Below are positions 1 through 64,000 of a stretch of 64,000 nt of DNA, piece by piece. How positions within the stretch are numbered: the first letter of the stretch is position 1; each line of letters opens with the position of its first letter. The notes under the pieces are model-generated. The model saw only the letters and a program-made list of their open reading frames with translations. It had not been told where the DNA came from and ran no database searches. A program made the position numbers and the translations under genes. Source of the DNA: Dokdonia sp. 4H-3-7-5 (GTDB taxonomy: Bacteria; Bacteroidota; Bacteroidia; Flavobacteriales; Flavobacteriaceae); assembly GCF_000212355.1 (NCBI RefSeq), contig NC_015496.1, positions 1 through 64,000 of the forward strand, in the 5' to 3' direction.

Positions 1-91
1 TGATGCAACAAAATTTGCGAAAAAACAACCCTCTACTCGTTTTTTTATTACTTTTTTTGTTCACATATTTGCTTAGCTTTTAAAGGGGGCC

Positions 92-100
92 TTATCAACA
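92..100 (+). promoter_or_regulatory. DnaA-box-like 9-mer upstream of dnaA
   Basis: TTATCAACA differs by one base from the classical DnaA box TTATCCACA and lies about 60 bases upstream of dnaA, where autoregulatory or origin boxes are often found. Only one such box is evident in the 162 bases available, so this may be the edge of oriC or an isolated dnaA operator. A lone 9-mer can occur by chance. Confidence 0.4.
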
Positions 101-162
101 ATACGATAATCCTTTTAAAAGGCATTCTGTACTAAAAAACAACCAATAATTTAACTCAACGA

Positions 163-1590
163 ATGACTCTAACTGCGCAATCTGTATGGGATAATTGTCT
201 CTCTTTTATTAAGGACAATATTACACCCCAGGCATACAAGACGTGGTTTGAACCGATTAAAGCGGTCAAGCTCACAGATAACGCATTAAGCATACAAGTG
301 CCTAGTAAGTTCTTTTATGAATGGCTAGAAGAGCACTATGTTAAACTTCTTAAAGTTGCGCTTAACAAAGTACTAGGTGAAAATGCCAAACTGGTTTATG
401 TAATCAGAATGGAAAACACTTACGGAAATAATCAACCGTTTACTGAAAAGATTCCTAGTGCAAATCGTAGCACTATGAAATCTCAAGATGTTGATGCTCC
501 ATTTAAAAACAAGAATCCAGAGCTCAAAAATCCTTTTGTAATTCCTGGTATCAGAAATTTACAAATTGAATCACAGCTCAATCCTAACTATAACTTTGAC
601 AACTTCCTTGAAGGCGACTCTAACCGTCTTGCACGTTCTGCAGGAATGGCAGTTGCAAATAAACCTGGAGGAACATCATTTAACCCACTACTCGTTTTTG
701 GTGGTGTAGGTTTGGGAAAAACACACCTTGCACACGCCATAGGTGTTCAAATAAAAGATAAATATCCAGCAAAGACTGTTTTATACATATCTGCTGAGAA
801 ATTTACACAACAATATATTGAGTCTGTAAAGAAGAATAACAGAAATGATTTTATACATTTCTATCAAGTTATTGATGTTCTTATTGTAGATGATATTCAA
901 TTACTAAGTGGTAAGGCAGGAACTCAGGATGTGTTCTTCCATATTTTTAACCACCTACATCAGAATGGTAAGCAAGTAATTCTTACCTCAGATAAGGCGC
1001 CAGTGGATATGCAAGACATTGAGCAACGCCTTCTTTCTCGTTTTAAATGGGGATTAAGTGCAGAGCTGCAACACCCAAGCTTTGAAACGCGTATTGCTAT
1101 TATAAAGCAAAAGCTGTATCAAGATGGTGTTGAGATGCCAGAAGAGATTGTAGAATTTCTTGCAAATAATATCAAGACAAATGTAAGAGAGCTAGAAGGT
1201 GCTATTATATCACTTATTGCTCACTCTTCTTTCAATAAGAAAGAAATCACATTAGATCTAGCTAAGAAGATTGTAGATAACTACGTGAAGCACACGAAGC
1301 GCGAAGTATCTATAGATTACATACAAAAGATTGTGTCAGATTACTTCCAGATGGATGTAGAAACACTACAGTCTAAAACTCGTAAACGTCACATCGTACA
1401 AGCAAGGCAGCTCGCTATGTTCTTTGCAAAGAAACTTACGAAGGCATCACTTGCAAGTATAGGTTCTCAAATAGGACAACGCGATCACGCAACCGTATTA
1501 CACGCTTGCAAAACAGTTGATAACCTTGCTAGTACAGATAAGCAGTTTAGAAAATACGTAGAAGATTTAGGAAAGAAGCTCTCTGTGTAA
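163..1590 (+). CDS. dnaA: chromosomal replication initiator protein DnaA
   Basis: DnaA is the ATP-dependent AAA+ initiator that binds DnaA boxes at oriC, melts the origin and loads the helicase. The 475-residue product has the usual family length. Domain I (about 1-85) starts with the typical SVWDNCLSFIKDNI helix; a short variable linker follows. The AAA+ core has Walker A GGVGLGKTHL near residue 180 and Walker B VLIVDDIQLL near 240. The C-terminal DNA-binding domain carries the DnaA signature around residues 436-455 (GQRDHATVLHA). The gene stands alone: dnaN does not follow, as is common in Bacteroidota. A DnaA-box-like site lies upstream and a strong hairpin follows the stop. Confidence 0.99.
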   Translation: MTLTAQSVWDNCLSFIKDNITPQAYKTWFEPIKAVKLTDNALSIQVPSKFFYEWLEEHYVKLLKVALNKVLGENAKLVYVIRMENTYGNNQPFTEKIPSANRSTMKSQDVDAPFKNKNPELKNPFVIPGIRNLQIESQLNPNYNFDNFLEGDSNRLARSAGMAVANKPGGTSFNPLLVFGGVGLGKTHLAHAIGVQIKDKYPAKTVLYISAEKFTQQYIESVKKNNRNDFIHFYQVIDVLIVDDIQLLSGKAGTQDVFFHIFNHLHQNGKQVILTSDKAPVDMQDIEQRLLSRFKWGLSAELQHPSFETRIAIIKQKLYQDGVEMPEEIVEFLANNIKTNVRELEGAIISLIAHSSFNKKEITLDLAKKIVDNYVKHTKREVSIDYIQKIVSDYFQMDVETLQSKTRKRHIVQARQLAMFFAKKLTKASLASIGSQIGQRDHATVLHACKTVDNLASTDKQFRKYVEDLGKKLSV

Positions 1591-1614
1591 ATTCTATCTT
1601 GAATTAATTATAAT

Positions 1615-1650
1615 AACAAAGCCTCTACATTTTCATGTAGAGGCTTTGTT
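1615..1650. terminator. bidirectional terminator between dnaA and a convergent gene
   Basis: A perfect 16-bp inverted repeat, AACAAAGCCTCTACAT and its complement, flanks a 4-base TTTC loop. Each arm ends in an A/T run, so it can work in both directions. It sits between the convergent dnaA and the small membrane-protein gene. Confidence 0.85.
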
Positions 1651-1684
1651 AATTTTTAGGAATGAATAAAAACTATTGAGGAAC

Positions 1685-1888
1685 TTATTTCTTTTTAATC
1701 TTGTCACTCGCAGCCTTTTCTCTAGAATAACTAACTATACCGTAGATCGTTACAGCCATACCCGTTAGAAGAAAGCCAAATATAAAATAATTACTAGCCT
1801 CAAATGCCATACACATAATACCAGTAGTTATAAGTACGCCACCAAAAGTTGATATCCATTCTCCTTTTGAACTTTTTTGAATTTTCAT
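1685..1888 (-). CDS. small two-helix membrane protein, function unknown
   Basis: I do not recognise a named family. From the ATG at 1888 it is 67 residues: a short basic N-terminus (MKIQKSSKGEW), then two hydrophobic stretches separated by a short polar turn, and a Lys-rich C-terminus. This is the pattern of a small inner-membrane protein with two transmembrane helices. An in-frame ATG at 1924 would add 12 polar residues before the first helix. I prefer the inner start because the extension looks unlike a membrane-protein N-terminus, but the sequence does not settle it. It converges on dnaA and lies just downstream of gltD, with a 16-base gap, so read-through from gltBD is possible. Confidence 0.6.
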   Translation of the reverse strand: MKIQKSSKGEWISTFGGVLITTGIMCMAFEASNYFIFGFLLTGMAVTIYGIVSYSREKAASDKIKKK

Positions 1889-1940
1889 GAAACTATTTCT
1901 ATTGTTAGAAATGTCAATATACAACTAACAACACACATGG

Positions 1941-3404
1941 TTAACGCCTAGGCAAATCACTCTCTTCATCCTTAAGCGGCAGCTCTGAAATTCCCATCAA
2001 GAACTTATCTACATGGTGAGCCGCTTGACGCCCTTCAGAAATTGCCCAGACGATAAGAGATTGCCCTCTACGCATATCACCTGCTGCAAATACACCCGAG
2101 ACATTAGTACTATAATCAGTTGCCTTAATGTTACCTCTCAAATCTGTATCGAGATGTAATTGGTCAATTAATGTTTTTTCTGGACCGGTGAAACCTAATG
2201 CTAGAAATGCCATATCACATTCCCATTCTTTTTCTGAATTAGGAACTTCTTTTAACTCTCGTCTTCCACTTTCATGAGTAATCCACTCCACTTCTGCGGT
2301 AATTAGTCCTGTAAGATTTCCTGCAGCGTCACCCACAAATTCTTTGGTAGATATACTAAACACACGATCAACCCCTTCTTTATGTGAAGAACTCGTGCGC
2401 AGTCGCATAGGATAATATGGCCAAGGCTGTTCTGTAGGTCGCTCTACAGTAGGCTTATTAAGAATTTCAAAATTTGTCACACTACTCGCTCCTTGTCTAT
2501 TACTCGTGCCTATACAATCAGAACCTGTATCTCCTCCTCCTATTACGACAACGTTTTTACCGGTTGCTACAATTTCTTCTTCCCAATCATTTAGACCATC
2601 TTGACGCTCATTATTTTGTTTTAAAAAATCCATTGCTTGATACACTCCTTTAAGATGTGCACCCTTAATGGGAATAGATCTTCTCACAGTAGCTCCTCCG
2701 CACAGTACAATAGCATCATACTCATCTTGGAGCGCCTCTACACTTATATTTTGTCCAACATTTGCATTCGTTTTAAAGGTGATTCCTTCTTCTTCAAGGA
2801 CCTCAAGACGACGATCTATTACATTTTTTTCCATCTTAAAATCTGGAATTCCATAACGTAATAATCCGCCCACTTTTGCATCTCGTTCAAAAACAGTCAC
2901 CACATGTCCAGCTCTGTTGAGCTGTTGTGCCGTAGCAAGTCCAGAAGGTCCAGAACCAATAACAGCAACAGATTTCCCCGTACGTTTCACAGGTGGTTGT
3001 GCTGTAATCCATCCTTCTTCAAAAGCACGCTCTACTATATTTTTTTCTATATTTTCAATAGTTACTGGATCTTCATTAATACCAAGAACACAAGCTTCCT
3101 CACATGGGGCAGGACAAAGTCTTCCTGTAAATTCTGGAAAATTATTAGTTGCATGTAATATCCCTGCAGCCACTTTCCAGCGACCTTTATACACTGCATC
3201 ATTAAAGTCTGGTATGAGGTTACCTAGCGGGCATCCAGAATGACAAAATGGAATCCCACAATCCATACACCTTCCTCCCTGCTTTTTGAGATCTGACTCT
3301 TCAAGAGGAACGGTAAATTCTTTGTAATTTTTTAAGCGTTCCTCCGGAGCTACATAGCTCTCATCTTTGCGCTTATATTCTAAAAATCCTGTTACTTTTC
3401 CCAT
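1941..3404 (-). CDS. gltD: glutamate synthase (NADPH) small subunit
   Basis: The small (beta) subunit of glutamate synthase passes electrons from NADPH through FAD and iron-sulfur clusters to the large subunit, which makes glutamate from glutamine and 2-oxoglutarate. The 487-residue protein has the N-terminal cluster cysteines (C46, C49, C54, C58 and C97, C101, C105), the FAD-binding GSGPSG near 150 and the NADPH-binding GGGDTG near 289. The length is normal for GltD. Its ATG lies 3 bases after the gltB stop, so the two are co-transcribed and probably translationally coupled. The divergent porin-P-II-Amt genes supply the ammonium. Confidence 0.97.
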   Translation of the reverse strand: MGKVTGFLEYKRKDESYVAPEERLKNYKEFTVPLEESDLKKQGGRCMDCGIPFCHSGCPLGNLIPDFNDAVYKGRWKVAAGILHATNNFPEFTGRLCPAPCEEACVLGINEDPVTIENIEKNIVERAFEEGWITAQPPVKRTGKSVAVIGSGPSGLATAQQLNRAGHVVTVFERDAKVGGLLRYGIPDFKMEKNVIDRRLEVLEEEGITFKTNANVGQNISVEALQDEYDAIVLCGGATVRRSIPIKGAHLKGVYQAMDFLKQNNERQDGLNDWEEEIVATGKNVVVIGGGDTGSDCIGTSNRQGASSVTNFEILNKPTVERPTEQPWPYYPMRLRTSSSHKEGVDRVFSISTKEFVGDAAGNLTGLITAEVEWITHESGRRELKEVPNSEKEWECDMAFLALGFTGPEKTLIDQLHLDTDLRGNIKATDYSTNVSGVFAAGDMRRGQSLIVWAISEGRQAAHHVDKFLMGISELPLKDEESDLPRR

Positions 3405-3407
3405 CTC

Positions 3408-6400
3408 TTAGTTTGCTAATTTTTGTTCTTCCTCTAGTCTTATTAAAGCCTGGCGGTATTCTTCTGGTAACACTTTCGTGAAATTGCCTATTTCCACATC
3501 CCAATTTTCTAGGAAACGTTGTGCTAGTGGAGATTGTGTGGCATTATAATGGTTTTCGACCAATTGTCTAAGTTCCTCACGATCTTGTGTTTCTTCTACT
3601 TTTAAGAAGTTTAAGCCCTCTGAGTTTGCTTTTCGCGAAAGCGAACTATCAACATCATACACATATGCAATTCCACCACTCATTCCAGCTCCGAAGTTTC
3701 TTCCCACAGCTCCTAAAATCACTGCTACTCCTCCTGTCATATACTCACAACCATGATCACCTATACCTTCTACAACAGCTCTAGCTCCCGAGTTACGTAC
3801 ACAAAAACGCTCTCCAGCCTTTCCATTGATGTAAGCCTCTCCAGCAGTGGCACCGTAAAATGCTACGTTTCCAATAATGACATTATCCTCAGGAATTATG
3901 GTTGCCTCTACAGGTACTTTTACAATCACTTTTGCTCCAGAAAGTCCTTTGCCTATATAGTCATTTGTATTTCCAGTAACCGAAAGTGTTAGTCCATGCG
4001 TTGCAAATGCTGCAAAACTCTGCCCAGCCGAACCTTCAAAGTTGATTTTTAATGTATTTTCTGGCAGCCCATTAACTCCATAAATTTTTGAGATCTCATT
4101 ACTTAAAATGGCTCCTACTGCTCTGTCTTCATTTGTAATCTTAAGATCAAGCGTGGTTTTCTCTTTTCTGAATAATGCAGGGTGCGCCTGAGATATAATT
4201 TTAAAATCTAATGCTTTTTCTAAATCATGATCTTGCTTTTCGATATTTCTCAAGGATTGCCCTTCCTTAACGTCTACTTTATGAAGAATAGGAGACAAAT
4301 CGAGTCCTAATGCTTTGTACTGATCTATAGCGGTGTTTCGCTCTAGTTTTTGCACTTGCCCAACCATTTCATCTACGGTCTTGAAGCCAAGCTTTGCCAT
4401 AATCTCACGAAGCTCTTGCGCTACGAAATACATGAAGTTAACTACATGTTCTGGCTTTCCTTTGAAACGTTTACGTAACTCTGGGTTTTGCGTAGCAATT
4501 CCCACAGGACATGTATTTAAGTGACATACACGCATCATAATACATCCAGAAGCCACTAGCGGTGCTGTGGCAAAACCAAACTCCTCTGCTCCTAAAAGAC
4601 ATGCAATTGCTACGTCTCTACCGGTTTTGAGTTGGCCATCACATTCTAATCTCACACGACCACGCAAATCATTCATAACGAGTGTTTGCTGCGCTTCGGC
4701 GAGTCCTAACTCCCACGGAAGTCCCGTATGTTTTAATGAAGTAAGCGGCGTTGCACCAGTACCTCCATCATGACCAGATATTAAAATCACATCTGCCTTA
4801 GCTTTTGCAACACCTGCAGCCACAGTCCCCACCCCTACTTCTGACACTAATTTTACATTAATGCGCGCCTCTCTATTTGCAGATTTAAGGTCATAAATAA
4901 GCTGTGATAAATCTTCAATCGAGTAAATATCATGGTGCGGTGGTGGAGAAATCAATCCTACATATGGAGTAGAATTACGTGTTTTTGCAATTTCTGGATT
5001 TACTTTAGGCCCAGGCAACTGCCCTCCTTCACCAGGCTTTGCTCCCTGCGCCATTTTGATTTGAATCTCTGCAGCATTTGTAAGATAATTTGAAGTAACT
5101 CCAAAACGTCCAGAAGCTACTTGCTTGATTGCACTGTTTTTCCAGTCTCCATTTACATCTTTATAAAAACGCTCTTGATTTTCTCCTCCTTCACCAGAAT
5201 TAGATTTACCATCTATACGATTCATCGCTACAGCTAGTGTCTCATGCGCTTCTTTACTGATAGATCCATAAGACATTGCTCCCGTTTTAAAACGCTTTAC
5301 AATATCCGTCCATGGCTCTACTTCTTCAATATCTATAGGATCATAATTTGTAAATTCAAACAACCCTCTAATGGTCATTAGTTGTTTTGCTTGATTATTT
5401 ACACGATCTGCATACTCCTTATAAATTACAGGCTTATTGCTTCGTACAGATTCTTGAAGTTTTGCAATCGTAAGCGGATTAAACAAATGAGCCTCCCCGT
5501 CTCTTCGCCATCTGTACTCACCACCTATTTCTAGAGGTAAGTCTGCAGCAATTTCTTTCTTATCGTAAGCAGCTGTATGACGCTTACTTATTTCTCCTTC
5601 TAATTGATGCAATCCTACACCCTCAATTCTAGTCACCGTGCGAGGAAAGTATTTTGAAACTACTTTTTTACTAATACCTATACATTCAAATAATTGCGAA
5701 CTGCGATATGAATTGAGTGTAGAAATACCAATCTTATTCATCACCTTGAGCACTCCTTTACCTACAGCCTTATTGAAGTTTTGAATAGCCTCCTCCACAT
5801 CTACACTAGCAAGCTCAAGGTCTTCTGGATGATTTTCTATAATCTCATTTACCATATATGGGTTAATCGCGCTCGCGCCATAACCAAATAATAATGCAAA
5901 GTGATGCACTTCCCTAGGCTCTGCAGACTCAATAATTAAACTTAACTGAGATCTCTTCTTATGAGTTGCTAGTCCGTTGTTTACATAAGAACATGCTAAC
6001 AATGCTGGTATAGGTGCCTCTGTAATTGACGTATTTCTATCTGATAGAATAACAATATTTGCACCCTCATCAAGCTGCTTACTTACATTTTGCAACAGTT
6101 TTTCTAGTGCTTCCTCGAGGCCATTATGACCTCTCTCTACCTGATATAACATCGGTACAGAAACTACTTTAAAGTTTTTGTCATCTAGACTTTTAATCTT
6201 GTCTAAATCTTGTTTTGATATAACTGGGTTCTGGATTTTAAGTTTTCTACAATGCGCGGCATTTATGTCGAAAATATTATAATCGGCTCCCAGGGTTAAA
6301 GAAATATCTGTAATCAGCTCCTCTCTTATTCCATCAAGAGGCGGATTTGTTACTTGAGCAAATAATTGTTTAAAGTAATTATAAATGAGCTGCGGTCTTT

Positions 6401-7946
6401 CTGAAAGCGCAGCAATAGGAGCATCATTACCCATAGAACCTATAGGCTCCTTGGCATTTGCAGCCATGGGTAATATGATGGTATTTATATCTTCTTGTGT
6501 GTACCCAAAGGTGATTAAACGATCCTTAAGCGGTGCTTCATTTAAAAATAGCGGACACTCATTATAAGGAATATTCCTTAAGTGAATTAAATTTTCATCA
6601 AGCCATTCTTGATAAGGGTTACGCGTAGCAATCTCCTCTTTTATTTCCTCATCGTTAATGATACGACCTTGCGCCATATCTACTAGAAACATCTTACCAG
6701 GTTCTAAACGACCGTGAAACTGTACATTGCTAGGCTCAATATCTACTACACCAATTTCTGAAGCCATAATCACGTAGCCATCCTTTGTAACAGAATAACG
6801 CGATGGACGCAATCCATTACGATCAAGTACCGCTCCTATATAATTACCATCTGTAAATGGAATAGATGCAGGACCATCCCAAGGCTCCATTAGGCAGGAG
6901 TTAAATTCATAAAAAGCACGTTTTGCAGGAGACATTTCCTTATTTTTCTCCCATGCTTCTGGCACGAGCATCATCATTACCTCTGGAAGTGAGCGACCTG
7001 TCATTAATAACAGCTCCACCACCATATCCATAGAAGCACTATCAGATTTGCCTGGTATCACCACTGGAAGAACAGCTTTAATATCCTCTCCAAAGAGCGG
7101 ACTCTCCATAAGTTCTTCTCTGGAATACATACGAGTTACATTGCCTCGCAACGTATTAATCTCTCCATTATGGCACATGTATCTAAAAGGCTGCGCAAGA
7201 TCCCATGTAGGGAATGTATTTGTTGAAAAACGCTGATGCACAAGTGCCAGGCGCGTCACAACCCTAGGATCCATCAAGTCCTTATAATAAACCTTAATGT
7301 CTTGAGGCATTAATAGCCCCTTATAAATTATTGTTTTGGTTGAAAAACTAGGTACATAAAAGAATGAACTTTCAGATAGCTTAGAATCATATATAGTGTG
7401 TTCTGCAATTTTACGTGCAGTAAATAATTTTAAGTTGAATGCAAATTCTGGAGTGTGTTTTTGTTGCGCTTTCGCGAAAGCGGGATTTTTATCACCACCG
7501 TCATATGAAACAAAGATTTGCTTTACAAAGGGCTCAGAAACCTGAGCAATCTCACCTAAGATAGATTTATCTACCGGCACATCTCTCCATCCTATAATAT
7601 GTATGCCCTGATCTGTAAGACTCTTTTCAAACACCGAAATACAGTAATCTCGTTGATTTTGTTTAAGAGGGAGAAACACATTACTCACAGCATAACTTCC
7701 TTCTTGTGGCAACTCAAAATCACAGCTAGCTTGAAAATAATCATGAGGAATATCTATAAGTATTCCTGCACCATCTCCCGTTCTTCCATCTGCACTTACT
7801 GCTCCTCGATGCTCTAGTTTTTCAAGAATTTCTAGTGCTTTGTGGATAATGTCGTTTGACTTTATTCCTTTTAAACTACAAATGAATCCTGCTCCACAAG
7901 CATCGTGTTCAAATTCTCTTAAATATAATCCCTGATCCTTAAGCAT
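3408..7946 (-). CDS. gltB: glutamate synthase large subunit
   Basis: The large (alpha) subunit hydrolyses glutamine in its N-terminal glutaminase domain and channels ammonia to the FMN site, where 2-oxoglutarate is converted to glutamate. The 1512 residues match the family length. The predicted catalytic Cys17 lies in DACGAGF, implying removal of a short propeptide. The FMN/glutamate synthase domain contains the 3Fe-4S cysteines in CIMMRVCHLNTCPVGIA around 1135-1150, and a C-terminal Gly-rich beta-helix (GXXGXXXG repeats) closes the protein. It is first in the gltBD operon. It contains two copies of the dispersed palindrome: one exact (PAFAKAQ) and one with an extra T (SLSRKA). Confidence 0.98.
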   Translation of the reverse strand: MLKDQGLYLREFEHDACGAGFICSLKGIKSNDIIHKALEILEKLEHRGAVSADGRTGDGAGILIDIPHDYFQASCDFELPQEGSYAVSNVFLPLKQNQRDYCISVFEKSLTDQGIHIIGWRDVPVDKSILGEIAQVSEPFVKQIFVSYDGGDKNPAFAKAQQKHTPEFAFNLKLFTARKIAEHTIYDSKLSESSFFYVPSFSTKTIIYKGLLMPQDIKVYYKDLMDPRVVTRLALVHQRFSTNTFPTWDLAQPFRYMCHNGEINTLRGNVTRMYSREELMESPLFGEDIKAVLPVVIPGKSDSASMDMVVELLLMTGRSLPEVMMMLVPEAWEKNKEMSPAKRAFYEFNSCLMEPWDGPASIPFTDGNYIGAVLDRNGLRPSRYSVTKDGYVIMASEIGVVDIEPSNVQFHGRLEPGKMFLVDMAQGRIINDEEIKEEIATRNPYQEWLDENLIHLRNIPYNECPLFLNEAPLKDRLITFGYTQEDINTIILPMAANAKEPIGSMGNDAPIAALSERPQLIYNYFKQLFAQVTNPPLDGIREELITDISLTLGADYNIFDINAAHCRKLKIQNPVISKQDLDKIKSLDDKNFKVVSVPMLYQVERGHNGLEEALEKLLQNVSKQLDEGANIVILSDRNTSITEAPIPALLACSYVNNGLATHKKRSQLSLIIESAEPREVHHFALLFGYGASAINPYMVNEIIENHPEDLELASVDVEEAIQNFNKAVGKGVLKVMNKIGISTLNSYRSSQLFECIGISKKVVSKYFPRTVTRIEGVGLHQLEGEISKRHTAAYDKKEIAADLPLEIGGEYRWRRDGEAHLFNPLTIAKLQESVRSNKPVIYKEYADRVNNQAKQLMTIRGLFEFTNYDPIDIEEVEPWTDIVKRFKTGAMSYGSISKEAHETLAVAMNRIDGKSNSGEGGENQERFYKDVNGDWKNSAIKQVASGRFGVTSNYLTNAAEIQIKMAQGAKPGEGGQLPGPKVNPEIAKTRNSTPYVGLISPPPHHDIYSIEDLSQLIYDLKSANREARINVKLVSEVGVGTVAAGVAKAKADVILISGHDGGTGATPLTSLKHTGLPWELGLAEAQQTLVMNDLRGRVRLECDGQLKTGRDVAIACLLGAEEFGFATAPLVASGCIMMRVCHLNTCPVGIATQNPELRKRFKGKPEHVVNFMYFVAQELREIMAKLGFKTVDEMVGQVQKLERNTAIDQYKALGLDLSPILHKVDVKEGQSLRNIEKQDHDLEKALDFKIISQAHPALFRKEKTTLDLKITNEDRAVGAILSNEISKIYGVNGLPENTLKINFEGSAGQSFAAFATHGLTLSVTGNTNDYIGKGLSGAKVIVKVPVEATIIPEDNVIIGNVAFYGATAGEAYINGKAGERFCVRNSGARAVVEGIGDHGCEYMTGGVAVILGAVGRNFGAGMSGGIAYVYDVDSSLSRKANSEGLNFLKVEETQDREELRQLVENHYNATQSPLAQRFLENWDVEIGNFTKVLPEEYRQALIRLEEEQKLAN
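3628..3642. repeat. dispersed palindrome, variant copy (gltB)
   Basis: GCTTTTCGCGAAAGC is the 14-bp palindrome with one extra T. It is read in gltB as SLSRKA near the C-terminus, i.e. in the LSRK frame. Confidence 0.7.
7468..7481. repeat. dispersed palindrome, exact copy (gltB)
   Basis: Exact GCTTTCGCGAAAGC, extended to 16 bp by C and G on either side. It is read as AFAKA in a variable loop of the glutaminase domain of GltB. Confidence 0.9.
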
Positions 7947-8385
7947 TGTCTACATTTTTATGGTGAAACCATTATTACTTATTCACAAGATAATCCTACT
8001 TATCTAAGGGTCAAAAATCACATCTCATTATTACGATTAATGAAATATAGATACTTAATATTTCACAAAAGTTCATTATTAGGTATGTTATTTTATCATA
8101 TTCTGACTCTTAAATTATCTTAAAAACTACGAAAACGTTATAGCTATTTTAATAAATACTGTTAAAATCAATAATATCCTCAACAATAACGCTTAATTAC
8201 TACAAAAAGCGCAACAACCTCAAAACACATATCTCAATAAAATCACAAATTATTTATCACACCCCTAATTTTAAAGGGGTCATTTTAAAAAAATCATAAA
8301 AATTTACAAAACACCTACCTATTTCACACCCTTAACTAAATTTTAAGATACATTTGAGACCTAATCAACAAAATATTACACTCTT
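7947..8385. other. 439-bp intergenic region between divergent gltBD and porin-P-II-Amt operons
   Basis: Very AT-rich and without a supportable ORF. It must hold the promoters and control sites of both nitrogen operons. An interrupted inverted repeat, TCATTA-N7-TAATGA at 8025-8043, is a candidate operator. A short hairpin, ACCCCT-N8-AGGGGT at 8261-8280, lies about 105 bases before the porin ATG. I find no exact TAnnTTTG element for either operon and no clear sigma-54 -24/-12 pair. Confidence 0.5.
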
Positions 8386-9426
8386 ATGAAGTTCATTATT
8401 ACGTTCTTAGTGCTGGCCATTACCACCACTTCCTTATTTGCTCAAGAAGAATCAACAAAGAAAAAATTTAGTGTAGAGGGAAGCGTCGATACTTACTTTA
8501 GACAAAATCTTTCTGGACCAAATGGTGAGGATGCTATCGCACCAAACACCTCTTTTGCAAATCGCAATGGCTTTGCAATAGGTATGGCAAATGTGATAGG
8601 CTCTTTTGAAAGTGAAAATGGAAAAGTAGGTGCAGTCGCAGATTTAGTTTTTGGCCCTAGAGGTGAAGAAGCTGTTTTCCTATCTGGACCTTCTTCAAAC
8701 ATTGTAAACCAACTATACGTTTACTGGAATGTTTCGGAAAAAGTAAAACTTACTTTAGGAAATTTCAATACGTTCTTAGGTTATGAAGTAATCTCTCCCA
8801 CTCTTAACTTCAACTACTCTACGTCTTATATGTTTTCATATGGACCATTTTCTCATACAGGTATAAAAGCAGATTTTACACTATCTGAAGATTGGAGCGC
8901 AATGCTTGGTGTACTCAACCAGACAGATGCAACAGAATTTAATTTTGACAACGACTATACATTAGGCGCTCAATTAGGTTATAAAACCACTTACCTTAAC
9001 TTTCTATATGGAAAACAAGGAGGAAGCACAGAAAGTACGCTCCAAGTAGATCTTACTACTGGTCACGATCTATCAGATGACTTTTACCTAGGTCTCAACG
9101 CTACATACAATGATACAGACGGAGCTTCATTTTATGGAGTAGCTCTATACCCACAGTACAAAACATCAGAATCTTTTACACTAGGACTGAGAGGAGAATA
9201 CTTTGCAGAAGCTGAAGGTGGTGCTGGAGCCATAGGAGGTTATGATGATGAAGGAGATGCATCTGTACTTGCACTTACTCTTACTGGAAGTTATACCGTA
9301 GGTGACCTTACCATCAAACCAGAATTTCGTTTAGACAGTGCTAGTGAAGACACCTTCCTTGATACTGACCTTGAGCCTAACAGCTCATTATCTTCATTTC
9401 TAATCGCAGGCATATATAAATTTTAA
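8386..9426 (+). CDS. outer-membrane beta-barrel porin of the ammonium operon (OmpL/BBP2-like)
   Basis: A 346-residue exported protein: signal peptide 1-19 ending LFAQ, then alternating beta-strand-like segments with aromatic girdles and a C-terminal phenylalanine (GIYKF), which is the usual outer-membrane insertion signal. It resembles the putative beta-barrel porin-2 (OmpL-like) family found next to amt genes in Bacteroidota. It lies 12 bases before the P-II gene and is followed by amt, so it probably lets ammonium or other small nitrogen compounds cross the outer membrane; that role is inferred from context. The substrate cannot be read from sequence. Confidence 0.8.
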   Translation: MKFIITFLVLAITTTSLFAQEESTKKKFSVEGSVDTYFRQNLSGPNGEDAIAPNTSFANRNGFAIGMANVIGSFESENGKVGAVADLVFGPRGEEAVFLSGPSSNIVNQLYVYWNVSEKVKLTLGNFNTFLGYEVISPTLNFNYSTSYMFSYGPFSHTGIKADFTLSEDWSAMLGVLNQTDATEFNFDNDYTLGAQLGYKTTYLNFLYGKQGGSTESTLQVDLTTGHDLSDDFYLGLNATYNDTDGASFYGVALYPQYKTSESFTLGLRGEYFAEAEGGAGAIGGYDDEGDASVLALTLTGSYTVGDLTIKPEFRLDSASEDTFLDTDLEPNSSLSSFLIAGIYKF

Positions 9427-9438
9427 ATAACCTAAAAC

Positions 9439-9777
9439 ATGAAAAAAATAGAAGCAATCATACGTAAATCCAAATTTTCGGCAGTAAAAAAAGCACTGCA
9501 TGATGTGGGTGTAAACTTCTTCTCCTATTGGGATGTTACTGGACTTGGTAACGAAAAAAAAGGTTCTGTTTACCGCGGCGTGAGCTATAGCACCAGCGAC
9601 ATACAACGACGCTATTTAAGCATCGTAGTAAATAATGAATTTGAAGAAATTACAATCAAAACAATTATCGAGTCTGCTCGTACTGGCGATGTAGGTGACG
9701 GTAAAATCTTTGTCTCAGACATAAGCGAGTGCTATCGCATACGCACCGGAGAGAAAGGAAATCAAACACTCAAGTAG
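9439..9777 (+). CDS. glnB: nitrogen regulatory protein P-II
   Basis: P-II proteins are trimeric sensors of ATP/ADP and 2-oxoglutarate that gate ammonium channels and other nitrogen enzymes. The 112 residues fit the family: N-terminal MKKIEAIIRKSKF, T-loop tip YRGVSY (Tyr50, equivalent to E. coli Tyr51) and the C-terminal signature GDGKIFV...YRIRTGE. The T-loop base differs: E. coli GFGRQKG is GLGNEKKG here, the loop is one residue shorter, the Mg/2-oxoglutarate ligand Gln39 has no match, and Arg57 stands where Lys58 is expected. It lies between the porin and amt, so it most likely regulates this Amt. No GlnD-type uridylyltransferase gene is in the window. Confidence 0.95.
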   Translation: MKKIEAIIRKSKFSAVKKALHDVGVNFFSYWDVTGLGNEKKGSVYRGVSYSTSDIQRRYLSIVVNNEFEEITIKTIIESARTGDVGDGKIFVSDISECYRIRTGEKGNQTLK

Positions 9778-9812
9778 TCTAAAAACTTATAATAATATAG
9801 CATTAACAACTT

Positions 9813-11048
9813 ATGGAAATTTTAACTGTAAATAACGTATGGATGATGATCTGTACTGGTCTTGTCTTCTTCATGCACCTTGGCTTTTCATTTTTAGAAA
9901 TAGGTCTTACTCGTCAAAAAAACACCATCAACATTCTCTTTAAGAATATTTTTATCATCACAGTAGGTCTTCTACTTTATTGCTTAGTAGGCTTTAATCT
10001 TATGTATCCCGGAGAGTTTAATGGGTTTTTAGGCTTTGCAGGTTTTGGACTAGATGCACCTCTTAACGCAGAAGGTGTTCTTGATCTTACATATAACGAA
10101 GGCTACACCTACTGGACAGACTTCCTTTTTCAAGGGATGTTTGCAGCAACAGCAGCAACCATTGTATCTGGTGCCGTAGCAGAGCGTATTAAAATAGGTC
10201 CTTTTATGGTCTTTGTATTACTTTATGTAGGATTTGTATACCCTATCGCTGGTTCTTGGAAATGGGGAGGTGGATTTTTACAAACACTAGAAACACCTTT
10301 TTATGATTTTGCTGGATCTACACTTGTTCACTCTGTAGGAGGATGGGCCGCACTCGTTGCCGTATTCTTACTGGGATCACGTATAGGGAAGTTTGATGAA
10401 AATGGTAAACCACAAGCCATCCCTGGACATAATGTACCACTCGCAACGGCAGGTGTACTTATCTTATGGTTAGGTTGGTTTGGCTTTAATGGAGGTTCTG
10501 TACTATCTGCAGATCCTGCGCTTACTTCACTTACACTTGTTACAACTTCACTTGCAGCAGCAGCTGGAGGAGTGTTTGCTTTTCTTGTATCTACCTTAAT
10601 GTATAAAAACTATGACCTCACCATGTTTTTAAATGGTATACTAGGAGGTCTTGTAGGTATTACCGCGGGAGCAGATGTAATGAGCCCTACAGATGCGATT
10701 GCCATAGGCGCTATTGCAGGAGCTATCATTGTGTTTGGTGTTGCACTTGTTGACAAATTAAGACTAGACGATCCTGTAGGAGCTATTGCAGTACACTTAA
10801 TTTGTGGTATCTGGGGAACACTTGCAGTGGGTATTTTTGGAAGCTTAGCTAGTGGAGCTCAATTTGTGAGCCAGCTTATAGGTGTAGGATCTTATGCTGT
10901 TTTCTGTATTATCACTTCATTTATTATACTGTTTGTTCTTAAGAAGACAGTTGGCATTAGAGTTTCAGAAACTGAAGAAATTGAGGGGCTTGACCCTCAC
11001 GAACACGGAATGAGTGCTTATCCAGATTTCCGTCTAAACGAGCATTAA
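9813..11048 (+). CDS. amtB: ammonium transporter Amt
   Basis: Amt proteins are trimeric inner-membrane channels for ammonium. The 411-residue protein has about 11 hydrophobic helices and both pore histidines: one in STLVHSVGGW and its partner in AVHLICGIWG. The N-terminus (MEILTVNNVWMMICTGLVF) begins close to the first helix, without a long cleaved signal. The cytoplasmic tail is short and acidic. It is third in the porin-P-II-Amt operon, 35 bases after the P-II stop, which fits direct gating by P-II. A probable terminator follows at 11075-11102. Confidence 0.97.
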   Translation: MEILTVNNVWMMICTGLVFFMHLGFSFLEIGLTRQKNTINILFKNIFIITVGLLLYCLVGFNLMYPGEFNGFLGFAGFGLDAPLNAEGVLDLTYNEGYTYWTDFLFQGMFAATAATIVSGAVAERIKIGPFMVFVLLYVGFVYPIAGSWKWGGGFLQTLETPFYDFAGSTLVHSVGGWAALVAVFLLGSRIGKFDENGKPQAIPGHNVPLATAGVLILWLGWFGFNGGSVLSADPALTSLTLVTTSLAAAAGGVFAFLVSTLMYKNYDLTMFLNGILGGLVGITAGADVMSPTDAIAIGAIAGAIIVFGVALVDKLRLDDPVGAIAVHLICGIWGTLAVGIFGSLASGAQFVSQLIGVGSYAVFCIITSFIILFVLKKTVGIRVSETEEIEGLDPHEHGMSAYPDFRLNEH

Positions 11049-11074
11049 TATTGAGATTTGTGCTATGTGTATGT

Positions 11075-11102
11075 AAGCCTCAACCATTTTTGGTCGGGGT
11101 TT
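11075..11102 (+). terminator. probable terminator after amt
   Basis: AAGCCTCAACC and GGTCGGGGTTT form an 11-bp imperfect stem (one mismatch, G-U wobbles) with a 6-base loop. It is followed by a T-rich stretch, 26 bases after the amt stop. Confidence 0.55.
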
Positions 11103-11126
11103 ACTGTTTTTAGGGTTTTTGGTTTT

Positions 11127-11140
11127 GCTTTCGCGAAAGC
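11127..11140. repeat. dispersed palindrome, exact copy (intergenic, before phosphatase)
   Basis: Exact GCTTTCGCGAAAGC followed by GTGATAA, the same seven bases that follow the copy at 51995. It lies 26 bases before the phosphatase ATG. Confidence 0.9.
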
Positions 11141-11166
11141 GTGATAAATTTAATTACCTTAGAGTA

Positions 11167-11640
11167 ATGAACGAAGCACCCACTACAGTTACAAATATCC
11201 TGATGGTATGTCTAGGAAACATATGTAGATCCCCACTTGCCGAAGGCATTTTAAGATCTAAACTAGATGCAACCCATTTTAATATAGATTCCGTAGGCAC
11301 AGGAGATTGGCACGTTGGTAATCCGCCAGACCCTAGGAGTGTAAAAGTAGGATTATCTCATGGTGTAGATATCTCAGGACTTAGAGGACGACAGTTGTCC
11401 GAAAGTGACTTTAATGATTTTGATTATATTTATGTGATGGATCAAAACAATCTAGAAGATGTGCTGGCCAAAGCAACTACTGACGAGCAACGCCGTAAAG
11501 TGGTAATGATTCTTGATGTGGTTTTTCATGGAGAAAAAGTAGATGTTCCAGACCCATATCATGGAAGTGCAGAAGACTTTGAGAGAGTGTATGAAATGCT
11601 AGATACAGCCTGTGACCAGATTGCAAAAGAACTAGCGTAA
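11167..11640 (+). CDS. low-molecular-weight protein tyrosine phosphatase
   Basis: Cytoplasmic phosphatase of the LMW-PTP family, which removes phosphate from tyrosine in proteins. From the ATG at 11167 it is 157 residues, the normal length. The P-loop CLGNICRS has catalytic Cys15 and Arg21, and the general-acid motif is DPYHGS. The frame is open further upstream to 11119, but that extension would be encoded largely by the dispersed palindrome and would displace the P-loop from its usual place near residue 10-15, so I reject it. It is transcribed away from amt, across a terminator. The target protein is unknown. Confidence 0.93.
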   Translation: MNEAPTTVTNILMVCLGNICRSPLAEGILRSKLDATHFNIDSVGTGDWHVGNPPDPRSVKVGLSHGVDISGLRGRQLSESDFNDFDYIYVMDQNNLEDVLAKATTDEQRRKVVMILDVVFHGEKVDVPDPYHGSAEDFERVYEMLDTACDQIAKELA

Positions 11641-11761
11641 TGTATTACATCATACATCTCGTTAGAAATTATAGACATTGCAAAAGTAATTATTGTCCAT
11701 ATCCCGCGATGTAATTATATTGCAACCTATACCATAACCCCAACCTATAAACTACGTACCT

Positions 11762-12487
11762 ATGAGTTCATTTACTGCAACTGGAAAATTATATCTGATA
11801 CCCACTACTCTAGGTGACACAAGCGCACTAGAAGTAATGCCTATCTCAGTAAAAAAGGTGGTAGAATTTATAGATACGTACATAGTAGAAAATGAAAAAA
11901 CAGCGCGTCGCTCTATTAAAGCGATATCTCCAGGTAAATCGCAGCCCTCATTAAAATTATTTACACTAAATAAATACACAGATATTGCTGAGCTGCCATC
12001 GTATTTAGAGCCATGTTTACAAGGGGAATCTGTAGGGTTACTATCTGAGGCTGGAGTTCCAGGTGTCGCAGATCCCGGAGCAGAAGTTGTAAAAATTGCA
12101 CATCAAAAAGGTATCCAAGTTGTGCCACTTGTAGGTCCATCATCTATACTTATGGCAATGATGAGTAGCGGTATGAATGGTCAAAATTTTGCTTTTAATG
12201 GATATCTACCTATTGACGCACAACAGCGTAAGCAAGAGTTAAAACGATTAGAACGATTATCTTCTGAGCAGGGACAGACGCAATTATTCATTGAAACTCC
12301 ATATCGCAATAATAAGATGCTAGAAGACATTTGTAATACTGTTCATCCTGACACACAAGTTTGTGTTGCTTGTGATATCACGCTTCCTACAGAATATATA
12401 GTGACAAAGAGTGCTTCTTTCTGGAAAAAAAATGCACCAGATCTACACAAAAGACCTGCAATTTTCATAATTCACAAGTCGTATTAA
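11762..12487 (+). CDS. SAM-dependent methyltransferase of the tetrapyrrole-methylase (RsmI-like) superfamily
   Basis: The 241-residue protein begins TGKLYLIPTTLGDTSALEV, like the start of RsmI (16S rRNA C1402 2'-O-methyltransferase). It keeps the motif LLSEAGVPGVADPGAEVV near 95-110 and the later VPLVGPSSILMAMMSSG. It is shorter and more divergent than true RsmI, matching the second RsmI-type paralogue common in Bacteroidota, so the substrate is uncertain. It is a single gene, preceded by about 120 bases of non-coding DNA, and converges on the DUF3820 gene with only 1 base between the stops. Confidence 0.85.
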   Translation: MSSFTATGKLYLIPTTLGDTSALEVMPISVKKVVEFIDTYIVENEKTARRSIKAISPGKSQPSLKLFTLNKYTDIAELPSYLEPCLQGESVGLLSEAGVPGVADPGAEVVKIAHQKGIQVVPLVGPSSILMAMMSSGMNGQNFAFNGYLPIDAQQRKQELKRLERLSSEQGQTQLFIETPYRNNKMLEDICNTVHPDTQVCVACDITLPTEYIVTKSASFWKKNAPDLHKRPAIFIIHKSY

Positions 12488-12488
12488 C

Positions 12489-12746
12489 TTAGCGTCTTAA
12501 ATTAGCTGGCCTAGGATACTTTTGTTGGATTTTTTTGATCATAGGTTCTAGACCATTTACTTTTATTTCCATCATTTCTTGAAGTAGTCTTCCCAGCTTA
12601 CCCTCTGGAAAACCTTGCTGCCTAAACCATACAAAATATGATTCTGGCAGATCTACTAAGTACCAACCTTTGTATTTACCAAAAGGCATTCTATAATAAG
12701 CCATCTCTATAAGGTGATCTTGTGCTTCTTTATGTATATCTGCCAT
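12489..12746 (-). CDS. DUF3820 family protein
   Basis: An 85-residue soluble protein with the family core MPFGKYKGWYLVDLPESYFVWF and a short helical C-terminus ending in basic residues. Members are sometimes labelled 'quorum-sensing-regulated virulence factor', but no biochemical role is firmly known to me. Its ATG lies 5 bases beyond the DUF2071 stop on the same strand, so the two form a small operon with DUF2071 first. Confidence 0.85.
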   Translation of the reverse strand: MADIHKEAQDHLIEMAYYRMPFGKYKGWYLVDLPESYFVWFRQQGFPEGKLGRLLQEMMEIKVNGLEPMIKKIQQKYPRPANLRR

Positions 12747-12751
12747 GCATG

Positions 12752-13465
12752 TTATTTTTTAATCACCGTTTTACCCTCAATCGTTATTGCCGAACCTTCT
12801 ATCAAATATATAGAAGTAGGCTCCTGCGCTTGTAGGAAGCTAAATTTAGCACCATACATTGCGCTAAAGTCAATATCAAATGTTGCTTTCTTTATAGGAT
12901 GATGATTCCATCGCGGGTGCGTCACCTCGTACTCATTCGTTTTAAACTTAGAAGGACTCGCATATCCCCAGTAATGTTCTGATATGAACTCCATCTCGCT
13001 ATTCTTCTCGATGGGTTGTGAAGCTACAGCAGCCTCTATATGAATAGACTGCCAGGTGCCATCCTTTTTCCATCCATATGAGACCTTGCGATGTTCACCT
13101 GTAATCTCCCACTCATGTCGCATTGGTAAGGTTTCATAGCTCTCATTATAAAGTGTATTTGCAACAAGAGAAATTGCAGGCTTAGGAACTACTTCTTTTA
13201 TAAACACTGCTCCACGCTTCCAAATACCACCATCTTTCCTACGCACATAAAAACGGAGATTCACCTCTTCAAAATTTACGTGAAATGGAATTTTGACACC
13301 CTTAATACGTGTATCCATAAACATAAAAGCAATGACACTCACATAACATTTACCTTCATAAAAATCTAGCTCTGTTCCATAAGGGACATATGGCTCTAAA
13401 AGAGCTGGATCTACCTCATAATTAATAAAGGCAAGCTGGCGCCATGCTGCAGTAAGGAAGCTCAT
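12752..13465 (-). CDS. DUF2071 (YqjF-like) family protein
   Basis: A 237-residue soluble protein with the DUF2071/YqjF hallmarks: N-terminal AAWRQLAFINYEVDPALLEPYVP, a middle VSVIAFMFMDTRIKG and FEEVNLRFYVRR. The family adopts an acetoacetate-decarboxylase-like fold and is of unknown function. No signal peptide. It is first in a two-gene operon with the DUF3820 gene. Confidence 0.88.
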   Translation of the reverse strand: MSFLTAAWRQLAFINYEVDPALLEPYVPYGTELDFYEGKCYVSVIAFMFMDTRIKGVKIPFHVNFEEVNLRFYVRRKDGGIWKRGAVFIKEVVPKPAISLVANTLYNESYETLPMRHEWEITGEHRKVSYGWKKDGTWQSIHIEAAVASQPIEKNSEMEFISEHYWGYASPSKFKTNEYEVTHPRWNHHPIKKATFDIDFSAMYGAKFSFLQAQEPTSIYLIEGSAITIEGKTVIKK

Positions 13466-13533
13466 AGAATTATAGTGTGATTGTAATTATATAAAGTACT
13501 GCTAGTCTCACCTAGACTGTAAAGTAGTATCGC

Positions 13534-15165
13534 CTACTGCTGATACACTTTTACACCATCTACATACGTAGCAGCGACTTTTAAGTTAGGAATCTTATCC
13601 TCTTCTACCGTCATGATATCTTCATCCATGATGATGAAATCTGCAAACTTCCCAGTTTCAATACTTCCTTTTTCGTCTTCTTCAAAATTTGAATAGGCAG
13701 CCCAGATTGTCATTCCTTTTAAAGTTTCCTCTCTAGTTAAGGCATTCTCCATTTGATATCCACCTTCTGGATATTGCTTTAAATCTTTACGAGCAACAGA
13801 TGCATAGAACGTATAAAACGGACTTACCTGCTCTACTGGGAAATCTGTTCCTAGTATTACAATTCCTGACTGATTTAATAAGTCTTTGTATGCATATGCT
13901 CCTTTAATACGCTCTGCTCCTACTCTATCTTCTGCCCAATACATATCGCTAGTAGCGTGTGTAGGCTGTACAGAAGGTAAAATCTTCTCACTAAAAACAT
14001 CAAAATCTTCTCTTGATACTATTTGTGCATGTTCTACTTTCCATCTTGGATCTGTTTTAGAAGCTAGCACTTTTTCATAAGCTCTTAGTACAACTACGTT
14101 TGCACTATCACCTATGGCATGTGTATTCATTTGGAAATCTGCTGCGGCGATACGTTTTGCAAGATCATTCATCTCTTCAGAAGGTGTTATCATCGCTCCA
14201 AAATGTCCATCCTTATCACTATAAGCCTCACGCATTGTCGCTCCACGAGAACCAAGAGCTCCATCACCATAAACCTTAATAGAACGTACATTAAGACGAT
14301 CTGTTTTTACTTTTCCTGTAGTGAGGTAGTGATCTAGATTTTCTTCATTATTAGATAACATTGCATATACTCTCATTTGCAAACTTCCAGCTTGCTGAAG
14401 GCTATCTATAAGTTCTACAATGTTTTTATTAAGACCTGCATCATTTACTGTAGTAAGACCGTAAGAAAAACAAAGCTCCTGTGCTTCTAGTAACACTTGA
14501 GCACTTTCGGCAGTGCTAGGTTGTGGTAATACTGCGTCAACTAATGTTTGCGGTGTGTCAATAAGAACACCCGTTACTTTGCCGTCTACAAGTACGACTT
14601 CTCCTCCACTTACCTTTGTAGAAGCATCTATACTAGCAAGATCTAATGCTTTTTGATTTACTAAATATGCGTGACCGTCCACACGCTCTAAAACAACAGG
14701 AACATCTGGAAATAAAGCGTCAAGCTTATCTTTTGTAGGAAATTCTTTTACAGCCCAATCGTTCTGATCCCATCCTCTTCCTCTCAACACAGTTGCATCA
14801 GGATTTTCCTTTGCAAAGGCAGATACTTTTGCAATTACCTCATCATAACTTTCAGTGCCAACGAGATCTGCTATTTGGAGATTTTGACCTAATCCATAAA
14901 AGTGACAGTGGCCGTCTATAAGTCCTGGTAACACAGTTTTGCCAGTAGCATCTATTGTTTCAGCAGCTTCATACTTTTCAGTAATGTCGTTAGATGTGCC
15001 TACTGCTATAAATTTTCCATCTTTGATTGCAAATGATTCCGCTTTCGCGAAAGCGTTATCTACAGTATACACATTTGCATTTGTAACAATAAGATCTACA
15101 GATTGCTTAGTCTCGCAAGAGAATAATAAAGGAATAATTGCTAAAGAATATAGAATTTTACGCAT
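13534..15165 (-). CDS. exported amidohydrolase (YtcJ-like), lipoprotein
   Basis: A 543-residue metal-dependent hydrolase of the amidohydrolase-3/YtcJ group. Residues 1-17 form a lipoprotein signal (LLFSC), placing the enzyme at the periplasmic face of a membrane. The metal-binding HxH is in LIDGHCHFYG near residue 82; later His and Asp ligands are in NTHAIGDSA, EHAQIVS and LGTDFPVE. YtcJ-type enzymes hydrolyse cyclic amides or N-acyl compounds, but the substrate here is unknown. It carries the palindrome at 15041 (NAFAKAE) near the start of the mature domain. The next gene upstream on the same strand is 51 bases away. Confidence 0.9.
   Translation of the reverse strand: MRKILYSLAIIPLLFSCETKQSVDLIVTNANVYTVDNAFAKAESFAIKDGKFIAVGTSNDITEKYEAAETIDATGKTVLPGLIDGHCHFYGLGQNLQIADLVGTESYDEVIAKVSAFAKENPDATVLRGRGWDQNDWAVKEFPTKDKLDALFPDVPVVLERVDGHAYLVNQKALDLASIDASTKVSGGEVVLVDGKVTGVLIDTPQTLVDAVLPQPSTAESAQVLLEAQELCFSYGLTTVNDAGLNKNIVELIDSLQQAGSLQMRVYAMLSNNEENLDHYLTTGKVKTDRLNVRSIKVYGDGALGSRGATMREAYSDKDGHFGAMITPSEEMNDLAKRIAAADFQMNTHAIGDSANVVVLRAYEKVLASKTDPRWKVEHAQIVSREDFDVFSEKILPSVQPTHATSDMYWAEDRVGAERIKGAYAYKDLLNQSGIVILGTDFPVEQVSPFYTFYASVARKDLKQYPEGGYQMENALTREETLKGMTIWAAYSNFEEDEKGSIETGKFADFIIMDEDIMTVEEDKIPNLKVAATYVDGVKVYQQ
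15041..15054. repeat. dispersed palindrome, exact copy (amidohydrolase)
   Basis: Exact GCTTTCGCGAAAGC, read as NAFAKAE. With flanks TTCC before and GTTATC after it shares 24 identical bases with the copy at 36067 in an unrelated peptidase gene. Confidence 0.9.
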
Positions 15166-15216
15166 CGTTGGTTTTTTGTTTAAAAATACAAAAGACTCCT
15201 ACTACGTTGATAATTT

Positions 15217-15771
15217 TTATCTAGGTTTATGAACCTCAAGATCAACTTTTGCATCTTGTGGCGACCTATAATTGGGGTGAAGATCAATCTCTACATCATA
15301 AGTAATATTATACAGCTCCAGAACTGCATCTATTCTATCTTTTTTGAGCTTTGCCTCTCGAGTTTTCAAAATGTACATATTGTACATGCCAATAGCTTGT
15401 GATAAAAATTTTAAGGCAACACCAAAAATTATAAACGGAATGAGATACAACTTGAGGGCATGAGTATTTGATGGAGCTAGTGAAGAATGCATCTCTGAAA
15501 CATAACTTAGAGAATATGCAGATAACCCAAAAAGGCCTACTCCCAACAACCCAAATAGTATTGTATAGCTATAATTCCACCACTTATCTTGAATAGTATG
15601 CTGGTAAACAACGTTTACCTCCTTTAGCCTGTTTTTGAATTTAGTAGAAAATAGCTTTTTTGAGCACGTACGGTTAAAGTCTGGTTTGCGTTTCGTGAGA
15701 TTACAAATTGAACCCTCACGTAAGTTTTTACGCTGGTGATTACAAAGTTCGCAGTGCCAATTGTTTTTCAA
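15217..15771 (-). CDS. zinc-ribbon-like membrane protein, function unknown
   Basis: The 184-residue product has an N-terminal cysteine cluster, C7-x2-C10-x12-C23-x12-C36, that looks like a small metal-binding ribbon in a basic segment. Two strongly hydrophobic stretches follow, around residues 68-90 and 105-130, and then a charged C-terminal tail of about 50 residues. I do not recognise a family. A cytoplasmic zinc finger attached to a two-helix hairpin suggests a membrane-anchored nucleic-acid- or protein-binding factor, but this is conjecture. It lies 51 bases upstream of the amidohydrolase on the same strand. Confidence 0.7.
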   Translation of the reverse strand: MKNNWHCELCNHQRKNLREGSICNLTKRKPDFNRTCSKKLFSTKFKNRLKEVNVVYQHTIQDKWWNYSYTILFGLLGVGLFGLSAYSLSYVSEMHSSLAPSNTHALKLYLIPFIIFGVALKFLSQAIGMYNMYILKTREAKLKKDRIDAVLELYNITYDVEIDLHPNYRSPQDAKVDLEVHKPR

Positions 15772-15820
15772 TAGTGTCTAATATCTTAAATAACTGCTAC
15801 TATCTTAATAACAGAGGAGC

Positions 15821-16294
15821 CTAAAGATATACATTATAGAAAAAACCACCCTGACTCTGTACCACATTTTCAACATTTGAAAACTGTACGTCTGAGTAGT
15901 CATTTATATTGCAGCATTCTCCTTCCTTATATTCCACATCAAAAGATAAGTCTGTTTCAAAACCATCAGGAACTGTTAAACGCAACATTACATTAGAGCG
16001 ACTTTCAGAAAAGGCATTGAGTACCACTTGGGCAATCTGAGAATCATCAGATATACCCGTGACAAAAGGGAAATCTGCGTCGTTAGATACATCGGTAATC
16101 GTTAGTTCATCAAAAGAATATGTGTCGTTAAAGAATACATCTTCTCCTGTTTCGGCATCTAAAAATTGTATTATAATATTGCCTGATGCACAAGATACAG
16201 CACTGCAGTCTGCTAGTGCACTATCTGCATCGCTACTGCAAGAACTGAACATAAACATAATAATGAAAGCTAGTACACCTATAAATTTCTTCAT
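15821..16294 (-). CDS. hypothetical lipoprotein
   Basis: A 157-residue lipoprotein. The signal MKKFIGVLAFIIMFMFSSC puts the lipid-modified Cys at 19, followed by SSDADS. The mature part is acidic, cysteine-rich (CSAVSC and ECC motifs) and predicted mostly beta. No family recognised. It lies 49 bases downstream of the TPR/barrel operon in the opposite reading order, so it starts its own transcript on the minus strand. Confidence 0.75.
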   Translation of the reverse strand: MKKFIGVLAFIIMFMFSSCSSDADSALADCSAVSCASGNIIIQFLDAETGEDVFFNDTYSFDELTITDVSNDADFPFVTGISDDSQIAQVVLNAFSESRSNVMLRLTVPDGFETDLSFDVEYKEGECCNINDYSDVQFSNVENVVQSQGGFFYNVYL

Positions 16295-16343
16295 AACCTT
16301 AAGGGTTTATATGTAAGATGCAATCTTTACAGAAAGGTTGCTT

Positions 16344-18122
16344 TTAAAAGTCAAATTTATAAGTAGCTCCCACCATTCCTTGTAGACCTTGAACTTCATA
16401 ATTGAGCCATTTCTCGTAATTACTGTCTAGAATGTTGTTTACACGAGCAAAAGCAGACAGACGATTATTAAAGCGATAGCCCACATGAGCATTTGCATCA
16501 AAATAGCTATCTAGGGTTTCCACTGTATTTGTAATCAAGAGATCTGCAGGGTCGTTACTAGATACTAAATCGTTACGTTCTCCCATGAAGAATAAGTTTA
16601 CTCCAGCAAACCATTTTTCTGTAATCTGATAATCTGCAAACACAGATGCTTGTAAGTCTGGAAGGTTCCAAGCTTCTTGCTGGCTATCTGTGTTATAAGT
16701 ATAATATTGACCGTTTACTTTCATTTTAAAGTTTGCATTCACATCAAAATTAAGCTCTGCAAATACTCCTACTGTATTAATATCATCATAAGCAATTGAG
16801 AAAGAGTTTCCGTTTGCATATCCATTTGCACCAAAGCCATTACCGCTTTGCGAGTATGGATTGTGAATAAATAAAGCTTTATCACTCTCTGCCGTATAAC
16901 TTGCACGTAGGTTGTAACTCAAAGCTTCAGATAATTTACCTTTCATTCCTAAATACCCGTCATACTGCTTATCTGTTGGCTTGATAGTAAGTGTAGGTGA
17001 GATAAAAGGATTTTCTTGAGCAAAATCATGGTAATTATTTTGCTGTAGTCCACCTTCAAGACCTGCATACGCAATAAAGTAATCTCCAGCCACTCGGTAA
17101 GATGCTGTAATTTTTGGATACACAAAAAAGTCTGTTTCACTTGCCTCAGTATCTAGCGACACCATTGCCTCTACTCCTAAAGTCACCTCAAGGTCATCTC
17201 TTAAAATTACAAGACTTGGATTAATCCCCGCATTAAGAAAGCTATAGTTGATTTCTGTATCTACGGTATCAAATGCGTTGTCAAAAGAACCACTTACATA
17301 ATCTGCTGTAACTTTAGTAGTAATAAGCTCTCCCGCAATAGGAAACTCAAATGTAGGAGCAACTACTGCTCTAAGTTCGCCGCTATCCTGATCATCACCA
17401 AAGTATCTCAACGTAGCATTTGCTTTCTTAAAGAAAGAATCTTGCAAACTCACACTACCATTTAATCCTGCTGTGAGAAAAGAATGAGACACGTCAAAAT
17501 CTTCATTAAATAAAGGCGTGTTACCTGCTCCGTTAATTGTCTTAAGTTCCTCAGGAATTCCATACCAGTTATATACTTGGTGTTTTGCATCAAGATCTGC
17601 TCTCCATGTCATATCACGCTCACGCGCTCCGTAACTTAAATTAAGTCTGCTATCATAAAAATAATCGTCAACTACAGTACCGTCTATTCCGCCCTGAGAA
17701 GAATTATGGTTTAGAAAGACACCGAAATCCTCTGTACGGCTTATTTGAAAATTACTATAAAGCTCTGCTAAAACAGATGTATAGCTACCAAAACCAACAG
17801 TTGCATAGTTATCATACAACTTCTCTTTTTTAGTTTTCTTTACTACGGCAGCTTTACCTTTGGCTGGAGTAAACGTACTCGCTACAGGCACAGAAAAGAT
17901 ACTATAAGTCACCTTCTTTTTTGCCGTTGTAATAGAGTCGTTAAGCGCAGGAGTCGCTTTTACTTTAAAAGCATCACTTATGGTAGGAGTATACGCTTTT
18001 ACAACGTTTACCACTTCTGTACCTATGGTAGACTCTTCTTCTTGTGCAGTAACTACTTGAACAAAAAGCATTGTAAATGCAACAAGTCCTAAGTTATATA
18101 ATGTATTGAATGAACGATTCAT
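16344..18122 (-). CDS. plug-less TonB-receptor-like outer-membrane beta-barrel protein
   Basis: A 592-residue exported protein with signal peptide 1-26 (ending VVTAQ). A short Lys-rich, disordered periplasmic stretch (about 80-105) follows, then a long series of amphipathic beta strands with Tyr/Phe-rich turns. It ends in GATYKFDF, a typical outer-membrane C-terminus with terminal Phe. It resembles the C-terminal barrel of TonB-dependent receptors (FARVNNILDSNYEKW) but lacks room for a plug domain. It lies 76 bases after the TPR gene on the same strand. Pairing of a long TPR protein with such a barrel suggests one envelope complex. Its ligand is unknown. Confidence 0.8.
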   Translation of the reverse strand: MNRSFNTLYNLGLVAFTMLFVQVVTAQEEESTIGTEVVNVVKAYTPTISDAFKVKATPALNDSITTAKKKVTYSIFSVPVASTFTPAKGKAAVVKKTKKEKLYDNYATVGFGSYTSVLAELYSNFQISRTEDFGVFLNHNSSQGGIDGTVVDDYFYDSRLNLSYGARERDMTWRADLDAKHQVYNWYGIPEELKTINGAGNTPLFNEDFDVSHSFLTAGLNGSVSLQDSFFKKANATLRYFGDDQDSGELRAVVAPTFEFPIAGELITTKVTADYVSGSFDNAFDTVDTEINYSFLNAGINPSLVILRDDLEVTLGVEAMVSLDTEASETDFFVYPKITASYRVAGDYFIAYAGLEGGLQQNNYHDFAQENPFISPTLTIKPTDKQYDGYLGMKGKLSEALSYNLRASYTAESDKALFIHNPYSQSGNGFGANGYANGNSFSIAYDDINTVGVFAELNFDVNANFKMKVNGQYYTYNTDSQQEAWNLPDLQASVFADYQITEKWFAGVNLFFMGERNDLVSSNDPADLLITNTVETLDSYFDANAHVGYRFNNRLSAFARVNNILDSNYEKWLNYEVQGLQGMVGATYKFDF

Positions 18123-18198
18123 ATAATGTATTGTCTTAATTCGTTAGACGTTTGTCTTATTTATAAAGCAAGTGATTTATTGATGTATTAATCAACAA

Positions 18199-21100
18199 CT
18201 ACCCTTTTTCTACAGAGGCATTTGTTTTTCCTTCTGCTTGTTTAATAATTGCTAGTTCGCCACGAGCTTTTTCTACAGTCTCTGGATAATCTGCAAAGTT
18301 TGTAATCACACTTTCTAGAATATATGTTGCTTGATATGCATCTCCTAGTGCATAAAAGTTCTTTGCCATAAGCACAAGACCTTTTGCTCCATACTCTTTA
18401 AAACCGCTATAATCTTTTGCTAGTTTTTGAACTGCAACATTAGATGCTTCAAAGTTTTGAGCTTCATTTTTAAAGTAGGCATCGTAATATAAAGCCTCTG
18501 CTGCAAGTGCTCCTGTAGCAATTTTTTGAACCTCGGCATAAGCTGTCTTAGCTCTGGCTTTATCACCTGTCTTTATAGAAGAGCGAGCAATTATTATTTG
18601 CGCATCACTTTTTACTGCATTATCAATTTTTGCATTTCCAAGTACCTTTTCAGCATAGCCTACTGCTTTTATCAAGTCTTCACCTTCATAAAAAGATTTC
18701 ATGAGGTTAGACTGAGCAAAAATGATATTCTGTGGGAAGTCTGCTTCTGTTTCTAGTCGTTTTAATACCGGAATTGCAGCTGTATAGTTTTTATCTGTAA
18801 GATATACTTGCCCTAAACGTGCAAGTGCTTGCTCCGTAAACTCACTACGCTCCTTTGTTATAACAAATTGGTAATGCGGAATTGTTTTTTTGTATTCCGC
18901 TTTCGCGAAAGCGAGCTGCCCTAAATAAAAATGAGCTTGTAATGCATGCTGCCCATTAGGATAGTCACTCAAGTATGACTCAAAAAGTCGTTCTGCTTGA
19001 CCTACATTATTCTCCACATATTGCTTCTCTGCCGAAGCGTAGGCAGCATCATCAAGCTCTGCATCCTCCACATCGATAAAATCTAATGTGCTCACCCATT
19101 GACCATATTCATCTACACGACCTAAATCTATATAAATAAGCTTTGCCGTAGTCACTGCTTGCAATGCCTCCGGAGTTCCTGGATAATCACCAGCTACCTT
19201 GCGCAAAAGTGCGAGTGCCTCATCGGACTTGTTTTTATTATCAAGTATCAACGCTTTTTTAAGCATTGCTTTTGACACGTAAGAACTACCAGGTAAATCT
19301 CTTACTAATTTATCATAAGCTGTAATTGCTTGATCATTTTTGTTTTGAGATACATAGATGTTACCTAATTCATAAAGCGCATCATCGCGATAAGTAGAAT
19401 TTGGAAACTTGGTCGAAAAAGTTTGAAGTCCGCTTATTTTGTCCTCATCCTTTTTTATAAAACCATAACTCATCGATTTTTGAAAAGTCGCATAATCTTG
19501 ATCTGTCATATTAAGCGCTATAGACTTATTATAGGCTTCAAGTGCAGGCCAGTACTTACTACTTATAAAACGGCTATCACCTAGACGTAAATACGCATCA
19601 TTAAGTTTACTTTGATCTTGCACATTACTTGCAGTATACGACTCAAAAACGGTCGCTGCTTGTTCATACTGCTTATCCGAAAAATATGCATATGCAAGGT
19701 TATAATTGATGTCTTGATATTCTGGAGTATTTGCAGCGTTACTGTTATTTAAAAACTGCTTGTACCCTATAATTGCTTCTTTAAAATCATTTGCAACATA
19801 ATCACTTTCTGCTTTCCAGTAAGTTGCACGTGTCACATATAATGGATCGCGTGGTTCTTTAAGAGATTTTTTAAATGCTGCAGCAGCCTCGGGATAATTG
19901 CCCTCATTATAAAGATCAAGACCATAAAGAAACGCTACTTTTTGATAAGCTACCTTATTATCAAAATTGCTGTTGCTTTCTAGCAAGCGCATTGCCTCTT
20001 TGTAATTTTTTGAGGTGATGTAAGAATCTATTAGTAATGCTTCTAGTTCTGGCTTTGCTGGAGATTTTGGATATGTATCTATATAATCTGTAATCACAGC
20101 AGGTGTAGACTTGTAAGCATTACCTATTTCATAGCTCAGCTTTGCATAATTAAGACCACTATCTTCTTTGATTTGTGCATTAAAGTCCATTTCACTTGCA
20201 TTTTTAAATGCGTTGAGTGCTTCTTGCTTTTTATCTAATTTTAGGTAAGATTCTGCTAGGTGGTAATATCCATTTTGTGCTACACTATTGTTACCATCAA
20301 TTATTTTATTAAATTCATTGATAGCGTTTGCATAATCTCCCTGCTTATAATATGTATATCCTAGCTGGTAGTAATCTGTATTATTCCACTTACCACGCTT
20401 TCCTTTGTAGGCTTGTAAATATGGTAATGCCTCTGCATACCTCTTTTGGTTAAAATAGCTTTCTCCTATAATTTTATTAAGCTCAGACTTTTCTGTTGGG
20501 TTTGCTTTTGCCAGCTGTGACTTCCCTTCTGAAATTGCTTCGTCAAATTTTCCTAACTTAAAATTAAGGTCTGCTTTAAAGTATGCAAGATCCTCATTAT
20601 ATGCTCCTCCTGTTTCTGCTTCTACTTCCTCAAAAAGCTCATTTGCCTCTTCATATTCATCACCCTCATAAGCCATAAAACCTATGTAATACTTAGCCTG
20701 CGTTCCATATTTTTTTGAATCACGTACACGGTTTAAGTACTTCTTTGCTTCATCAAAACGATTACTTTTAAAATAAGCATAACCGTTATTAAAGTAAAAA
20801 GTCTCCTTTTCTCCAGCTGTAAGCGTACTTTCATCTACGCGATCATACCATTTGCGAGCATAAGCAAATTTGCCATTATCAAAGTAATACTGAGCTACAT
20901 CTAGAAATGCACTGTTGCGCTTTGTACTTGTAGGGTACTCTGTGACGAAAGTGGTCATAAGATCATCTGCCCCTTGCTGATTAAGACGTACTGCCGCGTT
21001 TGCAATGTAATAAGCACAATCACCTTTTACGGTGGTATCATCTGTATCCCCCTTTACTTCCTCAAAAAGAGTTTGCGATGCTAGATATTGCTTACTATTA

Positions 21101-21219
21101 TATAAGGAGAGTGCCTTATTAAATTGTACAAGATCATTCGTATATATTGCCGATTGTTGCGCTACAGCAATAGTTGAATATAAAAATAATGCAACAAGTA
21201 CATACTTGATTTTATGCAT
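18199..21219 (-). CDS. exported tetratricopeptide-repeat protein
   Basis: A 1006-residue protein with a signal peptide 1-20 (ending VAQQ) followed almost entirely by TPR-type helix pairs. Repeats with A-x-FEEV, YLGQLAFAKAEY and GNIYVSQNKNDQAITAYDKL consensus features recur about every 34-36 residues. TPR solenoids bind partner proteins, and this one would act in the periplasm. It is first in an operon with the barrel protein at 16344-18122. A -7 element (TAACTTTG, minus strand) lies about 100 bases upstream. The palindrome at 18899 is read as LAFAKAEY within a repeat. Confidence 0.85.
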   Translation of the reverse strand: MHKIKYVLVALFLYSTIAVAQQSAIYTNDLVQFNKALSLYNSKQYLASQTLFEEVKGDTDDTTVKGDCAYYIANAAVRLNQQGADDLMTTFVTEYPTSTKRNSAFLDVAQYYFDNGKFAYARKWYDRVDESTLTAGEKETFYFNNGYAYFKSNRFDEAKKYLNRVRDSKKYGTQAKYYIGFMAYEGDEYEEANELFEEVEAETGGAYNEDLAYFKADLNFKLGKFDEAISEGKSQLAKANPTEKSELNKIIGESYFNQKRYAEALPYLQAYKGKRGKWNNTDYYQLGYTYYKQGDYANAINEFNKIIDGNNSVAQNGYYHLAESYLKLDKKQEALNAFKNASEMDFNAQIKEDSGLNYAKLSYEIGNAYKSTPAVITDYIDTYPKSPAKPELEALLIDSYITSKNYKEAMRLLESNSNFDNKVAYQKVAFLYGLDLYNEGNYPEAAAAFKKSLKEPRDPLYVTRATYWKAESDYVANDFKEAIIGYKQFLNNSNAANTPEYQDINYNLAYAYFSDKQYEQAATVFESYTASNVQDQSKLNDAYLRLGDSRFISSKYWPALEAYNKSIALNMTDQDYATFQKSMSYGFIKKDEDKISGLQTFSTKFPNSTYRDDALYELGNIYVSQNKNDQAITAYDKLVRDLPGSSYVSKAMLKKALILDNKNKSDEALALLRKVAGDYPGTPEALQAVTTAKLIYIDLGRVDEYGQWVSTLDFIDVEDAELDDAAYASAEKQYVENNVGQAERLFESYLSDYPNGQHALQAHFYLGQLAFAKAEYKKTIPHYQFVITKERSEFTEQALARLGQVYLTDKNYTAAIPVLKRLETEADFPQNIIFAQSNLMKSFYEGEDLIKAVGYAEKVLGNAKIDNAVKSDAQIIIARSSIKTGDKARAKTAYAEVQKIATGALAAEALYYDAYFKNEAQNFEASNVAVQKLAKDYSGFKEYGAKGLVLMAKNFYALGDAYQATYILESVITNFADYPETVEKARGELAIIKQAEGKTNASVEKG
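18899..18912. repeat. dispersed palindrome, exact copy (TPR gene)
   Basis: Exact GCTTTCGCGAAAGC read as AFAKA inside a TPR helix, flanked by TTCC like the copies at 15041 and 36067. Confidence 0.9.
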
Positions 21220-21285
21220 AGTTAAGAGTTGTTTTATGAGTTCTGATCATTATCAGGAATAGACTAAAAAATGTAAAATAAGAAT

Positions 21286-21299
21286 GCTTTCGCGAAAGC
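21286..21299. repeat. dispersed palindrome, exact copy (intergenic)
   Basis: Exact GCTTTCGCGAAAGC between the divergent TPR and pirin genes, 67 bases upstream of the TPR ATG and downstream of its putative -7 element. It would therefore lie in the TPR mRNA leader. Confidence 0.9.
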
Positions 21300-21322
21300 T
21301 AAACACGCTATTTACATCGCTT

Positions 21323-21330
21323 CAAAGTTA
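21323..21330 (-). promoter_or_regulatory. -7 element of the TPR-barrel operon
   Basis: Minus-strand TAACTTTG matches the Bacteroidota -7 consensus TAnnTTTG, about 104 bases before the TPR ATG. No clear TTTG -33 element is seen at the usual spacing. Confidence 0.4.
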
Positions 21331-21543
21331 AGTTTCTTCCCTAAGCATAACGTCAGAAATCTTTGTTAATTATATAGAGTTGTGAAAAGGATTTTAACAG
21401 TCTAAAACAGTACGTTAAAAACGTAAAAAAAATAAAATTGAATACCCTGCCCTTAAGGAAATTATGACCTCACATCAGATTTACATACATCTCTAATTAA
21501 ATTTGAAATTCTATTGTAGCTAACAATGCAGAACATTCATTCA

Positions 21544-21551
21544 TACCTTTG
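21544..21551 (+). promoter_or_regulatory. -7 element of the pirin gene
   Basis: TACCTTTG matches TAnnTTTG. Only 2 bases separate it from an ATG at 21554 and 26 bases from the ATG at 21578, so it bears directly on which start is used. Confidence 0.5.
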
Positions 21552-21577
21552 TAATGCTATGTAAAAACGAAACACCT

Positions 21578-22591
21578 ATGACAGCAATTAAAAAAATTAA
21601 ACAACTCGGTTTTCAGTGGGAAACACAAGATCCTTTTCTTTTTTGTGCATATCATCTAGATAATTACCCGAAAGGTAATGAGCAGCTAGGTCCAGCTGCA
21701 TCACTACAAGGTCGTAATCTAGGAATGGATTTTGAACCCAACGCAGAGGGATGGAATATGTATCACGGCACTACAGTACCAGGATTTCCTGCGCATCCTC
21801 ATCGCGGTTTTGAGACTGTAACTATTGTAGAGCGAGGTCTCGCAGACCATAGTGATTCTCTAGGAGCTGCTGGGCGTTTTGGAAATGGAGATGTACAGTG
21901 GATGACCGCTGGTAAAGGCGTACAGCATAGCGAGATGTTTCCGCTACTGAATGATGATAAAGAAAATCCGCTGTTATTATTTCAACTCTGGCTCAACCTT
22001 CCTAAAAAGAATAAGCTGGTCGCTCCGCATTTCAAAATGCTATGGAATGAAGACATTCCTATTCATAACTTACAAGATAACAATGGAAAAAGCACAAGCA
22101 TAAAACTCATATCTGGAGATTACAATAATATAGAAGCTCCCGTAGCTGCTCCAGATTCTTGGGCTATGGATGCTAGTAATCACGTAGCCATCTGGCTCAT
22201 TACTATGGAACCAAGCGCTGTCTGGAAATTACCTTCGGCAGCTGCACAGCTAAATAGATCTTTATATTTTTATAGCGGAGAAAAGGTCACTATAGAGGGC
22301 AATCAGATATCGGTAAATCACAGTATTGATCTTTTTAGTGATCAAGTAATAGAGATAAAAAATGGTAACACCACTGCAAGTTTCTTACTATTACAAGGAA
22401 AACCTATCAATGAGCCAGTAGTTCAGCAAGGACCTTTTGTAATGAATAGCCCTCAAGAAATTCATGAAGCCATTTCCGAATTTAGAAAGACCGCTTTTGG
22501 TGGCTGGCCTTGGAGTTCTTATGATCACACACATCCCAAAGAGCGCGGTCGTTTTGCTCTACATGCAGATGGGCGTGAAGAAGTAAAATAG
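21578..22591 (+). CDS. pirin family protein
   Basis: Pirins are bicupin, iron-binding proteins; some act as quercetin 2,3-dioxygenases, others as regulators. The 337-residue protein has the N-cupin metal motif [12 protein letters not shown] with partner GKGVQHSE, a second cupin domain, and a C-terminal segment GGWPWSS. No signal peptide. An in-frame ATG at 21554 would add 8 residues (MLCKNETP), but it lies 2 bases from a perfect -7 element. Either the transcript is leaderless and starts there, or translation begins at 21578; I chose the latter because its N-terminus matches the family better. Confidence 0.9.
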
Positions 22592-22600
22592 TGCTATCAC

Positions 22601-22614
22601 ATTTTCGCGAAAGC
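22601..22614. repeat. dispersed palindrome, degraded copy (intergenic)
   Basis: ATTTTCGCGAAAGC, two left-end mismatches to the palindrome, followed by GTTA as in other copies. It lies 10 bases after the pirin stop. Confidence 0.6.
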
Positions 22615-22624
22615 GTTACATAAA

Positions 22625-22655
22625 AAACACCTCGCCTTTTAAAGACGAGGTGTTT
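22625..22655. terminator. bidirectional terminator between pirin and metalloprotease genes
   Basis: AAACACCTCG and CGAGGTGTTT form a 10-bp perfect stem around an 11-base self-complementary loop, with A/T runs outside. It lies between convergent genes. Confidence 0.8.
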
Positions 22656-22690
22656 ACATATAAAACTATAGTGTGGGTAAACTATAATTA

Positions 22691-23569
22691 TTAGTACATA
22701 GCTCTTAAAGCTGTTACGTCATTTGAGCTAAACTCACCATCCTCATTGTTTGAGAAACAAGCTTGCATGATAGAATCAAAATCTCTTGTTGGAGTTCCAG
22801 GTAATTGTATTGCTCCTGTAGATCCAGCAGACTCACCTCCACCGCTTCCACAGCTCGCGCGATCATAGTAATCAGAGTGACGGAAACCTATAGAGTGACC
22901 TATCTCGTGTGTAATTACGTGCTCATTTACGTTTGTAGATGATCCCTCAAGACCATAAATCTGTACAAACTTGTTAGGAAGTCCTTGTGCACTTGGAAAA
23001 CCAGCTACACCTCCACTTTGACCAGGATTATTTGCAGTGTTATCATACACTACCATATCACTGTTATTGAAGTTAGTCCCAAAAGTAAGACGGAAGCGTA
23101 AAGCAGAACCAGAAATACGGTTAAAGTTTGCTACAGCCCACTCTAATGCAGTACGCCCTTTTGTAGAAAGTCCGAAGTTGTCATTACCAGTATATCCTAT
23201 GATATCTATGGTTCTGTTTGCTCCAGTCACAAGGTTGTTTGTTCTAAACTGTCTTGTATCTTGGTTTACTGTCATTTCATCGAGCTCCTTTGCTGTCACA
23301 ACAATATCTTCACCTATGTAAATACGTTGCTGTACTGTACCATCAGGAAGATGAAAATCCCCTTTTGTTACTGCACCTGCATCAAGCTTAAGATCTTCTC
23401 TAATTTTGCCTAGAACACCTGCATCTGTTACAGCCTCTCTAGTGTCAGCTACAAACTCTTCGGTTACTAAGTCGTTCTCGATAGCTTCTTCTGTTTCTTT
23501 TTCACATGATGTGAACGTTATAGCCATCAAAGCGATAGCCATTGCACTAAATTTGAATTGATTTTTCAT
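22691..23569 (-). CDS. M57-type zinc metalloprotease, lipoprotein
   Basis: A 292-residue secreted protease. The lipoprotein signal ends FTSC (Cys22). The zinc site HEIGHSIGFRH, around residues 219-229, is the HExxHxxGxxH metzincin motif, and HEIGH is the hallmark of the 'dual-action HEIGH' (M57) family. The conserved Met-turn is SIMQACF. An N-terminal region (about 30-110) likely acts as a propeptide. Anchored to the cell surface or periplasm, it probably degrades proteins as nutrients or processes envelope proteins; the substrate is unknown. It is a single gene with its own -7 element 34 bases upstream and a terminator on the far side. Confidence 0.9.
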   Translation of the reverse strand: MKNQFKFSAMAIALMAITFTSCEKETEEAIENDLVTEEFVADTREAVTDAGVLGKIREDLKLDAGAVTKGDFHLPDGTVQQRIYIGEDIVVTAKELDEMTVNQDTRQFRTNNLVTGANRTIDIIGYTGNDNFGLSTKGRTALEWAVANFNRISGSALRFRLTFGTNFNNSDMVVYDNTANNPGQSGGVAGFPSAQGLPNKFVQIYGLEGSSTNVNEHVITHEIGHSIGFRHSDYYDRASCGSGGGESAGSTGAIQLPGTPTRDFDSIMQACFSNNEDGEFSSNDVTALRAMY

Positions 23570-23602
23570 TTGGATTGTTTAATTAAGGGTTAACGTTTCG
23601 CC

Positions 23603-23610
23603 CAAAATTA
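23603..23610 (-). promoter_or_regulatory. -7 element of the M57 metalloprotease gene
   Basis: Minus-strand TAATTTTG fits TAnnTTTG. A TTTG at 23627-23630 lies 16 bases further upstream, slightly closer than the usual -33 spacing. Confidence 0.45.
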
Positions 23611-23845
23611 ACTTATTTTAACATAACAAATACATTAAATACAACACTACAACGTTTTCGTAAACATTTTTATCAAATCAACATATTAAACACCTAAATA
23701 TCCACAAAGTGATAAAGGAAATCCTTTATAGGGCATTAACGCCTTGACCAACAATAGATTAAAATTTTGTAGGATAAGTATTACTAATGATTTTTTTAAC
23801 AATCATCAACCAAAATAGACAAATCACCCCACATTTTTACATTAA

Positions 23846-23879
23846 AAATCCTCAACAACTTATCAATTATTGAGGATTT
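23846..23879 (-). terminator. terminator of the LON-domain gene
   Basis: AAATCCTCAA and TTGAGGATTT form a 10-bp perfect stem with a 14-base loop. On the minus strand it is followed by a T run, 46 bases after the stop of the LON-domain gene. Confidence 0.7.
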
Positions 23880-23924
23880 CGCAATCAATTTAACGATAAT
23901 TGAATAAACTAACTCTTATATTAA

Positions 23925-24575
23925 CTATTGAGTAGTATAATCATCAAAGTCCAAAGGATCAAAGTTTTTAAAATGACCATTAAGAGCTATGAGTCGTTTT
24001 GTTCTATTTACAGACTTTAGTGTAGGCAACGCTATCTCTAGGTGCTCTATGAGATATTGTAACCTATTATTCTCGGAAGATATTTTCAATAACTCATACT
24101 CTTGTTCTAAAGTCAACCCCATCTTATGAGCAAATGTAAAACTTCGTATGGTGTTCTCGTTGATTTCTGGAGTTTTCATATCAAGCTCATCGTAAAAATC
24201 AGCTAGCAATGTGATAAACCTTATTTTAAGTGAGGATGTTGACTCTTGACGCTCTTCTATAAATGTAACCTCTCCTCCAGCATATAATCGTTCTCCTAGC
24301 GTATTATAAAAATTAATAAGCTTAAAAACCCTTAAACCTTTACAGATAATATCTGCAGCTCCAGAAGGATATCGTTTTACCACCTGTGTAACTTCCATTT
24401 CTGTGCCATAGGCAAGACTATTATTTATATAAGTGGGAATACCAAAGGTGATTCCTCCAGATTCACAATCTTGTAGTAATTGCTGGTACCTATCTTCAAA
24501 CACATGTAAATTGAGCGGCTCACCTGGGAAAGCAACCATTTCTAGCGGGAACATGGGGAGTATTGCTGTAGTCAT
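23925..24575 (-). CDS. LON peptidase substrate-binding-domain protein
   Basis: A 216-residue soluble protein corresponding to the N-terminal substrate-binding domain of Lon protease alone: LPMFPLEMVAFPGEPLNLHVFEDRY is the family start. The ATPase and Ser-Lys protease domains are absent. Stand-alone LON-domain proteins are widespread; their role is not established, though substrate recognition or proteostasis is plausible. It is transcribed divergently from lysA, about 145 bases away. Confidence 0.9.
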   Translation of the reverse strand: MTTAILPMFPLEMVAFPGEPLNLHVFEDRYQQLLQDCESGGITFGIPTYINNSLAYGTEMEVTQVVKRYPSGAADIICKGLRVFKLINFYNTLGERLYAGGEVTFIEERQESTSSLKIRFITLLADFYDELDMKTPEINENTIRSFTFAHKMGLTLEQEYELLKISSENNRLQYLIEHLEIALPTLKSVNRTKRLIALNGHFKNFDPLDFDDYTTQ

Positions 24576-24695
24576 AACTTAATTTTGGCTATGAAAAATA
24601 CAAAAGCTTCTACTTACTGTTATATAATGAACAATTTTTAACCTTATTGTTCAACATTTATAGACATTGTATCTTATGAATTTACAAAACTCTTC

Positions 24696-24703
24696 TAATT
24701 TTG
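24696..24703 (+). promoter_or_regulatory. -7 element of lysA
   Basis: TAATTTTG matches TAnnTTTG and ends 16 bases before the lysA ATG. A TTG at 24667-24669 is farther upstream than the usual -33 spacing. Confidence 0.5.
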
Positions 24704-24719
24704 CTTTAAATACGTTAAG

Positions 24720-25925
24720 ATGAAAAACAGAGATCTTTTAAACGTGGTCAACACCCACGGAAGTCCAGTTTATGTATATGATGCAGAGACTATTACCGCA
24801 CAATATAATAGACTTACTAATGCATTTAAGGATGTAAAACAGTTAAGACTTAACTATGCCGTAAAAGCTTTAAGCAACATTTCTATATTACAGCATTTAA
24901 AGAGCTTGGGTTCTGGACTAGACACTGTTTCTATTCAAGAAGTACAACTAGGCCTTCTTGCTGGCTTTACTCCAGATCGCATCATCTTTACACCCAATGG
25001 CGTATCGCTTGCAGAGATAGAGGAAGTAGCACAAATGGGTGTTCAAATCAATATAGACAACCTTTCTATACTAGAACAGTTTGGGACGAAGCATCCTCAA
25101 ATACCTGTGTGTATCCGTGTAAATCCTCACGTAATGGCTGGTGGAAACACTAACATTTCTGTAGGACACATCGATAGTAAATTTGGGATTAGTATTCACC
25201 AGCTACCACATGTACTACGTATTGTGGAAAATACCGGAATGAATATCAATGGAATTCACATGCACACTGGAAGTGACATTCTCGATATTGATGTATTTGT
25301 ATATGCTACAGAAATATTATTTGATGCTGCACAAAAATTCAGCGACCTTACTTTTATTGACTTCGGTAGCGGTTTTAAAGTACCCTATAAAGAAGGAGAC
25401 ATTGAGACTAACATAGAGGAACTAGGAGAGAAATTAGGTAAACGTTTTAACGCTTTCGCGAAATCGTACGGAAAACCCCTCACTCTTACCTTTGAACCTG
25501 GTAAATTCCTTGTGAGCGAAGCAGGTAAATTTCTTGTACAAGTAAATGTGGTAAAACAAACGACCTCAACAGTGTTTGCTCAAGTAGATAGTGGGTTTAA
25601 CCACTTAATACGACCTATGCTTTACGGAAGCCAGCATGAAATACGAAATATAAGTAACCCAAAAGGGAGAGAACGTTTTTACAGTGTTGTAGGATATATC
25701 TGTGAGACAGATACTTTTGCAAATAACCGTCGTATCTCAGAAATTTCTGAAGGTGATATTCTTGCCTTTGATAATGCAGGTGCATATTGCTTTACGATGG
25801 CAAGCAATTATAACAGTCGCTACAGACCTGCAGAGGTGTTGATCAAAAATGGCGAAGCGCATTTAATACGTAAACGAGAAACCTTTGAAGATCTCATAAG
25901 TAACCAAGTTATTCTTAAAGAATAA
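24720..25925 (+). CDS. lysA: diaminopimelate decarboxylase
   Basis: PLP enzyme of the last step of lysine synthesis, converting meso-diaminopimelate to L-lysine. The 401 residues fit the family. The PLP lysine is K49 in NYAVKAL; substrate/PLP-phosphate contacts include HMHTGSDI (about 178-187) and FEPGKFLVSEAG (about 255-266); the second-subunit catalytic Cys lies in GYICETDTF near 325. It is a single gene with a -7 element 16 bases upstream and a strong terminator. The near-copy of the palindrome at 25452 is read as NAFAKSY in a normally conserved stretch, without changing its length. Confidence 0.95.
   Translation: MKNRDLLNVVNTHGSPVYVYDAETITAQYNRLTNAFKDVKQLRLNYAVKALSNISILQHLKSLGSGLDTVSIQEVQLGLLAGFTPDRIIFTPNGVSLAEIEEVAQMGVQINIDNLSILEQFGTKHPQIPVCIRVNPHVMAGGNTNISVGHIDSKFGISIHQLPHVLRIVENTGMNINGIHMHTGSDILDIDVFVYATEILFDAAQKFSDLTFIDFGSGFKVPYKEGDIETNIEELGEKLGKRFNAFAKSYGKPLTLTFEPGKFLVSEAGKFLVQVNVVKQTTSTVFAQVDSGFNHLIRPMLYGSQHEIRNISNPKGRERFYSVVGYICETDTFANNRRISEISEGDILAFDNAGAYCFTMASNYNSRYRPAEVLIKNGEAHLIRKRETFEDLISNQVILKE
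25452..25465. repeat. dispersed palindrome, one-mismatch copy (lysA)
   Basis: GCTTTCGCGAAATC, one base off the palindrome, read as AFAKS in LysA. Confidence 0.7.
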
Positions 25926-25944
25926 CTACACTTAAAACTATCAC

Positions 25945-25972
25945 AAAGACCAGCAAACAGCTGGTCTTTTTT
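25945..25972 (+). terminator. lysA terminator
   Basis: AAAGACCAGC-AAACA-GCTGGTCTTT: a 10-bp perfect stem, 5-base loop, then a T run. It ends just before the first ATG of the next frame, which argues for a later start of that gene. Confidence 0.85.
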
Positions 25973-25996
25973 ATGAATACTGAGTACATTTATACT

Positions 25997-27112
25997 ATGA
26001 AATATTGGGTATTTATAGCAGTAATATTTGCAAGTTGTAGCAATCCTATCGAGACATCATTAAGCTCAAAAAATGAGCTTATAAAAACCGTTGTAAGCGA
26101 TATTAAAAAACACGAAGTACAAATACTGTATACACAAATCGATACGTCTAATACTGGTGAGATGGTATTTACAGATTATGAGTATAACGTAGATAGTAAC
26201 CAATATTTTTACCCTGCAAGCACGGTAAAATTCCCTGTAGCACTACTAGCTGCAGAGTTCATGGATGTACGTGAGAACCTACATCTTGACACACCATATA
26301 TTATAGGTGATGGCGACAACTTGCATACAGTGTCTGACGATATTAGACAGATTTTTGCAGTAAGTGATAATGATTCCTACAACAGGCTTTATGAGATTTT
26401 AGGTAGAGATTATATTAATAACCGCTTACGCGAAAAAGGACTAAACAACACCCGTGTCGCCCATAGATTATCTACGCAAAATGCTGATAAAGCTAGCAGG
26501 AGCAACATTCAATTCTTTCCAGGATATACAGAAGACGTAATTGAATTAAAAAATCAAACAGATAGCGACATCACACCAATTACCATAGAAGGTACCGACA
26601 AAGGCAAAGGATATATAGAAGATGGGGTTTTTGAAGAATCTCCAATGAATTTTAGTAAGAAAAACTACTTCCCGCTTAAAGAGCAGCATGTACTAATCAA
26701 AAAGCTTATAGCCCCAGAAGTCTTTCCCGCAGCAGAACGATTTGACCTCTCCGAAGAAAGTAGAACTCGTTTACTATCGTCAATGAAGGCATTACCTAGA
26801 GAGTCAAAATATACCTCGCCAGCGTATTATGACAGTTATGTCAAGTTTTTCATATATGGAGATTCAAAAAATCCTATGCCTAGTAATATCAAAATTTATA
26901 ATAAAGTGGGGTATGCATATGGAACGCTCACAGAGACTGCATACATTGTTGACACAGAGAATGACATACGCTTTATACTCTCTGCAACTATTTTAGTAAA
27001 TGAGAACGCAATTTTCAATGATGATACCTACGAGTATGAAAATATAGGTATCCCCTTTCTCGCGCAACTAGGTCGTGAGTTTTATAAACAAGAAAAAGAG
27101 CGCAGGGAATAA
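25997..27112 (+). CDS. class A beta-lactamase-like serine hydrolase, lipoprotein
   Basis: A 371-residue exported protein. From the ATG at 25997 it starts with a clean lipoprotein signal, MKYWVFIAVIFASC. The serine-hydrolase triad of motifs is S75-T-V-K78 (SxxK), S123-D-N (SDN) and K303-V-G in place of KTG. This matches the class A beta-lactamase/penicillin-binding superfamily, but the family includes many enzymes that do not destroy antibiotics, so resistance cannot be assumed. A start at 25973 would lie inside the T run of the lysA terminator, hence the inner ATG. Single gene. Confidence 0.85.
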   Translation: MKYWVFIAVIFASCSNPIETSLSSKNELIKTVVSDIKKHEVQILYTQIDTSNTGEMVFTDYEYNVDSNQYFYPASTVKFPVALLAAEFMDVRENLHLDTPYIIGDGDNLHTVSDDIRQIFAVSDNDSYNRLYEILGRDYINNRLREKGLNNTRVAHRLSTQNADKASRSNIQFFPGYTEDVIELKNQTDSDITPITIEGTDKGKGYIEDGVFEESPMNFSKKNYFPLKEQHVLIKKLIAPEVFPAAERFDLSEESRTRLLSSMKALPRESKYTSPAYYDSYVKFFIYGDSKNPMPSNIKIYNKVGYAYGTLTETAYIVDTENDIRFILSATILVNENAIFNDDTYEYENIGIPFLAQLGREFYKQEKERRE

Positions 27113-27213
27113 AGCACCTTAGATGTAAATTTTGTTACTTCGCAGCACTATCAAGGCAATGCCTTAAATTGACAGCAAATTAATTTGCTTTTACAACCTA
27201 TAAATCGAGTACT

Positions 27214-27777
27214 GTGAGCTTAAGAGAACTTAATAAACGCACCACTATTTGCGAACTATGCAGCAATGAATACGATCTTTCTCCATTTATCGTGGAACCA
27301 AGAGAAGATGATATTCTAGCCTGTAAAACATGTATTAACCAGATCAATAATCCAGAGGAAGTAGATGTAAACCACTGGAGATGTCTTAATGATAGCATGT
27401 GGAGCACAGAACCTGCAGTACAAGTTGTAGCGTGGCGTATGCTTACAAGACTACGCAAAGAAGGATGGCCACAAGATCTTCTCGACATGATGTATCTAGA
27501 AGAAGTAACGTTAGAGTGGGCAAAAGCTACAGGAGAGCACATAGAAGAAGATGAAAACACGATTATTCATAAAGACTCCAATGGAACGAGGTTGGCTAAC
27601 GGTGATAGCGTAGTGCTCATTAAAGATCTAGATGTAAAAGGAGCCAACTTCACTGCAAAGCGTGGAGAGTTTATGCGTAATATAAATCTTGTACATGACA
27701 ATCCTGAACACATAGAAGGGCGTATACAAGGCCAACAGGTAGTTATCGTTACTCAATACGTAAAAAAGAGTAGCTAG
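27214..27777 (+). CDS. PhnA/YjdM-like zinc-ribbon protein
   Basis: A 187-residue cytoplasmic protein starting with GTG. The N-terminal zinc ribbon has C-x2-C pairs at CELC (residues 13-16) and CKTC (about 37-40). The C-terminal PhnA domain is recognisable (SNGTRLANGDSVVLIKDLDVKGAN and GRIQGQQVVI). Despite the name 'alkylphosphonate utilisation protein', the family has no proven role in phosphonate breakdown. A middle region (about 50-100, WRCLNDSMWSTEPAVQVV) extends it beyond the roughly 110-residue E. coli form. It is followed by a strong bidirectional terminator. Confidence 0.88.
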   Translation: MSLRELNKRTTICELCSNEYDLSPFIVEPREDDILACKTCINQINNPEEVDVNHWRCLNDSMWSTEPAVQVVAWRMLTRLRKEGWPQDLLDMMYLEEVTLEWAKATGEHIEEDENTIIHKDSNGTRLANGDSVVLIKDLDVKGANFTAKRGEFMRNINLVHDNPEHIEGRIQGQQVVIVTQYVKKSS

Positions 27778-27802
27778 ACTCTACTCTAATTTACTATAAA
27801 TC

Positions 27803-27836
27803 AAAAAACGCTCTGGTAAACCAGAGCGTTTTTTTT
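27803..27836. terminator. bidirectional terminator
   Basis: A 14-bp perfect stem (AAAAAACGCTCTGG and its complement) around a TAAA loop with A and T runs, between the convergent PhnA-like and flavin-oxidoreductase genes. Confidence 0.9.
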
Positions 27837-27854
27837 TAGTTCGTTTAGACAAAG

Positions 27855-28802
27855 CTACCAGTTATCAAAATTGATTAAAGCGTTCTTTGCTTGCGTATAT
27901 TCTGTTATCATATCTGAGACTATTTGCCCTGCTGGCTTAATATCATGTATAAGTCCAGAAATCTGACCTATTTCTAGTTCGCCATCCTCAAGATCTCCCT
28001 CAAACATACCGCGTTTTGCACGTGCACGTCCTAATAATTGTGACAACTGCTCCTTTGATGGTGCCGTAGTATATAATTCTGCTACCTGCTCATAAAATTT
28101 GTTTTTTATGAGTCTTACAGGCGCAAGTTCCTTAAGTGTTAATATGGTATCTCCTTCCTGAGTATCAACTATAGCTTGTTTAAATAATTGATGAGCACTA
28201 GATTCTTCACTTGCTGCAAAACGACTTCCTACTTGCACACCATCTGCGCCTAATGTCATTGCTGCAAGCATACCTCTACCTGTTGCAATACCACCAGCCG
28301 CAATAAGAGGAATCTCTAATTTTTCTTTAACCATTGGTATCAGCGTGAATGTTGTAGTCTCCTCTCTTCCATTGTGACCACCAGCTTCAAAACCTTCAGC
28401 AACCACTGCATCTACTCCTGCTTCTTGTGATTTTAAGGCAAACTTTACACTACTTACAACATGCACCACTTTTATTCCGTGCTTCTTTAATTCTTTAGTC
28501 CACAGCTTTGGATTACCAGCGCTGGTAAAAACAATAGGAACTTTGTAGTCTACTACCGTTTTCATGTGCTCTTCTATGTTAGGATATAACATAGGTATAT
28601 TTACCCCAAAAGGCTTATTAGTAGCTTTTTTACATTTCTCAACGTGCTCCACTAGTACCTCTGGATACATAGAAGCTGCTCCTATTAACCCTAGACCTCC
28701 AGCATTACTCACAGCACTTGCAAGACGCCAGCCGGAATTCCAAATCATTCCACCTTGTACTAGCGGGTACTTAACGTTAAATAGGGATGTAATTCTATTC
28801 AT
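27855..28802 (-). CDS. nitronate monooxygenase / FabK-like flavin enzyme
   Basis: A 315-residue FMN-binding TIM-barrel protein of the 2-nitropropane dioxygenase group, cytoplasmic. Motifs: YPLVQGGMIWNSGWRLASAVS at the N-terminus, GGHNGRE near 143, and the phosphate-binding IAAGGIATGRGMLAAMTLGADGVQVG around 168-193. The family includes nitronate monooxygenases and the enoyl-ACP reductase FabK; sequence alone does not decide. Its ATG overlaps the stop of the upstream subtilase by one base (TAATG), so the two are translationally coupled although functionally unrelated. Confidence 0.88.
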   Translation of the reverse strand: MNRITSLFNVKYPLVQGGMIWNSGWRLASAVSNAGGLGLIGAASMYPEVLVEHVEKCKKATNKPFGVNIPMLYPNIEEHMKTVVDYKVPIVFTSAGNPKLWTKELKKHGIKVVHVVSSVKFALKSQEAGVDAVVAEGFEAGGHNGREETTTFTLIPMVKEKLEIPLIAAGGIATGRGMLAAMTLGADGVQVGSRFAASEESSAHQLFKQAIVDTQEGDTILTLKELAPVRLIKNKFYEQVAELYTTAPSKEQLSQLLGRARAKRGMFEGDLEDGELEIGQISGLIHDIKPAGQIVSDMITEYTQAKNALINFDNW

Positions 28803-30424
28803 TATGCTTTTATAAATTTTTGAGTAACGATTGAGTTTCCATCGTTAATTTGTATGAGATAAACTCCTTTTTTAAGTGTTGAGATAGGAAGTGCATTTAC
28901 TTGTTGAGACATACGTTTGCTCGTGATCTTCTTGCCTAAAATATCAAAAATAGTAACCTCAACTTGAGTAACTTCCTTTGGCAATACTAATACTGCCATC
29001 TCAGATGCTGGGTTAGGTAAAATTTGATAGTCTTTAAACTCTTGAACTTCATAAAGCGCTGAGGTACTCAAAACCTCTTCTAATGCTGCGCCAAAATCTG
29101 GTATGCCATACCCCAACTGCACAGTAGGATTATCATAAATACTAGCACTCTCCCGAACGAGCTGCATCATAACGGCATTTGTAAGCTCTGGATTTGCCTG
29201 CCAAAAGCTAGCTATTGCTCCAGCCATTATTGGCGAACTAAAGCTCGTACCATTATTTGTTGTAATATTATCGTTTTGATCTATAACTGCACTACCCGCT
29301 CCCTTTGCGACTACATCTGGTTTAATCCTACCATCACTTGACGGTCCTATACTACTAAAACTAGCATAATTACCACTAGCATTTACGGCACCTACTGTAA
29401 ATGAACCTACAGCATCTGCCGGCGCGCTTATCATTCCTGTACCACTATTTCCAGCACTAGTAACCACGAGCATTCCTTTTTCAAAAGCAAGTGTAGCGCC
29501 TCTAGAAATGAAAGTAGTCTCACCATCCATGTCATCGTAGCTGTAGTCATAATTAGAATTATCAAAAGTTCTATATCCTAGTGATGTATTTATTACATCT
29601 ACTCCTAGACTATCTGCTCTTTCTGCAGCTTCCACCCAATAAGATTCTTCTACTGGATTCTCACTTGCCACATCTTCTGTTCTAAAACAGTAAATAGCAG
29701 CATCTGGAGCTGTGCCTACAAATTGATTTTCTATAAAACCTACAATGTCACTTGCTACTCTAGTGCCGTGGCTACTGTTTGAAAATTCAAACTCATCGTT
29801 ATTTCTCCCCACAAAATCATAACCATCTAGCAAGTTTCCTGCATTTCTCAATCGTGAGAATCCTTCATTATTATTAACTCCTGGGAAACCAGAATCCATA
29901 ATTGCAATTACCATTCCTGCGCCCGTAAAATCTTGTTCATGCAACTCATCTACAGAGAGCATAGTCACTTGATTATCTGTTGCTCCGTAATTAAATGTAA
30001 CTCGTGATTGTGGAGGTAAAGGATCACCTTTTAAAAACTCAAATGGAGTGGCTTGTCTTGTTATACTTCGATCTGCATACTCTATATAATCTACAATTTG
30101 CAATGCTTCTAAAGCTTCAATTTGCGCTAGTGAACCCCTTACGTGGACACAGTTCATCCACTTTGATTTTGCTAATACAGTTATACCAGGCTCAGATTTA
30201 ATTTGAGTGATATAATTTTCATTTACGGGCACATCACGTTCATCTATAGCTACACCGTGTAGTTCTTTTCGGTCTAGCGCATCTTGTGTGAGTATAGAAA
30301 TAGGATTATCAAGGCTTGCCGCAACGTTTTCTTTATCTACAAAAAATACCCAAGCATCCTGCTGGGCATTTCCATAAGCCGTCATAAGTAGGAGTACTAG
30401 AAGTAGTTTTATATTCATAAGCAA
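28802..30424 (-). CDS. secreted S8 subtilase with type IX secretion sorting domain
   Basis: A 540-residue subtilisin-type serine protease. Signal peptide 1-20 (ending YGNAQQ), N-terminal inhibitor-like propeptide to about 130, then the catalytic domain with Asp near 177 (IAIMDSGFPG), His near 219 (SSHGTRVAS) and Ser near 394 (GTSFSSPIMAG). The last 75 or so residues (ILPNPASE ... KGVYLIQI ... KFIKA) form a type A T9SS C-terminal sorting domain, so it is exported across the outer membrane by the Bacteroidota type IX system. It probably serves extracellular protein degradation. Its stop overlaps the next start. Confidence 0.93.
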   Translation of the reverse strand: MLMNIKLLLVLLLMTAYGNAQQDAWVFFVDKENVAASLDNPISILTQDALDRKELHGVAIDERDVPVNENYITQIKSEPGITVLAKSKWMNCVHVRGSLAQIEALEALQIVDYIEYADRSITRQATPFEFLKGDPLPPQSRVTFNYGATDNQVTMLSVDELHEQDFTGAGMVIAIMDSGFPGVNNNEGFSRLRNAGNLLDGYDFVGRNNDEFEFSNSSHGTRVASDIVGFIENQFVGTAPDAAIYCFRTEDVASENPVEESYWVEAAERADSLGVDVINTSLGYRTFDNSNYDYSYDDMDGETTFISRGATLAFEKGMLVVTSAGNSGTGMISAPADAVGSFTVGAVNASGNYASFSSIGPSSDGRIKPDVVAKGAGSAVIDQNDNITTNNGTSFSSPIMAGAIASFWQANPELTNAVMMQLVRESASIYDNPTVQLGYGIPDFGAALEEVLSTSALYEVQEFKDYQILPNPASEMAVLVLPKEVTQVEVTIFDILGKKITSKRMSQQVNALPISTLKKGVYLIQINDGNSIVTQKFIKA

Positions 30425-30460
30425 GAAGTTAAGCTAAGCTCCGTAAGATGAGTACGTAAG

Positions 30461-31654
30461 TTACGAAATAACTCCAGAACCTAAGCACTCTTCTCCATGA
30501 TGCCATGCCACAAACTGACCTTCGGCAATTGCGGTTTGAGGATTGTCAAAAATTACATACATGCCACCTTCCACTCTATAAAGAGTAGCTTTTTCTAGTG
30601 GTTGTCTATAGCGTATTCTTGCCTCAACCTCCATCGTTTCGTCTACAGCAAGTGTAAGGTCTTCACGTATCCAGTGTATTTCTTCTTCTTTTACAAAGAG
30701 ACCTTTGCGGTATAATCCTCTGTGATTTTTTCCTTGACCTGTGTAAATCACGTTTTCATCTACGTCGGTATCTATTACAAAAAGTGGCTCTACGGTTCCG
30801 CCTACTGCGAGTCCCTTGCGCTGGCCAATTGTAAAGTAATGTGCTCCTTGGTGCTTTCCTACCACCTTTCCTTCGGCAACGCTATATGTTGGTTTTTTTA
30901 CTAGGTTTTCTAAGTCCGCTTTCGCGAAAGCGTTACTAGCCTCCATACCACCTGCAACTTCAGGAATAGTATCTTCCATCACCTCAACAATCACACCTTC
31001 CTTGGGTTTTAATTGTTGTTGTAAAAAGTCTGGTAATCGTACCTTCCCTATAAAACAAAGTCCTTGAGAATCTTTCTTCCCAGCAGTTACGAGATCTTGC
31101 TCTAAGGCAATCTCGCGCACCTTAGGTTTTTGTAAATGACCTATAGGAAATAATGTCTTTGCCAATTGCTCTTGTGATAGTTGGCATAAAAAATATGATT
31201 GATCTTTATTATCGTCTGCTCCGGCTTTAAGCTGATACATTGTCTTACCGTCTACTTCAATCGAAGTCTTTTGACAGTAATGTCCTGTCGCTACATAATC
31301 TGCTCCGAGAGAAAGTGCAATTTTCATAAACACATCAAACTTAATCTCGCGATTACAAAGGACATCGGGATTAGGGGTGCGTCCCATCTCATATTCTTTA
31401 AACATGTAATTTACAATACGTTCTCTGTATTGCTCGCTTAAGTCTACTGTCTGAAAAGGAATTCCCAATTTTTCGGCAACAAGCATTGCGTCATTGCTAT
31501 CATCTAGCCACGGGCACTCATCAGATATCGTTACAGAATCGTCGTGCCAGTTCTTCATAAAAAGACCTATCACGTTATATCCTTGCTCCTTTAATAAGTG
31601 AGCCGTCACACTACTATCTACTCCACCACTAAGACCTACTACTACCGTTTTCAT
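30461..31654 (-). CDS. mnmA: tRNA-specific 2-thiouridylase MnmA
   Basis: MnmA thiolates U34 of Lys, Glu and Gln tRNAs in an ATP-dependent reaction. The 397-residue protein has the PP-loop SGGVDSS at residues 9-15, the catalytic Cys near 100 (NPDVLCNRE) and the second Cys near 200 (GLCFIG). An insert of roughly 30 residues relative to E. coli MnmA separates the latter from [15 protein letters not shown]; the palindrome (NAFAKAD) lies inside this variable insert. A -7 element TAAATTTG lies 88 bases upstream. Confidence 0.96.
30918..30931. repeat. dispersed palindrome, exact copy (mnmA)
   Basis: Exact GCTTTCGCGAAAGC read as NAFAKAD in a variable insert of MnmA; flanks TCC and GTTA match the 15041 and 36067 copies. 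Confidence 0.9.
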
Positions 31655-31742
31655 TTTCTAATATATGTTTGCAAAACATCAGCTTAAAATTGCTTCACTT
31701 TGCTATTGTAAGAGCTATAATTCTAGCTCATAATTGAGGATG

Positions 31743-31750
31743 CAAATTTA
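31743..31750 (-). promoter_or_regulatory. -7 element of mnmA
   Basis: Minus-strand TAAATTTG followed by CA. The same TAAATTTGCA decamer lies upstream of ffh and rpmE2. Confidence 0.45.
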
Positions 31751-31816
31751 CACAATAAGAGTGCATTTTTTTACATAAGAAGTAGTTGATATTTATAGAG
31801 AAAACTTACACTAAGA

Positions 31817-32509
31817 TTACTGAACTCCTATCTTGTTACGGGGATATTTAATCTCTTTATCCACTTTTTCACCTTTATAATACTTCCAGAGACCGTGTTT
31901 ACGATTATTCTTGTAAAAGCCCTCTACTTCTAGTTGTCCAAAACCATTGTATAATCGTACTGCCCCTTCTAGTTTGTCATTTACATATTGTAATTCTTTA
32001 AGTACTTTCTTTTCTTCTGAGTAATAAGTGGCTTTCCCTTCTTTTAAACCTTTCTTATAAAATTCTTGTTGCGCAAGGACGCCATTTATGAAGTAAACAG
32101 ATCGTTCTCCTTCTAATTTGCCGTTTTCATAATTCTCTTTTATCATTACTGATCTTCCATCTTGATGATATGACAACCACTCTCCTATGCGTTCTCTCTT
32201 ATTCATCTTCCCTTTACTTACCATCTTTCCATCGGTTGTAAAAAAGGTTACGTCTATATAAGGTGAATCTGGCGTATATACTTTTACAGCAGTGGGATGA
32301 CCTCCTTTACTATCATAAAAATTGAAGGTACCTACTTCTTGACCATGACTAAAAGCTCCAGTATATCGCAATTGCTTTTCATTATCAAAAGTTTTCTGCC
32401 ATAGGCCGTGGCGCTTACCATCTTCATCAAATTGATTATAGCTTTGTGCTACGCTCAACTGCTGATATTGAGCCATTATAATTATTAAAACAATTGTTAA
32501 TCTTGACAT
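31817..32509 (-). CDS. exported MORN-repeat-like protein (YwqK family)
   Basis: A 230-residue protein with a signal peptide (MSRLTIVLIIIMAQYQQLSVAQ) and repeated MORN-variant units, e.g. GKRHGLWQKTF, NGKLEGERSVYF, KGLKEGKATYY and NNRKHGLWKYY. Databases label such proteins 'toxin-antitoxin system YwqK family antitoxin', but the label comes from Bacillus YwqK. Here there is no toxin neighbour and the protein is exported, so an antitoxin role is unlikely. It is transcribed divergently from the fasciclin gene. Confidence 0.82.
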   Translation of the reverse strand: MSRLTIVLIIIMAQYQQLSVAQSYNQFDEDGKRHGLWQKTFDNEKQLRYTGAFSHGQEVGTFNFYDSKGGHPTAVKVYTPDSPYIDVTFFTTDGKMVSKGKMNKRERIGEWLSYHQDGRSVMIKENYENGKLEGERSVYFINGVLAQQEFYKKGLKEGKATYYSEEKKVLKELQYVNDKLEGAVRLYNGFGQLEVEGFYKNNRKHGLWKYYKGEKVDKEIKYPRNKIGVQ

Positions 32510-32585
32510 TTTAACTATTTATTAGGAGATTATTTTGTCTACTCATTTTAATTTTACGTTAAACAAAATCAAAAACTACATTTTT

Positions 32586-33986
32586 ATGAAAAATCTAATG
32601 AGTATTACAAAACTAGCGTTTATTGCTTTAACGCTATTAGTTACAATTTCTTGTAACGATGATGACGATAATGGAAATATTATAGAAGGAGAAAGCAACA
32701 CCATTGCAGACTTTGTAGCAGGTAATGAAAACTATAGTTCTTTATTAGCCGCTTTACAACGCACCAATCTTGATGCTACACTAGCGGGAAGCGGAACATT
32801 TACTGTATTTGCGCCTGATAATGCAGCTTTTGAAACATTTTTAAATGGAGCTGCTCTAGAGGACGTAGATGACGCTGTATTGACACAAGTACTGTTAAAT
32901 CACGTGCTAAACTCGACAGTTACTTCTAGCGAACTATCAACTGGTTACGTAAGTAACTTGGCTACCGAGCCTTCTTCTAACGCAAACATAAGTCTATATG
33001 TAGATACCACAGATGGTGTTGTACTTAATGGACAATCTACAGTAACAACTGCTGATATCGTAACGGATAACGGCGTAATACATGCTGTAGATACCGTCAT
33101 TGATTTACCAACCATAGTAACATTTGCAACTACAAATCCTGCATTAACATCACTAGTTGCCGCTCTTACAGATGAAGGTAATACAACCTTTACAGATTTA
33201 TTAAGTGATACAGATGCAGACTTTACTGTATTTGCGCCTACTAATGACGCCTTTGCAACATTTTTAGGTGATAACACACTTGCAGATGTGGATAATGGCG
33301 TGCTCGCACAAGTATTATCAAACCACGTGGTACCGGGAGCTGTTGCAATTTCTACTACATTAAGTAATGGATATGTAAATACAGCTGCTACTTTTGAAGG
33401 AAATGAAGATGCGCCTATAAGCCTTTATGTAAATACAGATGGTGGGGTAACACTAAATGGAACTTCAAATGTAGTTATAGCAGATATCGTAACTGTAAAT
33501 GGTGTGATTCATGTAGTTGACACCGTAATAGGACTTCCAGATATCACGACATTTGCTACTGCAGATCCTAATTTTTCTACACTTGTTGCAGCATTAACTG
33601 CAGATGAATCTTTCGGATACGTAGCTGCATTGCAGACGCCTTTTGGAACATCACCAGCACCGTTCACTGTATTTGCACCTACTAATGATGCTTTTGCAGA
33701 TTTACTAGCAGACCTAGAGTTAGAGATGTTATCAGATATTCCTACAGAGACACTCGCTGCGACCTTAGAACTGCATGTGATTCCTAATGCAAATGTAAGA
33801 GCAGAAGATCTTGCAGATCTTGATGGTACTGCAGTTACTCCACTAGGAGGAGCAGATGTAACTATACAAGCAGATCCTGCAGCAATCATCGACCCAGATG
33901 GCGATGCAAACCCAATTGTCGCTACAAATGTACAAGCTACAAATGGTGTAATACATGCTGTAAGTAGAGTGCTAAGAGACTTATAA
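32586..33986 (+). CDS. triple fasciclin (FAS1) domain lipoprotein
   Basis: A 466-residue surface lipoprotein. From the ATG at 32586 the signal is MKNLMSITKLAFIALTLLVTISC, followed by NDDDDN. Three FAS1 domains follow (about 40-175, 180-315 and 320-466), each with FTVFAPxNxAF and a NGVIHxVDxVxxLP end. Domains 1 and 2 are closely similar and look like a recent duplication. FAS1 domains mediate adhesion or polysaccharide binding. The frame is open to 32535, but the extra 17 residues would precede the signal peptide. Two hairpins follow the stop. Confidence 0.93.
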   Translation: MKNLMSITKLAFIALTLLVTISCNDDDDNGNIIEGESNTIADFVAGNENYSSLLAALQRTNLDATLAGSGTFTVFAPDNAAFETFLNGAALEDVDDAVLTQVLLNHVLNSTVTSSELSTGYVSNLATEPSSNANISLYVDTTDGVVLNGQSTVTTADIVTDNGVIHAVDTVIDLPTIVTFATTNPALTSLVAALTDEGNTTFTDLLSDTDADFTVFAPTNDAFATFLGDNTLADVDNGVLAQVLSNHVVPGAVAISTTLSNGYVNTAATFEGNEDAPISLYVNTDGGVTLNGTSNVVIADIVTVNGVIHVVDTVIGLPDITTFATADPNFSTLVAALTADESFGYVAALQTPFGTSPAPFTVFAPTNDAFADLLADLELEMLSDIPTETLAATLELHVIPNANVRAEDLADLDGTAVTPLGGADVTIQADPAAIIDPDGDANPIVATNVQATNGVIHAVSRVLRDL

Positions 33987-34007
33987 AAAAATCTTACCCA
34001 ACAATTT

Positions 34008-34043
34008 AAAATCTCCACTGCAGGATATTGTAGTGGAGATTTT
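34008..34043 (+). terminator. fasciclin gene terminator
   Basis: AAAATCTCCACT and AGTGGAGATTTT stem with an inner partly paired loop and a T run, 21 bases after the stop. Confidence 0.85.
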
Positions 34044-34064
34044 TTTTGATATTATATTATAAAA

Positions 34065-34100
34065 AAAACCTCCTATCTTTAAAAAAGGATGGGAGGTTTT
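34065..34100 (-). terminator. terminator of the M49 peptidase gene
   Basis: AACCTCCTATCTTT pairs with AAAGGATGGGAGGTT (G-U wobbles allowed). Read on the minus strand the stem is followed by eight T residues, downstream of the peptidase stop. Confidence 0.75.
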
Positions 34101-34109
34101 GAGTGTTAC

Positions 34110-34123
34110 GCTTTCGCGAAAGC
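34110..34123. repeat. dispersed palindrome, exact copy (intergenic)
   Basis: Exact GCTTTCGCGAAAGC, extended to an 18-bp palindrome by AC and GT, between convergent genes and 13 bases after the M49 peptidase stop. Confidence 0.9.
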
Positions 34124-34136
34124 GTACTTATTATAC

Positions 34137-36161
34137 TTAATCTAAATGACCGTATTTGCTAGAATAGTCAAGCATTTGATTTTCGAAGCTTTCTGGTTGT
34201 TCTATAGTAAAGCCAGTAATTTCCTCACCTTCCATTTGCGGAACGATTACAGGGTTTACAAAACCACTGTATGGAGCACTTTTGAATTGGCTATTACGAG
34301 CCAGCACTTCCTTATGGATATCCTGATCTACAATCACCCCATAATTTTCAACAAGAGCTTTTGCAGCTTCGTAATCTCCCTCTGAAGTAATACGCTGCGT
34401 CTCTCTTAGTAATTCTCCAAAGATTGCACGAAGCTTCGTATAATCTGTGATATTAAAGTAGGTCTTACCATCACGAGTTACTTTTTCAATAACATTTTCT
34501 TTTGCACCACGCTCAAAAGCCCATGCACTTACCCACTGGCGATTTACCATGTGTGCTTCTTCTACATTATCTCCTAATTCAAGACGTATAAGCTGTGTCA
34601 TCAAACCATTACGGATATAACCATCATATGCAGCCATTCCTGTTTTTTCCCAGTCTTCTACCAGTCCTATTTCTTGAAGTTTTGGATCCATAAGGTAATA
34701 CAGCCCAAAAAGATCTGCGCGACCTTCTTCTATAGTAGACTTATAACGTTTAAGAGTTTCCTTAGGAGTTCCTACTCCTTTGTTAATCTGTCCAGAAGCA
34801 TGACCTACAACTTCGTGCAAAGCAGTGTGCAACTTATCGCCCAGCTGACCATATTGCTCTTCTAGCTCAACTTCCTCTGCATCATGTGCAAACTCCTTAA
34901 GACGTCCAGATCCACCAGCATTGTTGTAAGCATTGATTATGTTACCTAGAGAAACCGATTTACTACCATGCGTCTGGCGTATCCAGTTATTGTTAGGCAA
35001 GTTTACACCTATAGGTGTAGATGGTGAGGCATCTCCAGCTTCTCCTGCTACAATCACTGTCTTATAAGAAACTCCTTTTACTTCCTTCTTCTTATGCTCA
35101 GGCATTAATGGTGAGTTATCCTCAAACCACTGTGCATCTACAGATAGTGCTGCCATCTTTTTTGACATGTCAAAATCTTTAATTTGAACTACAGTCTCAT
35201 AAGAACCCTTATACCCTTTAGGGTCATTATACACTTCTATAAATCCGTTAATCCAATCTATATTTCCTTCTGTAGAGGTTGCCCATGCGATACAGTAATC
35301 ATCCCAAGTATCAAGGCTTCCCGTCTTGTAATATTCAATAAGCAATCCTAAAGCTTTTCCTTGCTGCTCATTTTCGGCAACGGTTTGTGCTTTTTCTAAC
35401 CAACCGATTATATTATCTATAGCCTCGCCATATAATCCTCCACTCTTGTAAACTTGTTCTACAAGTTTACCGTTTTCTTTTACAAGGCGTGTATTGAGTC
35501 CTTTTTCTATAGGCTCATTTTCATCTACTTTAATTGCATCATAAAATGCTTCTGCCTCTGCTGTAGTTACATCTGGTCCATAAAAGTTAATCGCGCTTTC
35601 TAGAACGATATCAACATCTTTGGCTAGGTTTACTTTCTTGCTGTCCTTATCATTAAAGAGTACTTCAAAAGCTTCACCTTCTAGTGTTGCTCCACTTTCA
35701 GCAAGTAGTTGCTTTAAGTAATCTTGAGAAAAATCTGGCTTCATCTTAGCATTACTATAATGGTGGTGTATACCATTTGCAAACCATACTCGCTTCATGA
35801 ATGTTTCAAACTGCTCCCACTCTTCTCCTGTTTTTCCAACTTTATCAGATGTATAAATCGTCTCTAACGCATTCCTAATCTCAAGATTATGACGGTAGTT
35901 TTGAGCCCACATAATATCACGACCTGCAAGTCCTGCTTGTGTCATGTAATACACCAGCTTTTGCTCCTTAAGTGTTAGGTCTTCAAAACCTGGAATTTGG
36001 TAACGTAATATCTTAATATCGGCAAACTGGCCAACTGTAAAATCAAAATCTGCGGTTGTTGTTTCCGCTTTCGCGAAAGCGTTATCATCCTTATTTTCTT
36101 CTCCACATCCTACTGCGAGAATCGCTGCAATTGCTAGCGCGTATAATCCTTTGTGACTCAT
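34137..36161 (-). CDS. dipeptidyl-peptidase III-like M49 metallopeptidase, lipoprotein
   Basis: A 674-residue zinc peptidase of family M49, which removes dipeptides from N-termini. The zinc motif is HEVVGH (residues about 442-447, followed by ASGQ); the third ligand is in EEGRADLFG near 477. The lipoprotein signal ends LAVGC, so unlike the cytosolic eukaryotic enzyme it is anchored at a membrane, where it could trim oligopeptides released by secreted proteases such as the S8, M57 and archaemetzincin-like enzymes nearby. The palindrome at 36067 encodes NAFAKAE just after the lipid-anchor Cys. Confidence 0.92.
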   Translation of the reverse strand: MSHKGLYALAIAAILAVGCGEENKDDNAFAKAETTTADFDFTVGQFADIKILRYQIPGFEDLTLKEQKLVYYMTQAGLAGRDIMWAQNYRHNLEIRNALETIYTSDKVGKTGEEWEQFETFMKRVWFANGIHHHYSNAKMKPDFSQDYLKQLLAESGATLEGEAFEVLFNDKDSKKVNLAKDVDIVLESAINFYGPDVTTAEAEAFYDAIKVDENEPIEKGLNTRLVKENGKLVEQVYKSGGLYGEAIDNIIGWLEKAQTVAENEQQGKALGLLIEYYKTGSLDTWDDYCIAWATSTEGNIDWINGFIEVYNDPKGYKGSYETVVQIKDFDMSKKMAALSVDAQWFEDNSPLMPEHKKKEVKGVSYKTVIVAGEAGDASPSTPIGVNLPNNNWIRQTHGSKSVSLGNIINAYNNAGGSGRLKEFAHDAEEVELEEQYGQLGDKLHTALHEVVGHASGQINKGVGTPKETLKRYKSTIEEGRADLFGLYYLMDPKLQEIGLVEDWEKTGMAAYDGYIRNGLMTQLIRLELGDNVEEAHMVNRQWVSAWAFERGAKENVIEKVTRDGKTYFNITDYTKLRAIFGELLRETQRITSEGDYEAAKALVENYGVIVDQDIHKEVLARNSQFKSAPYSGFVNPVIVPQMEGEEITGFTIEQPESFENQMLDYSSKYGHLD
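36067..36080. repeat. dispersed palindrome, exact copy (M49 peptidase)
   Basis: Exact GCTTTCGCGAAAGC read as NAFAKAE in the linker after the lipoprotein Cys; shares 24 identical bases with the copy at 15041. Confidence 0.9.
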
Positions 36162-36248
36162 AAGTTATGTAATAATTTGTGCACGTAAATATAGCAAAAT
36201 TCCACACGATGAATTTTGTTATCTTTACTGCAAAACAAACCATCACCA

Positions 36249-37280
36249 ATGAAATTTTTAAAATTTTTACTCTTCGTTATTCTTATTGTTGTTATTGCTG
36301 GAGCAATATACTTTGGCACTCAAGATGGCACTTATCAAATAGAAGCCTCTAGAGAGATTAATGCGCCAAGAGAGGTGGTTTACGATATTGTAAACGAGTA
36401 CAAAACATGGGAAGAATGGGGTCCTTGGAAGAAGGAAGAGCCTACTATGGTTTTTAATTATGCTGATAAAACATCTGGAGAAGGAGCTTCATACAGCTGG
36501 CAAGGTGAAGTGGACGGAAGCATGACTACTACAGAAGCTGTTCCTGGCATTTCACTAAAACAAGATATGACGCTGCAAACACCAGGAGGTGAACGCAAAC
36601 CTGAGGTGTACTGGACATTTGAAACTACAGAACAACTTGCTACCATAGCAACATGGGGAATCAAAGGTGAGCATACGCTCATGGATAAAGTATATTTTGC
36701 CTTTACAGGAATGGACTTTGAAGCAGATATGCAAGAAATGTATGAGCAAGGGCTTACTGGTCTTGAAGCAGCTGCTCGTGAAGAAATAGGAAAATACAAC
36801 GTTAATATAGATGGAATCACGCAATACAGTGGTGGCTTTTATCTATACAGGACTACTTCTGCCAAAGCTCCTTCTGTACCTACTATCATGTCTCAAAACT
36901 ATAACGGCATCTCTACATTTATGTCAGAAAATAATATTGCAGTAACTGGGATGCCTTTTACTATTTACAATGAGACATTCCCTAATGGTGATGTTATTAT
37001 GACAAATGCATTACCTGTGCGTGAGAAGATTATTGTAGCTGGAGATACAAACGTTTTTAGCGGATATATGCCTACAGTAACTGCGGTAAAAGTTACACTA
37101 GTGGGTAATTATATAAATCTGGGAGAGGCATGGAGCACTGCTATGAAACATGTGCAGGACAAAGGATATACACTTTCCAATGAAAAGCCTTTTGAGGTTT
37201 ATGTGACAGATCCTCAAGATCATCCTAACCCAGCAGATTGGATTACAGAAATTTATGTGCCAATTGAAGATTTAAAATAA
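36249..37280 (+). CDS. membrane-anchored SRPBCC + GyrI-like domain protein
   Basis: A 343-residue protein: one N-terminal transmembrane helix (about 4-22), an SRPBCC/polyketide-cyclase-like domain (about 28-175, starting EASREINAPREVVYDIV and WGPW) and a C-terminal AraC-effector-binding (GyrI-like) domain. Both domains bind small hydrophobic or cationic ligands in other proteins; the ligand here is unknown. I start at 36249, where MKFLKFLLFVIL begins the helix; the frame opens at 36216. crcB begins 6 bases after its stop, so the two share a transcript. Confidence 0.85.
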   Translation: MKFLKFLLFVILIVVIAGAIYFGTQDGTYQIEASREINAPREVVYDIVNEYKTWEEWGPWKKEEPTMVFNYADKTSGEGASYSWQGEVDGSMTTTEAVPGISLKQDMTLQTPGGERKPEVYWTFETTEQLATIATWGIKGEHTLMDKVYFAFTGMDFEADMQEMYEQGLTGLEAAAREEIGKYNVNIDGITQYSGGFYLYRTTSAKAPSVPTIMSQNYNGISTFMSENNIAVTGMPFTIYNETFPNGDVIMTNALPVREKIIVAGDTNVFSGYMPTVTAVKVTLVGNYINLGEAWSTAMKHVQDKGYTLSNEKPFEVYVTDPQDHPNPADWITEIYVPIEDLK

Positions 37281-37286
37281 GCTCTC

Positions 37287-37658
37287 TTGAAAACTCTTAT
37301 ACTCGTTTTTATAGGTGGTGGTACTGGAAGTATTGCAAGATACCTTCTAGGGAAGTTTATAAATGATCCTAGTTCTGGTATACCTTACGGTACCTTTGCG
37401 GCAAACATTATAGGTAGCTTGCTGATAGGTATTATACTAGGATGGGCCCTTAAAAACAACACACTTAACAGTAACACTACATTATTACTAGCAACAGGTT
37501 TTTGTGGAGGTTTTACCACTTTCTCTACCTTTGCATATGAGAATCACGTACTTCTAAAATCTGGAGATTTTATGACATTTGCATTGTATGCCATTGCAAG
37601 TTTCGCTCTTGGTATTCTTGCAGTGTTTGGAGGTATTGAACTGGCAAAGAGTTTTTAA
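37287..37658 (+). CDS. crcB: fluoride channel CrcB/FluC
   Basis: Fluc-type fluoride channels are small dual-topology dimers that expel fluoride. The 123-residue protein has four helices, the N-terminal GGGTGSIARYLL, the conserved Asn in FAANIIGS, and the GFCGGFTTFSTF Phe-box and Na-site motif. It starts with TTG 6 bases after the upstream stop; no ATG is suitably placed. No fluoride riboswitch is evident in the tiny gap; one would have to precede the upstream gene. Confidence 0.94.
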   Translation: MKTLILVFIGGGTGSIARYLLGKFINDPSSGIPYGTFAANIIGSLLIGIILGWALKNNTLNSNTTLLLATGFCGGFTTFSTFAYENHVLLKSGDFMTFALYAIASFALGILAVFGGIELAKSF

Positions 37659-37691
37659 AATATCGCAGCCTTTCACTTTTAAGTAGGTTAA

Positions 37692-38186
37692 TTATACTTT
37701 GATTCTCTTTTTCATCTCCTCTACGATATTAAAAGCAGCTGGACACATCTTTACGTTTTCCATAGTAAGCTTAGAAATTTGCTGAAATTTCTTTCTATCC
37801 GTATGTGGAAATTCTCTACATGCCTTAGGTCTCACATCATAGATAGAACAATAGTTATCTGCTCCTAGAAAAGTGCATGGTGTTTCTTGTAGCACGTAAT
37901 CCTTCTCTTCATCAATACGTAAATACGTTTTAATAAAGTCAAATTCCTTCATGCGGAAGTGTTTTGATATACGCTGGATATCCTTATCTGTAAAGAGCGG
38001 TCCCGTTGTCTTACAACAGTTTGCACACGTAAGACAATCTGTTCTTTCAAACTCATCTTCGTGCAATTCTTGCATGATGTAGTCCAAGTTTTTTGGAGGT
38101 TTACTGCGTAGCTTTGCAAAGAATTTTTTATTCTCATTCTGCTTATCTTTGGCCAGCTGCGGGAGGGCTTTAATAAAATCTTCCAT
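37692..38186 (-). CDS. YkgJ-family cysteine-cluster protein
   Basis: A 164-residue cytoplasmic protein with the cysteine-cluster signature: C-x2-C-x2-CC (CLTCANCC near residue 51-58), then CTFLGADNYCSIYDVRPKACREFP, and a final MCPAA. The family is predicted to chelate zinc or iron (CxxCxxCC domain); its function is not established. A perfect -7 element, TACCTTTG, sits 4 bases upstream of its ATG, so the mRNA is probably leaderless. It is divergent from the methyltransferase at 38210 with 23 bases between starts. Confidence 0.88.
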   Translation of the reverse strand: MEDFIKALPQLAKDKQNENKKFFAKLRSKPPKNLDYIMQELHEDEFERTDCLTCANCCKTTGPLFTDKDIQRISKHFRMKEFDFIKTYLRIDEEKDYVLQETPCTFLGADNYCSIYDVRPKACREFPHTDRKKFQQISKLTMENVKMCPAAFNIVEEMKKRIKV

Positions 38187-38190
38187 GGCG

Positions 38191-38198
38191 CAAAGGTA
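38191..38198 (-). promoter_or_regulatory. -7 element of the YkgJ-like gene, leaderless configuration
   Basis: Minus-strand TACCTTTG matches TAnnTTTG and is followed by only CGCC before the ATG. Transcription would start at or next to the start codon. Confidence 0.5.
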
Positions 38199-38209
38199 AT
38201 CATAAAGCT

Positions 38210-38920
38210 ATGGCAAAAGAGGTAGATATTTTTGGGGCAGCCCTCCAAGATTTTATTGATAACAAGTACACAGTAGATATCGTAGTGCACTCCTCTATTG
38301 CAGAAGATGATATAATCCCTATTCCATATTTATTCAGGCCTTTTGAAGAAATGCCAGTGATAGAACAACGAGCATTATCACTTTCTAAGGGAACTATCCT
38401 CGACATAGGTAGTGGCGCGGGTAGTCATAGTTTGTGGTTACAAGAGCAAGGACTTGATGTTACTGGAATAGATATTAGTGAGGGAGCTGTTACGCTTTCG
38501 CGAAAGCGTGGTTTAAAAAATGCCGTGCACTCTAATATTTTAGAACATAAAGACACCTACGACACACTTTTATTACTCATGAATGGCACAGGGATTTTTG
38601 AGCGAATATCAAAAATAGACGATTACCTAAAGCACCTAAAAACATTACTCAATAAAGATGGGCAAATTCTTATAGACGGATCAGATATCGCATTTATGTT
38701 TGAGGACGAAGATGGCGGATTCTGGATGGATACACATCGTGACTACTATGGTGAGGTGACGTACTCAATGAGCTATAAAGGTGAGCAGAGCTCTAGCTTT
38801 GACTGGCTCTATCTAGACTATGAAAGACTTGCATGGTATGCACAAAAAAATGAGCTCAATTGTGAGCTCATTTTAGAAGGTGATCATTATGAATACCTAG
38901 CGAAACTTACGCTTACATAG
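38210..38920 (+). CDS. class I SAM-dependent methyltransferase
   Basis: A 236-residue cytoplasmic enzyme with the Rossmann-type SAM site LDIGSGAGSHS (about 64-75), the acidic GIDIS after strand 2, and LLLLMNGTGIF as motif IV. The substrate is unknown. The palindrome at 38494 falls just after GIDIS and is read as VTLSRKRG, where related enzymes usually have a helix of similar charge. Its last 8 bases overlap the 3' end of the convergent DUF2059 gene. Confidence 0.85.
   Translation: MAKEVDIFGAALQDFIDNKYTVDIVVHSSIAEDDIIPIPYLFRPFEEMPVIEQRALSLSKGTILDIGSGAGSHSLWLQEQGLDVTGIDISEGAVTLSRKRGLKNAVHSNILEHKDTYDTLLLLMNGTGIFERISKIDDYLKHLKTLLNKDGQILIDGSDIAFMFEDEDGGFWMDTHRDYYGEVTYSMSYKGEQSSSFDWLYLDYERLAWYAQKNELNCELILEGDHYEYLAKLTLT
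38494..38507. repeat. dispersed palindrome, exact copy (methyltransferase)
   Basis: Exact GCTTTCGCGAAAGC, extended to 18 bp by AC and GT, read as TLSRKR. Confidence 0.9.
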
Positions 38921-39443
38921 TATATCCTTTCTCGGCAAGTTTATCTACCATCATTCTGTATAAATCTCTACTCCAGATTTCTGATATTTCTCCTATGTTC
39001 TGAGCAATATCTGGCTCTACAGTTAAGATCTTTTGTCCTGTAGGTGTATTATAAAATACCGTTACTTCTTTCTGTTGCTCATAATCTAATGCTGTTTTAT
39101 CTGTAAGCATTTGACGTCCTGCACCCGTTTCATAAAAAGCAAGCATATTCTGAATGTCCTCTTGATTATAGCTTCCTCTGTAAGCAGAAACCAGCATATT
39201 TAAGATGCGATCTACTTGTTTAGGTGTTTCTGTCTTTAATTCGTTCCACACAGCGTCTGGAACATTCTTGCTCGCGTATTGATTTTTTAATAAATCAAAA
39301 AGACCTTTTGTGGCATTACTATACTGATCTGCAGTGCCATTCACTTGAAAATACCTTAGAACTTCTTCGTGATATGTTTTCTCTTGTGCATATCCAGATA
39401 AAGAAGTAAGTAGAAATAACGCTATATATAATTTTTTCATCAT
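38913..39443 (-). CDS. DUF2059 family exported protein
   Basis: A 176-residue protein with a signal peptide (ending LSGYAQ) and a helical DUF2059 domain: IQNMLAFYETGAGRQMLTDKTALD and YNTPTGQKI are characteristic. The family is periplasmic and of unknown function. Adjacent Met codons at 39443 and 39440 leave the exact start open. It converges on the methyltransferase gene, with which it overlaps by 8 bases. Confidence 0.85.
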   Translation of the reverse strand: MMKKLYIALFLLTSLSGYAQEKTYHEEVLRYFQVNGTADQYSNATKGLFDLLKNQYASKNVPDAVWNELKTETPKQVDRILNMLVSAYRGSYNQEDIQNMLAFYETGAGRQMLTDKTALDYEQQKEVTVFYNTPTGQKILTVEPDIAQNIGEISEIWSRDLYRMMVDKLAEKGYTM

Positions 39444-39486
39444 TTTTGCTGTTCAATTTAGAGCATAAATATAGAACATAATACAC

Positions 39487-40263
39487 ATGAAATCATTGAA
39501 ACAGCTTGCATTTTTGATACTATCACTTCTTTTTGTTTTAAGTTGTGATGATGATGACCCTACCACCATATCATCTGATCCAGTAGAAAATGCTGCTAAT
39601 AAGCAACCGCTAGGAACCTCTGCAAATGAATTATTATCAAGTGACGAGTTTACTAGCGTACGAGTAGAAATAGCCTATCCAGAAGGCTTTAGACCAACGA
39701 ATAACACTATAAATTTACTAATACCATTTTTAGAAGAGAGACTCAATAAACCAGATGGCATTACACTTGTAGAATCTACAATTACAACAAATAAAGAGGG
39801 TCCTTATGACATAAACGATATCGTCGCCATAGAAGATGCTAATAGATCTGTTTTTAACAATGGTGATGAGATGGGTGTATGGTTATTCTTTTCTGATGAA
39901 AGCAACCCTACTGATACTGATACTTCTGTCGTATTAGGAACAGCATATAGAAACACATCTATGGTCATTTATGAAAAAACTCTGATGGACATAAGTGAGA
40001 ACACAATAACCCCAGGAAATAGAACAGCCATTGAGACAGGAACAATTCGTCATGAGTTTGGTCATATTTTTGGCTTGGTAAATGGTGGAACACCGCTTAC
40101 ATCAGATCATCAAGATGAAGAAAATGGTAGACATTGTGATGTAGAAGACTGCTTAATGTATTTTCAAACTGTAACATCGATCTTTAATACTAGCAACACA
40201 GATTCATTACCCGATTTTGACACGTTATGCATTCAAGATTTACAAGCAAATGGAGGGTTATAA
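39487..40263 (+). CDS. archaemetzincin-like zinc metalloprotease, lipoprotein
   Basis: A 258-residue surface lipoprotein: signal ending FVLSC (Cys20), then DDDDP. The protease site HEFGHIFGL near residues 188-196 is followed after 9 residues by HQD, and then HCDVEDCLMYF, which supplies Cys residues and the Met-turn as in archaemetzincin-type sites (HExxHxxG...CxM). A third Cys lies in DTLCIQDL. Bacteroidota homologues are sometimes called 'membrane metalloprotease'. The substrate is unknown. A perfect terminator follows. Confidence 0.85.
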   Translation: MKSLKQLAFLILSLLFVLSCDDDDPTTISSDPVENAANKQPLGTSANELLSSDEFTSVRVEIAYPEGFRPTNNTINLLIPFLEERLNKPDGITLVESTITTNKEGPYDINDIVAIEDANRSVFNNGDEMGVWLFFSDESNPTDTDTSVVLGTAYRNTSMVIYEKTLMDISENTITPGNRTAIETGTIRHEFGHIFGLVNGGTPLTSDHQDEENGRHCDVEDCLMYFQTVTSIFNTSNTDSLPDFDTLCIQDLQANGGL

Positions 40264-40281
40264 AAATTTATTCTAACAATT

Positions 40282-40315
40282 AAAAAAGGGATTGACTTGC
40301 GTCAATCCCTTTTTT
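40282..40315. terminator. bidirectional terminator
   Basis: A 15-bp perfect stem (AAAAAAGGGATTGAC and complement) around TTGC with A and T runs, between convergent metalloprotease and LysM genes. Confidence 0.9.
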
Positions 40316-40337
40316 AATACAATTCAATTTCATCAAA

Positions 40338-42383
40338 TTAGTCTTCTACAAAAGGTACTTCTTCAAGTTCTAATGTATCTGTATATTTCATAAGATACAC
40401 CGCGCTATTTGAAAAGCCTCCTTTAGCTCTAGAGCTATACTTAAATTTGTTTTCTACATAGTCTGTCTCTACACCAGTCGCTGCTGCTGCGTACAAATCT
40501 GATGAGTATGCTAGGCGTAGCAAAGTGTCATACATCAAATCATATCCTTTTATTGCAGATTCGCTTGGACTCACTCCATACATGGTTTCATAACTATCAA
40601 TAAATGCTTTTGCTTTACTGTACTTATATTCTTTCTCGGCAGATGGAAAATGAAAAGCAAGATTCTTTAGGTGATCATGTTGTATCTCATCACTATCATA
40701 AGCATTACCCCTATCTGTAGTAAACATTACTACTTTCATAGTGCCTAATTGTCCATTGAGACTCGTAGTAACACTACTAATCAAAGGAACATCATTAGTC
40801 TCTACAATCACCCAGTTTTCTAGTTCGCTAGAAAGTTGTGCTGGAATATCTCCTGGATACAAGAAATATCCTTTATCATTAGAACGAGGTGTTACCGTCT
40901 TTAAATTGGGAAAAATCGCCTTTATCTTTGATAATGTAGTACTGTTTTTCTTGTCTGCTATTACAACAATGTTTTTACCTGATCCATTAGCTTTTAGATA
41001 AGAAAGCATTTTTTTTCTTAAAAGATTATCTTCTGGTCTTGATACAAAAATGTTATTTCCACCAGCTACTTTGTTAGACCTAGGTGAGATTACTGGTATC
41101 TTACGTGCGTTAAGTAGTGACGACGCTCTATCTATGTTATTACCTAGAAGTGGCCCTATTACTGCATTAACACTTGAAAAATCATTAGACTGAATAATGG
41201 TTTCTACTTTACGTGCATTTGTTGCCGGGCCATCTTTACGATTATATGATGTATCATAGGTGTCAACAATTGTGGTTATACCTACTTTTTTAGCATCTTG
41301 GACTGCCATGAGCATTCCACTATATAAATCTAGAGATAGTCTAAGGATACGATCATCTCTAAGTAGATTTTCATTTACCTCTGTATTACCCGTATTTACA
41401 CGGCCTACACCAAATGGAAGCATTATAGCTACACGTTTAGGAGAGAAATCCGTTAATTGATTAACCAGAGATCCTTTTTCACCTTCTAGAATAGTAACGT
41501 CAGGATTTCCTTGGTTTTCTGCAACGGCTTGCGTTGGGGTACCAGAACCTGGACTTCCCTTAGGCACTTTGAGGATCATTCCTTCCTTAAGACCTTCGTC
41601 TAATGCTGGATTTAGTGCGATTAACTCATCTGCCTCTAGCTTAAAAATGCGTAATAAACTGTACAAAGTGTTTCCTTTTTGCACTTCATAAAAGGCATAT
41701 TCATCATTATCTATGATGGTGCTTTTTGCAAAATTTGCTTTAGGAACTTTAAGCTCATCGCCTATTTTAAGTCCATCTCTAAGTGATGGATTTGTACTCT
41801 CAAGCTCTGCTATAGTAATTCCATACTTTCTAGCGATACCGTATTTAGTCTCTTTTGCAATTACATTGTGCGTTATATACGCTACTTGCGTTTGCGGCAC
41901 ATTTACTACTGCATCTGTAACACTATTTTCGCTATAGTTGACAGGTATACGAAGTTTATCACCTTTTCGTAACACTTCGCTATATAAAGACTTATTAAAA
42001 CGTTTTATCACTTCTTGAGAAACACCATACTTTTTAGAGATGCTATAAAGTGTTTCCTTGCGTTTCACCTTGTGTGTTTTAAACTTTAGGTTATCCTGAG
42101 TAACACTATCTGACTTTCTATCAGCAGTTGCTGTAGATGGTAAAATTAACACCAATCCTTCGTAAACCTCCTCACGAGCGTCTGGATTGAGCTTAGTAAT
42201 TTCTGTTTCGGTAATGCCAAACTTATAGGCTATGTCCTTGAGAGTTTCTCCAGCTTTCACTTGGTGAGAAACAAACTTTTGAACAGTTGCCGTATTGCTA
42301 GCTATTGTAGCTGCTGGTGTTGAGCACGCTTTAGCGAAAACGCTAAAAACAATAATCGCAATTACGGTAATATATTTTTTCAT
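40338..42383 (-). CDS. lipoprotein with four LysM domains and a periplasmic-binding-protein-like domain
   Basis: A 681-residue envelope protein. The signal ends FAKAC (Cys20), a lipoprotein Cys. Four LysM modules follow (about 40-85, 103-150, 168-213 and 225-272), e.g. HQVKAGETLKDIAYKFGI and YEVQKGNTLYSLLRIFKL; LysM binds peptidoglycan. The C-terminal half (about 312-675) has a type 1 periplasmic-binding fold (VAIMLPFGVG, AVIGPLLGNN, ISPRSNK). It probably senses or tethers cell-wall material. It lies 9 bases after guaA. The lipobox overlaps a degraded palindrome copy. Confidence 0.88.
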   Translation of the reverse strand: MKKYITVIAIIVFSVFAKACSTPAATIASNTATVQKFVSHQVKAGETLKDIAYKFGITETEITKLNPDAREEVYEGLVLILPSTATADRKSDSVTQDNLKFKTHKVKRKETLYSISKKYGVSQEVIKRFNKSLYSEVLRKGDKLRIPVNYSENSVTDAVVNVPQTQVAYITHNVIAKETKYGIARKYGITIAELESTNPSLRDGLKIGDELKVPKANFAKSTIIDNDEYAFYEVQKGNTLYSLLRIFKLEADELIALNPALDEGLKEGMILKVPKGSPGSGTPTQAVAENQGNPDVTILEGEKGSLVNQLTDFSPKRVAIMLPFGVGRVNTGNTEVNENLLRDDRILRLSLDLYSGMLMAVQDAKKVGITTIVDTYDTSYNRKDGPATNARKVETIIQSNDFSSVNAVIGPLLGNNIDRASSLLNARKIPVISPRSNKVAGGNNIFVSRPEDNLLRKKMLSYLKANGSGKNIVVIADKKNSTTLSKIKAIFPNLKTVTPRSNDKGYFLYPGDIPAQLSSELENWVIVETNDVPLISSVTTSLNGQLGTMKVVMFTTDRGNAYDSDEIQHDHLKNLAFHFPSAEKEYKYSKAKAFIDSYETMYGVSPSESAIKGYDLMYDTLLRLAYSSDLYAAAATGVETDYVENKFKYSSRAKGGFSNSAVYLMKYTDTLELEEVPFVED
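42328..42341. repeat. dispersed palindrome, degraded copy (LysM gene lipobox)
   Basis: GCTTTAGCGAAAAC, two mismatches, read on the minus strand as VFAKAC, i.e. at the lipobox itself. It could be chance. Confidence 0.35.
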
Positions 42384-42392
42384 AGTTTAGAT

Positions 42393-43925
42393 TTATTCCC
42401 ACTCAATTGTAGCGGGTGGCTTAGAACTTATATCATAGACTACTCTATTAACGCCTTTTACCTTATTAATTATATCGTTAGATACTTTTTGTAAAAATTC
42501 ATACGGAAGATTTACCCAATCTGCGGTCATTCCATCTGTACTCTCCACAGCTCTAAGTGCAACGCATTTTTCATAAGTGCGCTCATCACCCATCACTCCA
42601 ACAGAGTTTACAGGTAATAACATCGCTCCTGCTTGCCATACTTGATCGTATAATCCCCAATCGCGAAGACCACTTATAAATATATGATCTACTTCTTGTA
42701 AAATGCGCACTTTCTCGGCAGTAATATCACCTAGAATTCTAATCGCAAGTCCAGGACCAGGGAATGGATGTCTACCTAGTAACTCAGGTGATAATCCCAT
42801 ACTCGCTCCTACTCTACGAACTTCGTCTTTAAATAACATTCTCAAAGGCTCTACAACCTTAAGCGTCATATAATCTGGTAATCCTCCCACATTGTGGTGA
42901 GATTTTATAGTTGCACTTGGTCCTCCTGTTGCACTTACAGATTCAATAACGTCTGGGTAGATAGTACCTTGACCAAGCCACTTTGCATTTTCTACAAGTT
43001 TACTTTCGTCATCAAATACTTCTACAAAAACGCGTCCTATAGCTTTACGCTTAGTCTCTGGATCACTCTCACCTTCTAGGGCTTCCAAGAAACGTGCCGA
43101 AGCATCTACACCTTTTACATTAAGACCCATACCTTCGTACTGTTTAAGCACTTGCGTATACTCGTCCTTACGTAACAATCCATTATTTACAAAAATGCAG
43201 TAAAGATTTCTTCCTATAGCTTTATGAAGTAATGTAGCGGCTACTGTGCTATCAACACCACCAGAGAGTCCTAGAATAACGCGATCATCACCTAGCTTTG
43301 CTTTTAGATCTGCAACCGTAGTATCTACAAAGGCATCAGGCGTCCATGTTTGTTCAACTCCTGCAATTTTCACTAAGAAGTTTTCTAAAATCTGCTTTCC
43401 GTCTGTAGAGTGATATACTTCTGGGTGAAACTGTATCCCATAAGTTTCTTCTCCCTCTAGTTTGTATCCAGCGTTTTCTACATCGTGTGTAGATGCGATA
43501 CGTTTTGCTCCTTCTGGTAATTTCTTTATGGTATCACTATGACTCATCCATACCTGACTTCCTACAGAAACACCTTCTAAAAAAAGTTCTCCTTCGTCTA
43601 CTACAGAGAGTTTTGCTCGTCCATACTCACGAGTATTAGATTGTCCTACCTCACCATCATAAAAGTGAGCAAGGTATTGCGCTCCGTAACAAACTCCCAG
43701 AAGAGGTTTTTTACCTTTTATTTCTGAAAGATCTGGATGCGGTGCATCTTCTCCTCTTACAGAATGCGGCGATCCCGAGAGGATTACAGCTTTGTAAGAA
43801 GAAAGATCTTTTGGGGGATTATTAAATGGTTTTATCTCGCAGTATATATTTAATTCTCGCACTCTACGTGCTATTAACTGCGTGTATTGAGACCCGAAGT
43901 CTAATATGAGGACGTTATTTTGCAT
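42393..43925 (-). CDS. guaA: GMP synthase (glutamine-hydrolysing)
   Basis: GuaA converts XMP to GMP using glutamine and ATP. The 510 residues match the family: an N-terminal class I amidotransferase domain with catalytic Cys in GVCYGAQY (near 81) and HPEVYH, the ATP pyrophosphatase PP-loop LSGGVDST near 220, and a C-terminal dimerisation domain ending in PPATIEWE. I start at 43925 ([13 protein letters not shown]), the usual start. The upstream ATG at 43940 lies within a perfect -7 element and would add MLFLS. The -7 box is 3 bases from the chosen ATG, implying a leaderless mRNA. The LysM gene follows by 9 bases. Confidence 0.97.
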
Positions 43926-44307
43926 AGACAAAAATAGCATAATTTGATAGAGTTCCTATAAAGACAAAAGCAGAAATATTTGGATTTTTTTCTACAGCGC
44001 TTTTACCATTAGAGGACATACCTAGTAACCACTTAAACTTATTTAAAAATGCAGCCTATAATAGCTACTAAGTTAAAGGTAATAATGACTTTTATTAATC
44101 CGTTGCATGAAGAATGCAACAGCAGTTATATTTCAGAAATTAGCAACCTATAAACGGTGATTTCTACCTACTCAACGAGAAGTAGTGAAGTACATTAATT
44201 ACTAATTTTAAACTATTATAAAATATTTAGTTTTACATGCAATTATGTATCTCTAACTATATTTAATAGTAAGTAACGACCACATAAACAACTTCTTATA
44301 AATCCTT
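43926..44307. other. 382-bp divergent intergenic region (guaA / 44308 gene)
   Basis: AT-rich, no supportable ORF. It holds the guaA -7 element and a 7-bp hairpin GTTGCAT-GAAGA-ATGCAAC at 44102-44120 with no T run, role unknown. TATATTTA at 44255-44262 is a near-match to the -7 consensus upstream of the 44308 gene. Confidence 0.5.
43929..43936 (-). promoter_or_regulatory. -7 element of guaA, leaderless configuration
   Basis: Minus-strand TATTTTTG matches TAnnTTTG and is separated from the guaA ATG by TCT only. Confidence 0.5.
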
Positions 44308-44886
44308 ATGACCGAAGATGAAAACAATCACTATGAAAGCGGAATAGATGAATGGCGCAAGCTCCCTGTTTTTAGACAAGGCGTTGTAATTCTTCATCTT
44401 GTAGAGCATATCATAGAAGGTATTAAGCTAGAGGACAACAATCCTAACTCTCAATATAAAAAAGCGCTCTACCAGCGATATACACAACAAATGATGGATA
44501 ATGCGATTCTTATTCCATCTGCCATAGCCACTGCTCACGGAGTAGATCTCTATGACCTCAAAATGGAAAATGCTACAGTAGTAAGAAAGGCGGCTAGAGA
44601 AATCATTCAGGATTCAAAAGGTTTACTAGCCTCTGGCTATAAGGATGTTGAATATCTCGATTTATTAGGAGATGCAATTGAAATGCTTAGACCTATTTTT
44701 GCTCGCTGGGTTCAGAACTTTGATGCTACTCAATATATTATTGATAGATGGGGACTCTTTAATCCCCCAGGTGTAAACTTTGATGATCCCGCCCAACTTA
44801 AGAATATAGACCCAAACACATTTTTAAATAATCTAGATGATGATGATGACTGGGAGGATAGTGAGGACGAAGGCTTAAAAAATTAA
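44308..44886 (+). CDS. conserved-looking hypothetical protein with acidic tail
   Basis: A 192-residue soluble, mainly helical protein without signal or membrane segment. I do not recognise a family. Features: an N-terminal acidic stretch, WRKLPVFRQGVVILHLVEHIIEGI, a central NAILIPSAIATAHGVDLYDLKMENA, and a very acidic C-terminus with a DDDDDWEDSEDE run. Codon use and spacing look like a genuine gene. It converges on the Lrp regulator with 9 bases between stops. Confidence 0.75.
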   Translation: MTEDENNHYESGIDEWRKLPVFRQGVVILHLVEHIIEGIKLEDNNPNSQYKKALYQRYTQQMMDNAILIPSAIATAHGVDLYDLKMENATVVRKAAREIIQDSKGLLASGYKDVEYLDLLGDAIEMLRPIFARWVQNFDATQYIIDRWGLFNPPGVNFDDPAQLKNIDPNTFLNNLDDDDDWEDSEDEGLKN

Positions 44887-44895
44887 GCTGCTTTG

Positions 44896-45330
44896 CTATT
44901 TAAGAATAGGATTTTGAGCAACTACGTGAGAAAGCACTATTTGCGTTTTTGACTCCCCGTACGATATCACTCTATCTATAAATTGCTCAAGGTGTTTTTG
45001 ATTACGCAACACGACTTCCATCACAATATTTTCATTACCTGTAATACGATAGCAATTCACTACCTCTTCCCATCCTTTTACGTTTTCTAAAAAAGGTTTC
45101 AACTTCCCCATAAAAGCTCTTATCGTAATAATTGCTTTGAGTTGATACCCCAAAGCCTCCTCAGAGACTTCTGCCTTATAACCTAGTATTATCCCTGCAT
45201 CTTCCATCTTTCTTATGCGCTCTCCTACAGCTGGCGAACTTATTCCTACTTGTGTAGCAATTGCAGTATTAGACTGTCTCGCATTTTCTTGCAAACATTT
45301 TAAAATACGATTATTAAGTGCATCTACCAT
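44896..45330 (-). CDS. Lrp/AsnC family transcriptional regulator
   Basis: A 144-residue DNA-binding regulator: N-terminal winged helix (ALNNRILKCLQENARQSN and AVGERIRKMEDAGIILGY) and a C-terminal RAM ligand-binding domain with CYRITGNENIVMEV. Lrp-type proteins usually respond to amino acids and control their metabolism. The effector and targets are unknown; autoregulation across the short divergent gap to the 45439 gene is plausible. A complete promoter, TTTG-N18-TATTTTTG, lies upstream at 45372-45401. Confidence 0.93.
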   Translation of the reverse strand: MVDALNNRILKCLQENARQSNTAIATQVGISSPAVGERIRKMEDAGIILGYKAEVSEEALGYQLKAIITIRAFMGKLKPFLENVKGWEEVVNCYRITGNENIVMEVVLRNQKHLEQFIDRVISYGESKTQIVLSHVVAQNPILK

Positions 45331-45371
45331 ATAATTTAAACTTCAAGGTTAATAATACAATATTCTTAAAG

Positions 45372-45401
45372 CAAAAATAGCATTCTGCTTAATAAACCAA
45401 A
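45372..45401 (-). promoter_or_regulatory. two-element Bacteroidota promoter of the Lrp gene
   Basis: On the minus strand TTTG (45401-45398), an 18-base spacer and TATTTTTG (45379-45372) match -33 and -7 elements at a good spacing, 42 bases before the ATG. Confidence 0.6.
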
Positions 45402-45438
45402 TTTACAATAAGTATTCTGATTGTATTTTTACTTTACG

Positions 45439-45861
45439 ATGAAAATAGTTCAAGAACCACAGTTTAAGCAATCTTTTGATATGAAGCGTCACGCTTTATA
45501 CAATGAGGCTATGGATCTTTTTACGCTTTCGCGAAAGCTGTCTAATGGAAATTTGCAACACAGTATTTTAAACTGTCCTTCAGAAAAAGAACTTGCCACA
45601 AATCTATCTGAATTTATTTCGCACACAGCGCTATCATTACCTATGTCTATTGCCGAAGCGGCAGTAACTGCCGACTATTCAAAAAAACTTTATTTTCAAA
45701 AGCATATAGAGGAGCGAGTAAGCCAACTTTCTAAACTCTGTAAAAAGCTCGAAGTCCTTTACCGCAATCGCTGTCATAGTGTACAACAACTAGCACATAA
45801 AGCTCATAAGCTTGAGGCAGGATTTAAAAAGTGGTCGTTACAGTTGACAAGTCAAAACTAG
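45439..45861 (+). CDS. hypothetical helical (four-helix-bundle-like) protein
   Basis: A 140-residue soluble, basic, all-helical protein. The pattern ALYNEAMDLFTLSRKLSNG ... SLPMSIAEAAVTADYSKKLYFQKHIEERVSQLSKLCKKLEVL resembles the four-helix-bundle (23S rRNA intervening-sequence protein-like) family, but similarity is weak and the function is unknown. I start at the ATG 45439; the frame opens at a TTG at 45421 that would add MYFYFT. The palindrome at 45525 is read as FTLSRKLS. Confidence 0.7.
   Translation: MKIVQEPQFKQSFDMKRHALYNEAMDLFTLSRKLSNGNLQHSILNCPSEKELATNLSEFISHTALSLPMSIAEAAVTADYSKKLYFQKHIEERVSQLSKLCKKLEVLYRNRCHSVQQLAHKAHKLEAGFKKWSLQLTSQN
45525..45538. repeat. dispersed palindrome, exact copy (helical protein gene)
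   Basis: Exact GCTTTCGCGAAAGC preceded by TTAC, read as TLSRKL. Confidence 0.9.
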
Positions 45862-45996
45862 CAAGATAAATTTCCCCAACGTCTCCAGGGAAATTGTCAA
45901 TTTATTAAGAATACATTGTTAAATATCGTTAAGCAAACATCTGGATCTCAGTAATCCATCTACTTTTATTCTCAAATAACTATAAAACCAATTGTT

Positions 45997-46155
45997 ATGA
46001 GAGATATTATATCCCTAATTGTAGTTCTCCTAATTGTAGGCTGGCTCGTAGGATACTTTGGATTTGGAGATGCAGTAGGAAGTTTAATTCACATTTTACT
46101 TGTATTGGCCGTAGTAGGCATTCTCTACAGGCTAGCAACCGGAAAAAAGTTATAA
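45997..46155 (+). CDS. lmo0937-family small membrane protein
   Basis: A 52-residue protein that short-ORF filters miss. It begins MRDIISLIVVLLIVGWLVGY and has a second hydrophobic helix (LIHILLVLAVVGILY) before a basic end RLATGKKL. This is the lmo0937/DUF5670 pattern: two helices separated by a GFGDAVG turn. Such genes are often stress-induced, but the role is unknown. It precedes the 46-residue lipoprotein by 29 bases on the same strand, and a terminator follows that, so the two small genes form one transcript. Confidence 0.8.
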   Translation: MRDIISLIVVLLIVGWLVGYFGFGDAVGSLIHILLVLAVVGILYRLATGKKL

Positions 46156-46184
46156 AAACAAATTAATCAATAAACCATAAAACA

Positions 46185-46325
46185 ATGACTAAGAAATTTT
46201 TAACACTAGCAGCAATCGCAATTTTTACACTTTCATTTTCAAGCTGTAGAGAAAAAACTACTGGCGAAAAAGTAGGAAACGCAGTAGAAAATGCAGTAGA
46301 TGACGTAGAAGATGCAGTAGATTAA
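46185..46325 (+). CDS. 46-residue small lipoprotein
   Basis: Too short for standard ORF calling but well formed: signal MTKKFLTLAAIAIFTLSFSSC with Cys21, then a 25-residue acidic mature part made of repeated AVEN/AVDD/VEDAVD units, which looks like one amphipathic helix. It resembles small entericidin/YtxH-like stress lipoproteins in style only; I name no family. It shares a transcript with the lmo0937-type gene and ends before a terminator. Confidence 0.75.
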   Translation: MTKKFLTLAAIAIFTLSFSSCREKTTGEKVGNAVENAVDDVEDAVD

Positions 46326-46345
46326 TCGCATCAAAAATTTTAAAA

Positions 46346-46376
46346 AAAAAGCCTTTCCAAAATGGAGAGGCTTTTT
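46346..46376 (+). terminator. terminator of the small membrane protein/lipoprotein pair
   Basis: AAAAAGCCTTTCC-AAAAT-GGAGAGGCTTTTT: stem with one G-U pair and long A and T runs, 20 bases after the lipoprotein stop. Confidence 0.85.
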
Positions 46377-46399
46377 TTTTGTTTCTCATATTAAGAAAG

Positions 46400-46434
46400 A
46401 ATGCGTTTTGAAGAATTGTTCTTCAAAACGCATT
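46400..46434. repeat. 16-bp perfect inverted repeat with 3-nt loop
   Basis: AATGCGTTTTGAAGAA-TTG-TTCTTCAAAACGCATT, with weaker outer pairing CTCAT/ATGAG. No T run follows, and a normal terminator already lies just upstream, so it is not obviously a terminator. Confidence 0.8.
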
Positions 46435-46766
46435 TCAGAATGAGGGATTTATTTGGGAAACTTGCGGTAATCTATTTATCAATCTTAAATGACTCAACAC
46501 ATTTAAGAACCATTATATAATATGATATACGCTAGAAAGATTGTATTTGGATTACTCAGCACAAAAAAAAGTTCTATTTATAATTGACTTACAACCAGTT
46601 ACTACTTAATTACAAAATTATCTCTACTAAGATGTAAGTGTTCCCATAAAGCTCCGTCCAACCGAGCATAAGAATTTCAAATGGTAAAGCTTTAGTGATC
46701 ACTATAACCACCATGAAATTACTAAACTGATTTTTAAAAAAACATTTACGTTCAAAATCCAATACA

Positions 46767-47159
46767 ATGAAAAAAATAATTTCAATTTTCGTACTTATCT
46801 TAACGGTTTCTTTTTCTGCACAGGCGCAAGATAAAAGGATGAAGGAGAGCTCAAACAAAGTAATCGCATTAGAGCAAACTAAAGGAGAGTTTACTCAAAA
46901 GCAAATAGTAGTAAGTGAAGGAACTTACACGTTTTCAATTGCAAATAACAATGTAGGTACAGATGTAGGTTTTGTGTTAGTACCTAAAGGAAAAGATATT
47001 TCTAATCCAGAAAATCACATCAAAACTGCTTATGTAACTGCAGTAGTACCTAACAACACAACAGGAACCTCAAACGTTACAAAACTTGCTAAAGGTGAGT
47101 ATGTTTACTTCTGCCCACTTAACAAGACATCTACAGACAACGTTCTTGTAGTACAGTAA
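46767..47159 (+). CDS. exported cupredoxin-like protein lacking usual copper ligands
   Basis: A 130-residue secreted protein: signal 1-20 (ending FSAQAQ), then a small beta-sandwich with the cupredoxin pattern GTYTFSIANNNVGTDVGFVLV and KGEYVYFCPLNKTSTDNVLVVQ. In copper proteins the Cys of YxFxCP is followed within a few residues by His and then Met. Here neither follows, although a His occurs earlier (ENHIK). It may be an apo-fold protein or bind metal differently. Preceded by a long non-coding stretch and followed by a strong terminator. Confidence 0.78.
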   Translation: MKKIISIFVLILTVSFSAQAQDKRMKESSNKVIALEQTKGEFTQKQIVVSEGTYTFSIANNNVGTDVGFVLVPKGKDISNPENHIKTAYVTAVVPNNTTGTSNVTKLAKGEYVYFCPLNKTSTDNVLVVQ

Positions 47160-47176
47160 TCTATAATAAATATAGC

Positions 47177-47206
47177 AAAGCCCTGTATAATCTTATACAG
47201 GGCTTT
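47177..47206 (+). terminator. terminator of the cupredoxin-like gene
   Basis: A 14-bp perfect arm pair (AAAGCCCTGTATAA and complement) followed by a T run. The next gene's -7 element begins within 10 bases of its end. Confidence 0.9.
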
Positions 47207-47214
47207 TTTTTAGT

Positions 47215-47222
47215 TATTTTTG
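47215..47222 (+). promoter_or_regulatory. -7 element of the 47241 lipoprotein gene
   Basis: TATTTTTG matches TAnnTTTG, 18 bases before the ATG. Confidence 0.5.
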
Positions 47223-47240
47223 TAACTCAAAAATAACACT

Positions 47241-47939
47241 ATGAAATTATACTTAATGCTTCTTGCATCTTCTCTAATTATCCTAAGCTGTAAAGAGGAG
47301 AATACCACAACTACAGAAGATACGAATAAACTCGAAGTTGAAGCTACATTCACACCAACCACAGAGGCAGAAAAAGTTGCTTATGCAAACGGTCTAGCAA
47401 ACTGGAAAGATGTAAAACAACTTGACTTTACATTTAATGTAGATCGCAACGGTGCTACTGTAGCAAGTCGTTCATGGTCTTGGAAACCAGTCACAAATGA
47501 TGTGACTATGATTGCCGCTGGAGATACCATTTCTTATAATCGTGCTACCGTAGACAGCACCTCTATGCAAGCAGACCAAGGGTTTATAAATGATAAATAC
47601 TGGCTTCTTGCTCCTTATCAACTTGTTTGGGATGAAGGAACTTCAATAAAAGTAACCGACAGTGTTATGAGTCCGCTTTCGCGAAAGCAAACTAAAAAAC
47701 TTACTCTTCTGTACGGAAATGAAGGAGGTTACACACCAGGAGACGCCTACGACTTCTACTATGGCGATGACTATGTAATTACTGAATGGGTATTTAGAAA
47801 AGGAAATGCTACCGAACCTTCTATGGTTACAACTTTTGAAGGATACAAAAATATCGAAGGGCTTTCTATAGCTACTGACCACAAGAGTGAAGATGGTAGC
47901 TTTAGACTATACTTTACAGATGTAAACGTCATCAAATAA
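47241..47939 (+). CDS. hypothetical lipoprotein
   Basis: A 232-residue lipoprotein: signal MKLYLMLLASSLIILSC, Cys17, then a Thr-rich linker. The mature domain is beta-rich with aromatic strands (SWSWKPVTNDV, YDFYYGDDYVITEWVFRKG) and looks LolA/LppX-like or like other lipid-binding outer-membrane lipoproteins, but I cannot assign a family. The next gene starts 1 base after its stop, so they are co-transcribed. The palindrome at 47675 is read as SPLSRKQT. Confidence 0.75.
   Translation: MKLYLMLLASSLIILSCKEENTTTTEDTNKLEVEATFTPTTEAEKVAYANGLANWKDVKQLDFTFNVDRNGATVASRSWSWKPVTNDVTMIAAGDTISYNRATVDSTSMQADQGFINDKYWLLAPYQLVWDEGTSIKVTDSVMSPLSRKQTKKLTLLYGNEGGYTPGDAYDFYYGDDYVITEWVFRKGNATEPSMVTTFEGYKNIEGLSIATDHKSEDGSFRLYFTDVNVIK
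47675..47688. repeat. dispersed palindrome, exact copy (lipoprotein gene)
   Basis: Exact GCTTTCGCGAAAGC preceded by TCC, read as PLSRKQ. Confidence 0.9.
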
Positions 47940-47940
47940 T

Positions 47941-48228
47941 ATGAGTTTTAAACAAAAAAAGAACAGCCCAAAGTGGAACTTAATCACTCTGGGCTGTTTT
48001 ATTATTATCTGCACCGCAATGCTCTATTATGGCGATTATGGCACTTTAGGTAAGAACGCAGCTTCAGTTGCTGGGATTCCACTTATTCTAGGGGTTGCAA
48101 CAACTTTGTTATATGTATTATCAAGACTCATTGGTAAACGATATAACTGGATTATTACTATCCTAGGTATTATGAGCATGCTCATGATCGCGATTCCTAT
48201 TTTCTTTGGAGCCGCAAAGCATGCTTAA
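47941..48228 (+). CDS. small multi-helix membrane protein
   Basis: A 95-residue protein with a basic N-terminus (MSFKQKKNSPKWN) and three hydrophobic segments (about 14-30, 38-62 and 70-92). No family recognised. It follows the lipoprotein gene by one base and abuts the convergent folD stop with no spacer, so no terminator separates the two transcripts. Confidence 0.7.
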   Translation: MSFKQKKNSPKWNLITLGCFIIICTAMLYYGDYGTLGKNAASVAGIPLILGVATTLLYVLSRLIGKRYNWIITILGIMSMLMIAIPIFFGAAKHA

Positions 48229-49122
48229 TTATTTTTTCTTAGACATCGCTCTGTGACGCTCGCGAGCTAGTAAAGTATTCTTAAGCAGCATGGCTATTGT
48301 CATAGGCCCTACTCCTCCTGGTACTGGCGTGATAAAACTTGACTTTTTACTTACAGGCTCAAAGTCTACATCTCCAGTAATATAATAACCTCTCTCACGA
48401 GTTTCATCTGGTACACGAGTAATCCCCACATCTACAATTACAGCTCCATCTTTTACCATTTCGGCTTTAAGGAATCCAGGAACTCCTAGTGCAGTAATAA
48501 TGATATCTGCTTGTGATGTAATTTGCGTTATATTCTTAGTATGACTGTGTGTTAAGGTAACAGTAGAGTTTCCTGGGAAGCCTTTACGCCCCATTAATAT
48601 ACTCATAGGTCTACCTACAATGTGGCTACGTCCTATAACAACGGTATGTTTTCCCTTAGTCTCTACACCGTAGCGATCCATAAGCTCAAGAATACCAAAT
48701 GGCGTTGCAGGGATAAATGTACTCATATCAAGAGACATCTTTCCAAAGTTTGTAGGGTGAAAACCATCTACATCCTTATCTGGATCTACTGCTAGTAATA
48801 CTTTTTGAGTATCGATTTGAGGAGGTAATGGTAACTGCACTATAAAACCATCAATATCTTCGTTCTGGTTAAGTTCCTCAATTTTGTCTAGCAATTCAAT
48901 TTCGCTAGTCATGTTTGTCATGCGCACCATGGTAGACTCAAAACCTACACGCTCACAGGCACGCACTTTACTTCCTACGTATGTAAGAGAAGCTCCATCA
49001 TTACCTACAATAACTGCAGCAAGATGAGGCACCTTCTCACCGTTTGCTTTCATTTTATCAACTTCGGCTTTGATTTCGTTTTTAATGTCGTTTGAAGTTT
49101 TCTTCCCGTCAAGAATAGTCAT
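48229..49122 (-). CDS. folD: bifunctional methylene-THF dehydrogenase / cyclohydrolase
   Basis: FolD interconverts 5,10-methylene-, methenyl- and 10-formyl-tetrahydrofolate for purine and formyl-Met synthesis. The 297 residues fit the family: the catalytic Tyr/Lys lie in SLTYVGSKVRACERVGF (about 45-61), with DKDVDGFHPTNFGK near 120, PATPFGILELM, and the NADP loop GRSHIVGRPMSILM near 165-178. The C-terminus PGGVGPMTIAMLLKNTL is canonical. It lies downstream of ffh on the same strand with a terminator between them. Confidence 0.97.
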   Translation of the reverse strand: MTILDGKKTSNDIKNEIKAEVDKMKANGEKVPHLAAVIVGNDGASLTYVGSKVRACERVGFESTMVRMTNMTSEIELLDKIEELNQNEDIDGFIVQLPLPPQIDTQKVLLAVDPDKDVDGFHPTNFGKMSLDMSTFIPATPFGILELMDRYGVETKGKHTVVIGRSHIVGRPMSILMGRKGFPGNSTVTLTHSHTKNITQITSQADIIITALGVPGFLKAEMVKDGAVIVDVGITRVPDETRERGYYITGDVDFEPVSKKSSFITPVPGGVGPMTIAMLLKNTLLARERHRAMSKKK

Positions 49123-49162
49123 AGGTAATAGCGTTATGGTTTAGTTTGTATTCATATAAATT

Positions 49163-49190
49163 AAAAAGACACCCGTTATGGGTGCCTTTT
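49163..49190 (-). terminator. ffh terminator
   Basis: On the minus strand AAAAGGCACCC-ATAAC-GGGTGTCTTTT with a following T run, 10 bases after the ffh stop. Confidence 0.75.
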
Positions 49191-49200
49191 AAGGATATTG

Positions 49201-50529
49201 TTATTTCATTTGATTCATCATCTGCATCATCTTGCGGCCTCCGCCTCCTTGCATCATTTTCATCATCTTACTCATTTGATTAAATTGCTTGAGTAACTGA
49301 TTTACTTGTTGTACCGAGGTACCAGATCCTTTCCCTATGCGCTTTTTACGACTTGCGTTAATCGTAGTAGGATTTTCTCGCTCACCAGGCGTCATGGAGT
49401 GAATGATTGCCTCTATATGCTTAAATGCATCGTCATCAATGTCTACATCTTTGAGCATCTTTCCGGCACCTGGGATCATTCCCATTAGGTCCTTCATGTT
49501 ACCCATTTTCTTTACTTGCTGGATTTGCTTTAAGAAATCATCAAAACCGAATTGGTTTTTTGCAATTTTCTTTTGAAGCTTTCTAGCTTCTTCTTCATCA
49601 AACTGCTCTTGTGCTCTCTCTACAAGTGATACAACATCTCCCATTCCAAGAATTCGATCTGCCATACGTGAAGGATAGAATACATCTATCGCTTCCATTT
49701 TCTCCCCTGTACCTATAAATTTAATAGGCTTGTTTACTACAGATTTAATAGAAATTGCTGCTCCACCTCTTGTATCTCCATCTAGCTTTGTAAGGATAAC
49801 CCCGTCAAAGTTAAGAATATCATTAAAGGCTTTTGCTGTATTTACAGCATCTTGACCAGTCATCGAGTCTACTACAAAGAGTGTCTCTTGTGGTTGTATT
49901 GCAGCATGAACGTCTGCAATTTCTTTCATCATCACCTCATCTACAGCAAGACGACCTGCTGTATCAATGATTACTACGTTGTGACCGTTTGCTTTCGCGA
50001 AAGCGATACCATCTTGAGCAATCTTTACTGGATTCTTCTCATCACGATCAGAATATACATCTACCTTAATCTGATCTCCTACTACGTGTAACTGATCAAT
50101 AGCCGCTGGACGATATACATCACAGGCAACTAGTAAAGGTTTCTTTGTTTTCTTGGTTTTAAGGAAGTTTGCAAGCTTACCTGAAAAGGTTGTCTTACCA
50201 GAACCTTGTAAACCTGACATTAAGATAATAGATGGAGTGCCAGAAAGATTAATTCCTTCTGCATCACCTCCCATTAATTCTGTAAGCTCATCTTTTACAA
50301 GCTTCACCATTAACTGCCCTGGTTGTAGGGTCGTTAATACATCAGATCCTAAAGCTTTTTCTTTAACACGGTTTGTAAATTCCTTTGCAGTCTTAAAGTT
50401 AACATCTGCATCTATAAGAGCACGACGCACTTCCTTAAGTGTCTCTGCAACGTTTACTTCCGTAATGCTACCGTGACCTTTGAGTACGTGTAGGGCTTTA
50501 TCTAACTTATCACTTAAATTATCAAACAT
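49201..50529 (-). CDS. ffh: signal recognition particle protein Ffh
   Basis: Ffh is the GTPase of the SRP; with 4.5S RNA it targets nascent membrane proteins to FtsY and SecYEG. The 442 residues are standard: N-domain four-helix bundle, G-domain with GLQGSGKTT near 108, DTAGRL near 188 and TKLDGDTRGG near 245, and a Met-rich M-domain ending GGGGRKMMQMMNQMK. The palindrome at 49991 is read as GIAFAKANG next to the DTAG motif. A -7 element (TAAATTTG) lies 24 bases upstream. Confidence 0.98.
   Translation of the reverse strand: MFDNLSDKLDKALHVLKGHGSITEVNVAETLKEVRRALIDADVNFKTAKEFTNRVKEKALGSDVLTTLQPGQLMVKLVKDELTELMGGDAEGINLSGTPSIILMSGLQGSGKTTFSGKLANFLKTKKTKKPLLVACDVYRPAAIDQLHVVGDQIKVDVYSDRDEKNPVKIAQDGIAFAKANGHNVVIIDTAGRLAVDEVMMKEIADVHAAIQPQETLFVVDSMTGQDAVNTAKAFNDILNFDGVILTKLDGDTRGGAAISIKSVVNKPIKFIGTGEKMEAIDVFYPSRMADRILGMGDVVSLVERAQEQFDEEEARKLQKKIAKNQFGFDDFLKQIQQVKKMGNMKDLMGMIPGAGKMLKDVDIDDDAFKHIEAIIHSMTPGERENPTTINASRKKRIGKGSGTSVQQVNQLLKQFNQMSKMMKMMQGGGGRKMMQMMNQMK
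49991..50004. repeat. dispersed palindrome, exact copy (ffh)
   Basis: Exact GCTTTCGCGAAAGC in an essential gene, read as AFAKA where AFAK-like residues would be tolerated by the family. Confidence 0.9.
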
Positions 50530-50553
50530 AGTTATCTGCTATTGTAAAGGTTG

Positions 50554-50561
50554 CAAATTTA
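50554..50561 (-). promoter_or_regulatory. -7 element of ffh
   Basis: Minus-strand TAAATTTG followed by CA, 24 bases before the ATG; same decamer as at mnmA and rpmE2. Confidence 0.45.
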
Positions 50562-50808
50562 AGGATTTGTAGTGGTTTATCACTCCTATAATAATTACAG
50601 ATTCTATAAAAATGTGTAGAAAACTACTTAATAACTAGAAGCAATGCAATGAGCGCCACTAGTACAATTGATTCATGCTTGCGCTTAACTTCTTATAAGA
50701 TGGGATAGTAAGCAAGGAACTGCTATTTACATGAAGAGCTAATAGGCTCAGCACCAACTCTAATAAGAAAATCAAACAGCTTTTAAACATGAGTTGTAAC
50801 AAACAAAA

Positions 50809-50833
50809 AAAGCCTCCCATAAAAGGAGGCTTT
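50809..50833 (-). terminator. rpmE2 terminator
   Basis: AAAGCCTCC-N7-GGAGGCTTT, 9-bp perfect stem; on the minus strand it is followed by a T run, about 20 bases after the stop. Confidence 0.85.
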
Positions 50834-50854
50834 GTACTTGATAAGAACAAGAAA

Positions 50855-51106
50855 TTACTTCTTGAACTTAGCGTATTTGTTTTTGAACTTATCAATACGT
50901 CCAGCTGTATCTACAAGCTTAGCTTTACCTGTATAGAATGGATGTGAAGTTCTAGAAATTTCTAATTTTATTAAAGGATACTCAGTTCCTTCGATCTCAA
51001 TAGTTTCTTTAGTATCTGCAGCAGACTTCGTTAAGAACACCTCTTCATTAGACATGTCTTTAAATGCTACTACTCTAAAATTTTCTGGGTGTATATCTGC
51101 TTTCAT
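50855..51106 (-). CDS. rpmE2: 50S ribosomal protein L31 type B
   Basis: An 83-residue ribosomal protein of the long, type B class: [20 protein letters not shown], the family signature [11 protein letters not shown] and a basic C-terminus. It lacks the zinc-binding CxxC of type A L31, as expected for the C- (cysteine-less) form. A complete promoter, TTG-N19-TAAATTTG, lies upstream and a terminator downstream. Confidence 0.97.
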
Positions 51107-51144
51107 TATAATCGTACTTAAAAATTATTCTATTTTTCGAGGTG

Positions 51145-51174
51145 CAAATTTACATAAATTTTAAAAATGAGCAA
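51145..51174 (-). promoter_or_regulatory. two-element promoter of rpmE2
   Basis: On the minus strand TTG (51174-51172), a 19-base spacer and TAAATTTG (51152-51145); the ATG is 38 bases downstream. Confidence 0.6.
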
Positions 51175-51244
51175 CTATTTTTTAAAATAAAAATTACCTA
51201 TTTCACGAAGTTACGATTTTTCTACGCTCGGTGTAACGATATTG

Positions 51245-51252
51245 TATATTTG
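51245..51252 (+). promoter_or_regulatory. -7 element of the DUF4199-GT2 operon
   Basis: TATATTTG matches TAnnTTTG, 35 bases before the DUF4199 ATG. Confidence 0.5.
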
Positions 51253-51287
51253 TCTACTAACTGACCATAACCAAAACAACCATTATT

Positions 51288-51827
51288 ATGATATTAGAAG
51301 ACAAACCAACATCTGCAAAAGATGTAATGCTCAAATTTGGTCTAGTACTAGGTATACTAGCTATTCTCTTTAATGTAATACTATACGTGACAGACAACTT
51401 CCTTGCCCCTCACTGGTCATTAGGAATTCTCAATTTTGTAATGACTGTAGTCGTTATTATTCTAGCTTTAAAAGCGTTTAAAGAAAGTAACGGTGGCTTT
51501 TTAAAACTTGGACAAGCGATTAAAATTGGCCTTGGAGTTTCACTTATAGCAGCACTTTTAGGTGCACTGTGGGTTCTCGTACTTACTCAAGTTCTCGAAC
51601 CTAACTACTCAGAGTTAGCGCTTGATGCAATCCGCACTCAAATGATTGAGATGTACCCAGATATGACAGACTCACAAATTGATCAGACTATTTCTTTTCA
51701 AGAACCTTTTACTAAAATTGGCTTTATGATTCCTATTGCGATCATGTTGTCATTATTTTTTGGATTTATTATCTCTTTAATAGGAGGATTAATAATGAAA
51801 AAAGAAAACCCATACGCAGACGCTTAA
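51288..51827 (+). CDS. DUF4199 family membrane protein
   Basis: A 179-residue inner-membrane protein with four hydrophobic helices (about 15-35, 44-64, 82-105 and 145-170) and a polar loop between helices 3 and 4. DUF4199 is a Bacteroidota family of unknown function that often precedes a GT2 glycosyltransferase, as here (9-base gap). This suggests a helper or carrier role in lipid-linked sugar transfer, inferred from context only. Confidence 0.88.
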   Translation: MILEDKPTSAKDVMLKFGLVLGILAILFNVILYVTDNFLAPHWSLGILNFVMTVVVIILALKAFKESNGGFLKLGQAIKIGLGVSLIAALLGALWVLVLTQVLEPNYSELALDAIRTQMIEMYPDMTDSQIDQTISFQEPFTKIGFMIPIAIMLSLFFGFIISLIGGLIMKKENPYADA

Positions 51828-51836
51828 AAATTATTT

Positions 51837-52778
51837 ATGCAAATATCTGTTGTCATACCTCTTCTCAACGAGGAAGAATCACTTAAAGAACTACACCATT
51901 GGATTTCAGAAACTCTGGAAACCAATGGTTTTTCTTATGAAATCCTATTTATAGATGATGGAAGTACAGATGCTTCTTGGGAGGTGATTGAAACGCTTTC
52001 GCGAAAGCGTGATAACATCAAAGGAATTCGCTTTAACCGTAACTACGGTAAATCTCAAGCCTTACATGCAGGTTTTGAAGCTGCCGAAGGTGATGTAATT
52101 ATCACTATGGATGCAGATTTGCAAGACAATCCAGAGGAGATTCCAGACTTATACAGAATGATTACCGAAGATAAGTATGACCTGGTCTCAGGATGGAAAA
52201 AGAAACGCTACGACTCTGTAATTGCAAAAAACTTACCTAGCAAACTATTTAATGCAGCGGCAAGGAAAACAAGCGGACTCAAACTACACGACTTTAATTG
52301 TGGCTTAAAAGCTTATAAAAAAGAGGTCATCAAAACTGTAGATGTATATGGTGAGATGCACCGTTACATACCCGTACTTGCTAAGAATGCAGGGTTTTCA
52401 AACATAGGTGAGAAAGTAGTACAACATCAAGCTCGTAAGTATGGTGAGACTAAATTTGGTATGGAACGCTTTTTAAATGGCTTCTTAGATTTACTCACGA
52501 TTTGGTTTTTAGGAAGTTTTGGAAAGCGACCTATGCATCTTTTTGGAGCACTAGGCGTACTAATGTTTGTAATAGGTTTTGGATTTGCCGGATACTTAGG
52601 TATAGATAAAGTATTCTTTCATAGAGCGGGCAGACTGATTACAGAGAGACCACAATTTTATATATCACTTGTTGCGATGCTTATGGGTATTCAACTATTT
52701 ATTGCTGGCTTCTTAGGCGAACTCGTACTAAGATCAAAACGTGATAAAAAGAGATACAATATTAAAGAGACTTTATAA
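51837..52778 (+). CDS. GT2 family glycosyltransferase (dolichyl/undecaprenyl-phosphate sugar synthase-like)
   Basis: A 313-residue enzyme of the DPM1/DPG-synthase-like GT2 group. It has an N-terminal GT-A fold with VVIPLLNEEESL, DDGSTDASWE near 41 and the metal-binding DADLQDNPEEIP near 97, then two C-terminal transmembrane helices (about 230-255 and 270-300). It probably transfers a sugar from a nucleotide donor to a polyprenyl phosphate at the cytoplasmic face. Neighbours are DUF4199, a phosphohexomutase and an MsbA-like exporter. The palindrome at 51995 is read as ETLSRKRDN. Confidence 0.9.
   Translation: MQISVVIPLLNEEESLKELHHWISETLETNGFSYEILFIDDGSTDASWEVIETLSRKRDNIKGIRFNRNYGKSQALHAGFEAAEGDVIITMDADLQDNPEEIPDLYRMITEDKYDLVSGWKKKRYDSVIAKNLPSKLFNAAARKTSGLKLHDFNCGLKAYKKEVIKTVDVYGEMHRYIPVLAKNAGFSNIGEKVVQHQARKYGETKFGMERFLNGFLDLLTIWFLGSFGKRPMHLFGALGVLMFVIGFGFAGYLGIDKVFFHRAGRLITERPQFYISLVAMLMGIQLFIAGFLGELVLRSKRDKKRYNIKETL
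51995..52008. repeat. dispersed palindrome, exact copy (GT2 gene)
   Basis: Exact GCTTTCGCGAAAGC, 18-bp palindrome with AC and GT flanks, followed by GTGATAA as at 11127; read as TLSRKR. Confidence 0.9.
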
Positions 52779-52837
52779 TACATAACTCAACACGTAGACA
52801 TCCCTCGTAGTGAGCTTTATAAATTATAACAAAATCG

Positions 52838-52845
52838 TACTTTTG
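52838..52845 (+). promoter_or_regulatory. -7 element of the phosphohexomutase gene
   Basis: TACTTTTG matches TAnnTTTG, 22 bases before the ATG. Confidence 0.5.
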
Positions 52846-52867
52846 TTAGTAAACAACATACATTCTT

Positions 52868-54595
52868 ATGGTATACCACGATCCCGCTATTTTAGAAAAA
52901 GCAAATGCATGGCTTACAGAGACCTTTGATGAGGAAACTCAACAAGCCATTAAAGAAAATATCGCTCACAATCCAGATGAGCTTGCAGATAGTTTCTATA
53001 AAAATCTAGAATTTGGTACTGGCGGTATGCGCGGTATCATGGGAGCTGGAACTAACAGAATTAATAAATATACCTTGGGAAAAAACACTCAAGGTCTATC
53101 TGACTACCTACACAAACAGTTTCCTGACAAAAAAATAAAGGTCGCTATTGCTTATGATTGCCGTCATAACAGTAAAGAACTTGCTCAGGTGGTTGCAAAT
53201 GTATTTTCGGCAAATGGGATTAAAGTATTCCTATTTTCTGACCTGAGACCTACACCAGAATTAAGTTTTGCTGTGCGTCATCTAGATTGCCAGTGTGGTA
53301 TTGTACTCACTGCAAGTCACAACCCGCCAGAATATAACGGTTACAAAGTGTACTGGGAAGACGGTGGACAGCTGGTACCACCACAAGATGCAGAAATAAT
53401 AGCTATTATTGAAGCGCTTGATTTTAGCGCTATAAAATTCAAAGGAGATGACTCCCTTATTGAACTTGTAGATGAAGAGGTAGATAAAGCCTTTGTAGAT
53501 GCAAGTGTTGCAAATGTATCTTTTGGCCTTACTAATGAAGTAAAGGAGAACTTAAATATCGTTTTCACCTCGTTACACGGTACCTCAATCACACTCGTGC
53601 CAGACACATTAAAACAAGCTGGTTTTACCACTCTTAACATTGTAAAAGAACAAGAAGTACCAGATGGTAACTTCCCTACTGTAGTTTCTCCTAATCCAGA
53701 AGAAACTGCTGCTCTTAAAATGGCGCTTGAACTAGGAGAAGAAAAAAAAGCAGATATTGTCATAGGCACAGACCCAGACTGTGATCGACTAGGGATTGCT
53801 GTGAGAGGAGATGATGGCAAGCTTACCATTTTAAATGGTAATCAAACCATGATCTTAATGACAGATTATTTATTAGAACGCTTTCGCGAAAGTGCAGATC
53901 AACACTCATCACCATTTATAGGAAGCACCATCGTATCTACACCTATGATGGATGTTCTTGCAGCAGCATATGATGTAGAATGCAAAACAGGACTTACAGG
54001 CTTTAAATGGATTGCCAAAATGATTGAAGATTATCCTAACCAACACTTTATAGGTGGTGGTGAAGAAAGCTTTGGATATATGGTAGGTGACTTTGTAAGA
54101 GATAAGGATGCTGTAACCGCTACCCTACTCGCTTGTACGATTGCTGCGCAGGCAAAAGAAGAAGGACAAACACTGTTTGAAAAACTTAAAACACTGTACG
54201 TAAAACACGGTTTTTACAAGGAAACATTAATTGCTCTTGTAAAAAAAGGACAATCTGGCGCAGCAGAAATCAAACAAATGCTGAAAGATCTTCGTCTTGA
54301 GCCTATGAAAGAAATTAATGGAAGTAAGGTGATACGTGTAGAGGACTATCAATCATCTATAAGTCGTGACCTTATTACTGGAGAAACCACTACCATTGAT
54401 GTTCCAAAGTCTAATGTACTTATCTTTTATACAGAAGACGGTAGCAAAGTTGCCGCGCGACCAAGTGGCACAGAACCTAAAGTAAAGTTTTATATAAGTG
54501 TAAATGCTCCACTAGCTTCGTTAAATGAGTATGACACAATTTCTGCTTCATTAGATAAACGTCTTGCTGGTATAAAAAATGCATTAGGCGTTTAA
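52868..54595 (+). CDS. phospho-sugar mutase (phosphoglucomutase/phosphomannomutase)
   Basis: A 575-residue alpha-D-phosphohexomutase that interconverts sugar 1- and 6-phosphates. Motifs: GTGGMRGIMG (about 50-59), the phosphoserine loop TASHNPPEYNGYK near 147, the Mg-binding GTDPDCDRLG near 303, the sugar loop GGEESFGYM near 400, and the C-terminal phosphate loop RPSGTEPKVKFY near 535. Its length matches the PgcA/Pgm2-type subgroup. It supplies activated sugar for the neighbouring envelope enzymes. The one-mismatch palindrome at 53880 is read in the third frame as ERFRES. Confidence 0.95.
   Translation: MVYHDPAILEKANAWLTETFDEETQQAIKENIAHNPDELADSFYKNLEFGTGGMRGIMGAGTNRINKYTLGKNTQGLSDYLHKQFPDKKIKVAIAYDCRHNSKELAQVVANVFSANGIKVFLFSDLRPTPELSFAVRHLDCQCGIVLTASHNPPEYNGYKVYWEDGGQLVPPQDAEIIAIIEALDFSAIKFKGDDSLIELVDEEVDKAFVDASVANVSFGLTNEVKENLNIVFTSLHGTSITLVPDTLKQAGFTTLNIVKEQEVPDGNFPTVVSPNPEETAALKMALELGEEKKADIVIGTDPDCDRLGIAVRGDDGKLTILNGNQTMILMTDYLLERFRESADQHSSPFIGSTIVSTPMMDVLAAAYDVECKTGLTGFKWIAKMIEDYPNQHFIGGGEESFGYMVGDFVRDKDAVTATLLACTIAAQAKEEGQTLFEKLKTLYVKHGFYKETLIALVKKGQSGAAEIKQMLKDLRLEPMKEINGSKVIRVEDYQSSISRDLITGETTTIDVPKSNVLIFYTEDGSKVAARPSGTEPKVKFYISVNAPLASLNEYDTISASLDKRLAGIKNALGV
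53880..53893. repeat. dispersed palindrome, one-mismatch copy (phosphohexomutase)
   Basis: GCTTTCGCGAAAGT, read as RFRES, the only copy in the third reading frame. Confidence 0.75.
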
Positions 54596-54604
54596 ATAAT
54601 TCAA

Positions 54605-54618
54605 AATTTCGCGCAAGC
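54605..54618. repeat. dispersed palindrome, degraded copy (intergenic)
   Basis: AATTTCGCGCAAGC, three mismatches, followed by GG; lies 12 bases before the ABC exporter ATG. It may be a decayed copy or chance. Confidence 0.35.
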
Positions 54619-54629
54619 GGAAACCCTCT

Positions 54630-56465
54630 ATGGAATATTTTAAGAAGATTCTCAAGTTTGCCATTCCTTATAAGAAATACGGATTTTTAAATATTTTGTT
54701 TAATATTTTATATGCTCTTTTTGGTACGCTAGCTTTCGTTTCGCTTATACCTATGCTTACAGTGCTACTTAAACAAGTAGACCCTGTGAGAATAAAACCT
54801 ACTCTTGAATCTTCCAGCAGTTTTAAAAGCTTTTTAGATGACTCTCTTAACTATTTTATCAATACGCAAACTGATCTGCATGGTGACGTGTATGTATTAG
54901 GTATAATGGTTGGACTTGTAATTGCAACCTTTTTATTAAAAAATGTCTTTGGATACTTAGCAAACTACTTCATCACCTATCTAAGGAATGGAGTTCTTAA
55001 AGACATCCGTAATAAGATGTACAACCGTATCGTCAATCTTAATTTAAGTTTCTACTCAGAAAAAAGGAAAGGAGATACTATTGCAAGAATCACGTCTGAT
55101 GTTCTTGAAGTGCAACATTCTTTCTTATCAATACTAGAGCTTTTTATAAGAGAACCTCTTACTATTCTTTTTGCTATAGGTACTATGTTGTTTATGAGTG
55201 CACAACTGACTCTTTTTGTATTTATTTTCATACCTGTGGCTGGATTTATAATTTCTAAAATTGGAAAAAGCCTCAAAAAGAAATCAGGTCAAGTACAGAC
55301 AGAACAGGGATATTTCTTGTCTCTAGTAGAAGAAACACTAGCCAATCTTAAAATTATAAAAGGATTTGCAGCCGAAGATAGAATGGAAACTAAGTTTCAA
55401 ACCTCTACTACTAATTTTGAAAAATACAGCAATACTCTTACACATAGGCAAAACTTAGCATCTCCCGTAAGTGAGTTTTTGGGAATTACAGTAATCGGAA
55501 TCTTATTATGGTACGGCGGCAATATGGTGTTAGATGGTTCTGGAGGACTAGATGGAGCTCAGTTCATTGTTTATATGGGATTAGCATATCAAATTTTAAC
55601 CCCTGCAAAATCTATTGCAAAGGCTAGTTACTCGGTTAAAAAGGGAGACGCTGCTGCCGCTCGTATTCTAGAAGTATTAGAAACTGAAACAACTATAAAA
55701 GACAACCCTAGAGCGATTAGTAAAGATACATTTGACAGTCGTATAAATTTAGAGGGCATCTCTTTCAAGTATGATGAGGAAAGTGTACTAAAGAACTTTA
55801 CACTTAATGTAAAGAAAGGACATACTGTAGCACTTGTAGGTCAATCTGGTTCTGGAAAAAGTACAATTGCAAATCTAGTTACTCGTTTTTATGACGTTAA
55901 TGAAGGAAACATAAAAATAGACAATACAGATATAAAAGATATTTCTAAAAAATCTCTACGTAACCTCATGGGGTTAGTCACTCAAGACGCTATTCTCTTT
56001 AATGACACTATACGCAACAATATAAATCTAGGTAAAGAGAACGCCACAGATCAAGAAATCATCGATGCATTAAAAATTGCCAACGCTTGGGAGTTTGTAC
56101 AAGACCTCCCTAAGGGACTTGATACTAATATAGGTGATAGTGGTAATAAATTGAGTGGAGGACAAAAGCAGCGTCTCTCAATAGCTAGAGCGGTTCTTAA
56201 GAATCCTCCTATCATGATTTTAGATGAAGCTACCTCAGCACTAGACACGGAGAGTGAGCGTCTCGTGCAGAAAGCGCTAGAAAATATGATGAAGAACAGA
56301 ACTTCTATTGTAATTGCTCACAGACTTTCTACTATTCAAAATGCAGACGAAATTGTGGTCATGCAAAAAGGAGAAATTGTAGAGCAAGGAAAACATCAAG
56401 AGCTTATTGATAAGAAGGGAATGTATCACAAACTAGTCTCGATGCAATCTTTTGAAGAAGCTTAG
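54630..56465 (+). CDS. MsbA-like ABC exporter (fused permease and ATPase)
   Basis: A 611-residue half-transporter that works as a homodimer. Six transmembrane helices span about 15-320; the nucleotide-binding domain has Walker A GQSGSGKST near 410, the signature LSGGQKQR near 511, Walker B IMILDEATSALD near 530, and the H-loop IAHRLS. It resembles lipid A/lipid exporters of the MsbA type. Its place after a glycosyltransferase and hexomutase suggests flipping of a lipid or glycolipid, but the substrate is inferred. Gap to the hexomutase is 34 bases. Confidence 0.93.
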   Translation: MEYFKKILKFAIPYKKYGFLNILFNILYALFGTLAFVSLIPMLTVLLKQVDPVRIKPTLESSSSFKSFLDDSLNYFINTQTDLHGDVYVLGIMVGLVIATFLLKNVFGYLANYFITYLRNGVLKDIRNKMYNRIVNLNLSFYSEKRKGDTIARITSDVLEVQHSFLSILELFIREPLTILFAIGTMLFMSAQLTLFVFIFIPVAGFIISKIGKSLKKKSGQVQTEQGYFLSLVEETLANLKIIKGFAAEDRMETKFQTSTTNFEKYSNTLTHRQNLASPVSEFLGITVIGILLWYGGNMVLDGSGGLDGAQFIVYMGLAYQILTPAKSIAKASYSVKKGDAAAARILEVLETETTIKDNPRAISKDTFDSRINLEGISFKYDEESVLKNFTLNVKKGHTVALVGQSGSGKSTIANLVTRFYDVNEGNIKIDNTDIKDISKKSLRNLMGLVTQDAILFNDTIRNNINLGKENATDQEIIDALKIANAWEFVQDLPKGLDTNIGDSGNKLSGGQKQRLSIARAVLKNPPIMILDEATSALDTESERLVQKALENMMKNRTSIVIAHRLSTIQNADEIVVMQKGEIVEQGKHQELIDKKGMYHKLVSMQSFEEA

Positions 56466-56466
56466 A

Positions 56467-57198
56467 CTAGTCATTTTCTTTTACAATGACAACGGTTGCC
56501 GTATAACCAGATGCTAGAAACCAAGTGTTTGAAGATATTACTTTTTTCATATCATCATACATCACAAACTGTGCGGTATTTGCTCCTACAGAGCCCTGAT
56601 TAAGTGCCTTAATTTCTATTTTATTAAACCCTTTTTTAAGATCTAGATAAAACCCTTGAAACTGACCTTCAAGAAATATTCTAGGATGCACAATGGTATC
56701 ATTTACACTCACGCTCACTAGATCTCCATCTATTGCACCGTGGTCTCTATAAGTGAAATTTACAAATTTAGATCCGCTTTTAAAGTCTCCTAAATTTTGA
56801 TTTCTAAAATATTCTGGACGAAGTTTTTCTATATCTTTTTCTTGAGAATTATTCATCTTGTTTTCAAGAGCAGTATAAGTTTTTTCGGCAAAGTCGGTGC
56901 CTTCCATAAAGTTAATCTCTCTTTTCTCATTTGATTTAAAAGGATCTTTAAGTTTTATTTTACTTTTAAAAATAAGAGAACCAGATTGTACATCACTACT
57001 CTTTTTTCTTGCCATAGGTGCTATAAACACAGGCGCTGGCACATCATTAGGCTGCTTTCCCTTAATTTCTATAGAAGCACTTGGCGCATCTATTTGAGCT
57101 TGTGCACTTAGAGATACTAAGAGTAAGGCTAGTAATGGAAGAGCTTTAATTGATATGAGGAAAGTGCTTTTCAAATAGTAAGTGAGTCGATGTAACAT
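56467..57198 (-). CDS. hypothetical exported protein
   Basis: A 243-residue protein with a long signal-like N-terminus ending VSLSAQAQ, then a charged, partly disordered segment (APMARKKSSD, KIKLKDPFKSNEKRE) and a C-terminal beta-rich domain (about 145-240) with VNFTYRDHGAIDGDLVSV. The latter resembles beta-sandwich adhesion or protease-inhibitor domains; no family recognised. ATGs at 57243, 57228 and 57219 are also in frame; I take 57198 because it gives a normal-length signal peptide. It converges on the ABC exporter with 1 base between stops. Confidence 0.7.
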   Translation of the reverse strand: MLHRLTYYLKSTFLISIKALPLLALLLVSLSAQAQIDAPSASIEIKGKQPNDVPAPVFIAPMARKKSSDVQSGSLIFKSKIKLKDPFKSNEKREINFMEGTDFAEKTYTALENKMNNSQEKDIEKLRPEYFRNQNLGDFKSGSKFVNFTYRDHGAIDGDLVSVSVNDTIVHPRIFLEGQFQGFYLDLKKGFNKIEIKALNQGSVGANTAQFVMYDDMKKVISSNTWFLASGYTATVVIVKEND

Positions 57199-57259
57199 TT
57201 TAGAGTTATGGCTTCTATGCATATTTACCATAAAGTATGCCATTGTTGATTAAAATTAC

Positions 57260-57273
57260 GCTTTCGCGAAAGC
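57260..57273. repeat. dispersed palindrome, exact copy (intergenic)
   Basis: Exact GCTTTCGCGAAAGC at the centre of a longer, 22-bp perfect palindrome (57256-57277, outer arms TTAC and GTAA). It lies between divergent genes. Confidence 0.9.
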
Positions 57274-57420
57274 GTAACAACAACCTAACGCATCCAAAGA
57301 TAAAATATTTGAAATTTATAGCTCGATATATCAGTTGGCAAAATTTATTGTTCATTACAACATATTAAGAAATAAATTGAAATGTAATGCGTTCTAACCA
57401 CATCAAACAAATGAATACTT

Positions 57421-58476
57421 ATGAAACTACGTGCATTACTTGCTCTTTTTGTCCTAGCCTCTTTATCTTTCTCTTGTAGCTCAAGAGACGATGATGGAAA
57501 TAGCACAACAGATATAGACTGTCTCAACTTAGGAAGCCAAGAGCTTGATATTACCATACAAGAATCTTTTACCACATTACCTTCTAAGGTATCTGTTTTC
57601 TTTAAAGTAAATGGCAGCGACGGTAGTCCCGTAGCAGGATTAACACCTTCTAATTTTACAATTTTTGAGCAAGGCCGTAATGATGATTGTTATAATGAAA
57701 TTTCAAACTCTGAAGCATCAGGAGCAATATCTCCAAATGCTCAAATATTTTCAAATAACACACTACTAGTTTTAGATTTAAGTAATAGTGTCTTGAGCAC
57801 AAGCTTACAAGAACTTAAGCAAGCGTCAAGCAGTTTTATATCTAATGTGATGCCAGCAATCCCTACAGATTCTTTTAAAATGGCTATTTACTGGTTTGAT
57901 GGAGAAGATGTACTTCATGAACTACAACCTCTAACTACCAGTGCAGCTATGCTTCAAGAAGCTATAGATGGAATTACAGAAGATATAAGTAATGATCCAT
58001 CTACAGATTTGTATGGTGCCGTAATTAAAGCTGCGGAGATTGCAGATAATATTATTGATGTCTCTGAAAATGAAGATCTATTTGCAGCAGCCTCTGTCGT
58101 AATTTTTACTGATGGAACAGATCAGGCAGCTCGATATACAGAAGAAGAGGCAGTAGATGCAGTTTCTAATGCAGATGATGACGTTAGCTTCTTTACTATA
58201 GGTCTTGGCTCAGAGATAGATGAAGGCATACTTTCTAAAATAGGACAGACAGAAAGTGTATTTGCATCTAATGCAGCAGAACTAGAATCTGTATTTAATG
58301 ATATTTCTAGTGGAGTAGCAGGACAAGCAAATAGTTTTTACTTGTTTGAATACTGCAGCCCTAAACGTGATGGAAGTGGTATGAATAACCTTGTGATTCA
58401 AGTAATTAATGGCGGGCAAGATGGTCTAGTTCAAACTTCTTTTGATGCTACAGGATTCACTAGTGGTTGTGAATAG
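57421..58476 (+). CDS. von Willebrand factor A domain lipoprotein
   Basis: A 351-residue surface lipoprotein: signal ending LSFSC (Cys19), then SSRDDDGN. The vWA domain (about 118-300) has the MIDAS start LVLDLSNS (DxSxS), a later Thr ligand region and FTDGTDQ. Metal-dependent vWA domains bind proteins, so adhesion or complex assembly is likely. An N-terminal beta domain (about 40-105) and a Cys-containing C-terminus flank it. It is transcribed divergently from the 56467 gene. Confidence 0.88.
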   Translation: MKLRALLALFVLASLSFSCSSRDDDGNSTTDIDCLNLGSQELDITIQESFTTLPSKVSVFFKVNGSDGSPVAGLTPSNFTIFEQGRNDDCYNEISNSEASGAISPNAQIFSNNTLLVLDLSNSVLSTSLQELKQASSSFISNVMPAIPTDSFKMAIYWFDGEDVLHELQPLTTSAAMLQEAIDGITEDISNDPSTDLYGAVIKAAEIADNIIDVSENEDLFAAASVVIFTDGTDQAARYTEEEAVDAVSNADDDVSFFTIGLGSEIDEGILSKIGQTESVFASNAAELESVFNDISSGVAGQANSFYLFEYCSPKRDGSGMNNLVIQVINGGQDGLVQTSFDATGFTSGCE

Positions 58477-58483
58477 GTTTTTA

Positions 58484-58504
58484 AACTACTCAATTTGAGT
58501 AGTT
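58484..58504 (+). terminator. weak hairpin after the vWA gene
   Basis: AACTACTC-AATTT-GAGTAGTT, 8-bp perfect stem 8 bases after the stop, but with no T run behind it. Confidence 0.4.
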
Positions 58505-58582
58505 AATCGACTTAAAAGATGGCTTTATGGATTGATATGATTACAAAATTCTATTGTTCACTATTGATTTTAGACAATAGTA

Positions 58583-58590
58583 TATCTTTG
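58583..58590 (+). promoter_or_regulatory. -7 element of the 58595 gene, leaderless configuration
   Basis: TATCTTTG matches TAnnTTTG with only 4 bases before the ATG. A TTG at 58564-58566 is 16 bases upstream. Confidence 0.5.
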
Positions 58591-58594
58591 TATT

Positions 58595-59026
58595 ATGCTA
58601 GTATCAGAATCAAACCTCAACAACGTATTAGAAGATGTTTATATCTTAAAAACAGGGACTTACTATTTTTTTGAAGATTTTATTATCTCAGAAATCAATG
58701 AAGGTTTACTCTTTGACTGGAATATGGCTCAAGAACTTATCAATCTAGCCGAAAACCATTACGGTAAAAATAACAAGGTAGCATACATATCTAACCGTAT
58801 ACACTCGTATTCTTTAGTGCCTCAAGATTGGCTGAAGTTTTTTAAGGCTCGCAATTCTATTAGTGCGTTTGCTGTAGTCTCATATAATGAAAAAGAAAAA
58901 TCTGATATCCTTATAGAACGCCTTTTCTTTAAGTCTAAAATCAAAAAATTCTTTGACTTAAATGAGGCGGTAACATGGGCTATAGAACAGCAGAAAGAAT
59001 ATAAGATAAAAAAAACTACAGCTTGA
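58595..59026 (+). CDS. hypothetical STAS-like soluble protein
   Basis: A 143-residue cytoplasmic protein with alternating strands and helices: YYFFEDFIISEINEGLLFDW, a central YISNRIHSYSLVPQDWLKFF and a C-terminal helix FDLNEAVTWAIEQQKEY. The layout is like the SpoIIAA/STAS-like proteins of flavobacteria, but I cannot assign it firmly. Its 3' end overlaps the convergent hexosaminidase gene by 11 bases, and its -7 element implies a leaderless mRNA. Confidence 0.72.
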   Translation: MLVSESNLNNVLEDVYILKTGTYYFFEDFIISEINEGLLFDWNMAQELINLAENHYGKNNKVAYISNRIHSYSLVPQDWLKFFKARNSISAFAVVSYNEKEKSDILIERLFFKSKIKKFFDLNEAVTWAIEQQKEYKIKKTTA

Positions 59027-60563
59027 TTTTAGTTTCGAGTATTGGAGAATTATAATAGTTAATCTCTAGTATATCCATTCTCTTATAATGCTTATATAAT
59101 CGCTTCTTATAAGAATCCCAATTATAATTACTGGGGTTACTCCAGCCTAATTCGGCGTGACCTATGAGTCTTGGAAAAGCAAGATACTCAATATCATCAG
59201 AGGATTTTATAGTCTCAGACCACAAAGGAGATTCAATACCCAACACTTGTGAGACAGGAACATTTTTAAAAATTTGTGATGGATTCCAGATATAAGCGCT
59301 ATCTAACTCAACCGTTCCGGCCCAAGTAAGTCCTATAGGAGACTTCTTTGTGTATTTCATATCAAGATACATACGCTTTGCAGGAGATAAAATAACTTTT
59401 GCACCTTGAGTAAGTCCTCGCGATGCGGTAGTGGTTCTTTGCCAGTGTTGTACTATGTAAGTGCTATCTACACCAGCACTTTCTATCTCTTCCCAGCCTA
59501 TTACGTGTTTATTGTACTTCTTAACTATTGGAAACACTTTATTGAGAAATATATTATAATCCTTTTTTGAAGTGACGTGAGATTCATCACCTCCTAGATG
59601 TATATATGGCCCAGGGGTCATTGCTGCTATTTCCTTTATCACATTTTCTACAAATGTGTATGTAATATCTTTATCTACGCACAAGGTGCTAAAACCTACA
59701 CGCATTCCCTTATACAGCTTTGTGACTTTACCATTACAGTTGAGCTCGGGATAAGATGCCAGTGCTGCATTAGTATGTCCAGGCATATCAATCTCTGGAA
59801 TCACCGTAATAAATTTTGACTGAGCATAAGCTACAATCGATTTATAATCTTCTTGAGTATAAAATCCAGGGCGTTCATTACGCACAGACGAGCTCCCTCC
59901 TATTTCCGTAAGTTTAGGCCATGACTTGATCTCAATACGCCACCCTTGGTCATCGGTTAAGTGTAAGTGTAATTTATTAAGTTTATAAAATGCCATTTGA
60001 TCAATGAGACGCTTTACTTCATCTACGGTAAAGAAGTGACGTGCAACGTCTAGCATCATACCTCTATACTCGTACTGCGGTGCATCTACAATTTTTAGTC
60101 CTGGGATGACTAGACTATCAATCTGCTTTCCTGCAATAAGAGCATCTGGTAAAACTTGCAATAGCGTTTGCATACCCCTAAAGACACCACTAGGTGTTGA
60201 CCCAGCAAGCGACAATCTCTTATTATTTATAGCAAGTGCATATCCCTCTGGGGAAGGTATACTATCACTAGACACAATATTAAATGAAACTACATTTTCA
60301 TCTACTTCATTATCTAGTGTTAATGGAAAAGGTGTTTGTTTTAAAAGATTTTTAAACTGCGTGGCAATTGCTTGCACTTCTGGCAATGTATCACTCATCA
60401 CTCTAGTTTCCTGATCAAATAAAAAGCCATAATCCTCTGCAACTATCTGATCTGGAATTGGGATAAGAACGAGCTTTTCAATACTTGTTTGCACAAGAGG
60501 TTTCTCCTTTTTACAAGAGAAAAACGAGAAACAAATAACTAGCACTAAAAATCTCAAAACCAT
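59016..60563 (-). CDS. GH20 beta-N-acetylhexosaminidase, lipoprotein
   Basis: A 515-residue glycosidase that releases terminal N-acetylhexosamine from chitin oligomers, glycans or muropeptides by substrate-assisted catalysis. Signal ends FFSC (Cys17). An N-terminal GH20b domain (about 30-150) precedes the barrel, with LHLHLTDDQGWRIEIKSWP near 197-215 and the catalytic Asp-Glu pair in HLGGDESH near 325. It lies 7 bases after rlmI on the same strand. As a lipoprotein it acts in the periplasm or at the surface. Confidence 0.94.
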   Translation of the reverse strand: MVLRFLVLVICFSFFSCKKEKPLVQTSIEKLVLIPIPDQIVAEDYGFLFDQETRVMSDTLPEVQAIATQFKNLLKQTPFPLTLDNEVDENVVSFNIVSSDSIPSPEGYALAINNKRLSLAGSTPSGVFRGMQTLLQVLPDALIAGKQIDSLVIPGLKIVDAPQYEYRGMMLDVARHFFTVDEVKRLIDQMAFYKLNKLHLHLTDDQGWRIEIKSWPKLTEIGGSSSVRNERPGFYTQEDYKSIVAYAQSKFITVIPEIDMPGHTNAALASYPELNCNGKVTKLYKGMRVGFSTLCVDKDITYTFVENVIKEIAAMTPGPYIHLGGDESHVTSKKDYNIFLNKVFPIVKKYNKHVIGWEEIESAGVDSTYIVQHWQRTTTASRGLTQGAKVILSPAKRMYLDMKYTKKSPIGLTWAGTVELDSAYIWNPSQIFKNVPVSQVLGIESPLWSETIKSSDDIEYLAFPRLIGHAELGWSNPSNYNWDSYKKRLYKHYKRMDILEINYYNSPILETKIKL

Positions 60564-60570
60564 AACTTAA

Positions 60571-61779
60571 TTAATTTAATCTATAATAACCACATTTAAG
60601 ATATGCTCCTTCAGGAAAACTAATAGGATGATCGCTATCATGGTAGGTTTTACCTTCAACCGTAAACTTGCGATCTGCCTTTTTTATATTGAGTTCACAG
60701 ATATCAAAAAATGCCTCTGCTTCTACTCTAGAAGAGCAAGAAGCTAGTACAAGCATCCCTTTTTTGGCTGTTAGTTTGGTTCCTAATTGAGCAAGTCTAG
60801 CATAGCTATTTCTAGCCGTATTTACTTCCTTTGCGCTCTTTGCAAAACTTGGTGGGTCTATCACAACGATATCATACTTCTCACCTTCATCTATAAGTTG
60901 CTGTAAACCAACAAAGGCATCTATAGCAAGAATTTTATGATTACCAGCATGCTTATTGAGTTTACCATTATCTAGAGCAACCTGTAATGCCTGAGCACTA
61001 ATATCAAGACTCAACACCTCTGTTGCTCCTCCTGCAAGTGCATGTACAGAGAATCCTCCAGCATAGCTAAAGACATCTAGCACAGTCTTACCCTTTGCCA
61101 TGTCTCCTACTCTTTTTCTATTGTTACGGTGGTCTAGAAAGTAACCTGTTTTATGCCCATGAATCACGTTTGCCGAAAATTTCACACCGTGTTCCACAAA
61201 ACGAACTACTTCTTTTTTGAGCGTTCCATAAATCACTTGTCCATCTGTAAACCCATGTGATTTACCTTTGGCCACGTTTCGACTTAAGCGTAATACCATC
61301 GTATTTGCTTTTGAGGTTTCAATAAGCTCAGGTAATATTTCTTCTAGATATGGAAACCAAATGGCGCTGTAAATTTTTACGACAATGACATCGTCATAAA
61401 CATCTGCAATGAGCCCTGGGAAACCATCATTCTCGCCAAAGATGAGACGATAACTATTGGTGTTTGTTCTCAATAGTTGTTTTCTCAAGGAGAATGCTTC
61501 CTTTATTCTAGTTTTAAAAAACTCTTCATTTATGGTTGCCGGCACATTACTGAGAACCTTTATTCGTATAGGAGAATCTGGATCATACAATCCTATTCCA
61601 AATACTTTATCAGATCGATTATCAAAAAGAATAGCGATGTCACCAGAACTCCCAGCTTTATTAAGCTTTGCGATACTATTTTCAAAAATCCACGGATGCC
61701 CTTGTTTTACAAGTTTTTCGGCATTTGTAGTGAGGTGTACTGCAAGCCTCTTAGTCTTTATTTGAGGTAAATCTATCAT
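60571..61779 (-). CDS. rlmI: class I rRNA methyltransferase RlmI-like
   Basis: RlmI-type enzymes make m5C in 23S rRNA. The 402-residue protein has an N-terminal PUA domain (HPWIFENSIAKLNKAGSSGD), a central EEHD domain and the SAM-binding DVFSYAGGFSVHALAGGA near 235-250, with VIDPPSFAKS near 305 as motif IV. The usual catalytic Cys lies in LVLASCSSRV. It is first in a two-gene unit with the hexosaminidase, an unrelated partner. Divergent from the dipeptidase, with the palindrome between. Confidence 0.92.
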   Translation of the reverse strand: MIDLPQIKTKRLAVHLTTNAEKLVKQGHPWIFENSIAKLNKAGSSGDIAILFDNRSDKVFGIGLYDPDSPIRIKVLSNVPATINEEFFKTRIKEAFSLRKQLLRTNTNSYRLIFGENDGFPGLIADVYDDVIVVKIYSAIWFPYLEEILPELIETSKANTMVLRLSRNVAKGKSHGFTDGQVIYGTLKKEVVRFVEHGVKFSANVIHGHKTGYFLDHRNNRKRVGDMAKGKTVLDVFSYAGGFSVHALAGGATEVLSLDISAQALQVALDNGKLNKHAGNHKILAIDAFVGLQQLIDEGEKYDIVVIDPPSFAKSAKEVNTARNSYARLAQLGTKLTAKKGMLVLASCSSRVEAEAFFDICELNIKKADRKFTVEGKTYHDSDHPISFPEGAYLKCGYYRLN

Positions 61780-61804
61780 GTAAGATGTAGTATTATGAAA
61801 TTAC

Positions 61805-61818
61805 GCTTTCGCGAAAGC
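61805..61818. repeat. dispersed palindrome, exact copy (intergenic)
   Basis: Exact GCTTTCGCGAAAGC preceded by TTAC and followed by GTGA, in the 73-base divergent gap between rlmI and the dipeptidase gene, 26 bases from one ATG and 35 from the other. Confidence 0.9.
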
Positions 61819-61852
61819 GTGAAAAAAACCAAATTAATCGTAATTTTCCAGT

Positions 61853-62470
61853 ATGAGAATGTATCGCACGCTTTTTTTAGTAGTATCGGCCCTTTTTTTT
61901 CTGACCTTCCAAAGTAATGATGAAAGTCCGCTGGTAAATATAGACCAGTTTGACTCCACTTTTACATATGATGTACGATATGCGACAGATGATAATTTTT
62001 TAAAACAGACGGTGTATGATTGTGTGCAGTGCTTACTCATACCAGAAGTTGCCGAGGCGCTTGTTGATGCAAATAATTACTTCTGTGAGCTAGGCTACAT
62101 GATAAAACTTTATGATTGCTACAGGCCATTATCTGTACAGAAAAAGATGTGGGAGATATACCCTAATCCAGGATACGTAGGAAATCCATATGGTAGTGGT
62201 TCCATACATAATCGTGGCGCTGCCATAGATATGACTATTGTTAAGCTAGATGGTACTCCGCTAGATATGGGGAGTGACTATGACTTTTTTGGCAAAGCCG
62301 CACATATAGATCATCCACATAATGAGACCATAACTGCAAATAGAAAGCAGCTATGGTCTGTTATGAAAAAATTTGGCTTCTCACCTATTCGTACCGAGTG
62401 GTGGCATTTTAATTATGATGCAAAGAACTATGGTCTCAAAGTGCTCGACATCGATTTTGACTGTGAGTAA
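61853..62470 (+). CDS. ddpX: D-alanyl-D-alanine dipeptidase (VanX/DdpX type, M15D)
   Basis: A 205-residue zinc dipeptidase with a hydrophobic N-terminal signal (about 1-20). Zinc motifs SIHNRGAAIDMT (SxHxxGxAxD, near 121-132) and EWWHFNY near 183 are those of VanX/DdpX. Substrate-site YDCYRPLSVQ is also conserved. Such enzymes cleave D-Ala-D-Ala. Without vanH/vanA neighbours the role is most likely cell-wall D-Ala-D-Ala salvage, not glycopeptide resistance. Its stop is 2 bases from the convergent metalloprotease stop. Confidence 0.92.
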   Translation: MRMYRTLFLVVSALFFLTFQSNDESPLVNIDQFDSTFTYDVRYATDDNFLKQTVYDCVQCLLIPEVAEALVDANNYFCELGYMIKLYDCYRPLSVQKKMWEIYPNPGYVGNPYGSGSIHNRGAAIDMTIVKLDGTPLDMGSDYDFFGKAAHIDHPHNETITANRKQLWSVMKKFGFSPIRTEWWHFNYDAKNYGLKVLDIDFDCE

Positions 62471-62472
62471 TT

Positions 62473-64000
62473 TTATTTAGGATCTAGCAATTGCTCTATG
62501 CGTGCAATGGCATCTTCATAGTGATATTTTGTAACCGTATTCACATTGCTATTACGCGCTGAGCGTAGTTTACTACGCAGTTTTCCTAGTTCACCTCTTA
62601 CTAGCGGTCGCACATCTGATACACTCACATCGTAATATAGAGTTCCTTCAAAACCAGATCTTCCAGATCTAGCTTTTGGACCTTGGTCCGTCATTAAAAA
62701 CTCCATTCTATCTAAGTAAGAACGCTGTAAATTACGACGATAAAGATCTACCGAAGTGCCTCTGCTAGTTTCTGACCAGATACCATTTCTAAGGTCTGAC
62801 AGCATATCAAGAGCGCTATAGTAATCTGTTTGCGTAGTCTCTGCATCTATAAGACGACCTATCCTATCAAAACTTAAGATTCTATTTAAATAGCGTGATT
62901 GTGTTCTTCTCACCTTTTCTGCATATCCTGCGTGATCTATGTTTTGCATGATCGCTGGATCTACAAGCCATGTAGGAGTTTCAAAAAGATTGTTTTGTAA
63001 CCAGCTCATAGATTCTTTTTGTGCAGCTTTATCTAGGTGCGTATACACTACTCCAGATTGAGAAGGCATTTTAATATCTTCAAACACTCCTCCTATATTT
63101 GTAACTACGTGACCTACAAATCTGCTATAAACACCTACAAGCTCTCCATAAAGCTCTTCTAGATCTCCATAGTCGTTTGTTTTATCTGACGTCCAGCTAG
63201 GAAGATTTTGTGCTACATAACGCAAGTTTTTAATACCATAAGTACTTGCTTTTACAGGATCATTACCTATAGATTCCGTCTGTGATTGCGGATCAAAACT
63301 ACTAGACTGTCGGCCAAATTTAAAACGAGGATCTCCAGCTTTTTCTTGAATCCACTTATTAAGAGTTGCTTTTTCCATTAACGGTGAAGAAGCGTCTGGT
63401 AACCAGCGATAACCCCAGTTAGTCGCATAATGATCATAAGGTCCCATCTGGCGTACAAATCGAATGTTTGTATCTCCTGGCTGCGCTATATAATTATATC
63501 TAGCATAATCCATAAGACTAGCTGCTATCCCATTTTCTTGAGTAAAAGCTCCGTCTCTGTAAGATTCTACATCATAAGCATAACTTGCTGCCATGTTATG
63601 TGGAAAACCTAATGCGTGCCCTACCTCATGAGCAATAACCATACGCATCATCTCTCCTATCTCTTCCTCTGGAGTATCTAGCGTTCTAGCGCTTGGGTTT
63701 GCTGCTCCTGTTTCAAGGAGGTATCTATTTCTATAACTGCGCAGGTGATTGTGATACCAGATAATATCACTTTCTATAATCTCACCACTACGTGGATCTG
63801 AAACACTTGGTCCTACCGCATTACGCGTAGTGCTTGCTACATATCTTACAACAGAGTATCTAATATCTTCTGGGCTAAAATCTGGATCTTCTTCTGGTGT
63901 AGGAGCATCCTTTGCAATGATTGCATTTTTAAATCCTGCAGTTTCAAAAGGCTTTTGCCAGTCTTCTATTCCTTGTTTAATGTACTCTTTTAGGCTTTCA
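62473..64000 (-). CDS. large zinc metalloprotease, 5' part outside the window
   Basis: Only the C-terminal part (about 509 codons) is present; the frame stays open to the right edge, so the true start lies beyond 64000. The zinc site HEVGHALGFPHN (HExxHxxGxxH) is preceded by EEEIGEMMRM and by IIESDIIWYHNH further upstream. Together with MDYARYNYIAQPGD (Met-turn) this marks the DUF5117/DUF4953 zinc-dependent metalloprotease family of Bacteroidota, usually about 800-850 residues and exported. The internal ATG at 63651 sits immediately before the active site and is not the start. Confidence 0.9.
   Translation of the reverse strand, partial: ESLKEYIKQGIEDWQKPFETAGFKNAIIAKDAPTPEEDPDFSPEDIRYSVVRYVASTTRNAVGPSVSDPRSGEIIESDIIWYHNHLRSYRNRYLLETGAANPSARTLDTPEEEIGEMMRMVIAHEVGHALGFPHNMAASYAYDVESYRDGAFTQENGIAASLMDYARYNYIAQPGDTNIRFVRQMGPYDHYATNWGYRWLPDASSPLMEKATLNKWIQEKAGDPRFKFGRQSSSFDPQSQTESIGNDPVKASTYGIKNLRYVAQNLPSWTSDKTNDYGDLEELYGELVGVYSRFVGHVVTNIGGVFEDIKMPSQSGVVYTHLDKAAQKESMSWLQNNLFETPTWLVDPAIMQNIDHAGYAEKVRRTQSRYLNRILSFDRIGRLIDAETTQTDYYSALDMLSDLRNGIWSETSRGTSVDLYRRNLQRSYLDRMEFLMTDQGPKARSGRSGFEGTLYYDVSVSDVRPLVRGELGKLRSKLRSARNSNVNTVTKYHYEDAIARIEQLLDPK

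Follow-up and report, generated by a model that had tools for sequence, protein, structure and literature searches.

To our knowledge, short signals that recur across a whole bacterial genome are of only a few kinds (Chi, uptake sequences, HIP1, KOPS and others). Chi sites are short and act in one direction, and no palindromes are known to us among Chi sites or uptake sequences; we are also aware of no earlier palindromic self-DNA signal and of no earlier self-DNA signal in Bacteroidota. The palindromes parS, NBS (the site of Noc), SlmA and matS are bound by dimers and conserved in position, and they number in the tens and are confined to particular regions; REP elements and Rickettsia palindromic elements are short repeated palindromes that spread by copying. 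The uptake sequences of Pasteurellaceae (USS, as in Haemophilus) and Neisseriaceae (DUS, as in Neisseria) are present in hundreds to thousands of exact copies with a strict core and a looser flank, show an intergenic excess, are scarce in new DNA, are found in resident phage, and have a core common to related genera. Uptake sequences are reported to be rarer than expected within genes and in DNA that was gained recently, and the USS core to have AT-rich flanks (PMC7811141). HIP1 (GCGATCGC) of cyanobacteria is highly iterated, lies in and between genes, and is reported to be clade-limited, with some clades lacking it (PMC4390886).

Here we describe a 14-base palindrome, GCTTTCGCGAAAGC, from a window of 64 kb (the whole stretch of the preliminary description) in a Dokdonia genome; the window starts beside dnaA. 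Like USS and DUS, the palindrome has hundreds of exact copies, a strict core with a looser flank, an intergenic excess, a scarcity in new DNA, copies on phages and a core common to several lineages. It differs from them in being palindromic, in its longer invariant core, in a flank that is strand-polar on both sides, in its occurrence in Bacteroidota, and in that most site-rich genomes are without a type IV pilus protein (PF00482). Like HIP1, it is highly iterated and clade-limited and lies in and between genes; however, it consists of 14 bp with flanks of ~25 bp rather than 8 bp, and its inner words are not enriched outside the site. With Chi it has in common a similar density and a T/G-rich strand polarity, but it is a 14-bp palindrome. 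Like parS, NBS, SlmA and matS it is an exact, positionally conserved palindrome, although with ~750 copies and without a ParB-family paralogue; unlike REP and Rickettsia elements, it occupies fixed common positions and is scarce in new DNA.

Copies in the window and chance expectation

Each of the 15 exact copies listed in the preliminary description was found where it had been placed. Six of them encode the peptide AFAKA: in gltB (7468..7481), in an amidohydrolase-like ORF with family matches below the cut-off (15041..15054; ORF 13534-15165, minus strand), in a TPR/YbgF-like ORF (18899..18912; ORF 18199-21219, minus strand), in mnmA (30918..30931), in an ORF without NCBIfam match (36067..36080; ORF 34137-36161, minus strand) and in ffh (49991..50004). 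Two are read as TLSRK, in the gene of a methyltransferase-domain protein (38494..38507; Pfam PF13489) and in a family-2 type glycosyltransferase gene (51995..52008); the peptides encoded by sites in the window are AFAKA, LSRK and, at a near copy, RFRES. Two more lie in plus-strand ORFs without Pfam match (45525..45538 in ORF 45421-45861; 47675..47688 in ORF 47241-47939). Divergent intergenic gaps hold the copies at 21286..21299, 57260..57273 and 61805..61818, and a convergent gap the copy at 34110..34123. The remaining one (11127..11140) either coincides with the start of a gene for a low-molecular-weight phosphatase or precedes it closely; the ORF of this gene, at 11119, has a TTG start and a Pfam match from residue 27. 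The earlier division into ten copies in genes and five in gaps is correct if this gene starts downstream of 11127; the ORF list that we used gives 11 and 4.

The near copies were also confirmed: 22601..22614 (two mismatches, outer dinucleotide, intergenic), 25452..25465 (one mismatch, in lysA), 42328..42341 (two mismatches, close to where a LysM protein begins) and 53880..53893 (one mismatch, in a phosphosugar-mutase-like gene, RFRES), the last three being exact in the relatives G007, G008 and G016. The near copy assigned to 3628 is real; its form is one of 15 bases with an extra T (3628..3642, in gltB), which gives a two-mismatch match at 3629. The weaker intergenic copy at 54605..54618 has three mismatches, and its counterpart in G016 is exact. 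These numbers are far above chance, as had been supposed: in 100 dinucleotide-preserving shuffles of the window, matches with up to two mismatches numbered 0.16 on average and 2 at most, compared to 20 observed. A Markov-type expectation, proposed earlier as a check, leads to the same result, since an order-1 model predicts 0.001 exact copies for 464 kb of sequence that actually contain 101.

Distribution among genomes

The source genome (G000) contains 757 exact copies in 3,389,993 bases, a mean density of one per 4.5 kb, whereas the reversed GCTTTCGCGAAAGC, used as a control pattern, has no match in the same 3.39 Mb. All other members of the genus that were counted (17 further Dokdonia genomes) have 369-905 copies each, and the proposal of a genome-wide site therefore holds for 18 of 18 genomes. 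Any copy at all was present in 20 of the 59 genomes of this count, which includes G000, and none in the other 39. In a survey of 397 Flavobacteriaceae genomes, large sets were restricted to the groups g1 (Dokdonia; 757 and 857 copies), g11 (578, 664 and 609) and g210 (G230; 408), compared to 0-19 copies in the other genomes surveyed; outside the family, the maximum in a phylum-wide survey of 395 genomes was one copy per genome. Among the genomes counted, dense sites are thus found in three lineages only: Dokdonia, g11 and G230. In a DnaA tree, G230 and G184 cluster with Dokdonia (99/98), and g11 is placed elsewhere, with several forks open; the identity of g11 with Nonlabens was not confirmed by DNA similarity. 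A scan of named organisms returned at least 111 site-bearing stretches, at least 44 of them from Dokdonia, at least 25 from Nonlabens, at least 4 from strain BBFL7 and at least 38 from others.

No comparable overrepresented palindrome was detected in nine site-poor genera, in a search of low power (15-40 kb each); overrepresented words in one genome (G254) were traced to a single stretch, L407, which carries transferred sites. Our literature search, with most subscription journals outside its coverage, found no publication on GCTTTCGCGAAAGC. The genus-wide on/off distribution, the even spacing, the strand-polar flanks of ~25 bp and the site-by-site conservation are features beyond those of the preliminary description.

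Core, flanks and placement of the sites

The core is strict: the same 464 kb of G000 hold 101 exact, 11 one-mismatch and 20 two-mismatch copies, and the ladder of nested words is steep, with counts of 148 (TCGCGA), 127 (TTCGCGAA), 125 (TTTCGCGAAA), 103 (CTTTCGCGAAAG) and 101 for the 14-mer. An extension of the core to TTAC or GTAC is frequent; TTAC was counted at 42 of 202 flanks in G000 and at 70 of 224 in G016. Over ~25 bp on either side, the strand that enters the site in the 5' to 3' direction is depleted of C and rich in T and G. The frequency of C on this strand at positions -25 to -4 is 7.7% (341/4444) in G000 and 7.9% (388/4928) in G016, compared to 18.5% and 19.0% (sd 0.6%) at random places. 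The bias has faded by ~30 bp, is present at all three codon positions as well as at intergenic sites, and was seen in G000 (101 sites), G016 (112 sites) and Nonlabens (44 sites); in G230 (25 sites) it is clear only to about -7. The full unit is thus ~64 bp long, a 14-bp core with a flank of ~25 bp on each side.

Substitutions in the flanks of 73 sites point to selection rather than mutation as the force that keeps them C-poor, because C > T changes are reduced to 0.57 of the background rate (6/333), and C > G and G > T changes are raised 7.8-fold and 4.1-fold. A mutational cause, deamination of an exposed strand, was rejected on the same grounds. No covariation between the two flanks was seen in 343 sites, which suggests that the palindrome consists of two independent half-sites; an extended hairpin was likewise rejected, as in a comparison of mirrored flank positions over 30 positions in these sites covariation ends at position 2 (z 3.1). 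Periodicity of C in the flank was weak at 6 bp (p 0.04), with p 0.01 at 6.5 bp and p 0.03 at 3 bp; T peaks at each 3 bp resemble codon structure, and the periodicity was dropped.

It had been suggested that most copies lie inside genes, and this does not hold as a general rule: of the 213 sites in 864 kb from two genomes, 107 are intergenic, on 12.7% of the bases, where intergenic means outside ORFs of at least 100 aa, so that small genes are counted as intergenic. Per base, the density of sites in intergenic DNA is 6.9 times that in genes. Sites in genes are distributed over the three frames as 62, 22 and 22, and the intergenic ones over tandem, convergent and divergent gaps as 60, 24 and 23. 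A role as terminator or promoter was rejected, as the intergenic sites show no orientation bias; the sequence after the palindrome is A/C-rich and not T-rich, unlike the T-run that follows a terminator hairpin.

Spacing is more even than random in G000, G007 and G016 (CV 0.72, 0.65 and 0.78; simulated p <= 0.0015), and none of 97 intervals in G000 is shorter than 500 bp. In G008 the CV is 0.85 (p 0.07), and the distribution is non-random by the KS test (p 0.0006). Across the genomes compared, there is one site per 3.5-4.8 kb. Three stretches with large gaps between sites had no Rfam match that would place rRNA there.

Conservation and origin of the sites

The preliminary description proposed to look for the sites at orthologous loci of close relatives. 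In alignments of 195-282 kb, exact sites were common to G000 and its relatives at 63 of 73 places (G008, 93% identity), 65 of 73 (G007, 90%) and 41 of 61 (G016, 79%). At 71 sites defined in a third genome, third codon positions are 93.1% identical in the motif (131 positions), compared to 52.3% at a distance of 30-90 bp (1112 positions), and intergenic positions are 94.3% identical in the motif, compared to 77.2%. Silent codon positions at the sites are under site-specific purifying selection, and the same rules apply in and between genes, in agreement with the view that the site acts at the DNA level and is presumably read by a protein. The flanks change at about the background rate (0.73-0.82, compared to 0.79 overall), their composition being retained. 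New DNA is poor in sites: DNA aligned to none of the three relatives has one site in 37.4 kb (27 per Mb), and DNA aligned to all three has 51 in 196 kb (260 per Mb).

Among the 20 places that differ between G000 and G016, 13 differ by 1-3 letters, one by 4 and six by 7-10, and a gap within the 14 columns is found at six, the other 14 being ungapped. In a comparison with genera without sites that was possible for 11 coding sites, 9 are ungapped in the site peptide in the alignment shown (for example, LVAFAKALS / IVAFAKRLG), some sites being counted in both genomes. Over all 34 alignments to site-free genera, 14 are gapped in the site peptide; the proportion reported for USS is 24% of alignments (PMC1626085), and the higher value here means that some sites may stem from small indels. 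From these comparisons, we infer that the sites probably arose mainly by point mutation, a minority with indels, and that each is held by selection.

Between lineages, none of six testable coding sites of Nonlabens/g11 is at the same place in Dokdonia (34 examined, 28 without usable counterpart), and one of six is for G230 (20 examined); however, other Dokdonia gave only two of six in the same test (31 examined), so the between-lineage comparison is weak. Silent divergence drops near sites; when compared to matched pseudo-sites in four between-species genome pairs, it gave no evidence of more recombination near sites, the only difference being in the 40-100 bp bin of coding sites, in two of the four pairs (p 0.02 and 0.04).

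Phages and transferred DNA

A scan of viral sequences returned at least 120 site-bearing stretches; among the matches listed, 53 of 133 sites are on stretches with a GC content below 45%. Eleven contigs with at least two sites, three of them near-identical copies of one phage, were chosen from the latter set and have 91-266 sites per Mb of DNA examined. The flanks of the sites on these contigs are also C-poor (10.2% compared to 19.1%; 22 unique sites). In a check of ten proteins from six of the chosen contigs, phage hallmarks were recognized on four (portal, protease and head; integrase; integrase and large terminase; tail fibre), and none among the proteins scanned from the other two. Since integrase genes are present on the contigs, at least two of the site-bearing phages are temperate. 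The head and terminase proteins are closest to Cellulophaga phage phi39:1 (45% and 48%). In a stretch that is 75% identical between two phages, one site is kept and another altered. A search of a phage collection with one stretch of the window gave no match. It should be noted that Haemophilus influenzae phage HP1 carries 17 USS cores in 32.0 kb (spacing CV 0.52), and the presence of the palindrome on phages therefore fits an uptake signal.

In low-copy genomes elsewhere, sites are often clustered, with recurrent spacings of 933 and 2446 bp. One clustered segment has genes for an outer-membrane efflux protein, a multicopper oxidase and a metal P-type ATPase; a metal-resistance segment with sites 933 bp apart was met again in several other genera. 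Several clusters share their contigs with genes for ParB-family proteins of ~600 aa, as on integrative elements. This arrangement suggests that the clustered copies came with DNA from site-rich lineages by transfer, and scattered single copies elsewhere may be due to chance.

Possible functions

The explanation that we favor, tentatively and with somewhat less than even confidence, is that the palindrome would act across the genome as a self-DNA signal, as USS and DUS do in Haemophilus and Neisseria, and would be neither a gene-regulatory site nor a mobile element. In favor of this reading are the strict core, the extended flank, the conservation of the sites at fixed positions, their mostly even spacing, the intergenic excess, the scarcity in new DNA, the probable origin mainly by point mutation and a core shared by lineages in which the few coding sites that could be compared mostly lie at other places. 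Most copies would originate in point mutations; a protein dimer would bind the palindrome via its two independently varying half-sites; in competent cells, this reader would favor site-bearing DNA for entry or processing, and recombination with kindred DNA would add and repair copies. Resident prophages and integrated elements would gain sites likewise. The USS consensus is reported to be similarly over-strict (PMC1626085), and Riemerella columbina, also of the Flavobacteriaceae, has been reported to prefer its own DNA (PMC7965970).

Several observations run against the uptake reading: the palindromy, the gapped alignments to site-free genera, the spacing in G008, the silent divergence at pseudo-sites, and the strand polarity of the flank, which has no obvious role in uptake. 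In addition, the inner-membrane protein of type IV pili and type II secretion (PF00482) is absent from 7 of 10 site-rich genomes, including G000; it is found in 3 of these 10 and in 4 of 20 site-poor genomes, and was rejected as a correlate of the sites. A search for literature on competence in Dokdonia retrieved none.

An unlikely alternative is a chromosome-organizing protein of an unfamiliar family (nucleoid, division-placing or condensin-loading), bound as a dimer to each palindrome about every 4 kb; resident elements, being part of the chromosome, would then retain their sites. A perfect palindrome with independent half-sites is typical of dimer binding, and the strong conservation of each site and the even spacing agree with such a role. 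However, the site-rich genomes have no extra protein of the ParB family (one ParB_N protein in nine of ten and two in the tenth, G010, the site-poor genomes being much alike), which argues against the segregation factor of ParB/Noc type suggested earlier and leaves, of the nucleoid protein also suggested, a member of another family as a possible reader. The densities per Mb in G000 are 216 next to dnaA (0-324 kb), 200 at 0.9 Mb, 288 near 1.7 Mb (1.68-1.76 Mb) and 100 at 2.50-2.54 Mb; these four sampled places, too sparse for a chromosome map, show no obvious origin-terminus bias. The strand-polar flank and the absence of sites from close genera are also left unexplained by an organizer.

Somewhat less probable again is a Chi that works both ways, in which a nuclease-helicase of the AddAB type would meet the palindrome from either side, spare the 3' strand and start RecA loading on the T/G-rich strand, as expected from the strand preferences of Chi and RecA. 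The polarity of the flank is that of a RecA-loading strand from either direction, and a strand-specific process such as RecA loading is its best explanation. The density of the sites is close to that of Chi in E. coli, phages carry them, and PDDEXK_1 proteins of AddB/AddA size are encoded in site-rich genomes. However, all 22 genomes tested, whether rich or poor in sites, encode AddA/AddB-like proteins, the Chi sequences known to us are short and not palindromic, silent divergence around sites is not lower than at matched pseudo-sites, and the flank bias of G230 does not reach past about -7.

We consider it very improbable that the palindrome is made and kept by a DNA methyltransferase and a repair bias linked to it, as in the HIP1 model that had been cited as a parallel. 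Usual methyltransferase sites are shorter than 14 bp with flanks, and TCGCGA outside the 14-mer is near chance (47 compared to 37 expected, and 27 compared to 29). The abundance of the palindrome in and between genes would suit a HIP1-like origin, as would the deviations at outer positions, where 17 of the 20 two-mismatch copies have the outer dinucleotide altered on one side; HIP1 deviations are reported to concentrate there as well (PMC4390886). Least probable of all is a tiny mobile palindrome of the REP/RPE type, in line with the proliferating sequence once proposed, since the very strict consensus and the gaps (6 of 20 places in G016, 14 of 34 alignments to site-free genera) are outweighed by positions that are kept between species while their flanks change, by differing places that are mostly ungapped and a few letters apart, and by strain-specific DNA nearly devoid of sites.

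Implications

The palindrome may be a genome-wide self mark of a new class, a two-way signal with a T/G-rich strand entering it from either side; a dimeric protein would read it in the resident DNA, resident phages included, of Dokdonia and at least two other lineages, and so decide which DNA is imported, rescued or recombined. We regard this more specific proposal as possible, and with less confidence than the self-DNA signal as such. The palindrome can be used as a watermark for DNA from site-rich lineages, and since genera differ so sharply in having or lacking it, comparative genomics should be able to find the reader. The few known kinds of genome-wide signal would be joined by another, a palindromic unit of ~64 bp that marine flavobacteria keep at hundreds of positions, and the system offers a test of how self and foreign DNA are told apart in bacteria without an evident type IV pilus.

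Palindromes on probably transferred segments and in phages

Two copies of the 14-bp palindrome, spaced 933 bp apart, both lie inside an efflux-protein gene in one of the palindrome-bearing stretches (L080, 1-8000), where genes for a multicopper oxidase and a metal P-type ATPase adjoin the pair. The 933-bp palindrome-pair segment was found again in several genera that are otherwise without the palindrome (G118, contig C1, 2826985-2837722; also genomes G127, G141, G200, G254, G116 and G326), and is probably a transferred metal-resistance island. Clusters of apparently transferred palindromes share contigs with ParB-family proteins of ~600 aa (G029:C18:76088, G348:C1:1320466, G254:C1:1204417 and G141:C1:2364602), at distances of roughly 4-32 kb; the two are perhaps carried together on integrative elements. 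The palindrome is also close to the head genes in a siphophage family of flavobacterial type (viral contigs L236, L257, L260, L234, L251 and L256), and one palindrome place is conserved among related siphophages of this type.

Position within genes and copy number

The coding frame in which the palindrome encodes the peptide AFAKA is often found where an exported protein begins, at or near the end of the signal peptide (the near copy at 42328 in the window, and stretches L056, L070, L080 and L112), which is apparently a tolerant place for the palindrome. Elsewhere in the Dokdonia sp. 4H-3-7-5 genome, many overlapping self-similar alignments, in steps of ~370 bp, were observed at 122246-125195; this region is probably a gene that contains long tandem repeats.

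In the DnaA tree, the genus g164 clusters with Dokdonia and the site-rich genome G230. Its genomes G184 and G368 carry just 9 and 6 palindrome copies, respectively. This genus may have lost the palindrome system, and relic sites could be present in it.
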